From Sorex araneus (Eukaryota > Chordata > Mammalia > Eulipotyphla > Soricidae): a stretch of 64,000 nt of DNA. The first letter of the stretch is position 1; each line of letters begins with the position of its first letter. The notes beneath the pieces are model-generated. The model was given only the letters and a program-made list of their open reading frames with translations. It did not search any database and had not been told where the DNA came from. Of this stretch, positions 1-64,000 are shown one piece after another. The stretch lies in contig NC_073313.1 in the NCBI RefSeq assembly GCF_027595985.1, forward strand, positions 86,286,899-86,350,898, in the 5' to 3' direction. A program made the position numbers and the translations under genes.

Positions 1-142
1 ATACGCGGCCGACCGGGCTTCGATTCCCAGCATCCCATGTGGTCCCCCGAGCACCACCAGGGGTAATAACTGAGTATATGAGCCAGAAGCAAACCCTGTG
101 TATCGCTGGGTGTGAACCAAAAAGCCAAAAAAAAAAAGAAAA
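1..142 (+). mobile_element. tRNA-derived SINE (shrew type 1), cut by window start
   Basis: The stretch starts inside the tRNA-like head, just before a box-B-like TTCGATTCCC, and continues through the body (CATCCCATGTGGTCCCCCGAGC) to a GTGTGAACCAAAAAGCC end and an A-rich tail. It matches the other type 1 SINEs in this window part by part. The 5' end lies outside the window. Confidence 0.85.
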
Positions 143-1284
143 GGTGTTAAGGTATACTTCCTGAAATTCTGTAACCTCATATACAAATAAATTGATTTTT
201 AAAGAAGAGAAAGATCACAAACAAAAGTTCTGGTATGGAACATTCGGAACTGTATAAAAGTTGTATGGTTGTACAGCAGCTTTTTGAAAAATCTATAAAG
301 GGCATTGTAGTACAACCAAATCATGGATGCTACAACCCATGAAAAGTAATTATGCAAGGCTGGGTGTATGCTTTGCATGCCTCTTCCTGGAAGCACTTAT
401 GGTCCTCTTGCATCAAACACAGAGTAGACCCTGAGTACTGACAGATGTGATCCCCCAAATAAAGCCATTTTCTAGGCTGAGGGTATTAATTCAGTAGTAG
501 AGTGTTTGCCTGATAGGTGTGAGGGGCCAAAAGGTGCAAATACATTGCTTATAATGTGATCCTTTTTTAAAAAAAAGAGGAAATTTAACTGAGAACACAA
601 AAAGAAACTCTTAGATACAAACTGCATATTGGTGATTATGAGATGCCCTCTCCTCCGCCGCTCGCCCCAACTCAGATAAAAAGAATCAAAGAAACGGGCT
701 ACAGCAGAAAAGGAAAATTTGAAAAGGAAAATTCTTTGTTGTCCCTCAAATCCTTTTCACAGGCAACTGACTAGTGTGACCCTCTATGCAGAAATGAACG
801 CTCAGATTTACAGGAAAACTACTACTCATCTCTTCCCATGGTGTCTCTTTCTCAAATGAGGAGCATAATTGAAATTTATAATTACATGTATTAATAGTAA
901 TTTCTATTAAGCTGATAATATGACAAGTAATAAAAGAGTGTGGGCTAAGAAATTTACACATATTGGCCCTCCAGAAACTAAGGTTCAAATAAGTTAGTTT
1001 TCAAGGTATTCTGCCTAAGCCTGAGGTCCGGTTGATTTCATGAGAATCTGCAGAGCGAATGTGAGCTTCAGTTCTCTGTCAATTTGATACATTTCACTCT
1101 AGAAATAACCAGGAACAAGTAAAGAGATGGAAGCATATGTGATCTAAATCATATGGAAGATTTGAATTCAATTGGAATATATTTATGCCAATATCTCAAA
1201 TCATAATGTTCTAAAAATGAGGGTCCAGACATGTGAAGGTCTAGCTCAGAAATGCAGAAATGAAGTCCTTTCTGAAGGGACTTT
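143..1284. other. Intergenic DNA, no gene seen
   Basis: I see no conserved coding pattern or RNA gene. Around 487-535 a short stretch (CAGTAGTAGAGTGTTTGCCTG) resembles the head of a tRNA-derived SINE with another tRNA parent, but there is no matching body and I give it little weight. The rest is AT-rich and unremarkable. Confidence 0.5.
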
Positions 1285-1287
1285 TAG

Positions 1288-1481
1288 TGGCTGGATTGAT
1301 ATACAGTGGATAGGATGTTGGCACAAGACTGACTGGATTCAATCCCCGGCATCCCACATGGCCCCCAAGCACTGCCAGTTGTAATTCCTGAGTGCAAAGC
1401 CAGTAGTAACCCCTGAGCATCACCGAGTATGATCCAGAAAGCAAGCTAGCAAGTAAATAAATAAATAAATAAATAAATAAA
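1288..1481 (+). mobile_element. Type 1 SINE with AAAT-repeat tail
   Basis: A diverged type 1 SINE: head (GATATACAGTGGATAGGATG), box-B-like GATTCAATCCC, and body with CATCCCACATGGCCCCCAAGC and GTAATTCCTGAGTGCAAAGCC. The A-rich tail has become an (AAAT)n microsatellite at about 1,452-1,481. Mismatches to the other copies suggest it is an older insertion than the one at 1,753. Confidence 0.8.
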
Positions 1482-1752
1482 GGCACTTTGATGGTCATAA
1501 GGAAAACCATACCCTTAAGAGGCTCAGTACCCTTCCAAGAAGCAAAACAGAGGCTGCCCACCAATGACAGTTTCTCTTCATTCTATCTTTGCCTCACACC
1601 CACCCCTTTCCAGATATTCATTAACTTTATAAAATTATCTTGGCAATGCAAACTAAACAGTGACAGACTGTGTATGGGTTTTATCTGCTCCTAGGAATCT
1701 TAGGTTGCTTAGTTGTAGGGTTAAAGCAACCACTGAAAAATTGTTAACTAGC

Positions 1753-1934
1753 TGGGGGCTGGAGTGATAGCACAGCGGGTAGGGCATTTGACTTGCACAC
1801 GCGGCCGACCCAGGTTCGATCCCCAGCATCCCATATAGTCCCTTGAGCACCGCCAGGAGTAATTCCTTAGTGCAAAGCCAGGAGTAACCGCTGTGCAGTG
1901 CCAGGTGAGACCCAAAAAGAAAAAAAAAGAAAAT
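1753..1934 (+). mobile_element. Full-length type 1 SINE with target-site duplication
   Basis: The best-preserved SINE here. It has the tRNA-like head with a box-A-like TAGCACAGCGG (1,768-1,778), box B GGTTCGATCCC (1,813-1,823), the full body and an A-rich tail. It is bracketed by a perfect 12-bp target-site duplication, TTGTTAACTAGC, at 1,741-1,752 and 1,935-1,946. The short direct repeats and A-rich tail are the expected signature of L1-driven retroposition. The two boxes would form an internal RNA polymerase III promoter. Confidence 0.93.
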
Positions 1935-1946
1935 TTGTTAACTAGC

Positions 1947-2374
1947 ATCCAGCACTATCTGACTGCTTTCTTTGAGTGACTATGAAATGAGTCTCCACTC
2001 CTGGGTCTACACCCAGGGGCTGGTCATAACGTTCAGAAAAAAAAAACGAAGCAAAAGTTAAGTACAAATTAGATTGAAGAGAACAAAAGAAAACTGCTAT
2101 GAACCTGTTGGTGGGTTTAGAGAAATATATTCTGAAGGCAGGAAAACTGAACGGCACCTGAATTTGCCTGGAGCATTTCAAAGGATGTCTGCAATTGATA
2201 GGAGATAGATAAAAAAAAAAATAAAAACACCTATATATCAGAAAGTCCAAGTGGAAAAAGGATGGTAATTCAGAAGATAGCCTTATCTTAAAAGTTTGAA
2301 ATGATAATTTGGGTTTGTCATCCATGTAACCATTATTGATCTCCCCCAATATTATTTATTTAGTAACCATTCTA
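1947..2374. other. Intergenic DNA, no gene seen
   Basis: AT-rich DNA with short A runs (2,038-2,046 and 2,212-2,226). I recognise no coding or repeat signature. Confidence 0.5.
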
Positions 2375-2375
2375 T

Positions 2376-2640
2376 AGGGCGGAGCAATAACATGGCGGGT
2401 AGGGCGTTTGCCTTGCATGTGGCCAACCCGGGTTCGTTTCTCCATCCCTCTCGGAGAGCCAGGCAAGCTACCAAGAGTATCTGGTCCAAATGTTAGAGCC
2501 TGGCAAACTACTGTGGTGTATTTGACATGCCAAAGACCGTAACAATAAGCCTCAGAGTAGAGATGTTACTGGTGCCAACTCGAGCAAATATATAAAAAAT
2601 GGGAGGACAGTGCTACAGGGCTACCCATACTATACAAAAT
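2376..2640 (+). mobile_element. Type 2 SINE, long-bodied, + strand
   Basis: The tRNA-like head (GCGGGTAGGGCGTTTGCCTTGCA, then CCGGGTTCG) is shared with type 1, but the body is different: GCCAGGCAAGCTACC, AGAGTATC, AGAGCCTGGCAAACTAC, a GTAACAATAAG stretch and GATGTTACTGGTGCC, then CTCGAGCAAAT. The 3' end is about GACAGTGCTACAGGGCTA. Partial or antisense copies of this body recur at 2.70, 3.84, 6.92, 9.11 and 10.5 kb, which supports calling it a second SINE family or subfamily. Confidence 0.8.
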
Positions 2641-2695
2641 TCTCTCCTGTGGGCAGTAAGGAAGCTGAAGCCAATCCCTCTATTTAAGTCACAGT

Positions 2696-2862
2696 CCAGT
2701 CACAGTCATCCCGTTGCTCATCGATTTGCTCAAGCGGGCACTAGTAATGTTTCATTGTGAGACTTATCATTACTGTTTTTGGCATCTCGAATACACCACG
2801 GGTAGCTTGCCATGCTCTGCCATGTGGGCATGATACTCTCAGTAGCTTGCTGGGGCATGGCA
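2696..2862 (-). mobile_element. Type 2 SINE fragment, antisense
   Basis: Reverse complement of the type 2 body: TCATCCCGTTGCTCATCGAT, GCTCAAGCGGGCACTAGTAA, TTTTTGGCATCTCGAATACA and GGTAGCTTGCCATGCTCTGCC. The tRNA-like head is missing. It runs straight into the unclassified repeat that follows, an arrangement also seen near 9.3 kb. Confidence 0.75.
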
Positions 2863-3690
2863 GTGATTTTGGATTGTGGAAGCAAGCAGATACTGGGCAC
2901 TCTGCTTGGGTGGATACCAGTTAACCTGCCAATTCCCTCCTCCGACTTCAATTTACCTTCGTCTGTTCAGCCTTTTGTGGGTCCAAAATTAATTGAAGCT
3001 TTTTTACCTCTTCTGAGTTTTATTTATGGGTCTCTGAAGCAAGGCCAGTAGAAGAGCTTATATGGTAGCGCTGGAGATGGTTTGTGGGGGTTATTGCCAG
3101 TGCTTCCAGGAGTATAGGGAAGTGAGGGGAAGTAGCCAGTCCCAACTTTGACAAAGCCTGGAGCTTTCAGTCACAAAATCCGCATGTTCAAATTTTCAAC
3201 AGGTTCATATCTCATTAATGTCTGTCCTGGATGATAGAGTCTGGCCGAGGAGCATGGTGCTGATTTAAAATTGTGGGAGCAAGCGGCTGCCAGGGGTCCT
3301 GCTTGGGCAGGCACCAGGCTAACCCATCCCCTCCTATTTACCCTGGTCTGTTTAGCCTTTCACAGGTTCGAGATTAACTGTGGCTTTTGATCTCTTTGGA
3401 GATTTATTTATGGGTCTCTGAAGCAAGGCCAATAAATGAGTCTCTCTAGCTGAGCTGGAAGTTGTCTATGGTCATGGCTCCCATATACCTAACTTTTGGC
3501 GGTTTAATTTTTTGGGAAACTTGGTCCCAAGTTGTTGGGGTCTGGCCAGACGCACTGCAGCAATTTTTGGATATCAGGAAGCCTGAAGGCACCATCAGGC
3601 TGCTGATGCACTCACTCCACAGGCACAGGTTGACCTGCTGGAAGCTCCACAAAGTAAATTTCTTGAAAGTGCAAAGTAAAATTTGAAACA
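2863..3690. repeat. Unclassified interspersed repeat, two diverged internal copies
   Basis: Two related segments lie in direct order, at about 2,868-3,052 and 3,258-3,440. Both contain GGAAGCAAGC or GGGAGCAAGC, CTGCTTGGG, AACC, a CCTCCTATTTACC-like stretch, TCTGTTCAGCC or TCTGTTTAGCC, and end in TTTATTTATGGGTCTCTGAAGCAAGGCC. Similar TTTTATAGTCTC motifs occur near 9.45 and 9.83 kb. I cannot name the family. An LTR fragment or a low-copy shrew repeat are both possible. Confidence 0.55.
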
Positions 3691-3835
3691 AAATAAATAA
3701 CACTAATTAAGGTCTCTTCTTTCGATGAAGTGATATTTATGAATACGTGAAAATTATAGAAATGAACAAATACTACTTATTATTTTCATTTACTTCTTCT
3801 TTTAAATATATCACTAATATGTTGAGTAAATGGTA
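3691..3835. other. Short AT-rich spacer
   Basis: AT-rich DNA between two repeats. Nothing recognised. Confidence 0.5.
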
Positions 3836-4095
3836 TCACTGTATCACTGTCATCCCGTTGTTCATTGATTTGCTTGAGCAGGCACCAGTAACGTCTCTAT
3901 TCATCCCAGCCCTGAGATATTAGGAGCCTCTCCTTACTCGTCTTTCAAAGCTATTGGAGGTTCTTTCAGAGTCAGGGGAATGAGACCTGTTATTTTCACT
4001 GTATTTGGCATATCGAATACGCCATGCGAAGCTTGCCAGGCTCTTCCTTGTGGATGGGATACTCTTGGTAGCTTGACGGGCTCTGAGAAGGATCG
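3836..4095 (-). mobile_element. Type 2 SINE variant with internal extra segment, antisense
   Basis: Antisense type 2 body (TCATCCCGTTGTTCATTGAT ... TTTGGCATATCGAATACGCC ... GCTTGCCAGGCTC). Compared with the copy at 6,922 it has about 65-100 extra bases in the middle, including GGAGGTTCTTTCAGAGTCAG and GGGAATGAGACCTG. The copy at 9,105 has the same extra segment, so this is a subfamily feature and not a private insertion. The stretch after it (to about 4,205) shares CGGCCACACACTTCTGG with the sequence after the 9,105 copy. Confidence 0.7.
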
Positions 4096-4203
4096 AGAAT
4101 GTATATCAGAGAATACAAACAAATATGTTAAAACCGAACACATGTGTGCTGCTTTAGGCATATCAGTGGGCTAGACTAAAGCGGCCACACACTTCTGGAG
4201 CTT

Positions 4204-4498
4204 TGTTTAATTTTTTTTTAAATTTTTTTATTATTATTATTGAAACACCATATGGAAAATTACAATGCTTTCAGGAGTAAGTCTCAGTTATACAATGCTG
4301 AAACACATATTCCACCACCAAAAAAACCGCAGTATACCTCCCATCCCTCCCTCCCCCACCTGTGTAACTGATAAATCTCACTTTACTTTCTCTTTTCTTT
4401 GGTTTCAATATTTCAACAAAAACCTCGCTATTATTATTAGGAGTTCCCCACTAGAGACAAACCTGCTGTGGAGAGATATGAGGTCGCATGGCCGAGAT
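4204..4498 (-). mobile_element. L1 3' end, antisense, 5'-truncated
   Basis: It begins with a T-rich run and ATTATTATTATTGAAACACC, the reverse complement of an L1 3' end (a GGTGTTTCAAT followed by A/T-rich tail). It then continues through TTACAATGCTTTCAGGAG and CATATTCCACCACCA, the reverse complement of the TGGTGGTGG...TTGTAA pattern typical of laurasiatherian L1 3'UTRs. No ORF2 protein sequence is visible in this part. Confidence 0.65.
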
Positions 4499-5123
4499 AG
4501 CGGTTTTGCTAAAGGTTATCCAATAACTGGTTAAAGAAACTTAGGTACATCTACACAATGGAATACTATGTAGCCGTTAGAAGAGATGAAGTAATGAAAT
4601 TTGCTTATAAATGGATAGACATGGAGAGTATCATGCTAAGTGAAATGAGTCAGAAAGAGAGGGATAGACATAGAAGGACTGCACTCATTTGTGGAGTATA
4701 GAATAACATCACATGAGGCTGACACCCAAGGATAGTAGATACAAGCGCCAGGAGGATTGCCCCATAGACTGCTTCACAAGCAGAGGGGAGAAGGCAGATG
4801 GAATAGAGAAGGGAACACTAAGAAAATGATAGCTGGAGGAATCAGTCGGGATGGGAGATGCATGCCAAAAGTAGATAATGGACCAAACATGATGACCTCT
4901 AGTGTCTGTGTTGCAAGCCATAATGCCCAAAAGCAGAGAGAGTGTATGGGGAATATTGTCTGCCATGGAGGCAGGGGGAGGGTGGGAAAGGGAGGCATAC
5001 CGGGGATATTGGTGGTGGGGAATATGCACTGGTGGAGGGATGGGTGTTTAATGATTACGTGATTGTAACCCAAACATGAAAGCTTGTAACAATCTCACGT
5101 GATTCAATAAAATTTTTAAAATA
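4499..5123 (+). mobile_element. L1 LINE 3' end (ORF2 C-terminus plus 3'UTR), 5'-truncated
   Basis: Translation on the + strand near 4,545-4,700 gives the recognisable C-terminal end of L1 ORF2 protein: YIHTMEYY, then a DEVMKF-like stretch, WIDMES and MLSEMSQKERDRHRR. Non-coding 3'UTR follows, with GGTGGTGGGGAATATGCACT, GGTGGAGGGATGGGTGTTTA and a terminal GATTCAATAAAA holding a polyadenylation signal (AATAAA at 5,106-5,111). Endonuclease and reverse transcriptase domains are absent, so this is a dead 5'-truncated copy. It lies in opposite orientation to the L1 end just upstream. That one also has its own 3' terminus, so two separate insertions are more likely than one inverted insertion. Confidence 0.85.
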
Positions 5124-5159
5124 ACTCAAAAATCGACTTGTTCCCCAACATAATTGGTA

Positions 5160-5250
5160 TGCTCATATATATTATATATTTGTGTATGTATATATGCATA
5201 TACACATATATTACTCTCTGTATACACACATTTATATATTACTCTCTATG
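5160..5250. repeat. TA/CA-rich simple repeat
   Basis: An alternating AT and AC-rich stretch (ATATATATTATATATTTGTG, TATACACATATATTACTCTC repeated once). It is a low-complexity microsatellite with no coding content. Confidence 0.7.
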
Positions 5251-5399
5251 ATTTGTTGCCTACTGTCTGAACTCTATCAAATATGGTGTGGTAAAATGGG
5301 TAGGAATTTTCTTATAATGTGTCCATGTTGAGTTCAGAGTCCAAGGTCACATAGTTCCTAATTAACTGGGTACCATGGGACTTCATTCATATGTGAAGC

Positions 5400-5640
5400 T
5401 TGGCCAGAGCGTCCAGAAAGCGGTCTGGAGCGTGGTAGATGTTGGGTAGTGTAGGTCTGCTGCTGGGGCTGAGTCCCTTGGGGCAGGGAGGGTTCTCACC
5501 TGCCCCCCTCTGGGGTGCCCCAAGTGAAAACAACCTGGTGCAGAGTTCCGTGGCATGGCTATGGAGGCCTCTTTTTATACTACCCTCTGGGAGGAGCAGC
5601 CGTTGATAACCAAAATACAGAGAACCAAAGTACAGAACAT
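5400..5640. repeat. Unclassified repeat related to the 9.4-10.0 kb element
   Basis: GC-rich stretch with GGGGCAGGGAGGGTTCTCACC, CCCCCCTCTGGGGTGCCCC, GTGAAAACAACCTGGTG and CCTCTTTTTATAC. The order matches, at low identity, GGGGTAGGGAGGGTAACTC ... CCCCCTCCGAGGGGGCCC ... GTGAAGACAGGCTGG ... GTTTTATAG at 9,729-9,841. This supports an interspersed repeat family, possibly LTR-derived. Confidence 0.5.
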
Positions 5641-6062
5641 GTCTGAGTAGTTAACCAGATTCCTTAAGATATACAATGCTTTTGTACTAGTTCTTCTTTC
5701 TCAGGTCATAATAGTTAAAACATGGTATGTCATAATTAACTTACAAAGAAGAAGCATAAGTTTAGTTCGTGGGTATAGCAACTCCATACGTGAATACAAA
5801 CAAAACTAATCAAAGACTCATAGCTCCTTCAGCAGCAGCATATAGCATCTTCCAAATGGTGAGTCTGACCAATTACTTTGTGTGTATAAATGTAGTTCAA
5901 TGTTCATGGACATCTGAGGATCACTAAATTGTTTATAGTTCATTGGTTTAGACAATAACAAATTGCGCTATCCTAAGAAAGAAAACATATAAAAGTGGGT
6001 AGAAATTTGAAGAAATTTTCAATTTTTAATGAAGAATAGAAAAATTGTTACAGATACTTATC
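5641..6062. other. Intergenic DNA, no gene seen
   Basis: AT-rich DNA with no recognised coding or repeat content. Confidence 0.5.
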
Positions 6063-6064
6063 TC

Positions 6065-6228
6065 AGGGCTGGAGCAATAATAAAGTGATGCGGCCATTCG
6101 CCTTGCATACAAACGACCAGGGTTTGATCCCTGGCATCTCATATGGTCCCCCAAGCAATGCCAGGAGTAATTTCTGAGTGCAGAGCTAAGATTAATGGCT
6201 AAGCATTGCTGGGTGTGACCCAAAAAGC
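6065..6228 (+). mobile_element. Type 1 SINE followed by purine microsatellite
   Basis: Type 1 SINE with a slightly rearranged head (GGGCTGGAGCAATAATAAAG), box-B-like GGTTTGATCCC, body CATCTCATATGGTCCCCCAAGC and end GTGTGACCCAAAAAGC. The A-rich tail position is occupied by the purine tract that follows, which probably grew from the tail. Confidence 0.85.
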
Positions 6229-6556
<328 letters not shown>

Positions 6557-6921
6557 CTTGGGAAACAAAGTGACTCCCTAAGAGATATCCACCAGTCTCT
6601 GTCTTTATCTACCCAATAGTTGGAAAGGGATGTATGAATAGAATAGATATGGTAGCTGGAATAGTTTCATTCTAGAATACAATGTGGATACCCCTTTACA
6701 AAAGCTGCCATAATTACCCTTATGCTCAGTGATGCAGAACAAAAACCACTAAATTTCTCATTAGTAACTATCCTTAAGTATCAACCATCTAGAAAATTTT
6801 GCCACATTGCAGAACTTCCACTCTGGAACAGGAGTCACTCATTGCATAGGAAAAATTCATTTGTAAAATTTTATATCATCTTTGCATAGTGATATTTTAA
6901 GCTTAAAGAATTAAAAAAAAA
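6557..6921. other. Intergenic DNA, no gene seen
   Basis: No recognised coding or repeat content. Confidence 0.5.
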
Positions 6922-7157
6922 TCACTGTCACTATCCTCCTGTTGTTCATCGATTTGTTTGAGCGGGCACTAGGAACATCTCCATTATGAGACTTGTTGTT
7001 ACTGTTTTTGGCATATCGAATATGCCACAGGTAGCTTGCCAGGCTCTGCCGTTCAGGCAGGATACTCTCAGTAGCTTGCCTGGCTCTCTAAGACGGACAG
7101 AGGAATAGAACCCGGGTAAGGGAAATGCCCTATCCATTGTGCTATCGCTCTAGTCTC
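6922..7157 (-). mobile_element. Type 2 SINE, near full length, antisense
   Basis: The most complete antisense type 2 copy. It reads from the 3' end (ACTGTCACTATCCTCCTGTTG), through TTTTTGGCATATCGAATATGCC and GTAGCTTGCCAGGCTCTGCC, to the tRNA-like head at 7,105-7,157 (GAACCCGGGTAAGGG, the reverse complement of box B, and TGTGCTATCGCTC, the reverse complement of the box A region). It shows that the type 2 body attaches to the same tRNA-like head as type 1. Confidence 0.85.
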
Positions 7158-7234
7158 CGTGACTTATTAAAACAAAAGGCTACCTTGCACTACAGGAAAG
7201 ACTGTATCACATATTCCTTTAATAATCCATACCA

Positions 7235-7400
7235 GGGGCACAGTTTGTAAGGCATTTTCCTTGCACAAGGCTAACCCAGGTTCGATTCCCAGAATGCCAT
7301 ATGGTCCCCGGAGCACTGCCAGGAGTGATTCCTGAGTGCAGAGTCAGAAGTAACCCCTGAGCATTGCTGGTGTGACCCAAAAAGCAAAACATAATTAAAG
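7235..7400 (+). mobile_element. Type 1 SINE with 10-bp target-site duplication
   Basis: Type 1 SINE with a shortened head (GGGGCACAGTTTGTAAGGCA), box B GGTTCGATTCCC, full body and GTGTGACCCAAAAAGC end. Matching 10-bp flanks ATCCATACCA at 7,225-7,234 and 7,401-7,410 mark the insertion site. Confidence 0.88.
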
Positions 7401-7410
7401 ATCCATACCA

Positions 7411-7984
7411 AGAATGTGCAATGGATGGTCAGGGGCCACGGTGGATTGCCTCTCCTGACACTTTTTCTTTGCTAATGCTTAGCACCTCACTTCAGTCTGG
7501 CTTTCCCCCACTGCCCCAAACTCATCAGCTCTTCCCTTTTTGCCATAAGGGTGAAACCTGTGTCCGGTCTGACAACTCTACCTTACACCTCTAGCTCCGC
7601 ACCCCCAAGGTCCTCTTCCAGAGATTTTCCTAAATCCAGCATGCCTAATCGCATTTTGGAATCCCCTTCTCACAGAATCCCGGACTAGCACAAATGGTGG
7701 CAGGAGGGACCAAGAAAACAGCTGGTGATAAGATGTGTTTCTGGGATGCTTCAGTCAATGTCCACTGACAAAATAGGCACTGTGCTGAGGGGTCAGAGAG
7801 ATAAGATAGGGGATAAGCTGTCTTCCTTGAGCGTGTAGACGCAATTTGCAGCTGAGGGACCTCTTATATAACTCTATCTCACTTACTTATCGAATGTATC
7901 CCACATTTCTTGGTTTTCTAATATACTTGCTTGTATTCTCTTATATTTGGGCTTAAAGGGCTCCAGGATGAAATAGAACAATCC
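7411..7984. other. Intergenic DNA, no gene seen
   Basis: Mixed-composition DNA with several pyrimidine-rich stretches. No coding, RNA or repeat signature recognised. Confidence 0.5.
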
Positions 7985-8109
7985 TCACACACTTACATCT
8001 TACTGTGGTGGGAAGGTGCTCAGTGGTGGGATTGGTGTCTGAATATTATCTGTAATGAACTATTGTGAACTACTTTTGTGAAAATAAAATATGTATAAAA
8101 TAAAAAAAA
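7985..8109 (+). mobile_element. Old L1 3' end remnant
   Basis: GTGGTGGGAAGGTGCTCAGT, GGTGGGATTGGTGTCTGAAT and a terminal AAAATAAAATATG followed by an A-rich run resemble the last part of an L1 3'UTR, as at 4,990-5,123 but more diverged. Recognition rests on these motifs only. Confidence 0.5.
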
Positions 8110-8262
8110 ACGTTGCCTTCCTTATACATAGCCAAACTCACATTCAATCCTGGCACTGCATATGGTCTTCTCAGCACCATGAACACCCTGAACATAGAGC
8201 CAAAATTAAGCCCTGAGCAGAGCTGAATATGAACCCCAAACCAACCCCCACCCCAAACCAAA
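8110..8262 (+). mobile_element. Degenerate type 1 SINE
   Basis: Weak matches to the type 1 body: TTCAATCCTGGCACTGCATATGG, CAGCACC and GAGCCAAAATTAAGCCCTGAGC, ending GAATATGAACCCCAAACC. The head is largely lost. It appears to have inserted in or beside the A-rich tail of the L1 remnant. Confidence 0.6.
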
Positions 8263-9104
8263 TAAACTATTTTTAAGACACTACACTGGGGGGTGGGGAA
8301 TCAAGAGGCCCAAGATAGCTTGTTCAATATTTCTTTGGAGATGACCTGGGAAAAGAGAGGCTGGCCCTGCAGTTGTGAAGATTTCACTTTGAAAACCTAT
8401 GGGAGGAATAAGGCCTACAAAGATGGTGATAGTTGCACTAATGCTGTTATCTCGGCAAATGGATGACAGTTCAGGAGTAGATAAAAGACTAAGAGAGCGT
8501 TCCTGCAGAGCATACAAATTGGCTGTCATTTCCGACGGCAGAGAAATGGACACAACAGAACCACCCAGAGAAGTGCAAATAGAACCACGGAACTCTGAGA
8601 TGAAATGCTCCATATTTAATACATAGTGGGTCTGCTATGTCAAAGCCAAGGTCATCTGGTTGGTAAACCCTGAAATACGGCATGATGGGAGGGGGGCATC
8701 CTGAGGCCAGGCCTGAGGATGTCTGCTTTGCATGAACCCTGCTCAGCTCTCAATTTGCTGTGCCCTAGTAAGAACCAGCACTTCACTCATTGTGGAAGAT
8801 GCTGGGGGTGCTTTTTCCCCTCACAATCAAAAGCCCCCTTTCATGAATTCATAGAATGTGGCACTTTCTCAGCATACAGGATTCTCTGTCTCTTAAACCA
8901 TTCTTATAGAAGGATTTACGAGAATATTGCTTATACTTTTCATGCAAACAAACCTTCCAATTCCAATGACTTTGGCCATTTGTTGTTCCCTGTTTATATC
9001 TCACAAGATCTTTTTTATTGTGAAGACTGTGAAACCAACACACAGATGAATAAAGCTAAACTCCTGGAATTGCATATTTTACATCACTCACTTCTCACTT
9101 GTCA
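8263..9104. other. Intergenic DNA, no gene seen
   Basis: Several open frames of 60-130 codons on both strands show no recognisable domain and overlap one another. I see no repeat family here. It could be unique sequence. Confidence 0.5.
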
Positions 9105-9345
9105 TCCCAGTGATCATTGATTTGCTTGAGCGGGCTCCAATAACTACTCCATTCAACCCTGTCACGTGCTAGCTTAGCCCAATGGCATATTGGGGGCTCT
9201 TTCAGGGTCAGGAGAATGAGGCCTGCTATTGTTAGAGCTTTTGGCATATAGGATACGCCACGGTTAGCTCTCCAGGCTTTGCCATGTGGGCAGAATACTC
9301 TGGTAGCTTGCCGGGCTCTCCAAGAGGGATGGAGACTTTTCAGGA
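9105..9345 (-). mobile_element. Type 2 SINE variant with internal extra segment, antisense
   Basis: Antisense type 2 body (TGTCATCCCAGTGATCATTG ... TTTTGGCATATAGGATACGCC ... GTAGCTTGCCGGGCTCTCC). It has the same extra middle segment as the 3,836 copy (GGGGGCTCTTTCAGGGTCAG, GAGAATGAGGCCTG). The tRNA-like head is missing, and the unclassified repeat follows directly. Confidence 0.7.
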
Positions 9346-9995
9346 GGCCTCTAATCGCTTTTACAGGTGTTCCAGTAGACCGAATGCAAGCTTTTGGTCA
9401 ACTGGTCGGCCACACACTCCAGGAACAACTGCATTGCTCTCTTTGGGAGCTTTATTTTATAGTCTCTGGACCTCGGCTCATTGATGAGATTACATGGCAT
9501 TGGGGGCAATTTGTGGGAGTGGCTGCCCACCTCCTGGAAAACTGTGGATCTGGGTGGAGGAGGCCCAGTCCCTATTCAAGCAGGCATGAAGATTTCATCC
9601 ACGGGTTGCACATACCTGGGTTCCTACAACTGTTCCTTCATGGGTGAGGCTCTTTCGAGCATGTGGAGAGTGGCCTTGAGTATGTCTGTGGCTAGGTTCT
9701 GGATGTTTTCGGCTGCCAGAGCTCTACTTGGGGTAGGGAGGGTAACTCAACCCGTCCCCCTCCGAGGGGGCCCTGGTGAAGACAGGCTGGTATGTGGGCA
9801 GGAGATTCTGCATCGTTCTCTTTCGGGAGCTGTTTTATAGTCTCAGGGTCTTGGCCGTTGATGAGATTACATGGCACCAGGGGCAGTTTGTGGGTGTGAC
9901 TGCCAAGGCTCTGCTTGGGCGGTTAGGAAAACTCAACTCGCTCCCCTCCAAGGGGGTCACGGTGAAGACAGCCTGGCACAAGGGGCAGGAGATTT
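9346..9995. repeat. Unclassified repeat with internal near-duplications
   Basis: Segments repeat at low divergence. CTCTTTGGGAGCTTTATTTTATAGTCTC (9,438 onward) and CTCTTTCGGGAGCTGTTTTATAGTCTC (9,817 onward) are each followed by a TTGATGAGATTACATGGCA stretch. CCCCTCCGAGGGGG with GTGAAGACAGGCTGG (about 9,757) pairs with CCCCTCCAAGGGGG with GTGAAGACAGCCTGG (about 9,944), and both lead to GGCAGGAGATT. Diverged members lie at 2.87-3.44 and 5.40-5.64 kb. The open frames show no known domain. Confidence 0.6.
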
Positions 9996-10497
9996 ACATC
10001 AGTAAGTTGTTAAAACTATTTTCAAAAACGATGTAACAAGAAGCAGGATTTAATCCCTAGGGTACCAGCATGAAAACTAGGTGGCTCTTTGAAGTCTGGG
10101 AAAAGTCCTAGCCAAAAGTGAAGAAACTAGGGGCCGCAGAGCATAAAATGCCACATAAAGGGGCTTATCTACCAGAAGCCTGGACCAACTCCTTATCCAC
10201 CAAATACTAAAGTGAACCACAAGATCCAAATGGCAGCTAAGGGGTTTCTATCCAGAAAGATCTGTGGAGATGTCAAGTACAATCATGGTGATCCTTGGAA
10301 GACTGGAGACAGAGATACAAACAGTACAGCTCAAGATCTACAAGCTGAAAGAGGGAAGAATGGGGAATCAGGGTGTTTACAAGAAGGTGACCCCCCAATG
10401 AAAAGTCATAATCCCTTGCTTAATTCCCAGTCTCAGCCTTTTTAGATCTGTGATAAGTAGCAGGGTCTCAAGGAGGAAGGATACTATATGGAAGTGA
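9996..10497. other. Intergenic DNA, no gene seen
   Basis: No recognised coding or repeat signature. Confidence 0.5.
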
Positions 10498-10650
10498 TGA
10501 TTTCCTGGCAAGCTACCGAGAGTATCCCACCCACAAGGCAGAGCCTGGCAAGCTACCCATGGTGCAATCCATATGCCAAAAACGGTAACAAGTCTCACAA
10601 TGGAGACATTACTGATGTCCTCTCGAGCAAATCAATGAACAATGAACATT
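10498..10650 (+). mobile_element. Type 2 SINE body, 5'-truncated
   Basis: Sense type 2 body without head: CTGGCAAGCTACCGAGAGTA, AGAGCCTGGCAAGCTACCCA, CATATGCCAAAAACGGTAAC, TCTCACAATGGAGACATTAC and CTCGAGCAAATCAATGAAC. It matches the reverse complement of the 6,922 element well. Confidence 0.8.
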
Positions 10651-10712
10651 TTGTGTACACAAAACAGCAGATTTTTTATTGCCATCAAGCAATCAGGGAG
10701 AGCATAGTTTCT

Positions 10713-11045
10713 TTTTAAATACTTTTTTTAAAAATTTCAGAGGGATTTATAATTTTACAATATTGTCAATTATAAGGTTTCAGAACACAACCTTTCAAAA
10801 CCACAGTCCACACCAAAGTCTCCATTTCCCTTCACCATTACTACAACTCCCCACTGCAAAGTGCCCACCTCCACCAGTGGACGTTTTAAATTTTTCTTTC
10901 ATTTTATTGCACTTAAAGAAAAATGTGACAACAATATTAACATTCATGGTTTTCAAGTACAAAGTTATTGCACATTTGAAAGCACCAAAGTACCAAAGAC
11001 ACTTCACCATTGTACTTTTAATTAAAATGTGTATGCATATTTTAT
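10713..11045 (-). mobile_element. Antisense L1 3' end remnant
   Basis: Reverse complement of an L1 3' end. A T-rich start (the poly(A) side) is followed by motifs matching the reverse of GTGGAGGTGGGCACTTTGC and GGTGAAGGGAAATGG. It is diverged and 5'-truncated, with no ORF2 residues visible. Confidence 0.5.
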
Positions 11046-11049
11046 TGTA

Positions 11050-11385
11050 GTAGAAATATTTAATTTCATTTTAATTGAATCAAATCTGTGAGATAGTTGT
11101 AAACCTTTCTTGATCGGGTTTCAGACATAAAATGTTCCAACATCCATCTTTCCACCGACACATTTCCCACCACCAATGTCCTGAGGTTCCCTTCTACCAG
11201 CTCCACTCATTCTGGGCCACCAAGCACACCTGTATACAGGCACATTTCCTCTTGTCTCTCTCTCCTTTTGGGCTTTATGGCTTATAATACATATACGGAG
11301 AGGCCATCATGTTTGGTCACCATTTTCAGCACACATCTCCATCCAGAGCAATACTGTACAACCATAATTGTCAAAAAGGTCCCTA
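11050..11385 (-). mobile_element. Second antisense L1 3' end remnant
   Basis: TTAATTGAATCAAATCTGTGA, ATAGTTGTAAACC and CACATTTCCCACCACCAATG are the reverse complement of the L1 terminus seen on the + strand at 5,020-5,115 (CACTGGTGG ... TTGTAACAATCTCACGTGATTCAAT). It runs tail to body next to another antisense L1 end. Confidence 0.65.
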
Positions 11386-11389
11386 TTCT

Positions 11390-11503
11390 GACCCCAACTA
11401 CTCTGCACTCAGGAAATTATCTGCGATGCAGGGGCTCAAACCCAGTAGGCCTCAGGCAAGGAAAGCAACAATTCAGCTGTACTAGTGCTCCAGCTCTAAA
11501 ATA
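11390..11503 (-). mobile_element. Diverged type 1 SINE, antisense
   Basis: Reverse complement of a type 1 SINE: CTCTGCACTCAGGAAATTA (body), GGGGCTCAAACCCAG (box B side) and GTGCTCCAGCTCTAAA (start of the head). It sits at the left edge of a local duplication shared with 12,395 onward. Confidence 0.6.
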
Positions 11504-11800
11504 TTAAAGTATAGGTGAATAACCGCAATAATCTGGATGGGTCTTAACCAAAAGGATTAATTCTTTCTGGAAAAAAACTAACTTCTTGTCTTCTGAGTTT
11601 TATTATTGCTACCATATAGACACATATATTGAATGTATCAGGAAAATGCAAATCAAAACCAGAAGAAGCGTATCACTTGGCATCTGTCAGAAAGGGCTGA
11701 AAATACCAAACACTTATCACTTGGAGTCTGTCAGCAAAATGCCAAACATCAAATGCTGAGAGTGTACAGGGACTCGAGGTAGCAAACCCTATGGGCTGCA
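11390..11800 (+). repeat. Copy 1 of a diverged local duplication
   Basis: An antisense SINE, a TAAAGTATAGGTGAATAACC stretch, ATGGGTCTTAACC, then CGTATCACTTGGCATCTGTC and ACCAAACACTTATCACTTGG, occur here in this order. The same order occurs at about 12,395-12,860 (AAATATAAGTGACTAACC, GTGGGTCTTACCC, GCTTATCACTTGGGATCTGC, CACGTATCACTTGG). The two lie about 1.0 kb apart and are clearly older than the array, whose units carry the second version of the last motifs. Confidence 0.6.
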
Positions 11801-11819
11801 TGCAAGGAAAGCAAGCTTT

Positions 11820-12120
11820 CCCACTTAAATCATACCTAATTCAACAATATCGAAGTCACACTAGTGAAAAACCTTATATATCTAAAGAAGTTAGAAAAAC
11901 TTTCTCACTAAAGGCATGTAGAATTTAACAAAATCAAATTCATACAGTAAGAAATCCCAGGGATGTAAAGCACATAGAAAATATTTCCCAATAGAGCCAT
12001 ATCTAATACACCAATATCAAAGTCAACAGGTGAGAAACCTTTCTCAGCAGTGTCACATCTAAGTCAACAATATGAAATTCATACAGGTAAGAAACCCTAT
12101 GAATTTTAGAGGGGGAGGTA
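11820..12120 (+). pseudogene. Decayed C2H2 (KRAB-type) zinc-finger array fragment
   Basis: Remnants of the finger linker HTGEKPY recur at the C2H2 spacing. Linker-like sequences start at about 11,857 (HTSEKPY in translation), 11,941 (HTVRNP-like) and 12,024 (GEKP-like). These are about 84 bp apart, exactly one 28-residue finger. A fourth lies at about 12,080 after a shortened finger. Between the first two, KEVRKTFS replaces the usual KECGKAFS. Zinc ligands are mostly lost, and stop codons and a deletion break the frame. The parent is an unidentified Krüppel-type gene. This is a pseudogene fragment with no visible start or upstream exons. Confidence 0.75.
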
Positions 12121-12394
12121 GGGAAATACTCTAACATCATATCTAAATCAATGAAAAAATAAAAAAGAGTGAAACATTGGAATCCCCTAGCCCTTGAGGC
12201 AGGCTTCCAAGCATGGACCAATTCTCCTGGTCTTCTATCTACTGTCCTCTGGTAGAACTCTGTTTGCTTAGACCTCACATAGGTCTAGAGAATTGCCCGA
12301 TGAACCCTTTTTAATTTTCTGATTCACTTCACTTACCAAAACTCTATGCAATCACATCCAAGAGACAGCATTTCCTATTTTTGTTTTGGACCAA

Positions 12395-12541
12395 ACTCAC
12401 CACTGCCCACCCCCCACAGTGCTCAAGGCTTACATTGTCTGCACTCAGGCAACTATATTGATGCCCTGTTGACCACAATCAAACCTAGTTGACCACACAC
12501 AAGGAGAGCATGCTATCATCTGGACAATAGCTCCAGCCCTA
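12395..12541 (-). mobile_element. Diverged type 1 SINE, antisense
   Basis: Reverse complement of a type 1 SINE: GTCTGCACTCAGGCAAC, GACCACACACAAGGAGAGCA and CAATAGCTCCAGCCCTAAA. It occupies the same relative position as the antisense SINE at 11,390, so it was probably copied with the local duplication and not inserted twice. Confidence 0.6.
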
Positions 12542-12870
12542 AAAATATTTAAATATAAGTGACTAACCTCAGTAGTCCGGTGGGTCTTACCCAATCAGAT
12601 GAAGCCTTTCCTGATGAAGCCAACATCTGTCTTGAATTATTTCTTGACAGAATCTAACGAACACATGTAGCAGGAAAAAAGGATATCCCAAGCAAGGAAT
12701 ATATCACAAAAATGCAGGTAAAACCCACGAGGAGCTTATCACTTGGGATCTGCAGCAAAGGTATTAACAAAATACAAAACACGTATCACTTGGTCAGCAA
12801 AACATCTGTCAGCAAAACACCAAGTAACATCAAGTAACAATACTTTTTGAAATCAAGTACAGACTTTTCC
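12395..12870 (+). repeat. Copy 2 of the local duplication, leading into the array
   Basis: Paralogue of 11,390-11,800. From 12,721 it continues as the first part of the macrosatellite unit (AGGAGCTTATCACTTGG-like motif, GGTATTAACAAAATAC, GTCAGCAAAACACCAAG, CATCAAGTAACAATACTTTT). The start of the satellite unit therefore comes from sequence that had already been duplicated locally. Confidence 0.6.
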
Positions 12871-14661
12871 ATGACAGATAGTTGCCCTTCTCCAATGTCA
12901 TGGCCTCTTTCAGAATATCCAGATTTCACCTTAAATTCATGTAATAAATACCTTCAAACCTGCTACTTTATTCTATATGCAAGGATCCTCTGCTGAAATC
13001 AAACCTCACTGAACTTGAGAAAATTCGCAAAGAGAAACCTTGAGAATGCAAGAAATCTACCACCAAAGACGACAAGCCAGCCGAGGAAAGGCCGAAACAG
13101 TCCAGAAGTGTCTCGCTCCCACTCTGCATTGTCTCTGGGTGGACCCCATTGTTTCAGGACTGAGCCTTACTCAGAAATGAACTTGCTGAAAATTCAAGTG
13201 TGCAAGCTTTAGTGACAGAAATTTTGACCTGGGATAGGCTACCCGCCCTTACCTCCCAGTACTTTTGGGAGCTCTGGCAGTGGTGGAAATTCAATTCACG
13301 TAATACCTTGAACACTGCTAGCTTATTGTCTATGCCATGATCCTCCACTAAAGAAGACTTATCTATAAACCTGGGAATAGACATACACCGAAGACCTCAC
13401 CTCTCTTGCAATCCTTTTGAAAATCCAGATCCCACTGCTTATGGGTGGCAGCTTCTTTCTGGAACAGGGCACCACTAAGTCCAGATACACTGCAGTGACC
13501 TCGAACAGTATAGTCAAAAGTGCTGCTCTCCAAACAAGTCTGACACTTCATCTAACTCATAGCACTAAATCTTTAATAAAATCTTTAAGATTAAAAATGA
13601 GGGCGTGAGCACAAGTGGCATGGTCAGGCTGGAGAACGCGATCAGCCTAATCGGTCCGCATGGAGCGGGAGTTATGTCCGCCCGGCTTTCGGCTGCACCC
13701 GCCAAGTCACTGACCTATGTAGGATAATAGATTCCAATATACCGACCCTCAAAATGAGTCCTTGAGTGGCTCTTAGTTCACCTCTTCCTGTAACCAGTGC
13801 ATGACACTTCCGAATCTTTACAAAAATCTAACTACTAGCTGAAGATGAGGAAAGGCAAGTTAGGTGGTATATAACCCAAAAAAAAAGAAAAGGCAAGCAG
13901 GAAAAAGACAAAATCTATCAAGAATTACCTCAGAAGAAGCATAAGATTTATGAGAGGAAGCAACGGCCAAAAACTAAGTCCAATGTCAAATCCCAGACTC
14001 GTCGTATGTGGAAGGATCCACCACTTTACGCCGCAGTCTGAAGGAGCAGTGGTATTTAAAGAGATCGTGAAGAAAGGCAGTGTCTCCCGTCCTACCGGCC
14101 AGACGGTAGGGAGGAAGACCCTCAAGGGCCTTGAGAAGCATATGCAAAACTGCAAACCGTAAAAGCTTATTTTCCATCACCGAGGAAAAGAGCTTCGCGC
14201 ACTGGCAGGGAAGAAGTCCCGTGTCATGACAAAACCAAAACTGCTCATTTAGAGGGCTGGAGGGGACGCATTGAAAGAACCGAGGGAGAGGGAGAGGCTC
14301 CGCAGCGTTCTCAAGAGACTGGGGAAACTCAGGTGCACACGTGAGAGCTGCTCTACTAGCGTTAGCAGCATCACGGCCTATCTGAACCATGTCCAAAAAC
14401 GTGGAAAAGAGGCTGCCCAGCTGGAGAAGCTGACCCTGACGAGTCACCATTGTGGCAAGGTGTATTGGTCAAGGCTGGACTTGCATATCACCTGAGGTCA
14501 GAGCACGGGCCTATCTTCTTTCTAGACACAGGGCAGCCAGAGGGCTTAACGGACATAAGCCTGCAGTCACCGAGTGGGGGCTTTCTGCCAAGGACGCTTT
14601 GAAGGCGTTCTGCCAACACAGCAGAGTTTCACCCACAAGGGCTGGCCTCTCTCTGCTGAGC
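12721..14661 (+). repeat. Founder-like long unit at the left edge of the macrosatellite
   Basis: This 1,941-bp segment aligns with the array unit from end to end but keeps two stretches that all 36 later units lack: about 185 bp near 12,867-13,052 and about 465 bp near 13,506-13,971. Together they account for the 653-bp size difference from the 1,288-bp unit. The second stretch includes the 5' end of the ZNF512 retrocopy. The unit is also more diverged from the others (for example AAGCTTTAG at 13,204 against AAGTTTTAG in the array). The first stretch contains a diverged copy of the region at about 13,290-13,350 (TCATGTAATAAATACCTTCA against TCACGTAATACCTTGA). I infer that it represents the state before the deletions and amplification. 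Confidence 0.85.
13601..14661 (+). pseudogene. ZNF512: ZNF512 processed pseudogene, 5' portion
   Basis: ZNF512 is a nuclear zinc-finger protein with atypical C2H2 fingers. This segment reads as an intronless copy of its mRNA. A GC-rich 5'UTR-like stretch leads to an ATG at 13,674 encoding MSARLSAAPA, like the ZNF512 N-terminus as I recall it. Then come NRFQYT and ESLSGS, a QKKHK stretch and QRPK (13,900-13,980), a KSQ-RRM-KDPP motif, EQWYL, a GSVS...[13 protein letters not shown] finger region, [17 protein letters not shown], and SHHCGK followed by the [10 protein letters not shown] equivalent. Disablements include an in-frame TAG after ESLSGS, frameshifts near the EQWYL motif and near 14,465, and loss of both cysteines in the first finger (RPTGQ where C..C is expected). 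About 28 codons after the N-terminus are missing. It breaks off at the unit junction at 14,661. Its 3' part lies 46 kb away. Confidence 0.87.
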
Positions 14662-17600
14662 AAACCCAGGAGGAGCTTATCACTTGGGACCTGCAGCAAG
14701 GGTATTAACAAAATACCAAACACTTATCACCTGGTATCTGTCAGCAAAACACCAAGGAACATCAAGTAACAATACTTTTTGAAACCAAGTACAAAAATTT
14801 GGCATCTACCTCCAAGGTGAGCAAGCCAGCCCAGGAAAGGCAGAAACAGTAAAGAAGGGTCTCGCTCCCACACTGCCTTGTCTCTGCGTGGACCCCATTG
14901 TTTCAGGACTGAGCCTCACTCAGAAATGAACTTGCTGAAAATTCAAGTGTGCAAGTTTTAGTGACAGAAATCTTGACCTGGGATAGGCTACCCGCCCTTA
15001 CCTCCCAGTACTTTTGGGAGCTCTGGCAGTCGTGGAAATTCAATTCACGTAACACCTTGAACACTGCTAGCTTATTGTCTATGCCAGGATCCTCCTCTAA
15101 AGAAGACTTATCTACAAACCTGGGAATCGACATACACCCAGAAGATCTGACCTCTCTTGCAATCCTTTTGAAAATCCAGATCCCACTGTTTATGGGTGGC
15201 AGCTGCTTTCTGGAACAGGACGCCACTAAGTCCCCATACACTGCAGTGACCTCGAAAGACACTCAGTCTAATGCCAAATCCCAGGCTCGGCGTATGCGGA
15301 AGGATCCACCACTTGACGCTGCAGTGTGAAGGAGCAGTGGTATTTAAAGAGATCGTGAAGAAAGGCAGTGTCTCCCGTCCTACCGGCCAGACAGTAGGGA
15401 GGAAGACCCTCAAGGGCCTTGAGAAGCATATGCAAAGCTGCAAACCGTAAATGCTTATTTTCCATCACCGAGGGAAAGAGCTTCGCGCACTGGCAGGGAT
15501 GAAGTCCCGTGTCATGACAAAACCAAAACTGCCCATTTAGAGGGCTGAAGGGGACGCATTGAAAGAACCGAGGGAGAGGGAGAGGCTCCGCAGCGTTCTC
15601 AAGAGACTGGGGAAACTCAGGTGCACACGTGAGAGCTGCTCTAGTAGCGTTAGCAGCATCACGGCCTATCTGAACCATGTCCAAAAACGTGGAAAAGAGG
15701 CTGCCCAGCTGGAGAAGCTGACCCTGACGAGTCACCATTGTGGCAAGGTGTATTGGTCAAGGCTGGACTTGCATATCACCTGAGGTCAGAGCACGGGCCT
15801 ATCTTCTTTCTAGACACAGGGCAGCCAGAGGGCTTAACGGACATAAGCCTGCAGTAACCGAGTGGGGGCTTTCTGCCAAGAACGCTTTGAAGGCGTTCTG
15901 CCAACACAGCAGAGTTTCACCCACAAGGGCTGGCCTCTCTCTGCTGAGCAAACCCAGGAGGAGCTTATCACTTGGGACCTGCAGCAAGGGTATTAACAAA
16001 ATACCAAACACTTATCACCTGGTATCTGTCAGCAAAACGCCAAGTAACATCAAGTAAAAATACTTTTTGAAACCAAGTACAAAAATTTGGCATCTACCTC
16101 CAAGGTGAGCAAGCCAGCCCAGGAAAGGCCGAAACAGTGCAGAAGGGTCTCGCTCCCACTCTGCCTTGTCTCTGCGTGGACCCCATTGTTTCAGGACTGA
16201 GCCTCACTCAGAAATGAACTTGCTGAAAATTCAAGTGTGCAAGTTTTAGTGACAGAAATCTTGACCTGGGATAGGCTACCCGCCCTTACCTCCCAGTACT
16301 TTTGGGAGCTCTGGCAGTCGTGGAAATTCAATTCACGTAACACCTTGAACACTGCTAGCTTATTGTCTATGCCAGGATCCTCCTCTAAAGAAGACTTATC
16401 TACAAACCTGGGAATCGACATACACCCAGAAGATCTGACCTCTCTTGCAATCCTTTTGAAAATCCAGATCCCACTGTTTATGGGTGGCAGCTGCTTTCTG
16501 GAACAGGACGCCACTAAGTCCCCATACACTGCAGTGACCTCGAAAGACACTCAGTCTAATGCCAAATCCCAGGCTCGGCGTATGCGGAAGGATCCACCAC
16601 TTGACGCTGCAGTGTGAAGGAGCAGTGGTATTTAAAGAGATCGTGAAGAAAGGCAGTGTCTCCCGTCCTACCGGCCAGACAGTAGGGAGGAAGACCCTCA
16701 AGGGCCTTGAGAAGCATATGCAAAGCTGCAAACCGTAAATGCTTATTTTCCATCACCGAGGGAAAGAGCTTCGCGCACTGGCAGGGATGAAGTCCCGTGT
16801 CATGACAAAACCAAAACTGCCCATTTAGAGGGCTGAAGGGGACGCATTGAAAGAACCGAGGGAGAGGGAGAGGCTCCGCAGCGTTCTCAAGAGACTGGGG
16901 AAACTCAGGTGCACACGTGAGAGCTGCTCTAGTAGCGTTAGCAGCATCACGGCCTATCTGAACCATGTCCAAAAACGTGGAAAAGAGGCTGCCCAGCTGG
17001 AGAAGCTGACCCTGACGAGTCACCATTGTGGCAAGGTGTATTGGTCAAGGCTGGACTTGCATATCACCTGAGGTCAGAGCACGGGCCTATCTTCTTTCTA
17101 GACACAGGGCAGCCAGAGGGCTTAACGGACATAAGCCTGCAGTAACCGAGTGGGGGCTTTCTGCCAAGAACGCTTTGAAGGCGTTCTGCCAACACAGCAG
17201 AGTTTCACCCACAAGGGCTGGCCTCTCTCTGCTGAGCAAACCCAGGAGGAGCTTATCACTTGGGACCTGCAGCAAGGGTATTAACAAAATACCAAACACT
17301 TATCACCTGGTATCTGTCAGCAAAACGCCAAGTAACATCAAGTAAAAATACTTTTTGAAACCAAGTACAAAAATTTGGCATCTACCTCCAAGGTGAGCAA
17401 GCCAGCCCAGGAAAGGCCGAAACAGTGCAGAAGGGTCTCGCTCCCACTCTGCCTTGTCTCTGCGTGGACCCCATTGTTTCAGGACTGACCCTCACTCAGA
17501 AATGAACTTGCTGAAAATTCAAGTGTGCAAGTTTTAGTGACAGAAATCTTGACCTGGGATAGGCTACCCGCCCATACCTCCCAGTACTTTTGGGAGCTCT

Positions 17601-20600
17601 GGCAGTCGTGGAAATTCAATTCACGTAACACCTTGAACACTGCTAGCTTATTGTCTATGCCAGGATCCTCCTCTAAAGAAGACTTATCTACAAATCTGGG
17701 AATAGACATACACCCAGAAGATCTGACCTCTCTTGCAATCCTTTTGAAAATCCAGATCCCACTGTTTATGGGTGGCAGCTGCTTTCAGGAACAGGACGCC
17801 ACTAAGTCCCCATACACTGCAGTGACCTCGAAAGACACTCAGTCTAATGCCAAATCCCAGGCTCGGCGTATGCGGAAGGATCCACCACTTGACGCCGCAG
17901 TGTGAAGGAGCAGTGGTATTTAAAGAGATCGTGAAGAAAGGCAGTGTCTCCCGTCCTACCGGCCAGACGGTAGGGAGGAAGACCCTCAAGGGCCTTGAGA
18001 AGCATATGCAAAGCTGCAAACCGTAAATGCTCATTTTCCATCACCGAGGGAAAGAGCTTCGCGCACTGGCAGGGAAGAAGTCCCGTGTCATGGCAAAACC
18101 AAAACTGCCCATTTAGAGGGCTGGAGGGGACGCATTCAACGAACCGAGGGAGAGGGAGAGGCTCCGCAGCGTTCTCAAGAGACTGGGGAAACTCAGGTGC
18201 ACACGTGAGAGCTGCTCTACTAGCGTTAGCAGCATCACGGCCTATCTGAACCATGTCCAAAAACGTGGAAAACAGGCTGCCCAGCTGGAGAAGCTGACCC
18301 TGACGAGTCACCATTGTGGCAAGGTGTATTGGTCAAGGCTGGACTTGCATATCACCTGAGGTCAGAGCACGGGCCTATCTTCTTTCTAGACACAGGGCAG
18401 CCAGAGGGCTTAACGGACATAAGCCTGCAGTCACCGAGTGGGGGCTTTCTGCCAAGGACGCTTTAAAGGCGTTCTGCCAAGACAGCAGAGTTTCACCCAC
18501 AAGGGCTGGCCTCTCTCTGCTGAGCAAACACAGGAGGAGCTTATCACTTGGGACCTGCAGCAAGGGTATTAACAAAATACCAAACACTTATCACCTGGTA
18601 TCTGTCAGCAAAACACCAAGGAACATCAAGTAACAATACTTTTTGAAACCAAGTACAAAAATTTGGCATCTACCTCCAAGGTGAGCAAGCCAGCCCAGGA
18701 AAGGCCGAAACAGTCCAGAAGGGTCTCGCTCCCACTCTGCCTTGTCTCTGGGTGGACCCCATTGTTTCAGGACTGAGCCTCACTCAGAAATGAACTTGAT
18801 GAAAATTCAAGTGTGCAAGTTTTAGTGACAGAAATCTTGACCTGGGATAGGCTACCCGCACTTACCTCCCAGTACTTTTGGGAGCTCTGGCAGTCGTGGA
18901 AATTCAATTCACGTAACACCTTGAACACTGCTAGCTTATTGTCTATGCCAGGATCCTCCTCTAAAGAAGACTTATCTACAAACCTGGGAATCGACATACA
19001 CCCAGAAGATCTGACCTCTCTTGCAATCCTTTTGAAAATCCAGATCCCACTGTTTATGGGTGGCAGCTGCTTTCTGGAACAGGACGCCACTAAGTCCCCA
19101 TACACTGCAGTGACCTCGAAAGACACTCAGTCTAATGCCAAATCCCAGGCTCGGCGTATGCGGAAGGATCCACCACTTGACGCCGCAGTGTGAAGGAGCA
19201 GTGGTATTTAAAGAGATCGTGAAGAAAGGCAGTGTCTCCCGTCCTACCGGCCAGACGGTAGGGAGGAAGACCCTCAAGGGCCTTGAGAAGCATATGCAAA
19301 GCTGCAAACCGTAAATGCTCATTTTCCATCACCGAGGGAAAGAGCTTCGCGCACTGGCAGGGAAGAAGTCCCGTGTCATGACAAAACCAAAACTGCTCAT
19401 TTAGAGGGCTGGAGGGGACGCATTCAAAGAACCGAGGGAGAGGGAGAGGCTCCGCAGCGTTCTCAAGAGACTGGGGAAACTCAGGTGCACATGTGAGAGC
19501 TGCTCTACTAGCGTTAGCAGCATCACGGCCTATCTGAACCATGTCCAAAAACGTGGAAAAGAGGCTGCCCAGCTGGAGAAGCTGACCCTGACGAGTCACC
19601 ATTGCGGCAAGGTGTATTGGTCAAGGCTGGACTTGCATATCACCTGAGGTCAGAGCACGGGCCTATCTTCTTTCTAGACACAGGGCAGCCAGAGGGCTTA
19701 ACGGACATAAGCCTGCAGTCACCGAGTGGGGGCTTTCTGCCAAGGACGCTTTGAAGGCGTTCTGCCAAGACAGCAGAGTTTCACCCACAAGGGCTGGCCT
19801 CTCTCTGCTGAGCAAACCCAGGAGGAGCTTATCACTTGGGACCTGCAGCAAGGGTATTAACAAAATACCAAACACTTATCACCTGGTATCTGTCAGCAAA
19901 ACACCAAGGAACATCAAGTAACAATACTTTTTGAAACCAAGTACAAAAATTTGGCATCTACCTCCAAGGTGAGCAAGCCAGCCCAGGAAAGGCAGAAACA
20001 GTAAAGAAGGGTCTCGCTCCCACTCTGCCTTGTCTCTGCGTGGACCCCATTGTTTCAGGACTGAGCCTCACTCAGAAATGAACTTGCTGAAAATTCAAGT
20101 GTGCAAGTTTTAGTGACAGAAATCTTGACCTGGGATAGGCTACCCGCACTTACCTCCCAGTACTTTTGGGAGCTCTGGCAGTCGTGGAAATTCAATTCAC
20201 GTAACACCTTGAACACTGCTAGCTTATTGTCTATGCCAGGATCCTCCTCTAAAGAAGACTTATCTACAAACCTGGGAATAGACATACACCCAGAAGATCT
20301 GACCTCTCTTGCAATCCTTTTGAAAATCCAGATCCCACTGTTTATGGGTGGCAGCTGCTTTCAGGAACAGGACGCCACTAAGTCCCCATACACTGCAGTG
20401 ACCTCGAAAGACACTCAGTCTAATGCCAAATCCCAGGCTCGGCGTATGCGGAAGGATCCACCACTTGACGCCGCAGTGTGAAGGAGCAGTGGTATTTAAA
20501 GAGATCGTGAAGAAAGGCAGTGTCTCCCGTCCTACCGGCCAGACGGTAGGGAGGAAGACCCTCAAGGGCCTTGAGAAGCATATGCAAAGCTGCAAACCGT

Positions 20601-21566
20601 AAATGCTCATTTTCCATCACCGAGGGAAAGAGCTTCGCGCACTGGCAGGGAAGAAGTCCCGTGTCATGGCAAAACCAAAACTGCCCATTTAGAGGGGTGG
20701 AGGGGACGCATTCAACGAACCGAGGGAGAGGGAGAGGCTCCGCAGCGTTCTCAAGAGACTGGGGAAACTCAGGTGCACACGTGAGAGCTGCTCTACTAGC
20801 GTTAGCAGCATCACGGCCTATCTGAACCATGTCCAAAAACGTGGAAAACAGGCTGCCCAGCTGGAGAAGCTGACCCTGACGAGTCACCATTGTGGCAAGG
20901 TGTATTGGTCAAGGCTGGACTTGCATATCACCTGAGGTCAGAGCACGGGCCTATCTTCTTTCTAGACACAGGGCAGCCAGAGGGCTTAACGGACATAAGC
21001 CTGCAGTCACCGAGTGGGGGCTTTCTGCCAAGGACGCTTTGAAGGCGTTCTGCCAAGACAGCAGAGTTTCACCCACAAGGGCTGGCCTCTCTCTGCTGAG
21101 CAAACCCAGGAGGAGCTTATCACTTGGGACCTGCAGCAAGGGTATTAACAAAATACCAAACACTTATCACCTGGTATCTGTCAGCAAAACACCAAGGAAC
21201 ATCAAGTAACAATACTTTTTGAAACCAAGTACAAAAATTTGGCATCTACCTCCAAGGTGAGCAAGCCAGCCCAGGAAAGGCAGAAACAGTCCAGAAGGGT
21301 CTCGCTCCCACTCTGCCTTGTCTCTGGGTGGACCCCATTGTTTCAGGACTGAGCCTCACTCAGAAATGAACTTGCTGAAAATTCAAGTGTGCAAGTTTTA
21401 GTGACAGAAATCTTGACCTGGGATAGGCTACCCGCCCTTACCTCCCAGTACTTTTGGGAGCTCTGGCAGTCGTGGAAATTCAATTCACGTAACACCTTGA
21501 ACACTGCTAGCTTATTGTCTATGCCAGGATCCTCCTCTAAAGAAGACTTATCTACAAACCTGGGAA

Positions 21567-24500
21567 TCGACATACACCCAGAAGATCTGACCTCTCTTGC
21601 AATCCTTTTGAAAATCCAGATCCCACTGTTTATGGGTGGCAGCTGCTTTCAGGAACAGGACGCCACTAAGTCCCCATACACTGCAGTGACCTCGAAAGAC
21701 ACTCAGTCTAATGCCAAATCCCAGGCTCGGCGTATGCGGAAGGATCCACCACTTGACGCCGCAGTGTGAAGGAGCAGTGGTATTTAAAGAGATCGTGAAG
21801 AAAGGCAGTGTCTCCCGTCCTACCGGCCAGACGGTAGGGAGGAAGACCCTCAAGGGCCTTGAGAAGCATATGCAAAGCTGCAAACCGTAAATGCTCATTT
21901 TCCATCACCGAGGGAAAGAGCTTCGCGCACTGGCAGGGAAGAAGTCCCGTGTCATGGCAAAACCAAAACTGCCCATTTAGAGGGCTGGAGGGGACGCATT
22001 CAACGAACCGAGGGAGAGGGAGAGGCTCCGCAGCGTTCTCAAGAGACTGGGGAAACTCAGGTGCACACGTGAGAGCTGCTCTACTAGCGTTAGCAGCATC
22101 ACGGCCTATCTGAACCATGTCCAAAAACGTGGAAAAGAGGCTGCCCAGCTGGAGAAGCTGACCCTGACGAGTCACCATTGTGGCAAGGTGTATTGGTCAA
22201 GGCTGGACTTGCATATCACCTGAGGTCAGAGCACGGGCCTATCTTCTTTCTAGACACAGGGCAGCCAGAGGGCTTAACGGACATAAGCCTGCAGTCACCG
22301 AGTGGGGGCTTTCTGCCAAGGACGCTTTAAAGGCGTTCTGCCAAGACAGCAGAGTTTCACCCACAAGGGCTGGCCTCTCTCTGCTGAGCAAACCCAGGAG
22401 GAGCTTATCACTTGGGACCTGCAGCAAGGGTATTAACAAAATACCAAACACTTATCACCTGGTATCTGTCAGCAAAACACCAAGGAACATCAAGTAACAA
22501 TACTTTTTGAAACCAAGTACAAAAATTTGGCATCTACCTCCAAGGTGAGCAAGCCAGCCCAGGAAAGGCCGAAACAGTCCAGAAGGGTCTCGCTCCCACT
22601 CTGCCTTGTCTCTGGGTGGACCCCATTGTTTCAGGACTGAGCCTCACTCAGAAATGAACTTGATGAAAATTCAAGTGTGCAAGTTTTAGTGACAGAAATC
22701 TTGACCTGGGATAGGCTACCCGCCCTTACCTCCCAGTACTTTTGGGAGCTCTGGCAGTCGTGGAAATTCAATTCACGTAACACCTTGAACACTGCTAGCT
22801 TATTGTCTATGCCAGGATCCTCCTCTAAAGAAGACTTATCTACAAACCTGGGAATCGACATACACCCAGAAGATCTGACCTCTCTTGCAATCCTTTTGAA
22901 AATCCAGATCCCACTGTTTATGGGTGGCAGCTGCTTTCTGGAACAGGACGCCACTAAGTCCCCATACACTGCAGTGACCTCGAAAGACACTCAGTCTAAT
23001 GCCAAATCCCAGGCTCGGCGTATGCGGAAGGATCCACCACTTGACGCCGCAGTGTGAAGGAGCAGTGGTATTTAAAGAGATCGTGAAGAAAGGCAGTGTC
23101 TCCCGTCCTACCGGCCAGACGGTAGGGAGGAAGACCCTCAAGGGCCTTGAGAAGCATATGCAAAGCTGCAAACCGTAAATGCTTATTTTCCATCACCGAG
23201 GGAAAGAGCTTCGCGCACTGGCAGGGAAGAAGTCCCGTGTCATGACAAAACCAAAACTGCTCATTTAGAGGGCTGGAGGGGACGCATTCAAAGAACCGAG
23301 GGAGAGGGAGAGGCTCCGCAGCGTTCTCAAGAGACTGGGGAAACTCAGGTGCACACGTGAGAGCTGCTCTACTAGCGTTAGCAGCATCACGGCCTATCTG
23401 AACCATGTCCAAAAACGTGGAAAAGAGGCTGCCCAGCTGGAGAAGCTGACCCTGACGAGTCACCATTGTGGCAAGGTGTATTGGTCAAGGCTGGACTTGC
23501 ATATCACCTGAGGTCAGAGCACGGGCCTATCTTCTTTCTAGACACAGGGCAGCCAGAGGGCTTAACGGACATAAGCCTGCAGTCACCGAGTGGGGGCTTT
23601 CTGCCAAGGACGCTTTGAAGGCGTTCTGCCAAGACAGCAGAGTTTCACCCACAAGGGCTGGCCTCTCTCTGCTGAGCAAACCCAGGAGGAGCTTATCACT
23701 TGGGACCTGCAGCAAGGGTATTAACAAAATACCAAACACTTATCACCTGGTATCTGTCAGCAAAACACCAAGGAACATCAAGTAACAATACTTTTTGAAA
23801 CCAAGTACAAAAATTTGGCATCTACCTCCAAGGTGAGCAAGCCAGCCCAGGAAAGGCAGAAACAGTAAAGAAGGGTCTCGCTCCCACTCTGCCTTGTCTC
23901 TGCGTGGACCCCATTGTTTCAGGACTGAGCCTCACTCAGAAATGAACTTGCTGAAAATTCAAGTGTGCAAGTTTTAGTGACAGAAATCTTGACCTGGGAT
24001 AGGCTACCCGCACTTACCTCCCAGTACTTTTGGGAGCTCTGGCAGTCGTGGAAATTCAATTCACGTAACACCTTGAACACTGCTAGCTTATTGTCTATGC
24101 CAGGATCCTCCTCTAAAGAAGACTTATCTACAAACCTGGGAATCGACATACACCCAGAAGATCTGACCTCTCTTGCAATCCTTTTGAAAATCCAGATCCC
24201 ACTGTTTATGGGTGGCAGCTGCTTTCTGGAACAGGACGCCACTAAGTCCCCATACACTGCAGTGACCTCGAAAGACACTCAGTCTAATGCCAAATCCCAG
24301 GCTCGGCGTATGCGGAAGGATCCACCACTTGACGCTGCAGTGTGAAGGAGCAGTGGTATTTAAAGAGATCGTGAAGAAAGGCAGTGTCTCCCGTCCTACC
24401 GGCCAGACGGTAGGGAGCAAGACCCTCAAGGGCCTTGAGAAGCATATGCAAAGCTGCAAACCGTAAATGCTTATTTTCCATCACCGAGGGAAAGAGCTTC

Positions 24501-27500
24501 GCGCACTGGCAGGGATGAAGTCCCGTGTCATGACAAAACCAAAACTGCCCATTTAGAGGGCCTGGAGGGGACGCATTCGAAGAACCGAGGGAGAGGGAGA
24601 GGCTCCGCAGCGTTCTCAAGAGACTGGGGAAACTCAGGTGCACACGTGAGAGCTGCTCTAGTAGCGTTAGCAGCATCACGGCCTATCTGAACCATGTCCA
24701 AAAACGTGGAAAAGAGGCTGCCCAGCTGGAGAAGCTGACCCTGACGAGTCACCATTGCGGCAAGGTGTATTGGTCAAGGCTGGACTTGCATATCACCTGA
24801 GGTCAGAGCACGGGCCTATCTTCTTTCTAGACACAGGGCAGCCAGAGGGCTTAACGGACATAAGCCTGCAGTCACCGAGTGGGGGCTTTCTGCCAAGAAC
24901 GCTTTGAAGGCGTTCTGCCAACACAGCAGAGTTTCACCCACAAGGGCTGGCCTCTCTCTGCTGAGCAAACCCAGGAGGAGCTTATCACTTGGGACCTGCA
25001 GCAAGGGTATTAACAAAATACCAAACACTTATCACCTGGTATCTGTCAGCAAAACACCAAGGAACATCAAGTAACAATACTTTTTGAAACCAAGTACAAA
25101 AATTTGGCATCTACCTCCAAGGTGGCTAGCCAGCCCAGGAAAGGCCGAAACAGTCCAGAAGGGTCTCGCTCCCACTCTGCCTTGTCTCTGGGTGGACCCC
25201 ATTGTTTCAAGACTGAGCCTCACTCAGAAATGAACTTGCTGAAAATTCAAGTGTGCAAGTTTTAGTGACAGAAATCTTGACCTGGGATAGGCTAGCCGCC
25301 CATACCTCCCAGTACTTTTGGGAGCTCTGGCAGTCGTGGAAATTCAATTCACGTAACACCTTGAACACTGCTAGCTTATTGTCTATGCCAGGATCCTCCT
25401 CTAAAGAAGACTTATCTACAAACCTGGGAATAGACATACACCCAGAAGATCTGACCTCTCTTGCAATCCTTTTGAAAATCCAGATCCCACTGTTTATGGG
25501 TGGCAGCTGCTTTCAGGAACAGGACGCCACTAAGTCCCCATACACTGCAGTGACCTCGAAAGACACTCAGTCTAATGCCAAATCCCAGGCTCGGCGTATG
25601 CGGAAGGATCCACCACTTGACGCCGCAGTGTGAAGGAGCAGTGGTATTTAAAGAGATCGTGAAGAAAGGCAGTGTCTCCCGTCCTACCGGCCAGACGGTA
25701 GGGAGGAAGACCCTCAAGGGCCTTGAGAAGCATATGCAAAGCTGCAAACCGTAAATGCTCATTTTCCATCACCGAGGGAAAGAGCTTCGCGCACTGGCAG
25801 GGAAGAAGTCCCGTGTCATGGCAAAACCAAAACTGCCCATTTAGAGGGCTGGAGGGGACGCATTCAACGAACCGAGGGAGAGGGAGAGGCTCCGCAGCGT
25901 TCTCAAGAGACTGGGGAAACTCAGGTGCACACGTGAGAGCTGCTCTACTAGCGTTAGCAGCATCACGGCCTATCTGAACCATGTCCAAAAACGTGGAAAA
26001 GAGGCTGCCCAGCTGGAGAAGCTGACCCTGACGAGTCACCATTGCGGCAAGGTGTATTGGTCAAGGCTGGACTTGCATATCACCTGAGGTCAGAGCACGG
26101 GCCTATCTTCTTTCTAGACACAGGGCAGCCAGAGGGCTTAACGGACATAAGCCTGCAGTCACCGAGTGGGGGCTTTCTGCCAAGAACGCTTTGAAGGCGT
26201 TCTGCCAACACAGCAGAGTTTCACCCACAAGGGCTGGCCTCTCTCTGCTGAGCAAACCCAGGAGGAGCTTATCACTTGGGACCTGCAGCAAGGGTATTAA
26301 CAAAATACCAAACACTTATCACCTGGTATCTGTCAGCAAAACACCAAGGAACATCAAGTAACAATACTTTTTGAAACCAAGTACAAAAATTTGGCATCTA
26401 CCTCCAAGGTGAGCAAGCCAGCCCAGGAAAGGCCGAAACAGTCCAGAAGGGTCTCGCTCCCACTCTGCCTTGTCTCTGGGTGGACCCCATTGTTTCAGGA
26501 CTTAGCCTCACTCAGAAATGAACTTGATGAAAATTCAAGTGTGCAAGTTTTAGTGACAGAAATCTTGACCTGGGATAGGCTACCCGCCCTTACCTCCCAG
26601 TACTTTTGGGAGCTCTGGCAGTCGTGGAAATTCAATTCACGTAACACCTTGAACACTGCTAGCTTATTGTCTATGCCAGGATCCTCCTCTAAAGAAGACT
26701 TATCTACAAACCTGGGAATCGACATACACCCAGAAGATCTGACCTCTCTTGCAATCCTTTTGAAAATCCAGATCCCACTGTTTATGGGTGGCAGCTGCTT
26801 TCTGGAACAGGACGCCACTAAGTCCCCATACACTGCAGTGACCTCGAAAGACACTCAGTCTAATGCCAAATCCCAGGCTCGGCGTATGCGGAAGGATCCA
26901 CCACTTGACGCCGCAGTGTGAAGGAGCAGTGGTATTTAAAGAGATCGTGAAGAAAGGCAGTGTCTCCCGTCCTACCGGCCACACGGTAGGGAGGAAGACC
27001 CTCAAGGGCCTTGAGAAGCATATGCAAAGCTGCAAACCGTAAATGCTTATTTTCCATCACCGAGGGAAAGAGCTTCGCGCACTGGCAGGGAAGAAGTCCC
27101 GTGTCATGACAAAACCAAAACTGCTCATTTAGAGGGCTGGAGGGGACGCATTCAAAGAACCGAGGGAGAGGGAGAGGCTCCGCAGCGTTCTCAAGAGACT
27201 GGGGAAACTCAGGTGCACACGTGAGAGCTGCTCTACTATCGTTAGCAGCATCACGGCCTATCTGAACCATGTCCAAAAACGTGGAAAAGAGGCTGCCCAG
27301 CTGGAGAAGCTGACCCTGACGAGTCACCATTGTGGCAAGGTGTATTGGTCAAGGCTGGACTTGCATATCACCTGAGGTCAGAGCACGGGCCTATCTTCTT
27401 TCTAGACACAGGGCAGCCAGAGGGCTTAACGGACATAAGCCTGCAGTCACCGAGTGGGGGCTTTCTGCCAAGGACGCTTTGAAGGCGTTCTGCCAAGACA

Positions 27501-30500
27501 GCAGAGTTTCACCCACAAGGGCTGGCCTCTCTCTGCTGAGCAAACCCAGGAGGAGCTTATCACTTGGGACCTGCAGCAAGGGTATTAACAAAATACCAAA
27601 CACTTATCACCTGGTATCTGTCAGCAAAACACCAAGGAACATCAAGTAACAATACTTTTTGAAACCAAGTACAAAAATTTGGCATCTACCTCCAAGGTGA
27701 GCAAGCCAGCCCAGGAAAGGCAGAAACAGTAAAGAAGGGTCTCGCTCCCACTCTGCCTTGTCTCTGCGTGGACCCCATTGTTTCAGGACTGAGCCTCACT
27801 CAGAAATGAACTTGCTGAAAATTCAAGTGTGCAAGTTTTAGTGACAGAAATCTTGACCTGGGATAGGCTACCCGCACTTACCTCCCAGTACTTTTGGGAG
27901 CTCTGGCAGTCGTGGAAATTCAATTCACGTAACACCTTGAACACTGCTAGCTTATTGTCTATGCCAGGATCCTCCTCTAAAGAAGACTTATCTACAAACC
28001 TGGGAATCGACATACACCCAGAAGATCTGACCTCTCTTGCAATCCTTTTGAAAATCCAGATCCCACTGTTTATGGGTGGCAGCTGCTTTCTGGAACAGGA
28101 CGCCACTAAGTCCCCATACACTGCAGTGACCTCGAAAGACACTCAGTCTAATGCCAAATCCCAGGCTCGGCGTATGCGGAAGGATCCACCACTTGACGCT
28201 GCAGTGTGAAGGAGCACTGGTATTTAAAGAGATCGTGAAGAAAGGCAGTGTCTCCCGTCCTACCGGCCAGACGGTAGGGAGGAAGACCCTCAAGGGCCTT
28301 GAGAAGCATATGCAAAGCTGCAAACCGTAAATGCTTATTTTCCATCACCGAGGGAAAGAGCTTGGCGCACTGGCAGGGATGAAGTCCCGTGTCATGACAA
28401 AACCAAAACTGCCCATTTAGAGGGCCTGGAGGGGACGCATTCGAAGAACCGAGGGAGAGGGAGAGGCTCCGCAGCGTTCTCAAGAGACTGGGGAAACTCA
28501 GGTGCACACGTGAGAGCTGCTCTAGTAGCGTTAGCAGCATCACGGCCTATCTGAACCATGTCCAAAAACGTGGAAAAGAGGCTGCCCAGCTGGAGAAGCT
28601 GACCCTGACGAGTCACCATTGCGGCAAGGTGTATTGGTCAAGGCTGGACTTGCATATCACCTGAGGTCAGAGCACGGGCCTATCTTCTTTCTAGACACAG
28701 GGCAGCCAGAGGGCTTAACGGACATAAGCCTGCAGTCACCGAGTGGGGGCTTTCTGCCAAGAACGCTTTGAAGGCGTTCTGCCAACACAGCAGAGTTTCA
28801 CCCACAAGGGCTGGCCTCTCTCTGCTGAGCAAACCCAGGAGGAGCTTATCACTTGGGACCTGCAGCAAGGGTATTAACAAAATACCAAACACTTATCACC
28901 TGGTATCTGTCAGCAAAACACCAAGGAACATCAAGTAACAATACTTTTTGAAACCAAGTACAAAAATTTGGCATCTACCTCCAAGGTGGCTAGCCAGCCC
29001 AGGAAAGGCCGAAACAGTCCAGAAGGGTCTCGCTCCCACTCTGCCTTGTCTCTGGGTGGACCCCATTGTTTCAAGACTGAGCCTCACTCAGAAATGAACT
29101 TGCTGAAAATTCAAGTGTGCAAGTTTTAGTGACAGAAATCTTGACCTGGGATAGGCTACCCGCCCATACCTCCCAGTACTTTTGGGAGCTCTGGCAGTCG
29201 TGGAAATTCAATTCACGTAACACCTTGAACACTGCTAGCTTATTGTCTATGCCAGGATCCTCCTCTAAAGAAGACTTATCTACAAACCTGGGAATAGACA
29301 TACACCCAGAAGATCTGACCTCTCTTGCAATCCTTTTGAAAATCCAGATCCCACTGTTTATGGGTGGCAGCTGCTTTCAGGAACAGGACGCCACTAAGTC
29401 CCCATACACTGCAGTGACCTCGAAAGACACTCAGTCTAATGCCAAATCCCAGGCTCGGCGTATGCGGAAGGATCCACCACTTGACGCCGCAGTGTGAAGG
29501 AGCAGTGGTATTTAAAGAGATCGTGAAGAAAGGCAGTGTCTCTCGTCCTACCGGCCAGACGGTAGGGAGGAAGACCCTCAAGGGCCTTGAGAAGCATATG
29601 CAAAGCTGCAAACCGTAAATGCTCATTTTCCATCACCGAGGGAAACAGCTTCGCGCACTGGCAGGGAAGAAGTCCCGTGTCATGGCAAAACCAAAACTGC
29701 CCATTTAGAGGGCTGGAGGGGACGCATTCAACGAACCGAGGGAGAGGGAGAGGCTCCGCAGCGTTCTCAAGAGACTGGAAAAACTCAGGTGCACACGTGA
29801 GAGCTGCTCTACTAGCGTTAGCAGCATCACGGCCTATCTGAACCATGTCCAAAAACGTGGAAAAGAGGCTGCCCAGCTGGAGAAGCTGACCCTGACGAGT
29901 CACCATTGTGGCAAGGTGTATTGGTCAAGGCTGGACTTGCATATCACCTGAGGTCAGAGCACGGGCCTATCTTCTTTCTAGACACAGGGCAGCCAGAGGG
30001 CTTAACGGACATAAGCCTGCAGTCACCGAGTGGGGGCTTTCTGCCAAGGACGCTTTGAAGGCGTTCTGCCAACACAGCAGAGTTTCACCCACAAGGGCTG
30101 GCCTCTCTCTGCTGAGCAAACCCAGGAGGAGCTTATCACTTGGGACCTGCAGCAAGGGTATTAACAAAATACCAAACACTTATCACCTGGTATCTGTCAG
30201 CAAAACACCAAGGAACATCAAGTAACAATACTTTTTGAAACCAAGTACAAAAATTTGGCATCTACCTCCAAGGTGAGCAAGCCAGCCCAGGAAAGGCAGA
30301 AACAGTCCAGAAGGGTCTCGCTCCCACTCTGCCTTGTCTCTGGGTGGACCCCATTGTTTCAGGACTGAGCCTCACTCAGAAATGAACTTGCTGAAAATTC
30401 AAGTGTGCAAGTTTTAGTGACAGAAATCTTGACCTGGGATAGGCTACCCGCACTTACCTCCCAGTACTTTTGGGAGCTCTGGCAGTCGTGGAAATTCAAT

Positions 30501-33500
30501 TCACGTAACACCTTGAACACTGCTAGCTTATTGTCTATGCCAGGATCCTCCTCTAAAGAAGACTTATCTACAAACCTGGGAATAGACATACACCCAGAAG
30601 ATCTGACCTCTCTTGCAATCCTTTTGAAAATCCAGATCCCACTGTTTATGGGTGGCAGCTGCTTTCTGGAACAGGACGCCACTAAGTCCCCATACACTGC
30701 AGTGACCTCGAAAGACACTCAGTCTAATGCCAAATCCCAGGCTCGGCGTATGCGGAAGGATCCACCACTTGACGCCGCAGTGTGAAGGAGCAGTGGTATT
30801 TAAAGAGATCGTGAAGAAAGGCAGTGTCTCCCGTCCTACCGGCCAGACGGTAGGGAGGAAGACCCTCAAGGGCCTTGAGAAGCATATGCAAAGCTGCAAA
30901 CCGTAAATGCTTATTTTCCATCACCGAGGGAAAGAGCTTCGCGCACTGGCAGGGATGAAGTCCCGTGTCATGACAAAACCAAAACTGCCCATTTAGAGGG
31001 CCTGGAGGGGACGCATTCGAAGAACCGAGGGAGAGGGAGAGGCTCCGCAGCGTTCTCAAGAGACTGGGGAAACACAGGTGCACACGTGAGAGCTGCTCTA
31101 GTAGCGTTAGCAGCATCACAGCCTATCTGAACCATGTCCAAAAACGTGGAAAAGAGGCTGCCCAGCTGGAGAAGCTGACCCTGACGAGTCACCATTGCGG
31201 CAAGGTGTATTGGTCAAGGCTGGACTTGCATATCACCTGAGGTCAGAGCACGGGCCTATCTTCTTTCTAGACACAGGGCAGCCAGAGGGCTTAACGGACA
31301 TAAGCCTGCAGTCACCGAGTGGGGGCTTTCTGCCAAGAACGCTTTGAAGGCGTTCTGCCAACACAGCAGAGTTTCACCCACAAGGGCTGGCCTCTCTCTG
31401 CTGAGCAAACCCAGGAGGAGCTTATCACTTGGGACCTGCAGCAAGGGTATTAACAAAATACCAAACACTTATCACCTGGTATCTGTCAGCAAAACACCAA
31501 GGAACATCAAGTAACAATACTTTTTGAAACCAAGTACAAAAATTTGGCATCTACCTCCAAGGTGGCTAGCCAGCCCAGGAAAGGCCGAAACAGTCCAGAA
31601 GGGTCTCGCTCCCACTCTGCCTTGTCTCTGGGTGGACCCCATTGTTTCAAGACTGAGCCTCACTCAGAAATGAACTTGCTGAAAATTCAAGTGTGCACGT
31701 TTTAGTGACAGAAATCTTGACCTGGGATAGGCTACCCGCCCTTACCTCCCAGTACTTTTGGGAGCTCTGGCAGTCGTGGAAATTCAATTCACGTAACACC
31801 TTGAACACTGCTAGCTTATTGTCTATGCCAGGATCCTCCTCTAAAGAAGACTTATCTACAAACCTGGGAATAGACATACACCCAGAAGATCTGACCTCTC
31901 TTGCAATCCTTTTGAAAATCCAGATCCCACTGTTTATGGGTGGCAGCTGCATTCTGGAACAGGGCGCCACTAAGTCCCCATACACTGCAGTGACCTCGAA
32001 AGACACTCAGTCTAATGCCAAATCCCAGGCTCGGCGTATGCGGAAGGATCCACCACTTGACGCCGCAGAGTGAAGGAGCAGTGGTATTTAAAGAGATCGT
32101 GAAGAAAGGCAGTGTCTCCCGTCCTACCGGCCAGACGGTAGGGAGGAAGACCCTCAAGGGCCTTGAGAAGCATATGCAAAGCTGCAAACCGTAAATGCTC
32201 ATTTTCCATCACCGAGGGAAAGAGCTTCGCGCACTGGCAGGGATGAAGTCCCGTGTCATGACAAAACCAAAACTGCCCATTTAGAGGGCCTGGAGGGGAC
32301 GCATTCGAAGAACCAAGGGAGAGGGAGAGGCTCCGCTGCGTTCTCAAGAGACTGGGGAAACTCAGGTGCACACGTGAGAGCTGCTCTACTAGCGTTAGCA
32401 GCATCACGGCCTATCTGAACCATGTCCAAAAACGTGGAAAAGAGGCTGCCCAGCTGGAGAAGCTGACCCTGACGAGTCACCATTGCGGCAAGGTGTATTG
32501 GTCAAGGCTGGACTTGCATATCACCTGAGGTCAGAGCACGGGCCTATCTTCTTTCTAGACACAGGGCAGCCAGAGGGCTTAACGGACATAAGCCTGCAGT
32601 CACCGAGTGGGGGCTTTCTGCCAAGGACGCTTTGAAGGCGTTCTGCCAAGACAGCAGAGTTTCACCCACAAGGGCTGGCCTCTCTCTGCTGAGCAAACCC
32701 AGGAGGAGCTTATCACTTGGGACCTGCAGCAAGGGTATTAACAAAATACCAAACACTTATCACCTGGTATCTGTCAGCAAAACACCAAGGAACATCAAGT
32801 AACAATACTTTTTGAAACCAAGTACAAAAATTTGGCATCTACCTCCAAGGTGAGCAAGCCAGCCCAGGAAAGGCCGAAACAGTCCAGAAGGGTCTCGCTC
32901 CCACTCTGCCTTGTCTCTGGGTGGACCCCATTGTTTCAGGACTGAGCCTCACTCAGAAATGAACTTGCTGAAAATTCAAGTGTGCAAGTTTTAGTGACAG
33001 AAATCTTGACCTGGGATAGGCTACCCGCCCTTACCTCCCAGTACTTTTGGGAGCTCTGGCAGTCGTGGAAATTCAATTCACGTAACACCTTGAACACTGC
33101 TAGCTTATTGTCTATGCCAGGATCCTCCTCTAAAGAAGACTTATCTACAAACCTGGGAATAGACATACACCCAGAAGATCTGACCTCTCTTGCAATCCTT
33201 TTGAAAATCCAGATCCCACTGTTTATGGGTGGCAGCTGCTTTCTGGAACAGGACGCCACTAAGTCCCCATACACTGCAGTGACCTCGAAAGACACTCAGT
33301 CTAATGCCAAATCCCAGGCTCGGCGTATGCGGAAGGATCCACCACTTGACGCCGCAGTGTGAAGGAGCTGTGGTATTTATAGAGATCGTGAAGAAAGGCA
33401 GTGTCTCCAGTCCTACCGGCCAGACGGTAGGGAGGAAGACCCTCAAGGGCCTTGAGAAGCATATGCAAAGCTGCAAAGCGTAAATGCTTATTTTCCATCA

Positions 33501-36500
33501 CCGAGGGAAAGAGCTTCGCGCACTGGCAGGGATGAAGTCCCGTGTCATGACAAAACCAAAACTGCCCATTTAGAGGGCCTGGAGGGGACGCATTCGAAGA
33601 ACCGAGGGAGAGGGAGAGGCTCCGCAGCGTTCTCAAGAGACTGGGGAAACTCAGGTGCACACGTGAGAGCTGCTCTAGTAGCGTTAGCAGCATCACGGCC
33701 TATCTGAACCATGTCCAAAAACGTGGAAAAGAGGCTGCCCAGCTGGAGAAGCTGACCCTGACGAGTCACCATTGCGGCAAGGTGTATTGGTCAAGGCTGG
33801 ACTTGCATATCACCTGAGGTCAGAGCACGGGCCTATCTTCTTTCTAGACACAGGGCAGCCAGAGGGCTTAACGGACATAAGCCTGCAGTCACCGAGTGGG
33901 GGCTTTCTGCCAAGAACGCTTTGAAGGCGTTCTGCCAACACAGCAGAGTTTCACCCACAAGGGCTGGCCTCTCTCTGCTGAGCAAACCCAGGAGGAGCTT
34001 ATCACTTGGGACCTGCAGCAAGGGTATTAACAAAATACCAAACACTTATCACCTGGTATCTGTCAGCAAAACACCAAGGAACATCAAGTAACAATACTTT
34101 TTGAAACCAAGTACAAAAATTTGGCATCTACCTCCAAGGTGGCTAGCCAGCCCAGGAAAGGCCGAAACAGTCCAGAAGGGTCTCGCTCCCACTCTGCCTT
34201 GTCTCTGGGTGGACCCCATTGTTTCAAGACTGAGCCTCACTCAGAAATGAACTTGCTGAAAATTCAAGTGTGCAAGTTTTAGTGACAGAAATCTTGACCT
34301 GGGATAGGCTACCCGCCCATACCTCCCAGTACTTTTGGGAGCTCTGGCAGTCGTGGAAATTCAATTCACGTAACACCTTGAACACTGCTAGCTTATTGTC
34401 TATGCCAGGATCCTCCTCTAAAGAAGACTTATCTACAAACCTGGGAATAGACATACACCCAGAAGATCTGACCTCTCTTGCAATCCTTTTGAAAATCCAG
34501 ATCCCACTGTTTATGGGTGGCAGCTGCTTTCAGGAACAGGACGCCACTAAGTCCCCATACACTGCAGTGACCTCGAAAGACACTCAGTCTAATGCCAAAT
34601 CCCAGGCTCGGCGTATGCGGAAGGATCCACCACTTGACGCCGCAGTGTGAAGGAGCAGTGGTATTTAAAGAGATCGTGAAAAAAGGCAGTGTCTCCCGTC
34701 CTACCGGCCAGACGATAGGGAGGAAGACCCTCAAGGGCCTTGAGAAGCATATGCAAAGCTGCAAACCGTAAATGCTCATTTTCCATCACCGAGGGAAAGA
34801 GCTTCGCGCACTGGCAGGGATGAAGTCCCGTGTCATGACAAAACCAAAACTGCCCATTTAGAGGGCCTGGAGGGGACGCATTCGAAGAACCGAAGGAGAG
34901 GGAGAGGCTCCGCTGCGTTCTCAAGAGACTGGGGAAACTCAGGTGCACACGTGAGAGCTGCTCTACTAGCGTTAGCAGCATCACGGCCTATCTGAACCAT
35001 GTCCAAAAACGTGAAAAAGAGGCTGCCCAGCTGGAGAAGCTGACCCTGACGAGTCACCATTGCGGCAAGGTGTATTGGTCAAGGCTGGACTTGCATATCA
35101 CCTGAGGTCAGAGCACGGGCCTATCTTCTTTCTAGACACAGGGCAGCCAGAGGGCTTAACGGACATAAGCCTGCAGTCACCGAGTGGGGGCTTTCTGCCA
35201 AGGACGCTTTGAAGGCGTTCTGCCAACACAGCAGAGTTTCACCCACAAGGGCTGGCCTCTCTCTGCTGAGCAAACCCAGGAGGAGCTTATCACTTGGGAC
35301 CTGCAGCAAGGGTATTAACAAAATACCAAACACTTATCACCTGGTATCTGTCAGCAAAACACCAAGGAACATCAAGTAACAATACTTTTTGAAACCAAGT
35401 ACAAAAATTTGGCATCTACCTCCAAGGTGAGCAAGCCAGCCCAGGAAAGGCCGAAACAGTCCAGAAGGGTCTCGCTCCCACTCTGCCTTGTCTCTGGGTG
35501 GACCCCATTGTTTCAGGACTGAGCCTCACTCAGAAATGAACTTGCTGAAAATTCAAGTGTGCAAGTTTTAGTGACAGAAATCTTGACCTGGGATAGGCTA
35601 CCCGCCCTTACCTCCCAGTACTTTTGGGAGCTCTGGCAGTCGTGGAAATTCAATTCACGTAACACCTTGAACACTGCTAGCTTATTGTCTATGCCAGGAT
35701 CCTCCTCTAAAGAAGACTTATCTACAAACCTGAGAATAGACATACATCCAGATTTTCTGACCTCTCTTGCAATCCTTTTGAAAATCCAGATCCCACTGTT
35801 TATGGGTGGCAGCTGCTTTCTGGAACAGGGCGCCACTAAGTCCCCATACACTGCAGTGACCTCGAAAGACACTCAGTCTAATGCCAAATCCCAGGCTCGG
35901 CGTATGCGGAAGGATCCACCACTTGACGCCGCAGAGTGAAGGAGCAGTGGTATTTAAAGAGATCGTGAAGAAAGGCAGTGTCTCCCGTCCTACCGGCCAG
36001 ACGGTAGGGAGGAAGACCCTCAAGGGCCTTGAGAAGCATATGCAAAGCTGCAAAGCGTAAATGCTTATTTTCCATCACCGAGGGAAAGAGCTTCGCGCAC
36101 TGGCAGGGAAGAAGTCCCGTGTCATGACAAAACCAAAACTGCCCATTTAGAGGGCTGGAGGGGACGCATTCAACGAACCGAGGGAGAGGGAGAGGCTCCG
36201 CTGCGTTCTCAAGAGACTGGGGAAACTCAGGTGCACACGTGAGAGCTGCTCTACTAGCGTTAGCAGCATCACGGCCTATCTGAACCATGTCCAAAAACGT
36301 GGAAAAGAGGCTGCCCAGCTGGAGAAGCTGACCCTGACGAGTCACCATTGCGGCAAGGTGTATTGGTCAAGGCTGGACTTGCATATCACCTGAGGTCAGA
36401 GCACGGACCTATCTTCTTTCTAGACACAGGGCAGCCAGAGGGCTTAACGGACATAAGCCTGCAGTCACCGAGTGGGGGCTTTCTGCCAAGAACGCTTTGA

Positions 36501-37024
36501 AGGCGTTCTGCCAACACAGCAGAGTTTCACCCACAAGGGCTGGCCTCTCTCTGCTGAGCAAACCCAGGAGGAGCTTATCACTTGGGACCTGCAGCAAGGG
36601 TATTAACAAAATACCAAATACTTATCACCTGGTATCTGTCAGCAAAACACCAAGGAACATCAAGTAACAATACTTTTTGAAACCAAGTACAAAAATTTGG
36701 CATCTACCTCCAAGGTGAGCAAGCCAGCCCAGGAAAGGCCGAAACAGTCCAGAAGGGTCTCGCTCCCACTCTGCCTTGTCTCTGGGTGGACCCCATTGTT
36801 TCAGGACTGAGCCTCACTCAGAAATGAACTTGCTGAAAATTCAAGTGTGCAAGTTTTAGTGACAGAAATCTTGACCTGGGATAGGCTACCCGCCCTTACC
36901 TCCCAGTACTTTTGGGAGCTCTGGCAGTCGTGGAAATTCAATTCACGTAACACCTTGAACACTGCTAGCTTATTGTCTATGCCAGGATCCTCCTCTAAAG
37001 AAGACTTATCTACAAACCTGGGAA
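21567..37024 (+). repeat. 12-unit higher-order block, copy A (15,458 bp)
   Basis: Diagnostic variants recur in the same order 15,458 bp downstream. Examples are a unit with a lost TGA (26,502 and 41,960), a unit with GAGCACTGG (28,213 and 43,671), a unit with GGAAACACAGG (31,069 and 46,527) and a unit with CCAGATTTTCTGACC (35,748 and 51,206). The first mismatch at the left edge is GAATCGACA here against GAATAGACA at 37,024, which sets the boundary. Confidence 0.9.
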
Positions 37025-40000
37025 TAGACATACACCCAGAAGATCTGACCTCTCTTGCAATCCTTTTGAAAATCCAGATCCCACTGTTTATGGGTGGCAG
37101 CTGCTTTCAGGAACAGGACGCCACTAAGTCCCCATACACTGCAGTGACCTCGAAAGACACTCAGTCTAATGCCAAATCCCAGGCTCGGCGTATGCGGAAG
37201 GATCCACCACTTGACGCCGCAGTGTGAAGGAGCAGTGGTATTTAAAGAGATCGTGAAGAAAGGCAGTGTCTCCCGTCCTACCGGCCAGACGGTAGGGAGG
37301 AAGACCCTCAAGGGCCTTGAGAAGCATATGCAAAGCTGCAAACCGTAAATGCTCATTTTCCATCACCGAGGGAAAGAGCTTCGCGCACTGGCAGGGAAGA
37401 AGTCCCGTGTCATGGCAAAACCAAAACTGCCCATTTAGAGGGCTGGAGGGGACGCATTCAACGAACCGAGGGAGAGGGAGAGGCTCCGCAGCGTTCTCAA
37501 GAGACTGGGGAAACTCAGGTGCACACGTGAGAGCTGCTCTACTAGCGTTAGCAGCATCACGGCCTATCTGAACCATGTCCAAAAACGTGGAAAAGAGGCT
37601 GCCCAGCTGGAGAAGCTGACCCTGACGAGTCACCATTGTGGCAAGGTGTATTGGTCAAGGCTGGACTTGCATATCACCTGAGGTCAGAGCACGGGCCTAT
37701 CTTCTTTCTAGACACAGGGCAGCCAGAGGGCTTAACGGACATAAGCCTGCAGTCACCGAGTGGGGGCTTTCTGCCAAGGACGCTTTAAAGGCGTTCTGCC
37801 AAGACAGCAGAGTTTCACCCACAAGGGCTGGCCTCTCTCTGCTGAGCAAACCCAGGAGGAGCTTATCACTTGGGACCTGCAGCAAGGGTATTAACAAAAT
37901 ACCAAACACTTATCACCTGGTATCTGTCAGCAAAACACCAAGGAACATCAAGTAACAATACTTTTTGAAACCAAGTACAAAAATTTGGCATCTACCTCCA
38001 AGGTGAGCAAGCCAGCCCAGGAAAGGCCGAAACAGTCCAGAAGGGTCTCGCTCCCACTCTGCCTTGTCTCTGGGTGGACCCCATTGTTTCAGGACTGAGC
38101 CTCACTCAGAAATGAACTTGATGAAAATTCAAGTGTGCAAGTTTTAGTGACAGAAATCTTGACCTGGGATAGGCTACCCGCCCTTACCTCCCAGTACTTT
38201 TGGGAGCTCTGGCAGTCGTGGAAATTCAATTCACGTAACACCTTGAACACTGCTAGCTTATTGTCTATGCCAGGATCCTCCTCTAAAGAAGACTTATCTA
38301 CAAACCTGGGAATCGACATACACCCAGAAGATCTGACCTCTCTTGCAATCCTTTTGAAAATCCAGATCCCACTGTTTATGGGTGGCAGCTGCTTTCTGGA
38401 ACAGGACGCCACTAAGTCCCCATACACTGCAGTGACCTCGAAAGACACTCAGTCTAATGCCAAATCCCAGGCTCGGCGTATGCGGAAGGATCCACCACTT
38501 GACGCCGCAGTGTGAAGGAGCAGTGGTATTTAAAGAGATCGTGAAGAAAGGCAGTGTCTCCCGTCCTACCGGCCAGACGGTAGGGAGGAAGACCCTCAAG
38601 GGCCTTGAGAAGCATATGCAAAGCTGCAAACCGTAAATGCTTATTTTCCATCACCGAGGGAAAGAGCTTCGCGCACTGGCAGGGAAGAAGTCCCGTGTCA
38701 TGACAAAACCAAAACTGCTCATTTAGAGGGCTGGAGGGGACGCATTCAAAGAACCGAGGGAGAGGGAGAGGCTCCGCAGCGTTCTCAAGAGACTGGGGAA
38801 ACTCAGGTGCACACGTGAGAGCTGCTCTACTAGCGTTAGCAGCATCACGGCCTATCTGAACCATGTCCAAAAACGTGGAAAAGAGGCTGCCCAGCTGGAG
38901 AAGCTGACCCTGACGAGTCACCATTGTGGCAAGGTGTATTGGTCAAGGCTGGACTTGCATATCACCTGAGGTCAGAGCACGGGCCTATCTTCTTTCTAGA
39001 CACAGGGCAGCCAGAGGGCTTAACGTACATAAGCCTGCAGTCACCGAGTGGGGGCTTTCTGCCAAGGACGCTTTGAAGGCGTTCTGCCAAGACAGCAGAG
39101 TTTCACCCACAAGGGCTGGCCTCTCTCTGCTGAGCAAACCCAGGAGGAGCTTATCACTTGGGACCTGCAGCAAGGGTATTAACAAAATACCAAACACTTA
39201 TCACCTGGTATCTGTCAGCAAAACACCAAGGAACATCAAGTAACAATACTTTTTGAAACCAAGTACAAAAATTTGGCATCTACCTCCAAGGTGAGCAAGC
39301 CAGCCCAGGAAAGGCAGAAACAGTAAAGAAGGGTCTCGCTCCCACTCTGCCTTGTCTCTGCGTGGACCCCATTGTTTCAGGACTGAGCCTCACTCAGAAA
39401 TGAACTTGCTGAAAATTCAAGTGTGCAAGTTTTAGTGACAGAAATCTTGACCTGGGATAGGCTACCCGCACTTACCTCCCAGTACTTTTGGGAGCTCTGG
39501 CAGTCGTGGAAATTCAATTCACGTAACACCTTGAACACTGCTAGCTTATTGTCTATGCCAGGATCCTCCTCTAAAGAAGACTTATCTACAAACCTGGGAA
39601 TCGACATACACCCAGAAGATCTGACCTCTCTTGCAATCCTTTTGAAAATCCAGATCCCACTGTTTATGGGTGGCAGCTGCTTTCTGGAACAGGACGCCAC
39701 TAAGTCCCCATACACTGCAGTGACCTCGAAAGACACTCAGTCTAATGCCAAATCCCAGGCTCGGCGTATGCGGAAGGATCCACCACTTGACGCTGCAGTG
39801 TGAAGGAGCAGTGGTATTTAAAGAGATCGTGAAGAAAGGCAGTGTCTCCCGTCCTACCGGCCAGACGGTAGGGAGCAAGACCCTCAAGGGCCTTGAGAAG
39901 CATATGCAAAGCTGCAAACCGTAAATGCTTATTTTCCATCACCGAGGGAAAGAGCTTCGCGCACTGGCAGGGATGAAGTCCCGTGTCATGACAAAACCAA

Positions 40001-43000
40001 AACTGCCCATTTAGAGGGCCTGGAGGGGACGCATTCGAAGAACCGAGGGAGAGGGAGAGGCTCCGCAGCGTTCTCAAGAGACTGGGGAAACTCAGGTGCA
40101 CACGTGAGAGCTGCTCTAGTAGCGTTAGCAGCATCACGGCCTATCTGAACCATGTCCAAAAACGTGGAAAAGAGGCTGCCCAGCTGGAGAAGCTGACCCT
40201 GACGAGTCACCATTGCGGCAAGGTGTATTGGTCAAGGCTGGACTTGCATATCACCTGAGGTCAGAGCACGGGCCTATCTTCTTTCTAGACACAGGGCAGC
40301 CAGAGGGCTTAACGGACATAAGCCTGCAGTCACCGAGTGGGGGCTTTCTGCCAAGAACGCTTTGAAGGCGTTCTGCCAACACAGCAGAGTTTCACCCACA
40401 AGGGCTGGCCTCTCTCTGCTGAGCAAACCCAGGAGGAGCTTATCACTTGGGACCTGCAGCAAGGGTATTAACAAAATACCAAACACTTATCACCTGGTAT
40501 CTGTCAGCAAAACACCAAGGAACATCAAGTAACAATACTTTTTGAAACCAAGTACAAAAATTTGGCATCTACCTCCAAGGTGGCTAGCCAGCCCAGGAAA
40601 GGCCGAAACAGTCCAGAAGGGTCTCGCTCCCACTCTGCCTTGTCTCTGGGTGGACCCCATTGTTTCAAGACTGAGCCTCACTCAGAAATGAACTTGCTGA
40701 AAATTCAAGTGTGCAAGTTTTAGTGACAGAAATCTTGACCTGGGATAGGCTAGCCGCCCATACCTCCCAGTACTTTTGGGAGCTCTGGCAGTCGTGGAAA
40801 TTCAATTCACGTAACACCTTGAACACTGCTAGCTTATTGTCTATGCCAGGATCCTCCTCTAAAGAAGACTTATCTACAAACCTGGGAATAGACATACACC
40901 CAGAAGATCTGACCTCTCTTGCAATCCTTTTGAAAATCCAGATCCCACTGTTTATGGGTGGCAGCTGCTTTCAGGAACAGGACGCCACTAAGTCCCCATA
41001 CACTGCAGTGACCTCGAAAGACACTCAGTCTAATGCCAAATCCCAGGCTCGGCGTATGCGGAAGGATCCACCACTTGACGCCGCAGTGTGAAGGAGCAGT
41101 GGTATTTAAAGAGATCGTGAAGAAAGGCAGTGTCTCCCGTCCTACCGGCCAGACGGTAGGGAGGAAGACCCTCAAGGGCCTTGAGAAGCATATGCAAAGC
41201 TGCAAACCGTAAATGCTCATTTTCCATCACCGAGGGAAAGAGCTTCGCGCACTGGCAGGGAAGAAGTCCCGTGTCATGGCAAAACCAAAACTGCCCATTT
41301 AGAGGGCTGGAGGGGACGCATTCAACGAACCGAGGGAGAGGGAGAGGCTCCGCAGCGTTCTCAAGAGACTGGGGAAACTCAGGTGCACACGTGAGAGCTG
41401 CTCTACTAGCGTTAGCAGCATCACGGCCTATCTGAACCATGTCCAAAAACGTGGAAAAGAGGCTGCCCAGCTGGAGAAGCTGACCCTGACGAGTCACCAT
41501 TGCGGCAAGGTGTATTGGTCAAGGCTGGACTTGCATATCACCTGAGGTCAGAGCACGGGCCTATCTTCTTTCTAGACACAGGGCAGCCAGAGGGCTTAAC
41601 GGACATAAGCCTGCAGTCACCGAGTGGGGGCTTTCTGCCAAGAACGCTTTGAAGGCGTTCTGCCAACACAGCAGAGTTTCACCCACAAGGGCTGGCCTCT
41701 CTCTGCTGAGCAAACCCAGGAGGAGCTTATCACTTGGGACCTGCAGCAAGGGTATTAACAAAATACCAAACACTTATCACCTGGTATCTGTCAGCAAAAC
41801 ACCAAGGAACATCAAGTAACAATACTTTTTGAAACCAAGTACAAAAATTTGGCATCTACCTCCAAGGTGAGCAAGCCAGCCCAGGAAAGGCCGAAACAGT
41901 CCAGAAGGGTCTCGCTCCCACTCTGCCTTGTCTCTGGGTGGACCCCATTGTTTCAGGACTTAGCCTCACTCAGAAATGAACTTGATGAAAATTCAAGTGT
42001 GCAAGTTTTAGTGACAGAAATCTTGACCTGGGATAGGCTACCCGCCCTTACCTCCCAGTACTTTTGGGAGCTCTGGCAGTCGTGGAAATTCAATTCACGT
42101 AACACCTTGAACACTGCTAGCTTATTGTCTATGCCAGGATCCTCCTCTAAAGAAGACTTATCTACAAACCTGGGAATCGACATACACCCAGAAGATCTGA
42201 CCTCTCTTGCAATCCTTTTGAAAATCCAGATCCCACTGTTTATGGGTGGCAGCTGCTTTCTGGAACAGGACGCCACTAAGTCCCCATACACTGCAGTGAC
42301 CTCGAAAGACACTCAGTCTAATGCCAAATCCCAGGCTCGGCGTATGCGGAAGGATCCACCACTTGACGCCGCAGTGTGAAGGAGCAGTGGTATTTAAAGA
42401 GATCGTGAAGAAAGGCAGTGTCTCCCGTCCTACCGGCCACACGGTAGGGAGGAAGACCCTCAAGGGCCTTGAGAAGCATATGCAAAGCTGCAAACCGTAA
42501 ATGCTTATTTTCCATCACCGAGGGAAAGAGCTTCGCGCACTGGCAGGGAAGAAGTCCCGTGTCATGACAAAACCAAAACTGCTCATTTAGAGGGCTGGAG
42601 GGGACGCATTCAAAGAACCGAGGGAGAGGGAGAGGCTCCGCAGCGTTCTCAAGAGACTGGGGAAACTCAGGTGCACACGTGAGAGCTGCTCTACTATCGT
42701 TAGCAGCATCACGGCCTATCTGAACCATGTCCAAAAACGTGGAAAAGAGGCTGCCCAGCTGGAGAAGCTGACCCTGACGAGTCACCATTGTGGCAAGGTG
42801 TATTGGTCAAGGCTGGACTTGCATATCACCTGAGGTCAGAGCACGGGCCTATCTTCTTTCTAGACACAGGGCAGCCAGAGGGCTTAACGGACATAAGCCT
42901 GCAGTCACCGAGTGGGGGCTTTCTGCCAAGGACGCTTTGAAGGCGTTCTGCCAACACAGCAGAGTTTCACCCACAAGGGCTGGCCTCTCTCTGCTGAGCA

Positions 43001-46000
43001 AACCCAGGAGGAGCTTATCACTTGGGACCTGCAGCAAGGGTATTAACAAAATACCAAACACTTATCACCTGGTATCTGTCAGCAAAACACCAAGGAACAT
43101 CAAGTAACAATACTTTTTGAAACCAAGTACAAAAATTTGGCATCTACCTCCAAGGTGAGCAAGCCAGCCCAGGAAAGGCAGAAACAGTAAAGAAGGGTCT
43201 CGCTCCCACTCTGCCTTGTCTCTGCGTGGACCCCATTGTTTCAGGACTGAGCCTCACTCAGAAATGAACTTGCTGAAAATTCAAGTGTGCAAGTTTTAGT
43301 GACAGAAATCTTGACCTGGGATAGGCTACCCGCACTTACCTCCCAGTACTTTTGGGAGCTCTGGCAGTCGTGGAAATTCAATTCACGTAACACCTTGAAC
43401 ACTGCTAGCTTATTGTCTATGCCAGGATCCTCCTCTAAAGAAGACTTATCTACAAACCTGGGAATCGACATACACCCAGAAGATCTGACCTCTCTTGCAA
43501 TCCTTTTGAAAATCCAGATCCCACTGTTTATGGGTGGCAGCTGCTTTCTGGAACAGGACGCCACTAAGTCCCCATACACTGCAGTGACCTCGAAAGACAC
43601 TCAGTCTAATGCCAAATCCCAGGCTCGGCGTATGCGGAAGGATCCACCACTTGACGCTGCAGTGTGAAGGAGCACTGGTATTTAAAGAGATCGTGAAGAA
43701 AGGCAGTGTCTCCCGTCCTACCGGCCAGACGGTAGGGAGGAAGACCCTCAAGGGCCTTGAGAAGCATATGCAAAGCTGCAAACCGTAAATGCTTATTTTC
43801 CATCACCGAGGGAAAGAGCTTCGCGCACTGGCAGGGATGAAGTCCCGTGTCATGACAAAACCAAAACTGCCCATTTAGAGGGCCTGGAGGGGACGCATTC
43901 GAAGAACCGAGGGAGAGGGAGAGGCTCCGCAGCGTTCTCAAGAGACTGGGGAAACTCAGGTGCACACGTGAGAGCTGCTCTAGTAGCGTTAGCAGCATCA
44001 CGGCCTATCTGAACCATGTCCAAAAACGTGGAAAAGAGGCTGCCCAGCTGGAGAAGCTGACCCTGACGAGTCACCATTGCGGCAAGGTGTATTGGTCAAG
44101 GCTGGACTTGCATATCACCTGAGGTCAGAGCACGGGCCTATCTTCTTTCTAGACACAGGGCAGCCAGAGGGCTTAACGGACATAAGCCTGCAGTCACCGA
44201 GTGGGGGCTTTCTGCCAAGAACGCTTTGAAGGCGTTCTGCCAACACAGCAGAGTTTCACCCACAAGGGCTGGCCTCTCTCTGCTGAGCAAACCCAGGAGG
44301 AGCTTATCACTTGGGACCTGCAGCAAGGGTATTAACAAAATACCAAACACTTATCACCTGGTATCTGTCAGCAAAACACCAAGGAACATCAAGTAACAAT
44401 ACTTTTTGAAACCAAGTACAAAAATTTGGCATCTACCTCCAAGGTGGCTAGCCAGCCCAGGAAAGGCCGAAACAGTCCAGAAGGGTCTCGCTCCCACTCT
44501 GCCTTGTCTCTGGGTGGACCCCATTGTTTCAAGACTGAGCCTCACTCAGAAATGAACTTGCTGAAAATTCAAGTGTGCAAGTTTTAGTGACAGAAATCTT
44601 GACCTGGGATAGGCTACCCGCCCATACCTCCCAGTACTTTTGGGAGCTCTGGCAGTCGTGGAAATTCAATTCACGTAACACCTTGAACACTGCTAGCTTA
44701 TTGTCTATGCCAGGATCCTCCTCTAAAGAAGACTTATCTACAAACCTGGGAATAGACATACACCCAGAAGATCTGACCTCTCTTGCAATCCTTTTGAAAA
44801 TCCAGATCCCACTGTTTATGGGTGGCAGCTGCTTTCAGGAACAGGACGCCACTAAGTCCCCATACACTGCAGTGACCTCGAAAGACACTCAGTCTAATGC
44901 CAAATCCCAGGCTCGGCGTATGCGGAAGGATCCACCACTTGACGCCGCAGTGTGAAGGAGCAGTGGTATTTAAAGAGATCGTGAAGAAAGGCAGTGTCTC
45001 TCGTCCTACCGGCCAGACGGTAGGGAGGAAGACCCTCAAGGGCCTTGAGAAGCATATGCAAAGCTGCAAACCGTAAATGCTCATTTTCCATCACCGAGGG
45101 AAACAGCTTCGCGCACTGGCAGGGAAGAAGTCCCGTGTCATGGCAAAACCAAAACTGCCCATTTAGAGGGCTGGAGGGGACGCATTCAACGAACCGAGGG
45201 AGAGGGAGAGGCTCCGCAGCGTTCTCAAGAGACTGGAAAAACTCAGGTGCACACGTGAGAGCTGCTCTACTAGCGTTAGCAGCATCACGGCCTATCTGAA
45301 CCATGTCCAAAAACGTGGAAAAGAGGCTGCCCAGCTGGAGAAGCTGACCCTGACGAGTCACCATTGTGGCAAGGTGTATTGGTCAAGGCTGGACTTGCAT
45401 ATCACCTGAGGTCAGAGCACGGGCCTATCTTCTTTCTAGACACAGGGCAGCCAGAGGGCTTAACGGACATAAGCCTGCAGTCACCGAGTGGGGGCTTTCT
45501 GCCAAGGACGCTTTGAAGGCGTTCTGCCAACACAGCAGAGTTTCACCCACAAGGGCTGGCCTCTCTCTGCTGAGCAAACCCAGGAGGAGCTTATCACTTG
45601 GGACCTGCAGCAAGGGTATTAACAAAATACCAAACACTTATCACCTGGTATCTGTCAGCAAAACACCAAGGAACATCAAGTAACAATACTTTTTGAAACC
45701 AAGTACAAAAATTTGGCATCTACCTCCAAGGTGAGCAAGCCAGCCCAGGAAAGGCAGAAACAGTCCAGAAGGGTCTCGCTCCCACTCTGCCTTGTCTCTG
45801 GGTGGACCCCATTGTTTCAGGACTGAGCCTCACTCAGAAATGAACTTGCTGAAAATTCAAGTGTGCAAGTTTTAGTGACAGAAATCTTGACCTGGGATAG
45901 GCTACCCGCACTTACCTCCCAGTACTTTTGGGAGCTCTGGCAGTCGTGGAAATTCAATTCACGTAACACCTTGAACACTGCTAGCTTATTGTCTATGCCA

Positions 46001-49000
46001 GGATCCTCCTCTAAAGAAGACTTATCTACAAACCTGGGAATAGACATACACCCAGAAGATCTGACCTCTCTTGCAATCCTTTTGAAAATCCAGATCCCAC
46101 TGTTTATGGGTGGCAGCTGCTTTCTGGAACAGGACGCCACTAAGTCCCCATACACTGCAGTGACCTCGAAAGACACTCAGTCTAATGCCAAATCCCAGGC
46201 TCGGCGTATGCGGAAGGATCCACCACTTGACGCCGCAGTGTGAAGGAGCAGTGGTATTTAAAGAGATCGTGAAGAAAGGCAGTGTCTCCCGTCCTACCGG
46301 CCAGACGGTAGGGAGGAAGACCCTCAAGGGCCTTGAGAAGCATATGCAAAGCTGCAAACCGTAAATGCTTATTTTCCATCACCGAGGGAAAGAGCTTCGC
46401 GCACTGGCAGGGATGAAGTCCCGTGTCATGACAAAACCAAAACTGCCCATTTAGAGGGCCTGGAGGGGACGCATTCGAAGAACCGAGGGAGAGGGAGAGG
46501 CTCCGCAGCGTTCTCAAGAGACTGGGGAAACACAGGTGCACACGTGAGAGCTGCTCTAGTAGCGTTAGCAGCATCACAGCCTATCTGAACCATGTCCAAA
46601 AACGTGGAAAAGAGGCTGCCCAGCTGGAGAAGCTGACCCTGACGAGTCACCATTGCGGCAAGGTGTATTGGTCAAGGCTGGACTTGCATATCACCTGAGG
46701 TCAGAGCACGGGCCTATCTTCTTTCTAGACACAGGGCAGCCAGAGGGCTTAACGGACATAAGCCTGCAGTCACCGAGTGGGGGCTTTCTGCCAAGAACGC
46801 TTTGAAGGCGTTCTGCCAACACAGCAGAGTTTCACCCACAAGGGCTGGCCTCTCTCTGCTGAGCAAACCCAGGAGGAGCTTATCACTTGGGACCTGCAGC
46901 AAGGGTATTAACAAAATACCAAACACTTATCACCTGGTATCTGTCAGCAAAACACCAAGGAACATCAAGTAACAATACTTTTTGAAACCAAGTACAAAAA
47001 TTTGGCATCTACCTCCAAGGTGGCTAGCCAGCCCAGGAAAGGCCGAAACAGTCCAGAAGGGTCTCGCTCCCACTCTGCCTTGTCTCTGGGTGGACCCCAT
47101 TGTTTCAAGACTGAGCCTCACTCAGAAATGAACTTGCTGAAAATTCAAGTGTGCAAGTTTTAGTGACAGAAATCTTGACCTGGGATAGGCTACCCGCCCT
47201 TACCTCCCAGTACTTTTGGGAGCTCTGGCAGTCGTGGAAATTCAATTCACGTAACACCTTGAACACTGCTAGCTTATTGTCTATGCCAGGATCCTCCTCT
47301 AAAGAAGACTTATCTACAAACCTGGGAATAGACATACACCCAGAAGATCTGACCTCTCTTGCAATCCTTTTGAAAATCCAGATCCCACTGTTTATGGGTG
47401 GCAGCTGCATTCTGGAACAGGGCGCCACTAAGTCCCCATACACTGCAGTGACCTCGAAAGACACTCAGTCTAATGCCAAATCCCAGGCTCGGCGTATGCG
47501 GAAGGATCCACCACTTGACGCCGCAGAGTGAAGGAGCAGTGGTATTTAAAGAGATCGTGAAGAAAGGCAGTGTCTCCCGTCCTACCGGCCAGACGGTAGG
47601 GAGGAAGACCCTCAAGGGCCTTGAGAAGCATATGCAAAGCTGCAAACCGTAAATGCTCATTTTCCATCACCGAGGGAAAGAGCTTCGCGCACTGGCAGGG
47701 ATGAAGTCCCGTGTCATGACAAAACCAAAACTGCCCATTTAGAGGGCCTGGAGGGGACGCATTCGAAGAACCAAGGGAGAGGGAGAGGCTCCGCTGCGTT
47801 CTCAAGAGACTGGGGAAACTCAGGTGCACACGTGAGAGCTGCTCTACTAGCGTTAGCAGCATCACGGCCTATCTGAACCATGTCCAAAAACGTGGAAAAG
47901 AGGCTGCCCAGCTGGAGAAGCTGACCCTGACGAGTCACCATTGCGGCAAGGTGTATTGGTCAAGGCTGGACTTGCATATCACCTGAGGTCAGAGCACGGG
48001 CCTATCTTCTTTCTAGACACAGGGCAGCCAGAGGGCTTAACGGACATAAGCCTGCAGTCACCGAGTGGGGGCTTTCTGCCAAGGACGCTTTGAAGGCGTT
48101 CTGCCAACACAGCAGAGTTTCACCCACAAGGGCTGGCCTCTCTCTGCTGAGCAAACCCAGGAGGAGCTTATCACTTGGGACCTGCAGCAAGGGTATTAAC
48201 AAAATACCAAACACTTATCACCTGGTATCTGTCAGCAAAACACCAAGGAACATCAAGTAACAATACTTTTTGAAACCAAGTACAAAAATTTGGCATCTAC
48301 CTCCAAGGTGAGCAAGCCAGCCCAGGAAAGGCCGAAACAGTCCAGAAGGGTCTCGCTCCCACTCTGCCTTGTCTCTGGGTGGACCCCATTGTTTCAGGAC
48401 TGAGCCTCACTCAGAAATGAACTTGCTGAAAATTCAAGTGTGCAAGTTTTAGTGACAGAAATCTTGACCTGGGATAGGCTACCCGCCCTTACCTCCCAGT
48501 ACTTTTGGGAGCTCTGGCAGTCGTGGAAATTCAATTCACGTAACACCTTGAACACTGCTAGCTTATTGTCTATGCCAGGATCCTCCTCTAAAGAAGACTT
48601 ATCTACAAACCTGGGAATAGACATACACCCAGAAGATCTGACCTCTCTTGCAATCCTTTTGAAAATCCAGATCCCACTGTTTATGGGTGGCAGCTGCTTT
48701 CTGGAACAGGACGCCACTAAGTCCCCATACACTGCAGTGACCTCGAAAGACACTCAGTCTAATGCCAAATCCCAGGCTCGGCGTATGCGGAAGGATCCAC
48801 CACTTGACGCCGCAGTGTGAAGGAGCTGTGGTATTTATAGAGATCGTGAAGAAAGGCAGTGTCTCCAGTCCTACCGGCCAGACGGTAGGGAGGAAGACCC
48901 TCAAGGGCCTTGAGAAGCATATGCAAAGCTGCAAAGCGTAAATGCTTATTTTCCATCACCGAGGGAAAGAGCTTCGCGCACTGGCAGGGATGAAGTCCCG

Positions 49001-52000
49001 TGTCATGACAAAACCAAAACTGCCCATTTAGAGGGCCTGGAGGGGACGCATTCGAAGAACCGAGGGAGAGGGAGAGGCTCCGCAGCGTTCTCAAGAGACT
49101 GGGGAAACTCAGGTGCACACGTGAGAGCTGCTCTAGTAGCGTTAGCAGCATCACGGCCTATCTGAACCATGTCCAAAAACGTGGAAAAGAGGCTGCCCAG
49201 CTGGAGAAGCTGACCCTGACGAGTCACCATTGCGGCAAGGTGTATTGGTCAAGGCTGGACTTGCATATCACCTGAGGTCAGAGCACGGGCCTATCTTCTT
49301 TCTAGACACAGGGCAGCCAGAGGGCTTAACGGACATAAGCCTGCAGTCACCGAGTGGGGGCTTTCTGCCAAGAACGCTTTGAAGGCGTTCTGCCAACACA
49401 GCAGAGTTTCACCCACAAGGGCTGGCCTCTCTCTGCTGAGCAAACCCAGGAGGAGCTTATCACTTGGGACCTGCAGCAAGGGTATTAACAAAATACCAAA
49501 CACTTATCACCTGGTATCTGTCAGCAAAACACCAAGGAACATCAAGTAACAATACTTTTTGAAACCAAGTACAAAAATTTGGCATCTACCTCCAAGGTGG
49601 CTAGCCAGCCCAGGAAAGGCCGAAACAGTCCAGAAGGGTCTCGCTCCCACTCTGCCTTGTCTCTGGGTGGACCCCATTGTTTCAAGACTGAGCCTCACTC
49701 AGAAATGAACTTGCTGAAAATTCAAGTGTGCAAGTTTTAGTGACAGAAATCTTGACCTGGGATAGGCTACCCGCCCATACCTCCCAGTACTTTTGGGAGC
49801 TCTGGCAGTCGTGGAAATTCAATTCACGTAACACCTTGAACACTGCTAGCTTATTGTCTATGCCAGGATCCTCCTCTAAAGAAGACTTATCTACAAACCT
49901 GGGAATAGACATACACCCAGAAGATCTGACCTCTCTTGCAATCCTTTTGAAAATCCAGATCCCACTGTTTATGGGTGGCAGCTGCTTTCAGGAACAGGAC
50001 GCCACTAAGTCCCCATACACTGCAGTGACCTCGAAAGACACTCAGTCTAATGCCAAATCCCAGGCTCGGCGTATGCGGAAGGATCCACCACTTGACGCCG
50101 CAGTGTGAAGGAGCAGTGGTATTTAAAGAGATCGTGAAAAAAGGCAGTGTCTCCCGTCCTACCGGCCAGACGATAGGGAGGAAGACCCTCAAGGGCCTTG
50201 AGAAGCATATGCAAAGCTGCAAACCGTAAATGCTCATTTTCCATCACCGAGGGAAAGAGCTTCGCGCACTGGCAGGGATGAAGTCCCGTGTCATGACAAA
50301 ACCAAAACTGCCCATTTAGAGGGCCTGGAGGGGACGCATTCGAAGAACCGAAGGAGAGGGAGAGGCTCCGCTGCGTTCTCAAGAGACTGGGGAAACTCAG
50401 GTGCACACGTGAGAGCTGCTCTACTAGCGTTAGCAGCATCACGGCCTATCTGAACCATGTCCAAAAACGTGAAAAAGAGGCTGCCCAGCTGGAGAAGCTG
50501 ACCCTGACGAGTCACCATTGCGGCAAGGTGTATTGGTCAAGGCTGGACTTGCATATCACCTGAGGTCAGAGCACGGGCCTATCTTCTTTCTAGACACAGG
50601 GCAGCCAGAGGGCTTAACGGACATAAGCCTGCAGTCACCGAGTGGGGGCTTTCTGCCAAGGACGCTTTGAAGGCGTTCTGCCAACACAGCAGAGTTTCAC
50701 CCACAAGGGCTGGCCTCTCTCTGCTGAGCAAACCCAGGAGGAGCTTATCACTTGGGACCTGCAGCAAGGGTATTAACAAAATACCAAACACTTATCACCT
50801 GGTATCTGTCAGCAAAACACCAAGGAACATCAAGTAACAATACTTTTTGAAACCAAGTACAAAAATTTGGCATCTACCTCCAAGGTGAGCAAGCCAGCCC
50901 AGGAAAGGCCGAAACAGTCCAGAAGGGTCTCGCTCCCACTCTGCCTTGTCTCTGGGTGGACCCCATTGTTTCAGGACTGAGCCTCACTCAGAAATGAACT
51001 TGCTGAAAATTCAAGTGTGCAAGTTTTAGTGACAGAAATCTTGACCTGGGATAGGCTACCCGCCCTTACCTCCCAGTACTTTTGGGAGCTCTGGCAGTCG
51101 TGGAAATTCAATTCACGTAACACCTTGAACACTGCTAGCTTATTGTCTATGCCAGGATCCTCCTCTAAAGAAGACTTATCTACAAACCTGAGAATAGACA
51201 TACATCCAGATTTTCTGACCTCTCTTGCAATCCTTTTGAAAATCCAGATCCCACTGTTTATGGGTGGCAGCTGCTTTCTGGAACAGGGCGCCACTAAGTC
51301 CCCATACACTGCAGTGACCTCGAAAGACACTCAGTCTAATGCCAAATCCCAGGCTCGGCGTATGCGGAAGGATCCACCACTTGACGCCGCAGAGTGAAGG
51401 AGCAGTGGTATTTAAAGAGATCGTGAAGAAAGGCAGTGTCTCCCGTCCTACCGGCCAGACGGTAGGGAGGAAGACCCTCAAGGGCCTTGAGAAGCATATG
51501 CAAAGCTGCAAAGCGTAAATGCTTATTTTCCATCACCGAGGGAAAGAGCTTCGCGCACTGGCAGGGAAGAAGTCCCGTGTCATGACAAAACCAAAACTGC
51601 CCATTTAGAGGGCTGGAGGGGACGCATTCAACGAACCGAGGGAGAGGGAGAGGCTCCGCTGCGTTCTCAAGAGACTGGGGAAACTCAGGTGCACACGTGA
51701 GAGCTGCTCTACTAGCGTTAGCAGCATCACGGCCTATCTGAACCATGTCCAAAAACGTGGAAAAGAGGCTGCCCAGCTGGAGAAGCTGACCCTGACGAGT
51801 CACCATTGCGGCAAGGTGTATTGGTCAAGGCTGGACTTGCATATCACCTGAGGTCAGAGCACGGACCTATCTTCTTTCTAGACACAGGGCAGCCAGAGGG
51901 CTTAACGGACATAAGCCTGCAGTCACCGAGTGGGGGCTTTCTGCCAAGAACGCTTTGAAGGCGTTCTGCCAACACAGCAGAGTTTCACCCACAAGGGCTG

Positions 52001-52482
52001 GCCTCTCTCTGCTGAGCAAACCCAGGAGGAGCTTATCACTTGGGACCTGCAGCAAGGGTATTAACAAAATACCAAATACTTATCACCTGGTATCTGTCAG
52101 CAAAACACCAAGGAACATCAAGTAACAATACTTTTTGAAACCAAGTACAAAAATTTGGCATCTACCTCCAAGGTGAGCAAGCCAGCCCAGGAAAGGCCGA
52201 AACAGTCCAGAAGGGTCTCGCTCCCACTCTGCCTTGTCTCTGGGTGGACCCCATTGTTTCAGGACTGAGCCTCACTCAGAAATGAACTTGCTGAAAATTC
52301 AAGTGTGCAAGTTTTAGTGACAGAAATCTTGACCTGGGATAGGCTACCCGCCCTTACCTCCCAGTACTTTTGGGAGCTCTGGCAGTCGTGGAAATTCAAT
52401 TCACGTAACACCTTGAACACTGCTAGCTTATTGTCTATGCCAGGATCCTCCTCTAAAGAAGACTTATCTACAAACCTGGGAA
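37025..52482 (+). repeat. 12-unit higher-order block, copy B (15,458 bp)
   Basis: Tandem duplicate of the preceding block. Similarity continues to about 52,550, where ATGAGTGGC replaces ATGGGTGGC. I found five single-base differences from copy A: 23,568/39,026, 27,497/42,955, 28,364/43,822, 31,698/47,156 and 32,650/48,108. These differences show the block is not an exact assembly echo, and the low number implies a very recent duplication. Confidence 0.9.
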
Positions 52483-53306
52483 TAGACATACACCCAGAAG
52501 ATCTGACCTCTCTTGCAATCCTTTTGAAAATCCAGATCCCACTGTTTATGAGTGGCAGCTGCTTTCTGGAACAGGGCGCCACTAAGTCCCCATACACTGC
52601 AGTGACCTCGAAAGACACTCAGTCTAATGCCAAATCCCAGGCTCGGCGTATGCGGAAGGATCCACCACTTGACGCCGCAGTGTGAAGGAGCAGTGGTATT
52701 TAAAGAGATCGTGAAGAAAGGCAGTGTCTCCCGTCCTACCGGCCAGACGGTAGGGAGGAAGACCCTCAAGGGCCTTGAGAAGCATATGCAAAGCTGCAAA
52801 CCGTAAATGCTCATTTTCCATCACCGAGGGAAAGAGCTTCGCGCACTGGCAGGGATGAAGTCCCGTGTCATGACAAAACCAAAACTGCCCATTTAGAGGG
52901 CCTGGAGGGGACGCATTCGAAGAACCAAGGGAGAGGGAGAGGCTCCGCTGCGTTCTCAAGAGACTGGGGAAACTCAGGTGCACACGTGAGAGCTGCTCTA
53001 CTAGCGTTAGCAGCATCACGGCCTATCTGAACCATGTCCAAAAACGTGGAAAAGAGGCTGCCCAGCTGGAGAAGCTGACCCTGACGAGTCACCATTGCGG
53101 CAAGGTGTATTGGTCAAGGCTGGACTTGCATATCACCTGAGGTCAGAGCACGGGCCTATCTTCTTTCTAGACACAGGGCAGCCAGAGGGCTTAACGGACA
53201 TAAGCCTGCAGTCACCGAGTGGGGGCTTTCTGCCAAGGACGCTTTGAAGGCGTTCTGCCAAGACAGCAGAGTTTCACCCACAAGGGCTGGCCTCTCTCTG
53301 CTGAGC
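48153..53306 (+). repeat. 4-unit block, copy 1 (5,154 bp)
   Basis: Units 27-30. The order of diagnostic unit types matches units 31-34 at an offset of 5,154 bp: a unit with the 2-change pair near 48,827 or its relative, a GGTGGCTAG unit, the CCAGATTTTCTGACC unit, then a unit ending AATACTTATC. Divergence between the two blocks is greater than between the 15.46-kb blocks. For example GCTGTGGTATTTATAG at 48,826 is GCAGTGGTATTTAAAG in the later copy. Confidence 0.8.
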
Positions 53307-56300
53307 AAACCCAGGAGGAGCTTATCACTTGGGACCTGCAGCAAGGGTATTAACAAAATACCAAACACTTATCACCTGGTATCTGTCAGCAAAACACCAA
53401 GGAACATCAAGTAACAATACTTTTTGAAACCAAGTACAAAAATTTGGCATCTACCTCCAAGGTGAGCAAGCCAGCCCAGGAAAGGCCGAAACAGTCCAGA
53501 AGGGTCTCGCTCCCACTCTGCCTTGTCTCTGGGTGGACCCCATTGTTTCAGGACTGAGCCTCACTCAGAAATGAACTTGCTGAAAATTCAAGTGTGCAAG
53601 TTTTAGTGACAGAAATCTTGACCTGGGATAGGCTACCCGCCCTTACCTCCCAGTACTTTTGGGAGCTCTGGCAGTCGTGGAAATTCAATTCACGTAACAC
53701 CTTGAACACTGCTAGCTTATTGTCTATGCCAGGATCCTCCTCTAAAGAAGACTTATCTACAAACCTGGGAATAGACATACACCCAGAAGATCTGACCTCT
53801 CTTGCAATCCTTTTGAAAATCCAGATCCCACTGTTTATGGGTGGCAGCTGCTTTCTGGAACAGGACGCCACTAAGTCCCCATACACTGCAGTGACCTCGA
53901 AAGACACTCAGTCTAATGCCAAATCCCAGGCTCGGCGTATGCGGAAGGATCCACCACTTGACGCCGCAGTGTGAAGGAGCAGTGGTATTTAAAGAGATCG
54001 TGAAGAAAGGCAGTGTCTCCCGTCCTACCGGCCAGACGGTAGGGAGGAAGACCCTCAAGGGCCTTGAGAAGCATATGCAAAGCTGCAAAGCGTAAATGCT
54101 TATTTTCCATCACCGAGGGAAAGAGCTTCGCGCACTGGCAGGGATGAAGTCCCGTGTCATGACAAAACCAAAACTGCCCATTTAGAGGGCCTGGAGGGGA
54201 CGCATTCGAAGAACCGAGGGAGAGGGAGAGGCTCCGCAGCGTTCTCAAGAGACTGGGGAAACTCAGGTGCACACGTGAGAGCTGCTCTAGTAGCGTTAGC
54301 AGCATCACGGCCTATCTGAACCATGTCCAAAAACGTGGAAAAGAGGCTGCCCAGCTGGAGAAGCTGACCCTGACGAGTCACCATTGCGGCAAGGTGTATT
54401 GGTCAAGGCTGGACTTGCATATCACCTGAGGTCAGAGCACGGGCCTATCTTCTTTCTAGACACAGGCCAGCCAGAGGGCTTAACGGACATAAGCCTGCAG
54501 TCACCGAGTGGGGGCTTTCTGCCAAGAACGCTTTGAAGGCGTTCTGCCAACACAGCAGAGTTTCACCCACAAGGGCTGGCCTCTCTCTGCTGAGCAAACC
54601 CAGGAGGAGCTTATCACTTGGGACCTGCAGCAAGGGTATTAACAAAATACCAAACACTTATCACCTGGTATCTGTCAGCAAAACACCAAGGAACATCAAG
54701 TAACAATACTTTTTGAAACCAAGTACAAAAATTTGGCATCTACCTCCAAGGTGGCTAGCCAGCCCAGGAAAGGCCGAAACAGTCCAGAAGGGTCTCGCTC
54801 CCACTCTGCCTTGTCTCTGGGTGGACCCCATTGTTTCAAGACTGAGCCTCACTCAGAAATGAACTTGCTGAAAATTCAAGTGTGCAAGTTTTAGTGACAG
54901 AAATCTTGACCTGGGATAGGCTACCCGCCCATACCTCCCAGTACTTTTGGGAGCTCTGGCAGTCGTGGAAATTCAATTCACGTAACACCTTGAACACTGC
55001 TAGCTTATTGTCTATGCCAGGATCCTCCTCTAAAGAAGACTTATCTACAAACCTGGGAATAGACATACACCCAGAAGATCTGACCTCTCTTGGAATCCTT
55101 TTGAAAATCCAGATCCCACTGTTTATGGGTGGCAGCTGCTTTCAGGAACAGGACGCCACTAAGTCCCCATACACTGCAGTGACCTCGAAAGACACTCAGT
55201 CTAATGCCAAATCCCAGGCTCGGCGTATGCGGAAGGATCCACCACTTGACGCCGCAGTGTGAAGGAGCAGTGGTATTTAAAGAGATCGTGAAAAAAGGCA
55301 GTGTCTCCCGTCCTACCGGCCAGACGATAGGGAGGAAGACCCTCAAGGGCCTTGAGAAGCATATGCAAAGCTGCAAACCGTAAATGCTCATTTTCCATCA
55401 CCGAGGGAAAGAGCTTCGCGCACTGGCAGGGATGAAGTCCCGTGTCATGACAAAACCAAAACTGCCCATTTAGAGGGCCTGGAGGGGACGCATTCGAAGA
55501 ACCGAGGGAGAGGGAGAGGCTCCGCTGCGTTCTCAAGAGACTAGGGAAACTCAGGTGCACACGTGAGAGCTGCTCTACTAGCGTTAGCAGCATCACGGCC
55601 TATCTGAACCATGTCCAAAAACGTGGAAAAGAGGCTGCCCAGCTGGAGAAGCTGACCCTGACGAGTCACCATTGCGGCAAGGTGTATTGGTCAAGGCTGG
55701 ACTTGCATATCACCTGAGGTCAGAGCACGGGCCTATCTTCTTTCTAGACACAGGGCAGCCAGAGGGCTTAACGGACATAAGCCTGCAGTCACCGAGTGGG
55801 GGCTTTCTGCCAAGGACGCTTTGAAGGCGTTCTGCCAACACAGCAGAGTTTCACCCACAAGGGCTGGCCTCTCTCTGCTGAGCAAACCCAGGAGGAGCTT
55901 ATCACTTGGGACCTGCAGCAAGGGTATTAACAAAATACCAAACACTTATCACCTGGTATCTGTCAGCAAAACACCAAGGAACATCAAGTAACAATACTTT
56001 TTGAAACCAAGTACAAAAATTTGGCATCTACCTCCAAGGTGAGCAAGCCAGCCCAGGAAAGGCCGAAACAGTCCAGAAGGGTCTCGCTCCCACTCTGCCT
56101 TGTCTCTGGGTGGACCCCATTGTTTCAGGACTGAGCCTCACTCAGAAATGAACTTGCTGAAAATTCAAGTGTGCAAGTTTTAGTGACAGAAATCTTGACC
56201 TGGGATAGGCTACCCGCCCTTACCTCCCAGTACTTTTGGGAGCTCTGGCAGTCGTGGAAATTCAATTCACGTAACACCTTGAACACTGCTAGCTTATTGT

Positions 56301-58460
56301 CTATGCCAGGATCCTCCTCTAAAGAAGACTTATCTACAAACCTGAGAATAGACATACATCCAGATTTTCTGACCTCTCTTGCAATCCTTTTGAAAATCCA
56401 GATCCCACTGTTTATGGGTGGCAGCTGCTTTCTGGAACAGGGCGCCACTAAGTCCCCATACACTGCAGTGACCTCGAAAGACACTCAGTCTAATGCCAAA
56501 TCCCAGGCTCGGCGTATGCGGAAGGATCCACCACTTGACGCCGCAGAGTGAAGGAGCAGTGGTATTTAAAGAGATCGTGAAGAAAGGCAGTGTCTCCCGT
56601 CCTACCGGCCAGACGGTAGGGAGGAAGACCCTCAAGGGCCTTGAGAAGCATATGCAAAGCTGCAAAGCGTAAATGCTTATTTTCCATCACCGAGGGAAAG
56701 AGCTTCGCGCACTGGCAGGGAAGAAGTCCTGTGTCATGACAAAACCAAAACTGCCCATTTAGAGGGCTGGAGGGGACGCATTCAACGAACCGAGGGAGAG
56801 GGAGAGGCTCCGCTGCGTTCTCAAGAGACTGGGGAAACTCAGGTGCACACGTGAGAGCTGCTCTACTAGCGTTAGCAGCATCACGGCCTATCTGAACCAT
56901 GTCCAAAAACGTGGAAAAGAGGCTGCCCAGCTGGAGAAGCTGACCCTGACGAGTCACCATTGCGGCAAGGTGTATTGGTCAAGGCTGGACTTGCATATCA
57001 CCTGAGGTCAGAGCACGGACCTATCTTCTTTCTAGACACAGGGCAGCCAGAGGGCTTAACAAACATAAGCCTGCAGTCACCGAGTGGGGGCTTTCTGCCA
57101 AGAACGCTTTGAAGGCGTTCTGCCAACACAGCAGAGTTTCACCCACAAGGGCTGGCCTCTCTCTGCTGAGCAAACCCAGGAGGAGCTTATCACTTGGGAC
57201 CTGCAGCAAGGGTATTAACAAAATACCAAATACTTATCACCTGGTATCTGTCAGCAAAACACCAAGGAACATCAAGTAACAATACTTTTTGAAACCAAGT
57301 ACAAAAATTTGGCATCTACCTCCAAGGTGAGCAAGCCAGCCCAGGAAAGGCCGAAACAGTCCAGAAGGGTCTCGCTCCCACTCTGCCTTGTCTCTGGGTG
57401 GACCCCATTGTTTCAGGACTGAGCCTCACTCAGAAATGAACTTGCTGAAAATTCAAGTGTGCAAGTTTTAGTGACAGAAATCTTGACCTGGGATAGGCTA
57501 CCCGCCCTTACCTCCCAGTACTTTTGGGAGCTCTGGCAGTCGTGGAAATTCAATTCACGTAACACCTTGAACACTGCTAGCTTATTGTCTATGCCAGGAT
57601 CCTCCTCTAAAGAAGACTTATCTACAAACCTGGGAATAGACATACACCCAGAAGATCTGACCTCTCTTGCAATCCTTTTGAAAATCCAGATCCCACTGTT
57701 TATGGGTGGCAGCTGCATTCTGGAACAGGGCGCCACTAAGTCCCCATACACTGCAGTGACCTCGAAAGACACTCAGTCTAATGCCAAATCCCAGGCTCGG
57801 CGTATGCGGAAGGATCCACCACTTGATGCCGCAGAGTGAAGGAGCAGTGGTATTTAAAGAGATCGTGAAGAAAGGCAGTGTCTCCCGTCCTACCGGCCAG
57901 ACGGTAGGGAGGAAGACCCTCAAGGGCCTTGAGAAGCATATGCAAAGCTGCAAACCGTAAATGCTCATTTTCCATCACCGAGGGAAAGAGCTTCGCGCAC
58001 TGGCAGGGATGAAGTCCCGTGTCATGACAAAACCAAAACTGCCCATTTAGAGGGCCTGGAGGGGACGCATTCGAAGAACCAAGGGAGAGGGAGAGGCTCC
58101 GCTGCGTTCTCAAGAGACTGGGGAAACTCAGGTGCACACGTGAGAGCTGCTCTACTAGCGTTAGCAGCATCACGGCCTATCTGAACCATGTCCAAAAACG
58201 TGGAAAAGAGGCTGCCCAGCTGGAGAAGCTGACCCTGACGAGTCACCATTGCGGCAAGGTGTATTGGTCAAGGCTGGACTTGCATATCACCTGAGGTCAG
58301 AGCACGGGCCTATCTTCTTTCTAGACACAGGGCAGCCAGAGGGCTTAACAAACATAAGCCTGCAGTCACCGAGTGGGGGCTTTCTGCCAAGAACGCTTTG
58401 AAGGCGTTCTGCCAACACAGCAGAGTTTCACCCACAAGGGCTGGCCTCTCTCTGCTGAGC
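53307..58460 (+). repeat. 4-unit block, copy 2 (5,154 bp)
   Basis: Units 31-34, paralogous to units 27-30. The following unit 35 is nearly identical to unit 34: both have the GCTGCATTCTGG and AACAAACATAAG-type variants nearby. This indicates a further single-unit duplication at the right side of the array. Confidence 0.78.
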
Positions 58461-59749
58461 AAACCCTGGAGGAGCTTATCACTTGGGACCTGCAGCAAGG
58501 GTATTAACAAAATACCAAACACTTATCACCTGGTATCTGTCAGCAAAACACCAAGGAACATCAAGTAACAATACTTTTTGAAACCAAGTACAAAAATTTG
58601 GCATCTACCTCCAAGGTGAGCAAGCCAGCCCAGGAAAGGCCGAAACAGTCCAGAAGGGTCTCGCTCCCACTCTGCCTTGTCTCTGGGTGGACCCCATTGT
58701 TTCAGGACTGAGCCTCACTCAGAAATGAACTTGCTGAAAATTCAAGTGTGCAAGTTTTAGTGACAGAAATCTTGACCTGGGATAGGCTACCCGCCCTTAC
58801 CTCCCAGTACTTTTGGGAGCTCTGGCAGTCGTGGAAATTCAATTCACGTAACACCTTGAACACTGCTAGCTTATTGTCTATGCCAGGATCCTCCTCTAAA
58901 GAAGACTTATCTACAAACCTGGGAATAGACATACACCCAGAAGATCTGACCTCTCTTGCAATCCTTTTGAAAATCCAGATCCCACTGTTTATGGGTGGCA
59001 GCTGCATTCTGGAACAGGGCGCCACTAAGTCCCCATACACTGCAGTGACCTCGAAAGACACTCAGTCTAATGCCAAATCCCAGGCTCGGCGTATGCGGAA
59101 GGATCCACCACTTGACGCCGCAGAGTGAAGGAGCAGTGGTATTTAAAGAGATCGTGAAGAAAGGCAGTGTCTCCCGTCCTACCGGCCAGACGGTAGGGAG
59201 GAAGACCCTCAAGGGCCTTGAGAAGCATATGCAAAGCTGCAAACCGTAAATGCTCATTTTCCATCACCGAGGGAAAGAGCTTCGCGCACTGGCAGGGATG
59301 AAGTCCCGTGTCATGACAAAACCAAAACTGCCCATTTAGAGGGCCTGGAGGGGACGCATTCGAAGAACCAAGGGAGAGGGAGAGGCTCCGCTGCGTTCTC
59401 AAGAGACTGGGGAAACTCAGGTGCACACGTGAGAGCTGCTCTACTAGCGTTAGCAGCATCACGGCCTATCTGAACCATGTCCAAAAACGTGGAAAAGAGG
59501 CTGCCCAGCTGGAGAAGCTGACCCTGACGAGTCACCATTGCGGCAAGGTGTATTGGTCAAGGCTGGACTTGCATATCACCTGAGGTCAGAGCACGGGCCT
59601 ATCTTCTTTCTAGACACAGGGCAGCCAGAGGGCTTAACGGACATAAGCCTGCAGTCACCGAGTGGGGGCTTTCTGCCAAGGACGCTTTGAAGGCGTTCTG
59701 CCAAGACAGCAGAGTTTCACCCACAAGGGCTGGCCTCTCTCTGCTGAGC

Positions 59750-61014
59750 AAACCCAGGAGGAGCTTATCACTTGGGACCTGCAGCAAGGGTATTAACAAA
59801 ATACCAAACACTTATCACCTGGTATCTGTCAGCAAAACACCAAGGAACATCAAGTAACAATACTTTTTGAAACCAAGTACAAAAATTTGGCATCTACCTC
59901 CAAGGTGAGCAAGCCAGCCCAGGAAAGGCCGAAACAGTCCAGAAGGGTCTCGCTCCCACTCTGCCTTGTCTCTGGGTGGACCCCATTGTTTCAGGACTGA
60001 GCCTCACTCAGAAATGAACTTGCTGAAAATTCAAGTGTGCAAGTTTTAGTGACAGAAATCTTGACCTGGGATAGGCTACCCGCCCTTACCTCCCAGTACT
60101 TTTGGGAGCTCTGGCAGTCGTGGAAATTCAATTCACGTAACACCTTGAACACTGCTAGCTTATTGTCTATGCCAGGATCCTCCTCTAAAGAAGACTTATC
60201 TACAAACCTGGGAATCGACATACACCCAGAAGATCTGACCTCTCTTGCAATCCTTTTGAAAATCCAGATCCCACTGTTTATGGGTGGCAGCTGCTTTCTG
60301 GAACAGGGCGCCACTAAGTCCCCATACACTGCAGTGACCTCGAAAGACACTCAGTCTAATGCCAAATCCCAGGCTCGGCGTATGCGGAAGGATCCACCAC
60401 TTGACGCCGCAGAGTGAAGGAGCAGTGGTATTTAAAGAGATCGTGAAGAAAGGCAGTGTCTCCCGTCCTACCGGCCAGACGGTAGGGAGGAAGACCCTCA
60501 AGGGCCTTGAGAAGCATATGCAAAGCTGCAAACCGTAAATGCTTATTTTCCATCACCGAGGGAAAGAGCTTCGCGCACTGGCAGGGAAGAAGTCCCGTGT
60601 CATGACAAAACCAAAACTGCCTATTTAGAGGGCTGGAGGGGACGCATCCAAAGAACCGAGGGAGAGGGAGAGGCTCCGCAGCGTTCTCAAGAGACTGGGG
60701 AAACTCAGGTGCACACGTGAGAGCTGCTCTAGTAGCGTTAGCAGCATCACGGCCTATCTGAACCATGTCCAAAAATGTGGAAAAGAGGCTGCCCAGCTGG
60801 AGAAGCTGACCCTGACGGGTCACCATTGTGGCAAGGTGTATTGGTCAAGGCTGGACTTGCATATCACCTGAGGTCAGAGCACGGGCCTGTCTTCTTTCTA
60901 GACACAGGGCAGCCAGAGGGCTTAACGGACAGAAGCCTGCAGTTTCCGAGTGGGGGCCAGGTTTTAAGGCATTCTGTCAAGTTAGCTCAGTTTCGTCCAC
61001 AAGAGCTGGCCTCT
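59750..61014 (+). repeat. Terminal unit 36, divergent at its right edge
   Basis: The unit follows the array consensus until about 60,950. There CGAGTGGGGGCCAGGTTTTA replaces the array version CGAGTGGGGGCTTTCTGCCA. The last ~65 bp are closer to the ZNF512 reading than the array units are. The expected junction to AAACCC does not occur, and the ZNF512 retrocopy simply continues. This is the right-hand ancestral edge. Confidence 0.85.
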
Positions 61015-61238
61015 GCTGTGCTGGACAAGAACTGTCCTAATAGGAATCTGCTCTGGGATCTTGTATCTGATAATCGAAAGTTAAAATAGGCACATCTTGG
61101 ACTATCCACCTTCAGTGAAGAAGCGATTGACAAGTAAAAGTTAGAGATCAAGAAGTGCCATCACATTCACTGTCCCAAACAGGGTTGTGAGGTTGTCTAT
61201 AGTAGCATGCCTGGCCTTAAAGCTCATCTGGGCTCTTC
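60345..61238 (+). pseudogene. ZNF512: ZNF512 processed pseudogene, 3' portion
   Basis: It begins inside unit 36 with the KSQARRM motif and repeats the ZNF512 features of the unit: EQWYL, the cysteine-less [12 protein letters not shown] finger region, [18 protein letters not shown], a CHHCGK-like finger and [13 protein letters not shown]. Only here does it continue past the unit junction into RPQELASA, DKNCPNRN, WDLVSDNRKLK and, after a stop and frame changes, a further finger region [22 protein letters not shown] at about 61,160-61,238. These follow ZNF512 order without introns, which marks a retrocopy. Disablements include a TAG after the DNRKLK motif and missing codons after it. The copy ends abruptly at about 61,238 beside a SINE fragment, so the ZNF512 C-terminus and 3'UTR are absent. 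Confidence 0.87.
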
Positions 61239-61254
61239 AACCCCATCGGCTCCA

Positions 61255-61348
61255 CTGCGCCCGCCAGGAGCAATTCCTTACTACAGAGCCAGTAGTAACT
61301 CCTGAGCACTGCCAGGGGTAGCCCCAAAACAAAACCAAACAACAAAAA
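61255..61348 (+). mobile_element. 5'-truncated type 1 SINE abutting the pseudogene end
   Basis: Only the SINE body is present: GCGCCCGCCAGGAGCAATTCC, AGAGCCAGTAGTAACTCCTGAGC, ACTGCCAGGGGTAGCCCC, then a CAAAACAAAACC-type tail. It directly follows the break in the ZNF512 retrocopy. The insertion or an associated deletion may have removed the retrocopy's 3' end. Confidence 0.7.
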
Positions 61349-61349
61349 G

Positions 61350-61560
61350 CAGAGAGTGAATACACTGGCTCTCACTGGATACATTTGGGAAAGGGACAAA
61401 ATAGGTGATGGGGCCCAAGAATAAAATTTCGCGTTCACTGTAGGGTGTAGATTCCCCCCAATTATCCTGACCATCGTACCCAAAGCATGTAATAGACTGT
61501 GTGAGATACCCCTCACAATTCCAGTGATGTTCTTTTAGACTTAGAACTAATAAAACTTCC
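61350..61560 (+). repeat. Unclassified ~200-bp repeat, copy 1
   Basis: It contains GGGACAAAATAGGTGATGGGG, GTTCACTGTAGGGTGTAGAT, CCCCCCAATTATCCTGACCATC, GTACCCAAAGCATGTAATAGA and TTAGAACTAATAA. The same motifs occur in order at 61,990-62,215. The family is unknown. Confidence 0.6.
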
Positions 61561-61984
61561 TTGGAACCATGCAACTCCCTAAAGAGACAACTGCCTCCCT
61601 GACAGAGTTCCTAGTCCCGGATACACTACTGTTCTCACTGAGACACTAAGCCTTTGGAGGTTATGACTCTGCTCTATGACAAACACTCTGCTAATTCTGA
61701 AGGTTCTATTCAGTGTAGCAAGCTCCGAATACTCATTCACGGAGGCTTCTTGGTTTCAAGGTGCTTCAAGAACCTACCTTTTGCCATTTTCCACTTTGTT
61801 TTGTGCCCACACACCTTTCCATGACACAACTGGCTTGTGTCTTGCTTCCTGTTTCCAAACCTCATTCAACGCTGGCAAGGAACTGCTCTTTTGGAAAACT
61901 CAATCTCTTAGGAATTACATCAGGGATTTGTTCTTTACCCTTCTGAGTCTTAAAAAATTAAAATAGGAGAGGTAGAGAGCTGGT
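61561..61984. other. Intergenic DNA, no gene seen
   Basis: No recognised coding or repeat signature. Open frames of 61-96 codons here lack known domains. Confidence 0.5.
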
Positions 61985-62215
61985 ACAGCATGTAGGGCTG
62001 GATAAATTGGGGCGGTGGAACAAAATAAGTGATGGGGACAAGGAATATAATTTCCTTATGTGAGGACACTAGGAAGTGGAAGAAAAGTTTGTGTTCACCA
62101 AGGGGTGGCAGAGTCCCCCCAATTGTCCTGATCATCCTACCCAAAAAATTTAACAGATTGCATGAGATCCATACCAATTTCAGTGTTGCTCATTGGAGCC
62201 TTAGGACTAATAACT
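61985..62215 (+). repeat. Unclassified ~200-bp repeat, copy 2
   Basis: GGAACAAAATAAGTGATGGGG, GTGTTCACCAAGGGGTGGCAG, CCCCCCAATTGTCCTGATCATC, CTACCCAAAAAATTTAACAGA and TTAGGACTAATAA match copy 1 in order. Copy 2 has about 35 extra bases around 62,053-62,088. Confidence 0.6.
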
Positions 62216-62319
62216 TGCCCTGCACACAGCTCACCCAGGTTCGATCCCTGAGCTTAGAATCTAGAGTAAGCACTGAGCACTGGCGGTGTACCTCTCCCTA
62301 TAACCCCCCCCCCAAAAAT
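62216..62319 (+). mobile_element. Type 1 SINE fragment
   Basis: CTTGCCCTGCACACAGCTCA, box B GGTTCGATCCC and a shortened body, GAGTAAGCACTGAGCACTGG, ending in a C-rich then A-rich stretch. It has an internal deletion relative to the full SINE. Confidence 0.7.
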
Positions 62320-62329
62320 TAACATGAAC

Positions 62330-62490
62330 CAAGAACAGATTGCTTCTTTCCAGAGAGGATCGATTTGGGATAAGCATAATGAGGGGCAGAGCTCAAGTGA
62401 TACGCTTTCCTATCAGAGGACACCAGGGAAGAACACCCTGTGTTCAAGGGGTGCCACAATTCTAGTCAGCCCAAAGTATTCAACAGATTT
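62330..62490 (+). repeat. Unclassified ~200-bp repeat, copy 3 (partial)
   Basis: TGTGTTCAAGGGGTGCCACA, ATTCTAGTCAGCCCAAAG and TATTCAACAGATT match the second half of copies 1 and 2 at lower identity. The first half is only weakly similar. Confidence 0.45.
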
Positions 62491-62848
62491 TCTTCAGAGC
62501 CCATCAAAAATCCAACAATGGTATCCACCAGAACTTGCTGCTTCCAGGGTCCTCATGGGCCAAAGTCGCTCCACATGCTGGGCTGCTTCACTCAAATTCA
62601 TTGTGACATGAAGGAGGATCTTGGTACCAAACACAGGTTAGAAAGCAGCAAAAGAGCACAGACAGAAGGTACAGGAAGGAAAGATCCTAATTTGGCATGA
62701 CGAAAAAATTATGGAGGCTTCTGTCCAAGCCATAAACATTAAGACTTAAGATACAGGAGCCAGCCATGCCAGTTTTCCCAATCTTCCTCAACTTTACTTC
62801 AAGAGTTCACGGAACTTCTAAGAGATAACAATCAAAACATCTCTGGGG
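62491..62848. other. Intergenic DNA before the KRAB remnant, no gene seen
   Basis: No recognised domain. It could include decayed intron or upstream exon sequence of the KRAB gene that left the remnant just downstream, but nothing in the sequence confirms this. Confidence 0.4.
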
Positions 62849-62992
62849 ATGCTGCTGTTTGAGGATGTTACTGAACTTCACGTGGAAAGACTGGCACCTC
62901 CTGGTTGATGAGCAAAGGACCCTGTTCAGGGATGTGATGCTGGAAAACTACAGGAGAATTACTGGGACATTCTGTCATCAAACCTGAAGCAA
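62849..62992 (+). pseudogene. KRAB A-box remnant (zinc-finger gene fragment)
   Basis: The KRAB A-box is a transcription-repression domain that recruits TRIM28 in Krüppel-type zinc-finger proteins. Here FEDVT is followed, after a frame change of one base, by NFTWKDWHLLVDEQ and RTLFRDVMLENYRR, the A-box core in the right order and spacing. The shift lies where the canonical sequence has two more bases after FEDVT. A TGA (about 62,982) ends the frame soon after the core, and no splice donor is obvious at the usual exon end. The piece is an isolated, disabled exon or fragment. The zinc fingers expected downstream are not in the window. C2H2 finger debris lies on the other side of the array at 11.8-12.1 kb, but I cannot link the two. 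Confidence 0.85.
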
Positions 62993-63251
62993 GCATCAAG
63001 TTGAAGCAAAGAGTAGAGACATGAAAAAATAAAAATAAAAGAGTAGAGCCATGGATGATAGATAACTGAAAATAGAGCCTCTCAGAAGAGAAACACTACA
63101 AATAAAAACAATGTAGATAAACATTCTCAAGGAAGCCCGACCTATTCAACATGCCTTTTTCTACTCTGGAGAAGCCTGTATTCTCTTGAACACAGATTTC
63201 TTCCTTTTTCTCCCCTCTAAACTTTTCAAGTTTTAATTAAAACTAATTTGC

Positions 63252-63422
63252 TTCAGGGTGAGGACAAAAGTACAGTGAGTGTAGCATTTGCCTTGCACAG
63301 GACCAACCCACATTCTATCTCCAGCATCCTATGTGGGTTGCCCGAGTACAGCGAGGAGTAAATACTGAGTGCAGAGCTAGCAGCAACCCTGAGCTTCACT
63401 GGGTCTGACTCCCCCCAAAAAA
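63252..63422 (+). mobile_element. Diverged type 1 SINE
   Basis: Diverged head (AAAGTACAGTGAGTGTAGCA, TTTGCCTTGCACAGGACC), decayed box B (CATTCTATCTCC) and body with AGCATCCTATGTGGGTTGCC, GAGTGCAGAGCTAGCAGCAA and an end GGGTCTGACTCCCCCC, followed by an A/T-rich tail. Confidence 0.75.
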
Positions 63423-64000
63423 TTTTTTTTAATAAAAAAAATAAAGATTACTTGCTTCACAAAAAAAAAGGAAAAAGGAAAGAAAAGTAACAATCTTGCT
63501 AGACTCAAGGAAAACAATGGTGACTATCAGAAGGAAGGAGTAGGTAGTGGAAGGAACCAGCAGGGGTCTTTTTGGTGGTGGGATGGCACTGCAATTTTGG
63601 TGGTGGATGTTGTGACAATTATACACATATAAAGGTATGAAGCTAACAACAGAACCTTTACAATATTTCAAACCAACTTTAAGTCAATTATGAAAAGCTA
63701 ATTTTTTTACAAAGTGAATTTTGTTGTGCGAATTTCTCAATTTAAATAAACTTCAAGAAAAACATGTGGAAATGTATCAACCAACAAAATGGTTCAGGAA
63801 AAGACACAACCTATTAATATAAACAGAACAGACTAACAGCTTCATTACTATATCATGCTACTTAAACCAGCTTATGTCACACTTCTCTATGGTTTTATCT
63901 GCCAACTGGAAAGGTCATCCAACACAGACTAAATTTTAGATATGTCTAATATTTTCCCATTTCTTAACATTTCTCATCCTAACTTGGGGGTTTATAGGTT
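63423..64000. other. AT-rich intergenic DNA, no gene seen
   Basis: A-rich runs near 63,423-63,485, then AT-rich sequence. GTCTTTTTGGTGGTGGGATGG and TTTTGGTGGTGGATGTTGTG (63,567-63,613) could be a remnant of an old element, but I cannot name one. Confidence 0.4.

What the first reader, a model, noticed from the sequence alone, without database searches (positions are those of the whole stretch)
14662..61014. A macrosatellite built from a ZNF512 retrocopy
Thirty-six head-to-tail units of 1,288-1,289 bp, each about half ZNF512 pseudogene, fill 46 kb. I know of no described satellite of this origin. The layout resembles retrogene-bearing macrosatellites such as human D4Z4, although here the embedded copy is broken. 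From memory, and not certain, ZNF512 has been reported to bind pericentromeric repeats and help start heterochromatin. If so, a satellite-binding gene has itself become a satellite.
Basis: partly seen in the sequence, partly recalled or inferred. Interest (0 to 1): 0.92.

Follow-up and report, generated by a model that had tools for sequence, protein, structure and literature searches.

The report
X-linked satellite from ZNF512 pseudogene piece
A dead copy of the gene ZNF512 landed among older repeats on what is very likely a shrew X chromosome, and a fused piece of dead gene plus repeat was then copied 36 times in a row; an unmultiplied sister arrangement still lies nearby, so much of the birth of a new satellite can be read.

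Summary
Thirty-six head-to-tail units (consensus 1,288 bp) fill about 46.3 kb without a gap. The unit's internal junction is found 36 times in the 2.4-Gb assembly, only here. Slightly over half of each unit is a spliced, frameshifted piece of ZNF512; the parent gene lies on the same contig, which also carries XIST, so it is the X.

The satellite is not simply "a retrocopy". Its unit fuses the middle of a retrocopy to older local satellite sequence. Both flanks carry further parts of a ZNF512 retrocopy. The array lies in one of four RBMX2-bearing segmental duplicates (one with RBMX2 broken). Duplicate III keeps the unamplified satellite-retrocopy arrangement; duplicate I instead has a 374-bp satellite array at the corresponding place.

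Best explanation: a non-coding macrosatellite born in place by deletion-fusion and tandem amplification, kept alike by unequal exchange, with a recent 12-unit block duplication. No sense ORF beyond chance was found. Published work supports the link of ZNF512 with pericentromeric silencing only at second hand, and nothing here shows that ZNF512 acts on this array. New member of a known kind, with an unusually complete birth record.

The parts
12739..13505 (+). Left-edge satellite half of the first, undeleted copy (S'): end of a 1.24-kb repeat, then 374-bp-satellite sequence
   Evidence: S query 1-121 at 12739-12868 (85.4%) and 125-577 at 13055-13505 (92.7%); 374-bp array units align from 12899 (75-80%)
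13600..13972 (+). A: 5' part of the ZNF512 retrocopy (5' leader and early exons, spliced), present in this first copy and absent from the repeat unit; start approximate
   Evidence: parent exons 9035-9200, 10971-11065, 11853- contiguous from 13704; 5' leader aligned with the C1 retrocopy
13973..14661 (+). B0: ZNF512 block not directly preceded by the satellite half (no S-B junction)
   Evidence: not among the 36 junctions
14662..60957 (+). Array of 36 [S-B] units (consensus 1288 bp): S about 599 bp of local satellite, B about 689 bp from six spliced ZNF512 exons, frameshifted
21034..37117 (+). First copy of the block repeated 12 units (15,458 bp) further on; units 7-17 correspond to units 19-29
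   Evidence: 11 mismatches in 16,084 bp at shift 15,458; 5 differences over 11 unit pairs
36492..52575 (+). Second copy of the 12-unit block (overlaps the first by the repeat's periodicity)
60349..61025 (+). B36, last ZNF512 block: hybrid, first part array-like, remainder closer to the unamplified copy III; end approximate
   Evidence: alignment columns 0-240 are 99.6% to the array consensus against 91.0% to III; columns 240-653 are 95.9% against 98.2%; last 90 columns 76.5% against 98.1%
61025..61240 (+). C: 3' continuation of the retrocopy (parent stretches 22463-22578 and 24121-24178), then broken off; start approximate
   Evidence: 60891-61240 is 98.6% to copy III over 350 bases

Best explanation
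It is a non-coding, single-locus macrosatellite on the X chromosome, most likely born in place. SHOWN: (1) a spliced ZNF512 retrocopy lies between 1.24-kb repeats and the RBMX2-bearing part of a segmental duplicate; it occurs in three of four duplicates; (2) in copy III the order satellite - retrocopy 5' part - middle - 3' part is single; (3) in copy IV (the window) the left edge keeps satellite-5'-middle and the right edge keeps middle-3', while the 36 units between are satellite joined straight to the middle, so the unit lacks the retrocopy's 5' part (about 467 bp) and about 186 bp of satellite that the left edge and copy III have; (4) units differ by 1.3% on average and one 12-unit block is nearly identical to the next. 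INFERRED: a tandem duplication ran from within the 1.24-kb repeat to within a ZNF512 exon; a deletion fused satellite to retrocopy middle; unequal exchange or break-repair copying raised the number to 36 and keeps units alike. It most likely has no product and no selected task; its effect, if any, would be that of repeat-induced silent chromatin at an X-linked amplicon.
For: Single locus, 36 junctions. Five introns removed within the unit, nine joins across flanks and unit. Collinear duplicates, 87-93% alike in eight measured non-repeat pairs, with RBMX2 in all four, one broken. Four frame-breaking indels in the consensus, two of them (-4 and -1) shared with copy III, so the copy was already broken before amplification. 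No sense ORF of 90 codons or more. Array consensus B is 93.0% to copy III, 86.5% to the parent and 85.2% to the separate C1 retrocopy. All 60 listed matches of a 1.24-kb unit lie at this locus, though only 40 of 1946 candidates were scored. Block duplication.
Against: The end of the last ZNF512 block and the right flank are closer to copy III (2.5% divergence right of C) than the array's own B is (7%). So either III and IV exchanged sequence after the array formed, or the founder unit came from another, lost copy; 'in place' is thus not fully proved. The 374-bp search did not list its own array, so absence elsewhere is weak for that repeat. No population, expression, methylation or long-read data.
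Confidence: 0.8

Rival explanations
1. The array is functional in the way of D4Z4: each unit carries a retrogene whose product or transcript is made when silencing fails.
For: Tandem retrocopy-bearing units with a relatively CpG-rich gene half (B o/e 0.56 against 0.22 in S). Antisense ORFs of 101-156 codons are found 58 times in the array, 19 of them 156 codons long, just above the 95% point (149) of mononucleotide shuffles.
Against: Four frame-breaking indels and three stops at parent codon positions in the consensus, part of them shared with the unamplified copy; the retrocopy's 5' leader and start lie outside the unit; no sense ORF of 90 codons or more in the array; the longest shuffle gave 209 codons, and near-identical units repeat any chance ORF.
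Confidence: 0.03
2. The length is partly an assembly product: real array, but the count of 36 or the 12-unit block duplication reflects mis-joined reads.
For: Units 7-17 and 19-29 differ at 5 sites in 11 units, and 16.1 kb repeat at shift 15,458 with 11 mismatches. Such a block is about the length of many long reads (recalled).
Against: No N; both flanks are joined to the array through retrocopy sequence; 81 variable columns among 35 units give landmarks. Even without the block there would be about 24 units.
Confidence: 0.08
3. The satellite half is the driver: a local satellite family expanded and the ZNF512 fragment is a passenger.
For: Duplicate I carries a roughly 17-kb array of 374-bp period at the corresponding place with no ZNF512 match; the 1.24-kb repeats occur in all four duplicates; part of S (about unit 327-429) also matches scattered sites on C1, C2, C4, C5, C10 and elsewhere on C12 at 77-87%.
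Against: One end of the duplicated unit lies inside the retrocopy and both halves are amplified equally; nothing here tests which half promoted expansion.
Confidence: 0.25
4. ZNF512 protein binds and silences the array, so that the array is a target or sink of its own parent protein.
For: ZNF512/512B recruit SUV39H to pericentromeric repeats (passages). TTC+GAA triplets (target recalled, from no call) are 35.9 per kb in the array, 15% above the 31.2 expected from composition.
Against: The flanks have more such triplets, 38.0 per kb left (35.7 expected) and 47.0 right, so the array is not rich in them. A gene's body has no reason to be its protein's binding site.
Confidence: 0.04

Closest known systems
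D4Z4 macrosatellite with the DUX4 retrogene (human 4q35)
   Same: Kilobase units in tandem at a restricted locus, each holding sequence of a retrotransposed gene (search listing and abstract starts)
   Different: D4Z4 units hold a retrogene that can be expressed; here the fragment is frameshifted, lacks its 5' part and has no sense ORF of 90 codons or more. Unit 1.29 kb against about 3.3 kb (recalled).
X-linked macrosatellites such as DXZ4 and CT47 (recalled)
   Same: X-linked, tandem, kilobase units, single locus
   Different: Origin from a ZNF512 retrocopy plus local satellite; CTCF binding and X-inactivation behaviour not tested here
Satellites born from tandem repeats inside transposons (PMC7004042; title and abstract start seen)
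   Same: A pre-existing sequence becomes the monomer by tandem amplification
   Different: The source here is a processed pseudogene fused to an older satellite, with an unamplified sister arrangement kept nearby
Separate ZNF512 retrocopy on C1 (L030)
   Same: Spliced copy of the same parent gene
   Different: The C1 copy is single, longer and closer to the parent (94.5% over B); not amplified

Membership tests
Macrosatellite | Tandem head-to-tail units of more than about 1 kb | tested here: met
   36 units of 1,288 bp consensus
Macrosatellite | One or few chromosomal sites | tested here: met
   36 of 36 junction matches in the 2.4-Gb assembly lie here
Macrosatellite | Copy number varies between individuals | not testable with these tools
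   One assembly only; the 12-unit block duplication suggests recent change
D4Z4-type retrogene macrosatellite | Unit contains spliced retrocopy sequence | tested here: met
   Six exons joined in the unit
D4Z4-type retrogene macrosatellite | Unit keeps an open reading frame of the retrogene | tested here: not met
   Indels of -4, +2, -1 and -1 and three stops at parent codon positions in the consensus; no sense ORF of 90 codons or more in the array
Processed pseudogene | Introns precisely removed relative to the parent | tested here: met
   Nine joins across left flank, B and right flank; five of the parent's introns read for GT/AG ends
Processed pseudogene | Poly(A) tail and target-site duplication | tested here: inconclusive
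   The 3' end is broken off within a parent exon and followed by a SINE-like sequence; the 5' neighbourhood is A/T-rich (GATTAAAAA)
Pericentromeric satellite bound by ZNF512 | Arrays at the pericentromeres of several chromosomes | tested here: not met
   One site of 46 kb, near RBMX2; the centromere's place was not determined
Pericentromeric satellite bound by ZNF512 | Bound by ZNF512 | not testable with these tools
   No binding data
X-linked locus | Same chromosome as XIST | tested here: met
   Rfam Xist_exon1: one listed match, over the cut-off, at C12:138628177-138628254 (55 of 286,394 first-look candidates scored)

The most novel reading that the evidence does not exclude
The array feeds back on its parent. 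Transcripts of an X-linked, 36-fold ZNF512 fragment, in which 57 21-mers and 25 30-mers are identical to parent exons (669 and 660 positions in the fragment), supply germline small RNAs against ZNF512, a heterochromatin initiator, as an X-linked selfish or dosage-tuning array comparable in logic to Stellate-type systems (recalled). Array and parent lying on the same fused X would make the pair linked.
Probability: 0.03. Interest if true: 0.88.

Novelty: new member of a known kind. Interest (0 to 1): 0.52.

Why it matters
How satellites are born is usually hard to read because the progenitor is gone. Here one X-linked neighbourhood holds four duplicates: one with a 374-bp satellite array, one with a broken retrocopy, one with the single-copy precursor-like arrangement and one with the 36-unit array whose two edges still show retrocopy sequence. 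That makes the proposed steps (retroposition, fusion by deletion, amplification, homogenisation, edge exchange) testable in related shrews and populations. The ZNF512 identity is a striking coincidence rather than a demonstrated loop.

Tried and rejected
Retrogene with a product: rejected (frameshifts, no sense ORF). Amplification of the separate C1 retrocopy: rejected; array B is 85.2% to C1 and 93.0% to copy III. Dispersed satellite family: rejected for the composite unit. Enrichment of TTC/GAA as a recalled ZNF512 target: 15% above composition but below both flanks. Gene conversion from elsewhere in the region as the source of clustered unit variants: in seven clusters chosen by eye, outside the array the consensus letters scored higher than the variant letters in six of seven; the variant scored higher for unit 15 at 785-840. 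GC-biased conversion: of 83 variant alleles 71 could be polarised by copy III, 32 GC to AT, 9 AT to GC, 30 neither. Mutation signature: unit variants are transversion-rich (34 transitions, 48 transversions among 35 units) and clustered (18 same-set pairs within 25 bp against 2.3 expected, 24 of 35 units used because units 19-29 were dropped as block copies; ten of the 18 pairs come from one unit set). Outside CpG the counts are 25:45 (the Fisher test was typed as 25:44) against 453:363 in five of the twelve neighbouring pairs measured, P 0.002; with CpG included P is 0.019. The pairs share branches, two pairs made of repeats are also transversion-rich, and one other yardstick (C1 retrocopy against parent, 53:11) is far higher, so I leave this as an observation. 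Two errors of my own were mended: one search's figure of 49 differences for the last unit counted 37 overhanging columns (12 within the unit), and the parent splice was off by one to two bases at several joins, which had put false indels into. Literature: searches (5 of 5 listed; 15 of 61; 15 of 27; 15 of 48; 15 of 118; 25 of 52; 4 of 4; 2 of 2) gave no listed title on a ZNF512-derived or Sorex macrosatellite; only open-licence PMC text was searched, and most papers were seen as listing and abstract start only.

Full report
CHECK. The window lies at C12:86286899-86350898 of an unnamed 2.406-Gb, 65-contig genome. The repeat is real: autocorrelation at 1288 and multiples, 36 anchor words, 36 exact S-B junctions in the whole assembly and none elsewhere at up to 2 mismatches, alternating BamHI spacing, no N. 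The first whole-genome search scored 39 of 168 candidates and listed only part of the units, so the pattern count is the one to use.

ANATOMY. With unit position 1 at window 14545, ZNF512 occupies about unit 717-1288 plus 1-117 (homology to the parent can be followed to 135) and the rest is S. The ZNF512 part joins six parent exons of C12:361549872-361556218 without introns; the peptide of the parent exons matches PDB 2ctd, Zinc finger protein 512. Left of the array, a retrocopy's 5' leader and early exons stand directly before the first ZNF512 block (about 13600-13972); right of it the retrocopy runs on through two more spliced stretches to about 61237 and stops inside an exon. S is made of the end of a 1.24-kb repeat and part of a 374-bp satellite, both of which occur in tandem upstream. 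Compared with the left edge, the unit lacks the 5' retrocopy part (13506-13972, 467 bp) and 12869-13054 (186 bp of satellite), which copy III also has.

SURROUNDINGS. The 266 kb studied (86090001-86356000) hold four collinear duplicates. Of twelve pairs measured, eight lie outside the repeats and are 87-93% alike, one just right of C is 97.5%, and three involve S, A-B or the 1.24-kb repeat (86-92%). All four duplicates carry the RBMX2 last exon, copy II in broken pieces (identity of RBMX2 by PDB 5z56_Y). Copy I has a roughly 17-kb array of 374-bp period and no ZNF512 match at E 1e-6; copy II has the retrocopy's 5' part and part of the middle; copy III has satellite-5'-middle-3' once (86264598-86266595); copy IV is the window. 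Rfam's Xist_exon1 has its one listed match on the same contig at 138.6 Mb, so C12 is the X. A GPR119-like frame between copies II and III (PDB match) fits, since RBMX2 and GPR119 are X-linked neighbours in human (recalled). The common shrew X is a fusion of the true X with an autosome (PMC5672328, passages), which would explain the parent gene at 361.5 Mb of the same contig; that assignment is inference.

AGE AND HOMOGENISATION. The 35 full units differ pairwise by 17.2 sites on average (range 0-28) and, in the 1288 kept columns, each of the 36 units differs from the consensus at 5-17 (the 49 that one search gave for the last unit included its overhang). The last ZNF512 block starts array-like (99.6%) and ends copy III-like (98.1% against 76.5% to the array over the last 90 columns). 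Units 7-17 recur as 19-29 with 5 differences in total; at shift 15,458 a 16,084-bp stretch has 11 mismatches. Of 83 variant alleles in 81 variable columns, 16 are private to one unit and 67 are shared, as expected when units are copied into each other. Array B is 93.0% identical to copy III, 86.5% to the parent and 85.2% to the C1 retrocopy.

CODING AND CHROMATIN HINTS. Against a parent splice checked by its GT/AG ends and open frame, the array consensus has frame-breaking indels of -4, +2, -1 and -1, in-frame changes of -3 and +12, and three stops at parent codon positions; the -4, the -3 and one -1 are shared with copy III. No sense ORF of 90 codons or more exists in the array; antisense ORFs of 156 codons occur 19 times, just above the 95% point (149) of shuffles whose maximum was 209. 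CpG observed/expected is 0.56 in B (29 CpG) and 0.22 in S, against 0.48 in the aligned parent stretch (22) and 0.44 in copy III's B (20); of 22 parental CpGs 15 are kept, 4 are TG/CA, 3 otherwise changed, and 13 are new. CpG bases carry 9 of 34 transitions while making up 72 of 1288 positions, so some germline methylation is likely (inference).

LITERATURE. Passages in PMC12920882 and PMC11646706 state that ZNF512/ZNF512B recruit SUV39H methyltransferases to pericentromeric heterochromatin, and that they silence L1s and pericentromeric repeats; both cite Ma et al. 2024, seen only in reference lists. The D4Z4/DUX4 comparison rests on titles and abstract starts. Searches for processed pseudogene with macrosatellite (4 papers) and for two of Sorex, macrosatellite, ZNF512 and RBMX2 (2 papers) listed no paper on such an array; the one holding both Sorex and ZNF512 is about GCKR loss by its title.

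VERDICT. A true, single-locus, X-linked macrosatellite of composite origin, non-coding as far as sequence shows, with a precursor-like arrangement preserved in a neighbouring duplicate. As a kind of object it is known; as a record of satellite birth it is unusually complete. A functional loop with ZNF512 is unsupported.

Noticed in passing
L010-L012 (about C12:86104383-86121753): A roughly 17-kb, 374-bp-period satellite array in duplicate I, about 80% alike to part of S; its own whole-genome search listed 39 matches, all at this locus, but not the array itself, so the tool can miss arrays.
   Followed up: partly
L009-L010, L016-L017, L024-L026 and window 11401-12823: A 1.24-kb tandem repeat in all four duplicates, mostly 72-90% alike; all 60 listed matches of one unit lie at this locus, with 40 of 1946 candidates scored.
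   Followed up: partly
C12:86124255, 86175024, 86272794, 86351650 (minus); C10:9759537; C2:334810180; C4:161476046: RBMX2 last exon in four copies at the locus, open in I, III and IV and broken in II, plus three copies on other contigs. An RBMX2 amplicon on the X may itself be of interest.
   Followed up: partly
Array units, window 14662-60957: Unit variants are transversion-rich and clustered, with adjacent double or triple changes shared by unit sets; the 1.24-kb repeat pair is also transversion-rich. Could reflect error-prone repair copying; baseline not settled.
   Followed up: partly
Array ZNF512 half: CpG content is not depleted relative to the parent exons although the satellite half is depleted.
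   Followed up: partly
L025:2898-8832 (C12:86252898-86258832): Provirus-like frames between 1.24-kb repeat copies in duplicate III; recognised by eye in a mechanical frame list, no family search made.
   Followed up: no
L030 (C1:93761501-93768500, minus): A separate, long ZNF512 retrocopy matching all twelve parent exon stretches that I examined, 88-99% each.
   Followed up: partly
L021, near C12:86217949 (place inferred from an overlapping frame; the row was cut): GPR119-like open frame between duplicates II and III (PDB match); its whole-genome search did not complete.
   Followed up: no
window 6229-6553: AGGA microsatellite, 81 copies.
   Followed up: no
window 60349-61240 against L026: The end of the last repeat and the right flank match duplicate III better than the array does, pointing to exchange between duplicates III and IV at the array edge.
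   Followed up: partly
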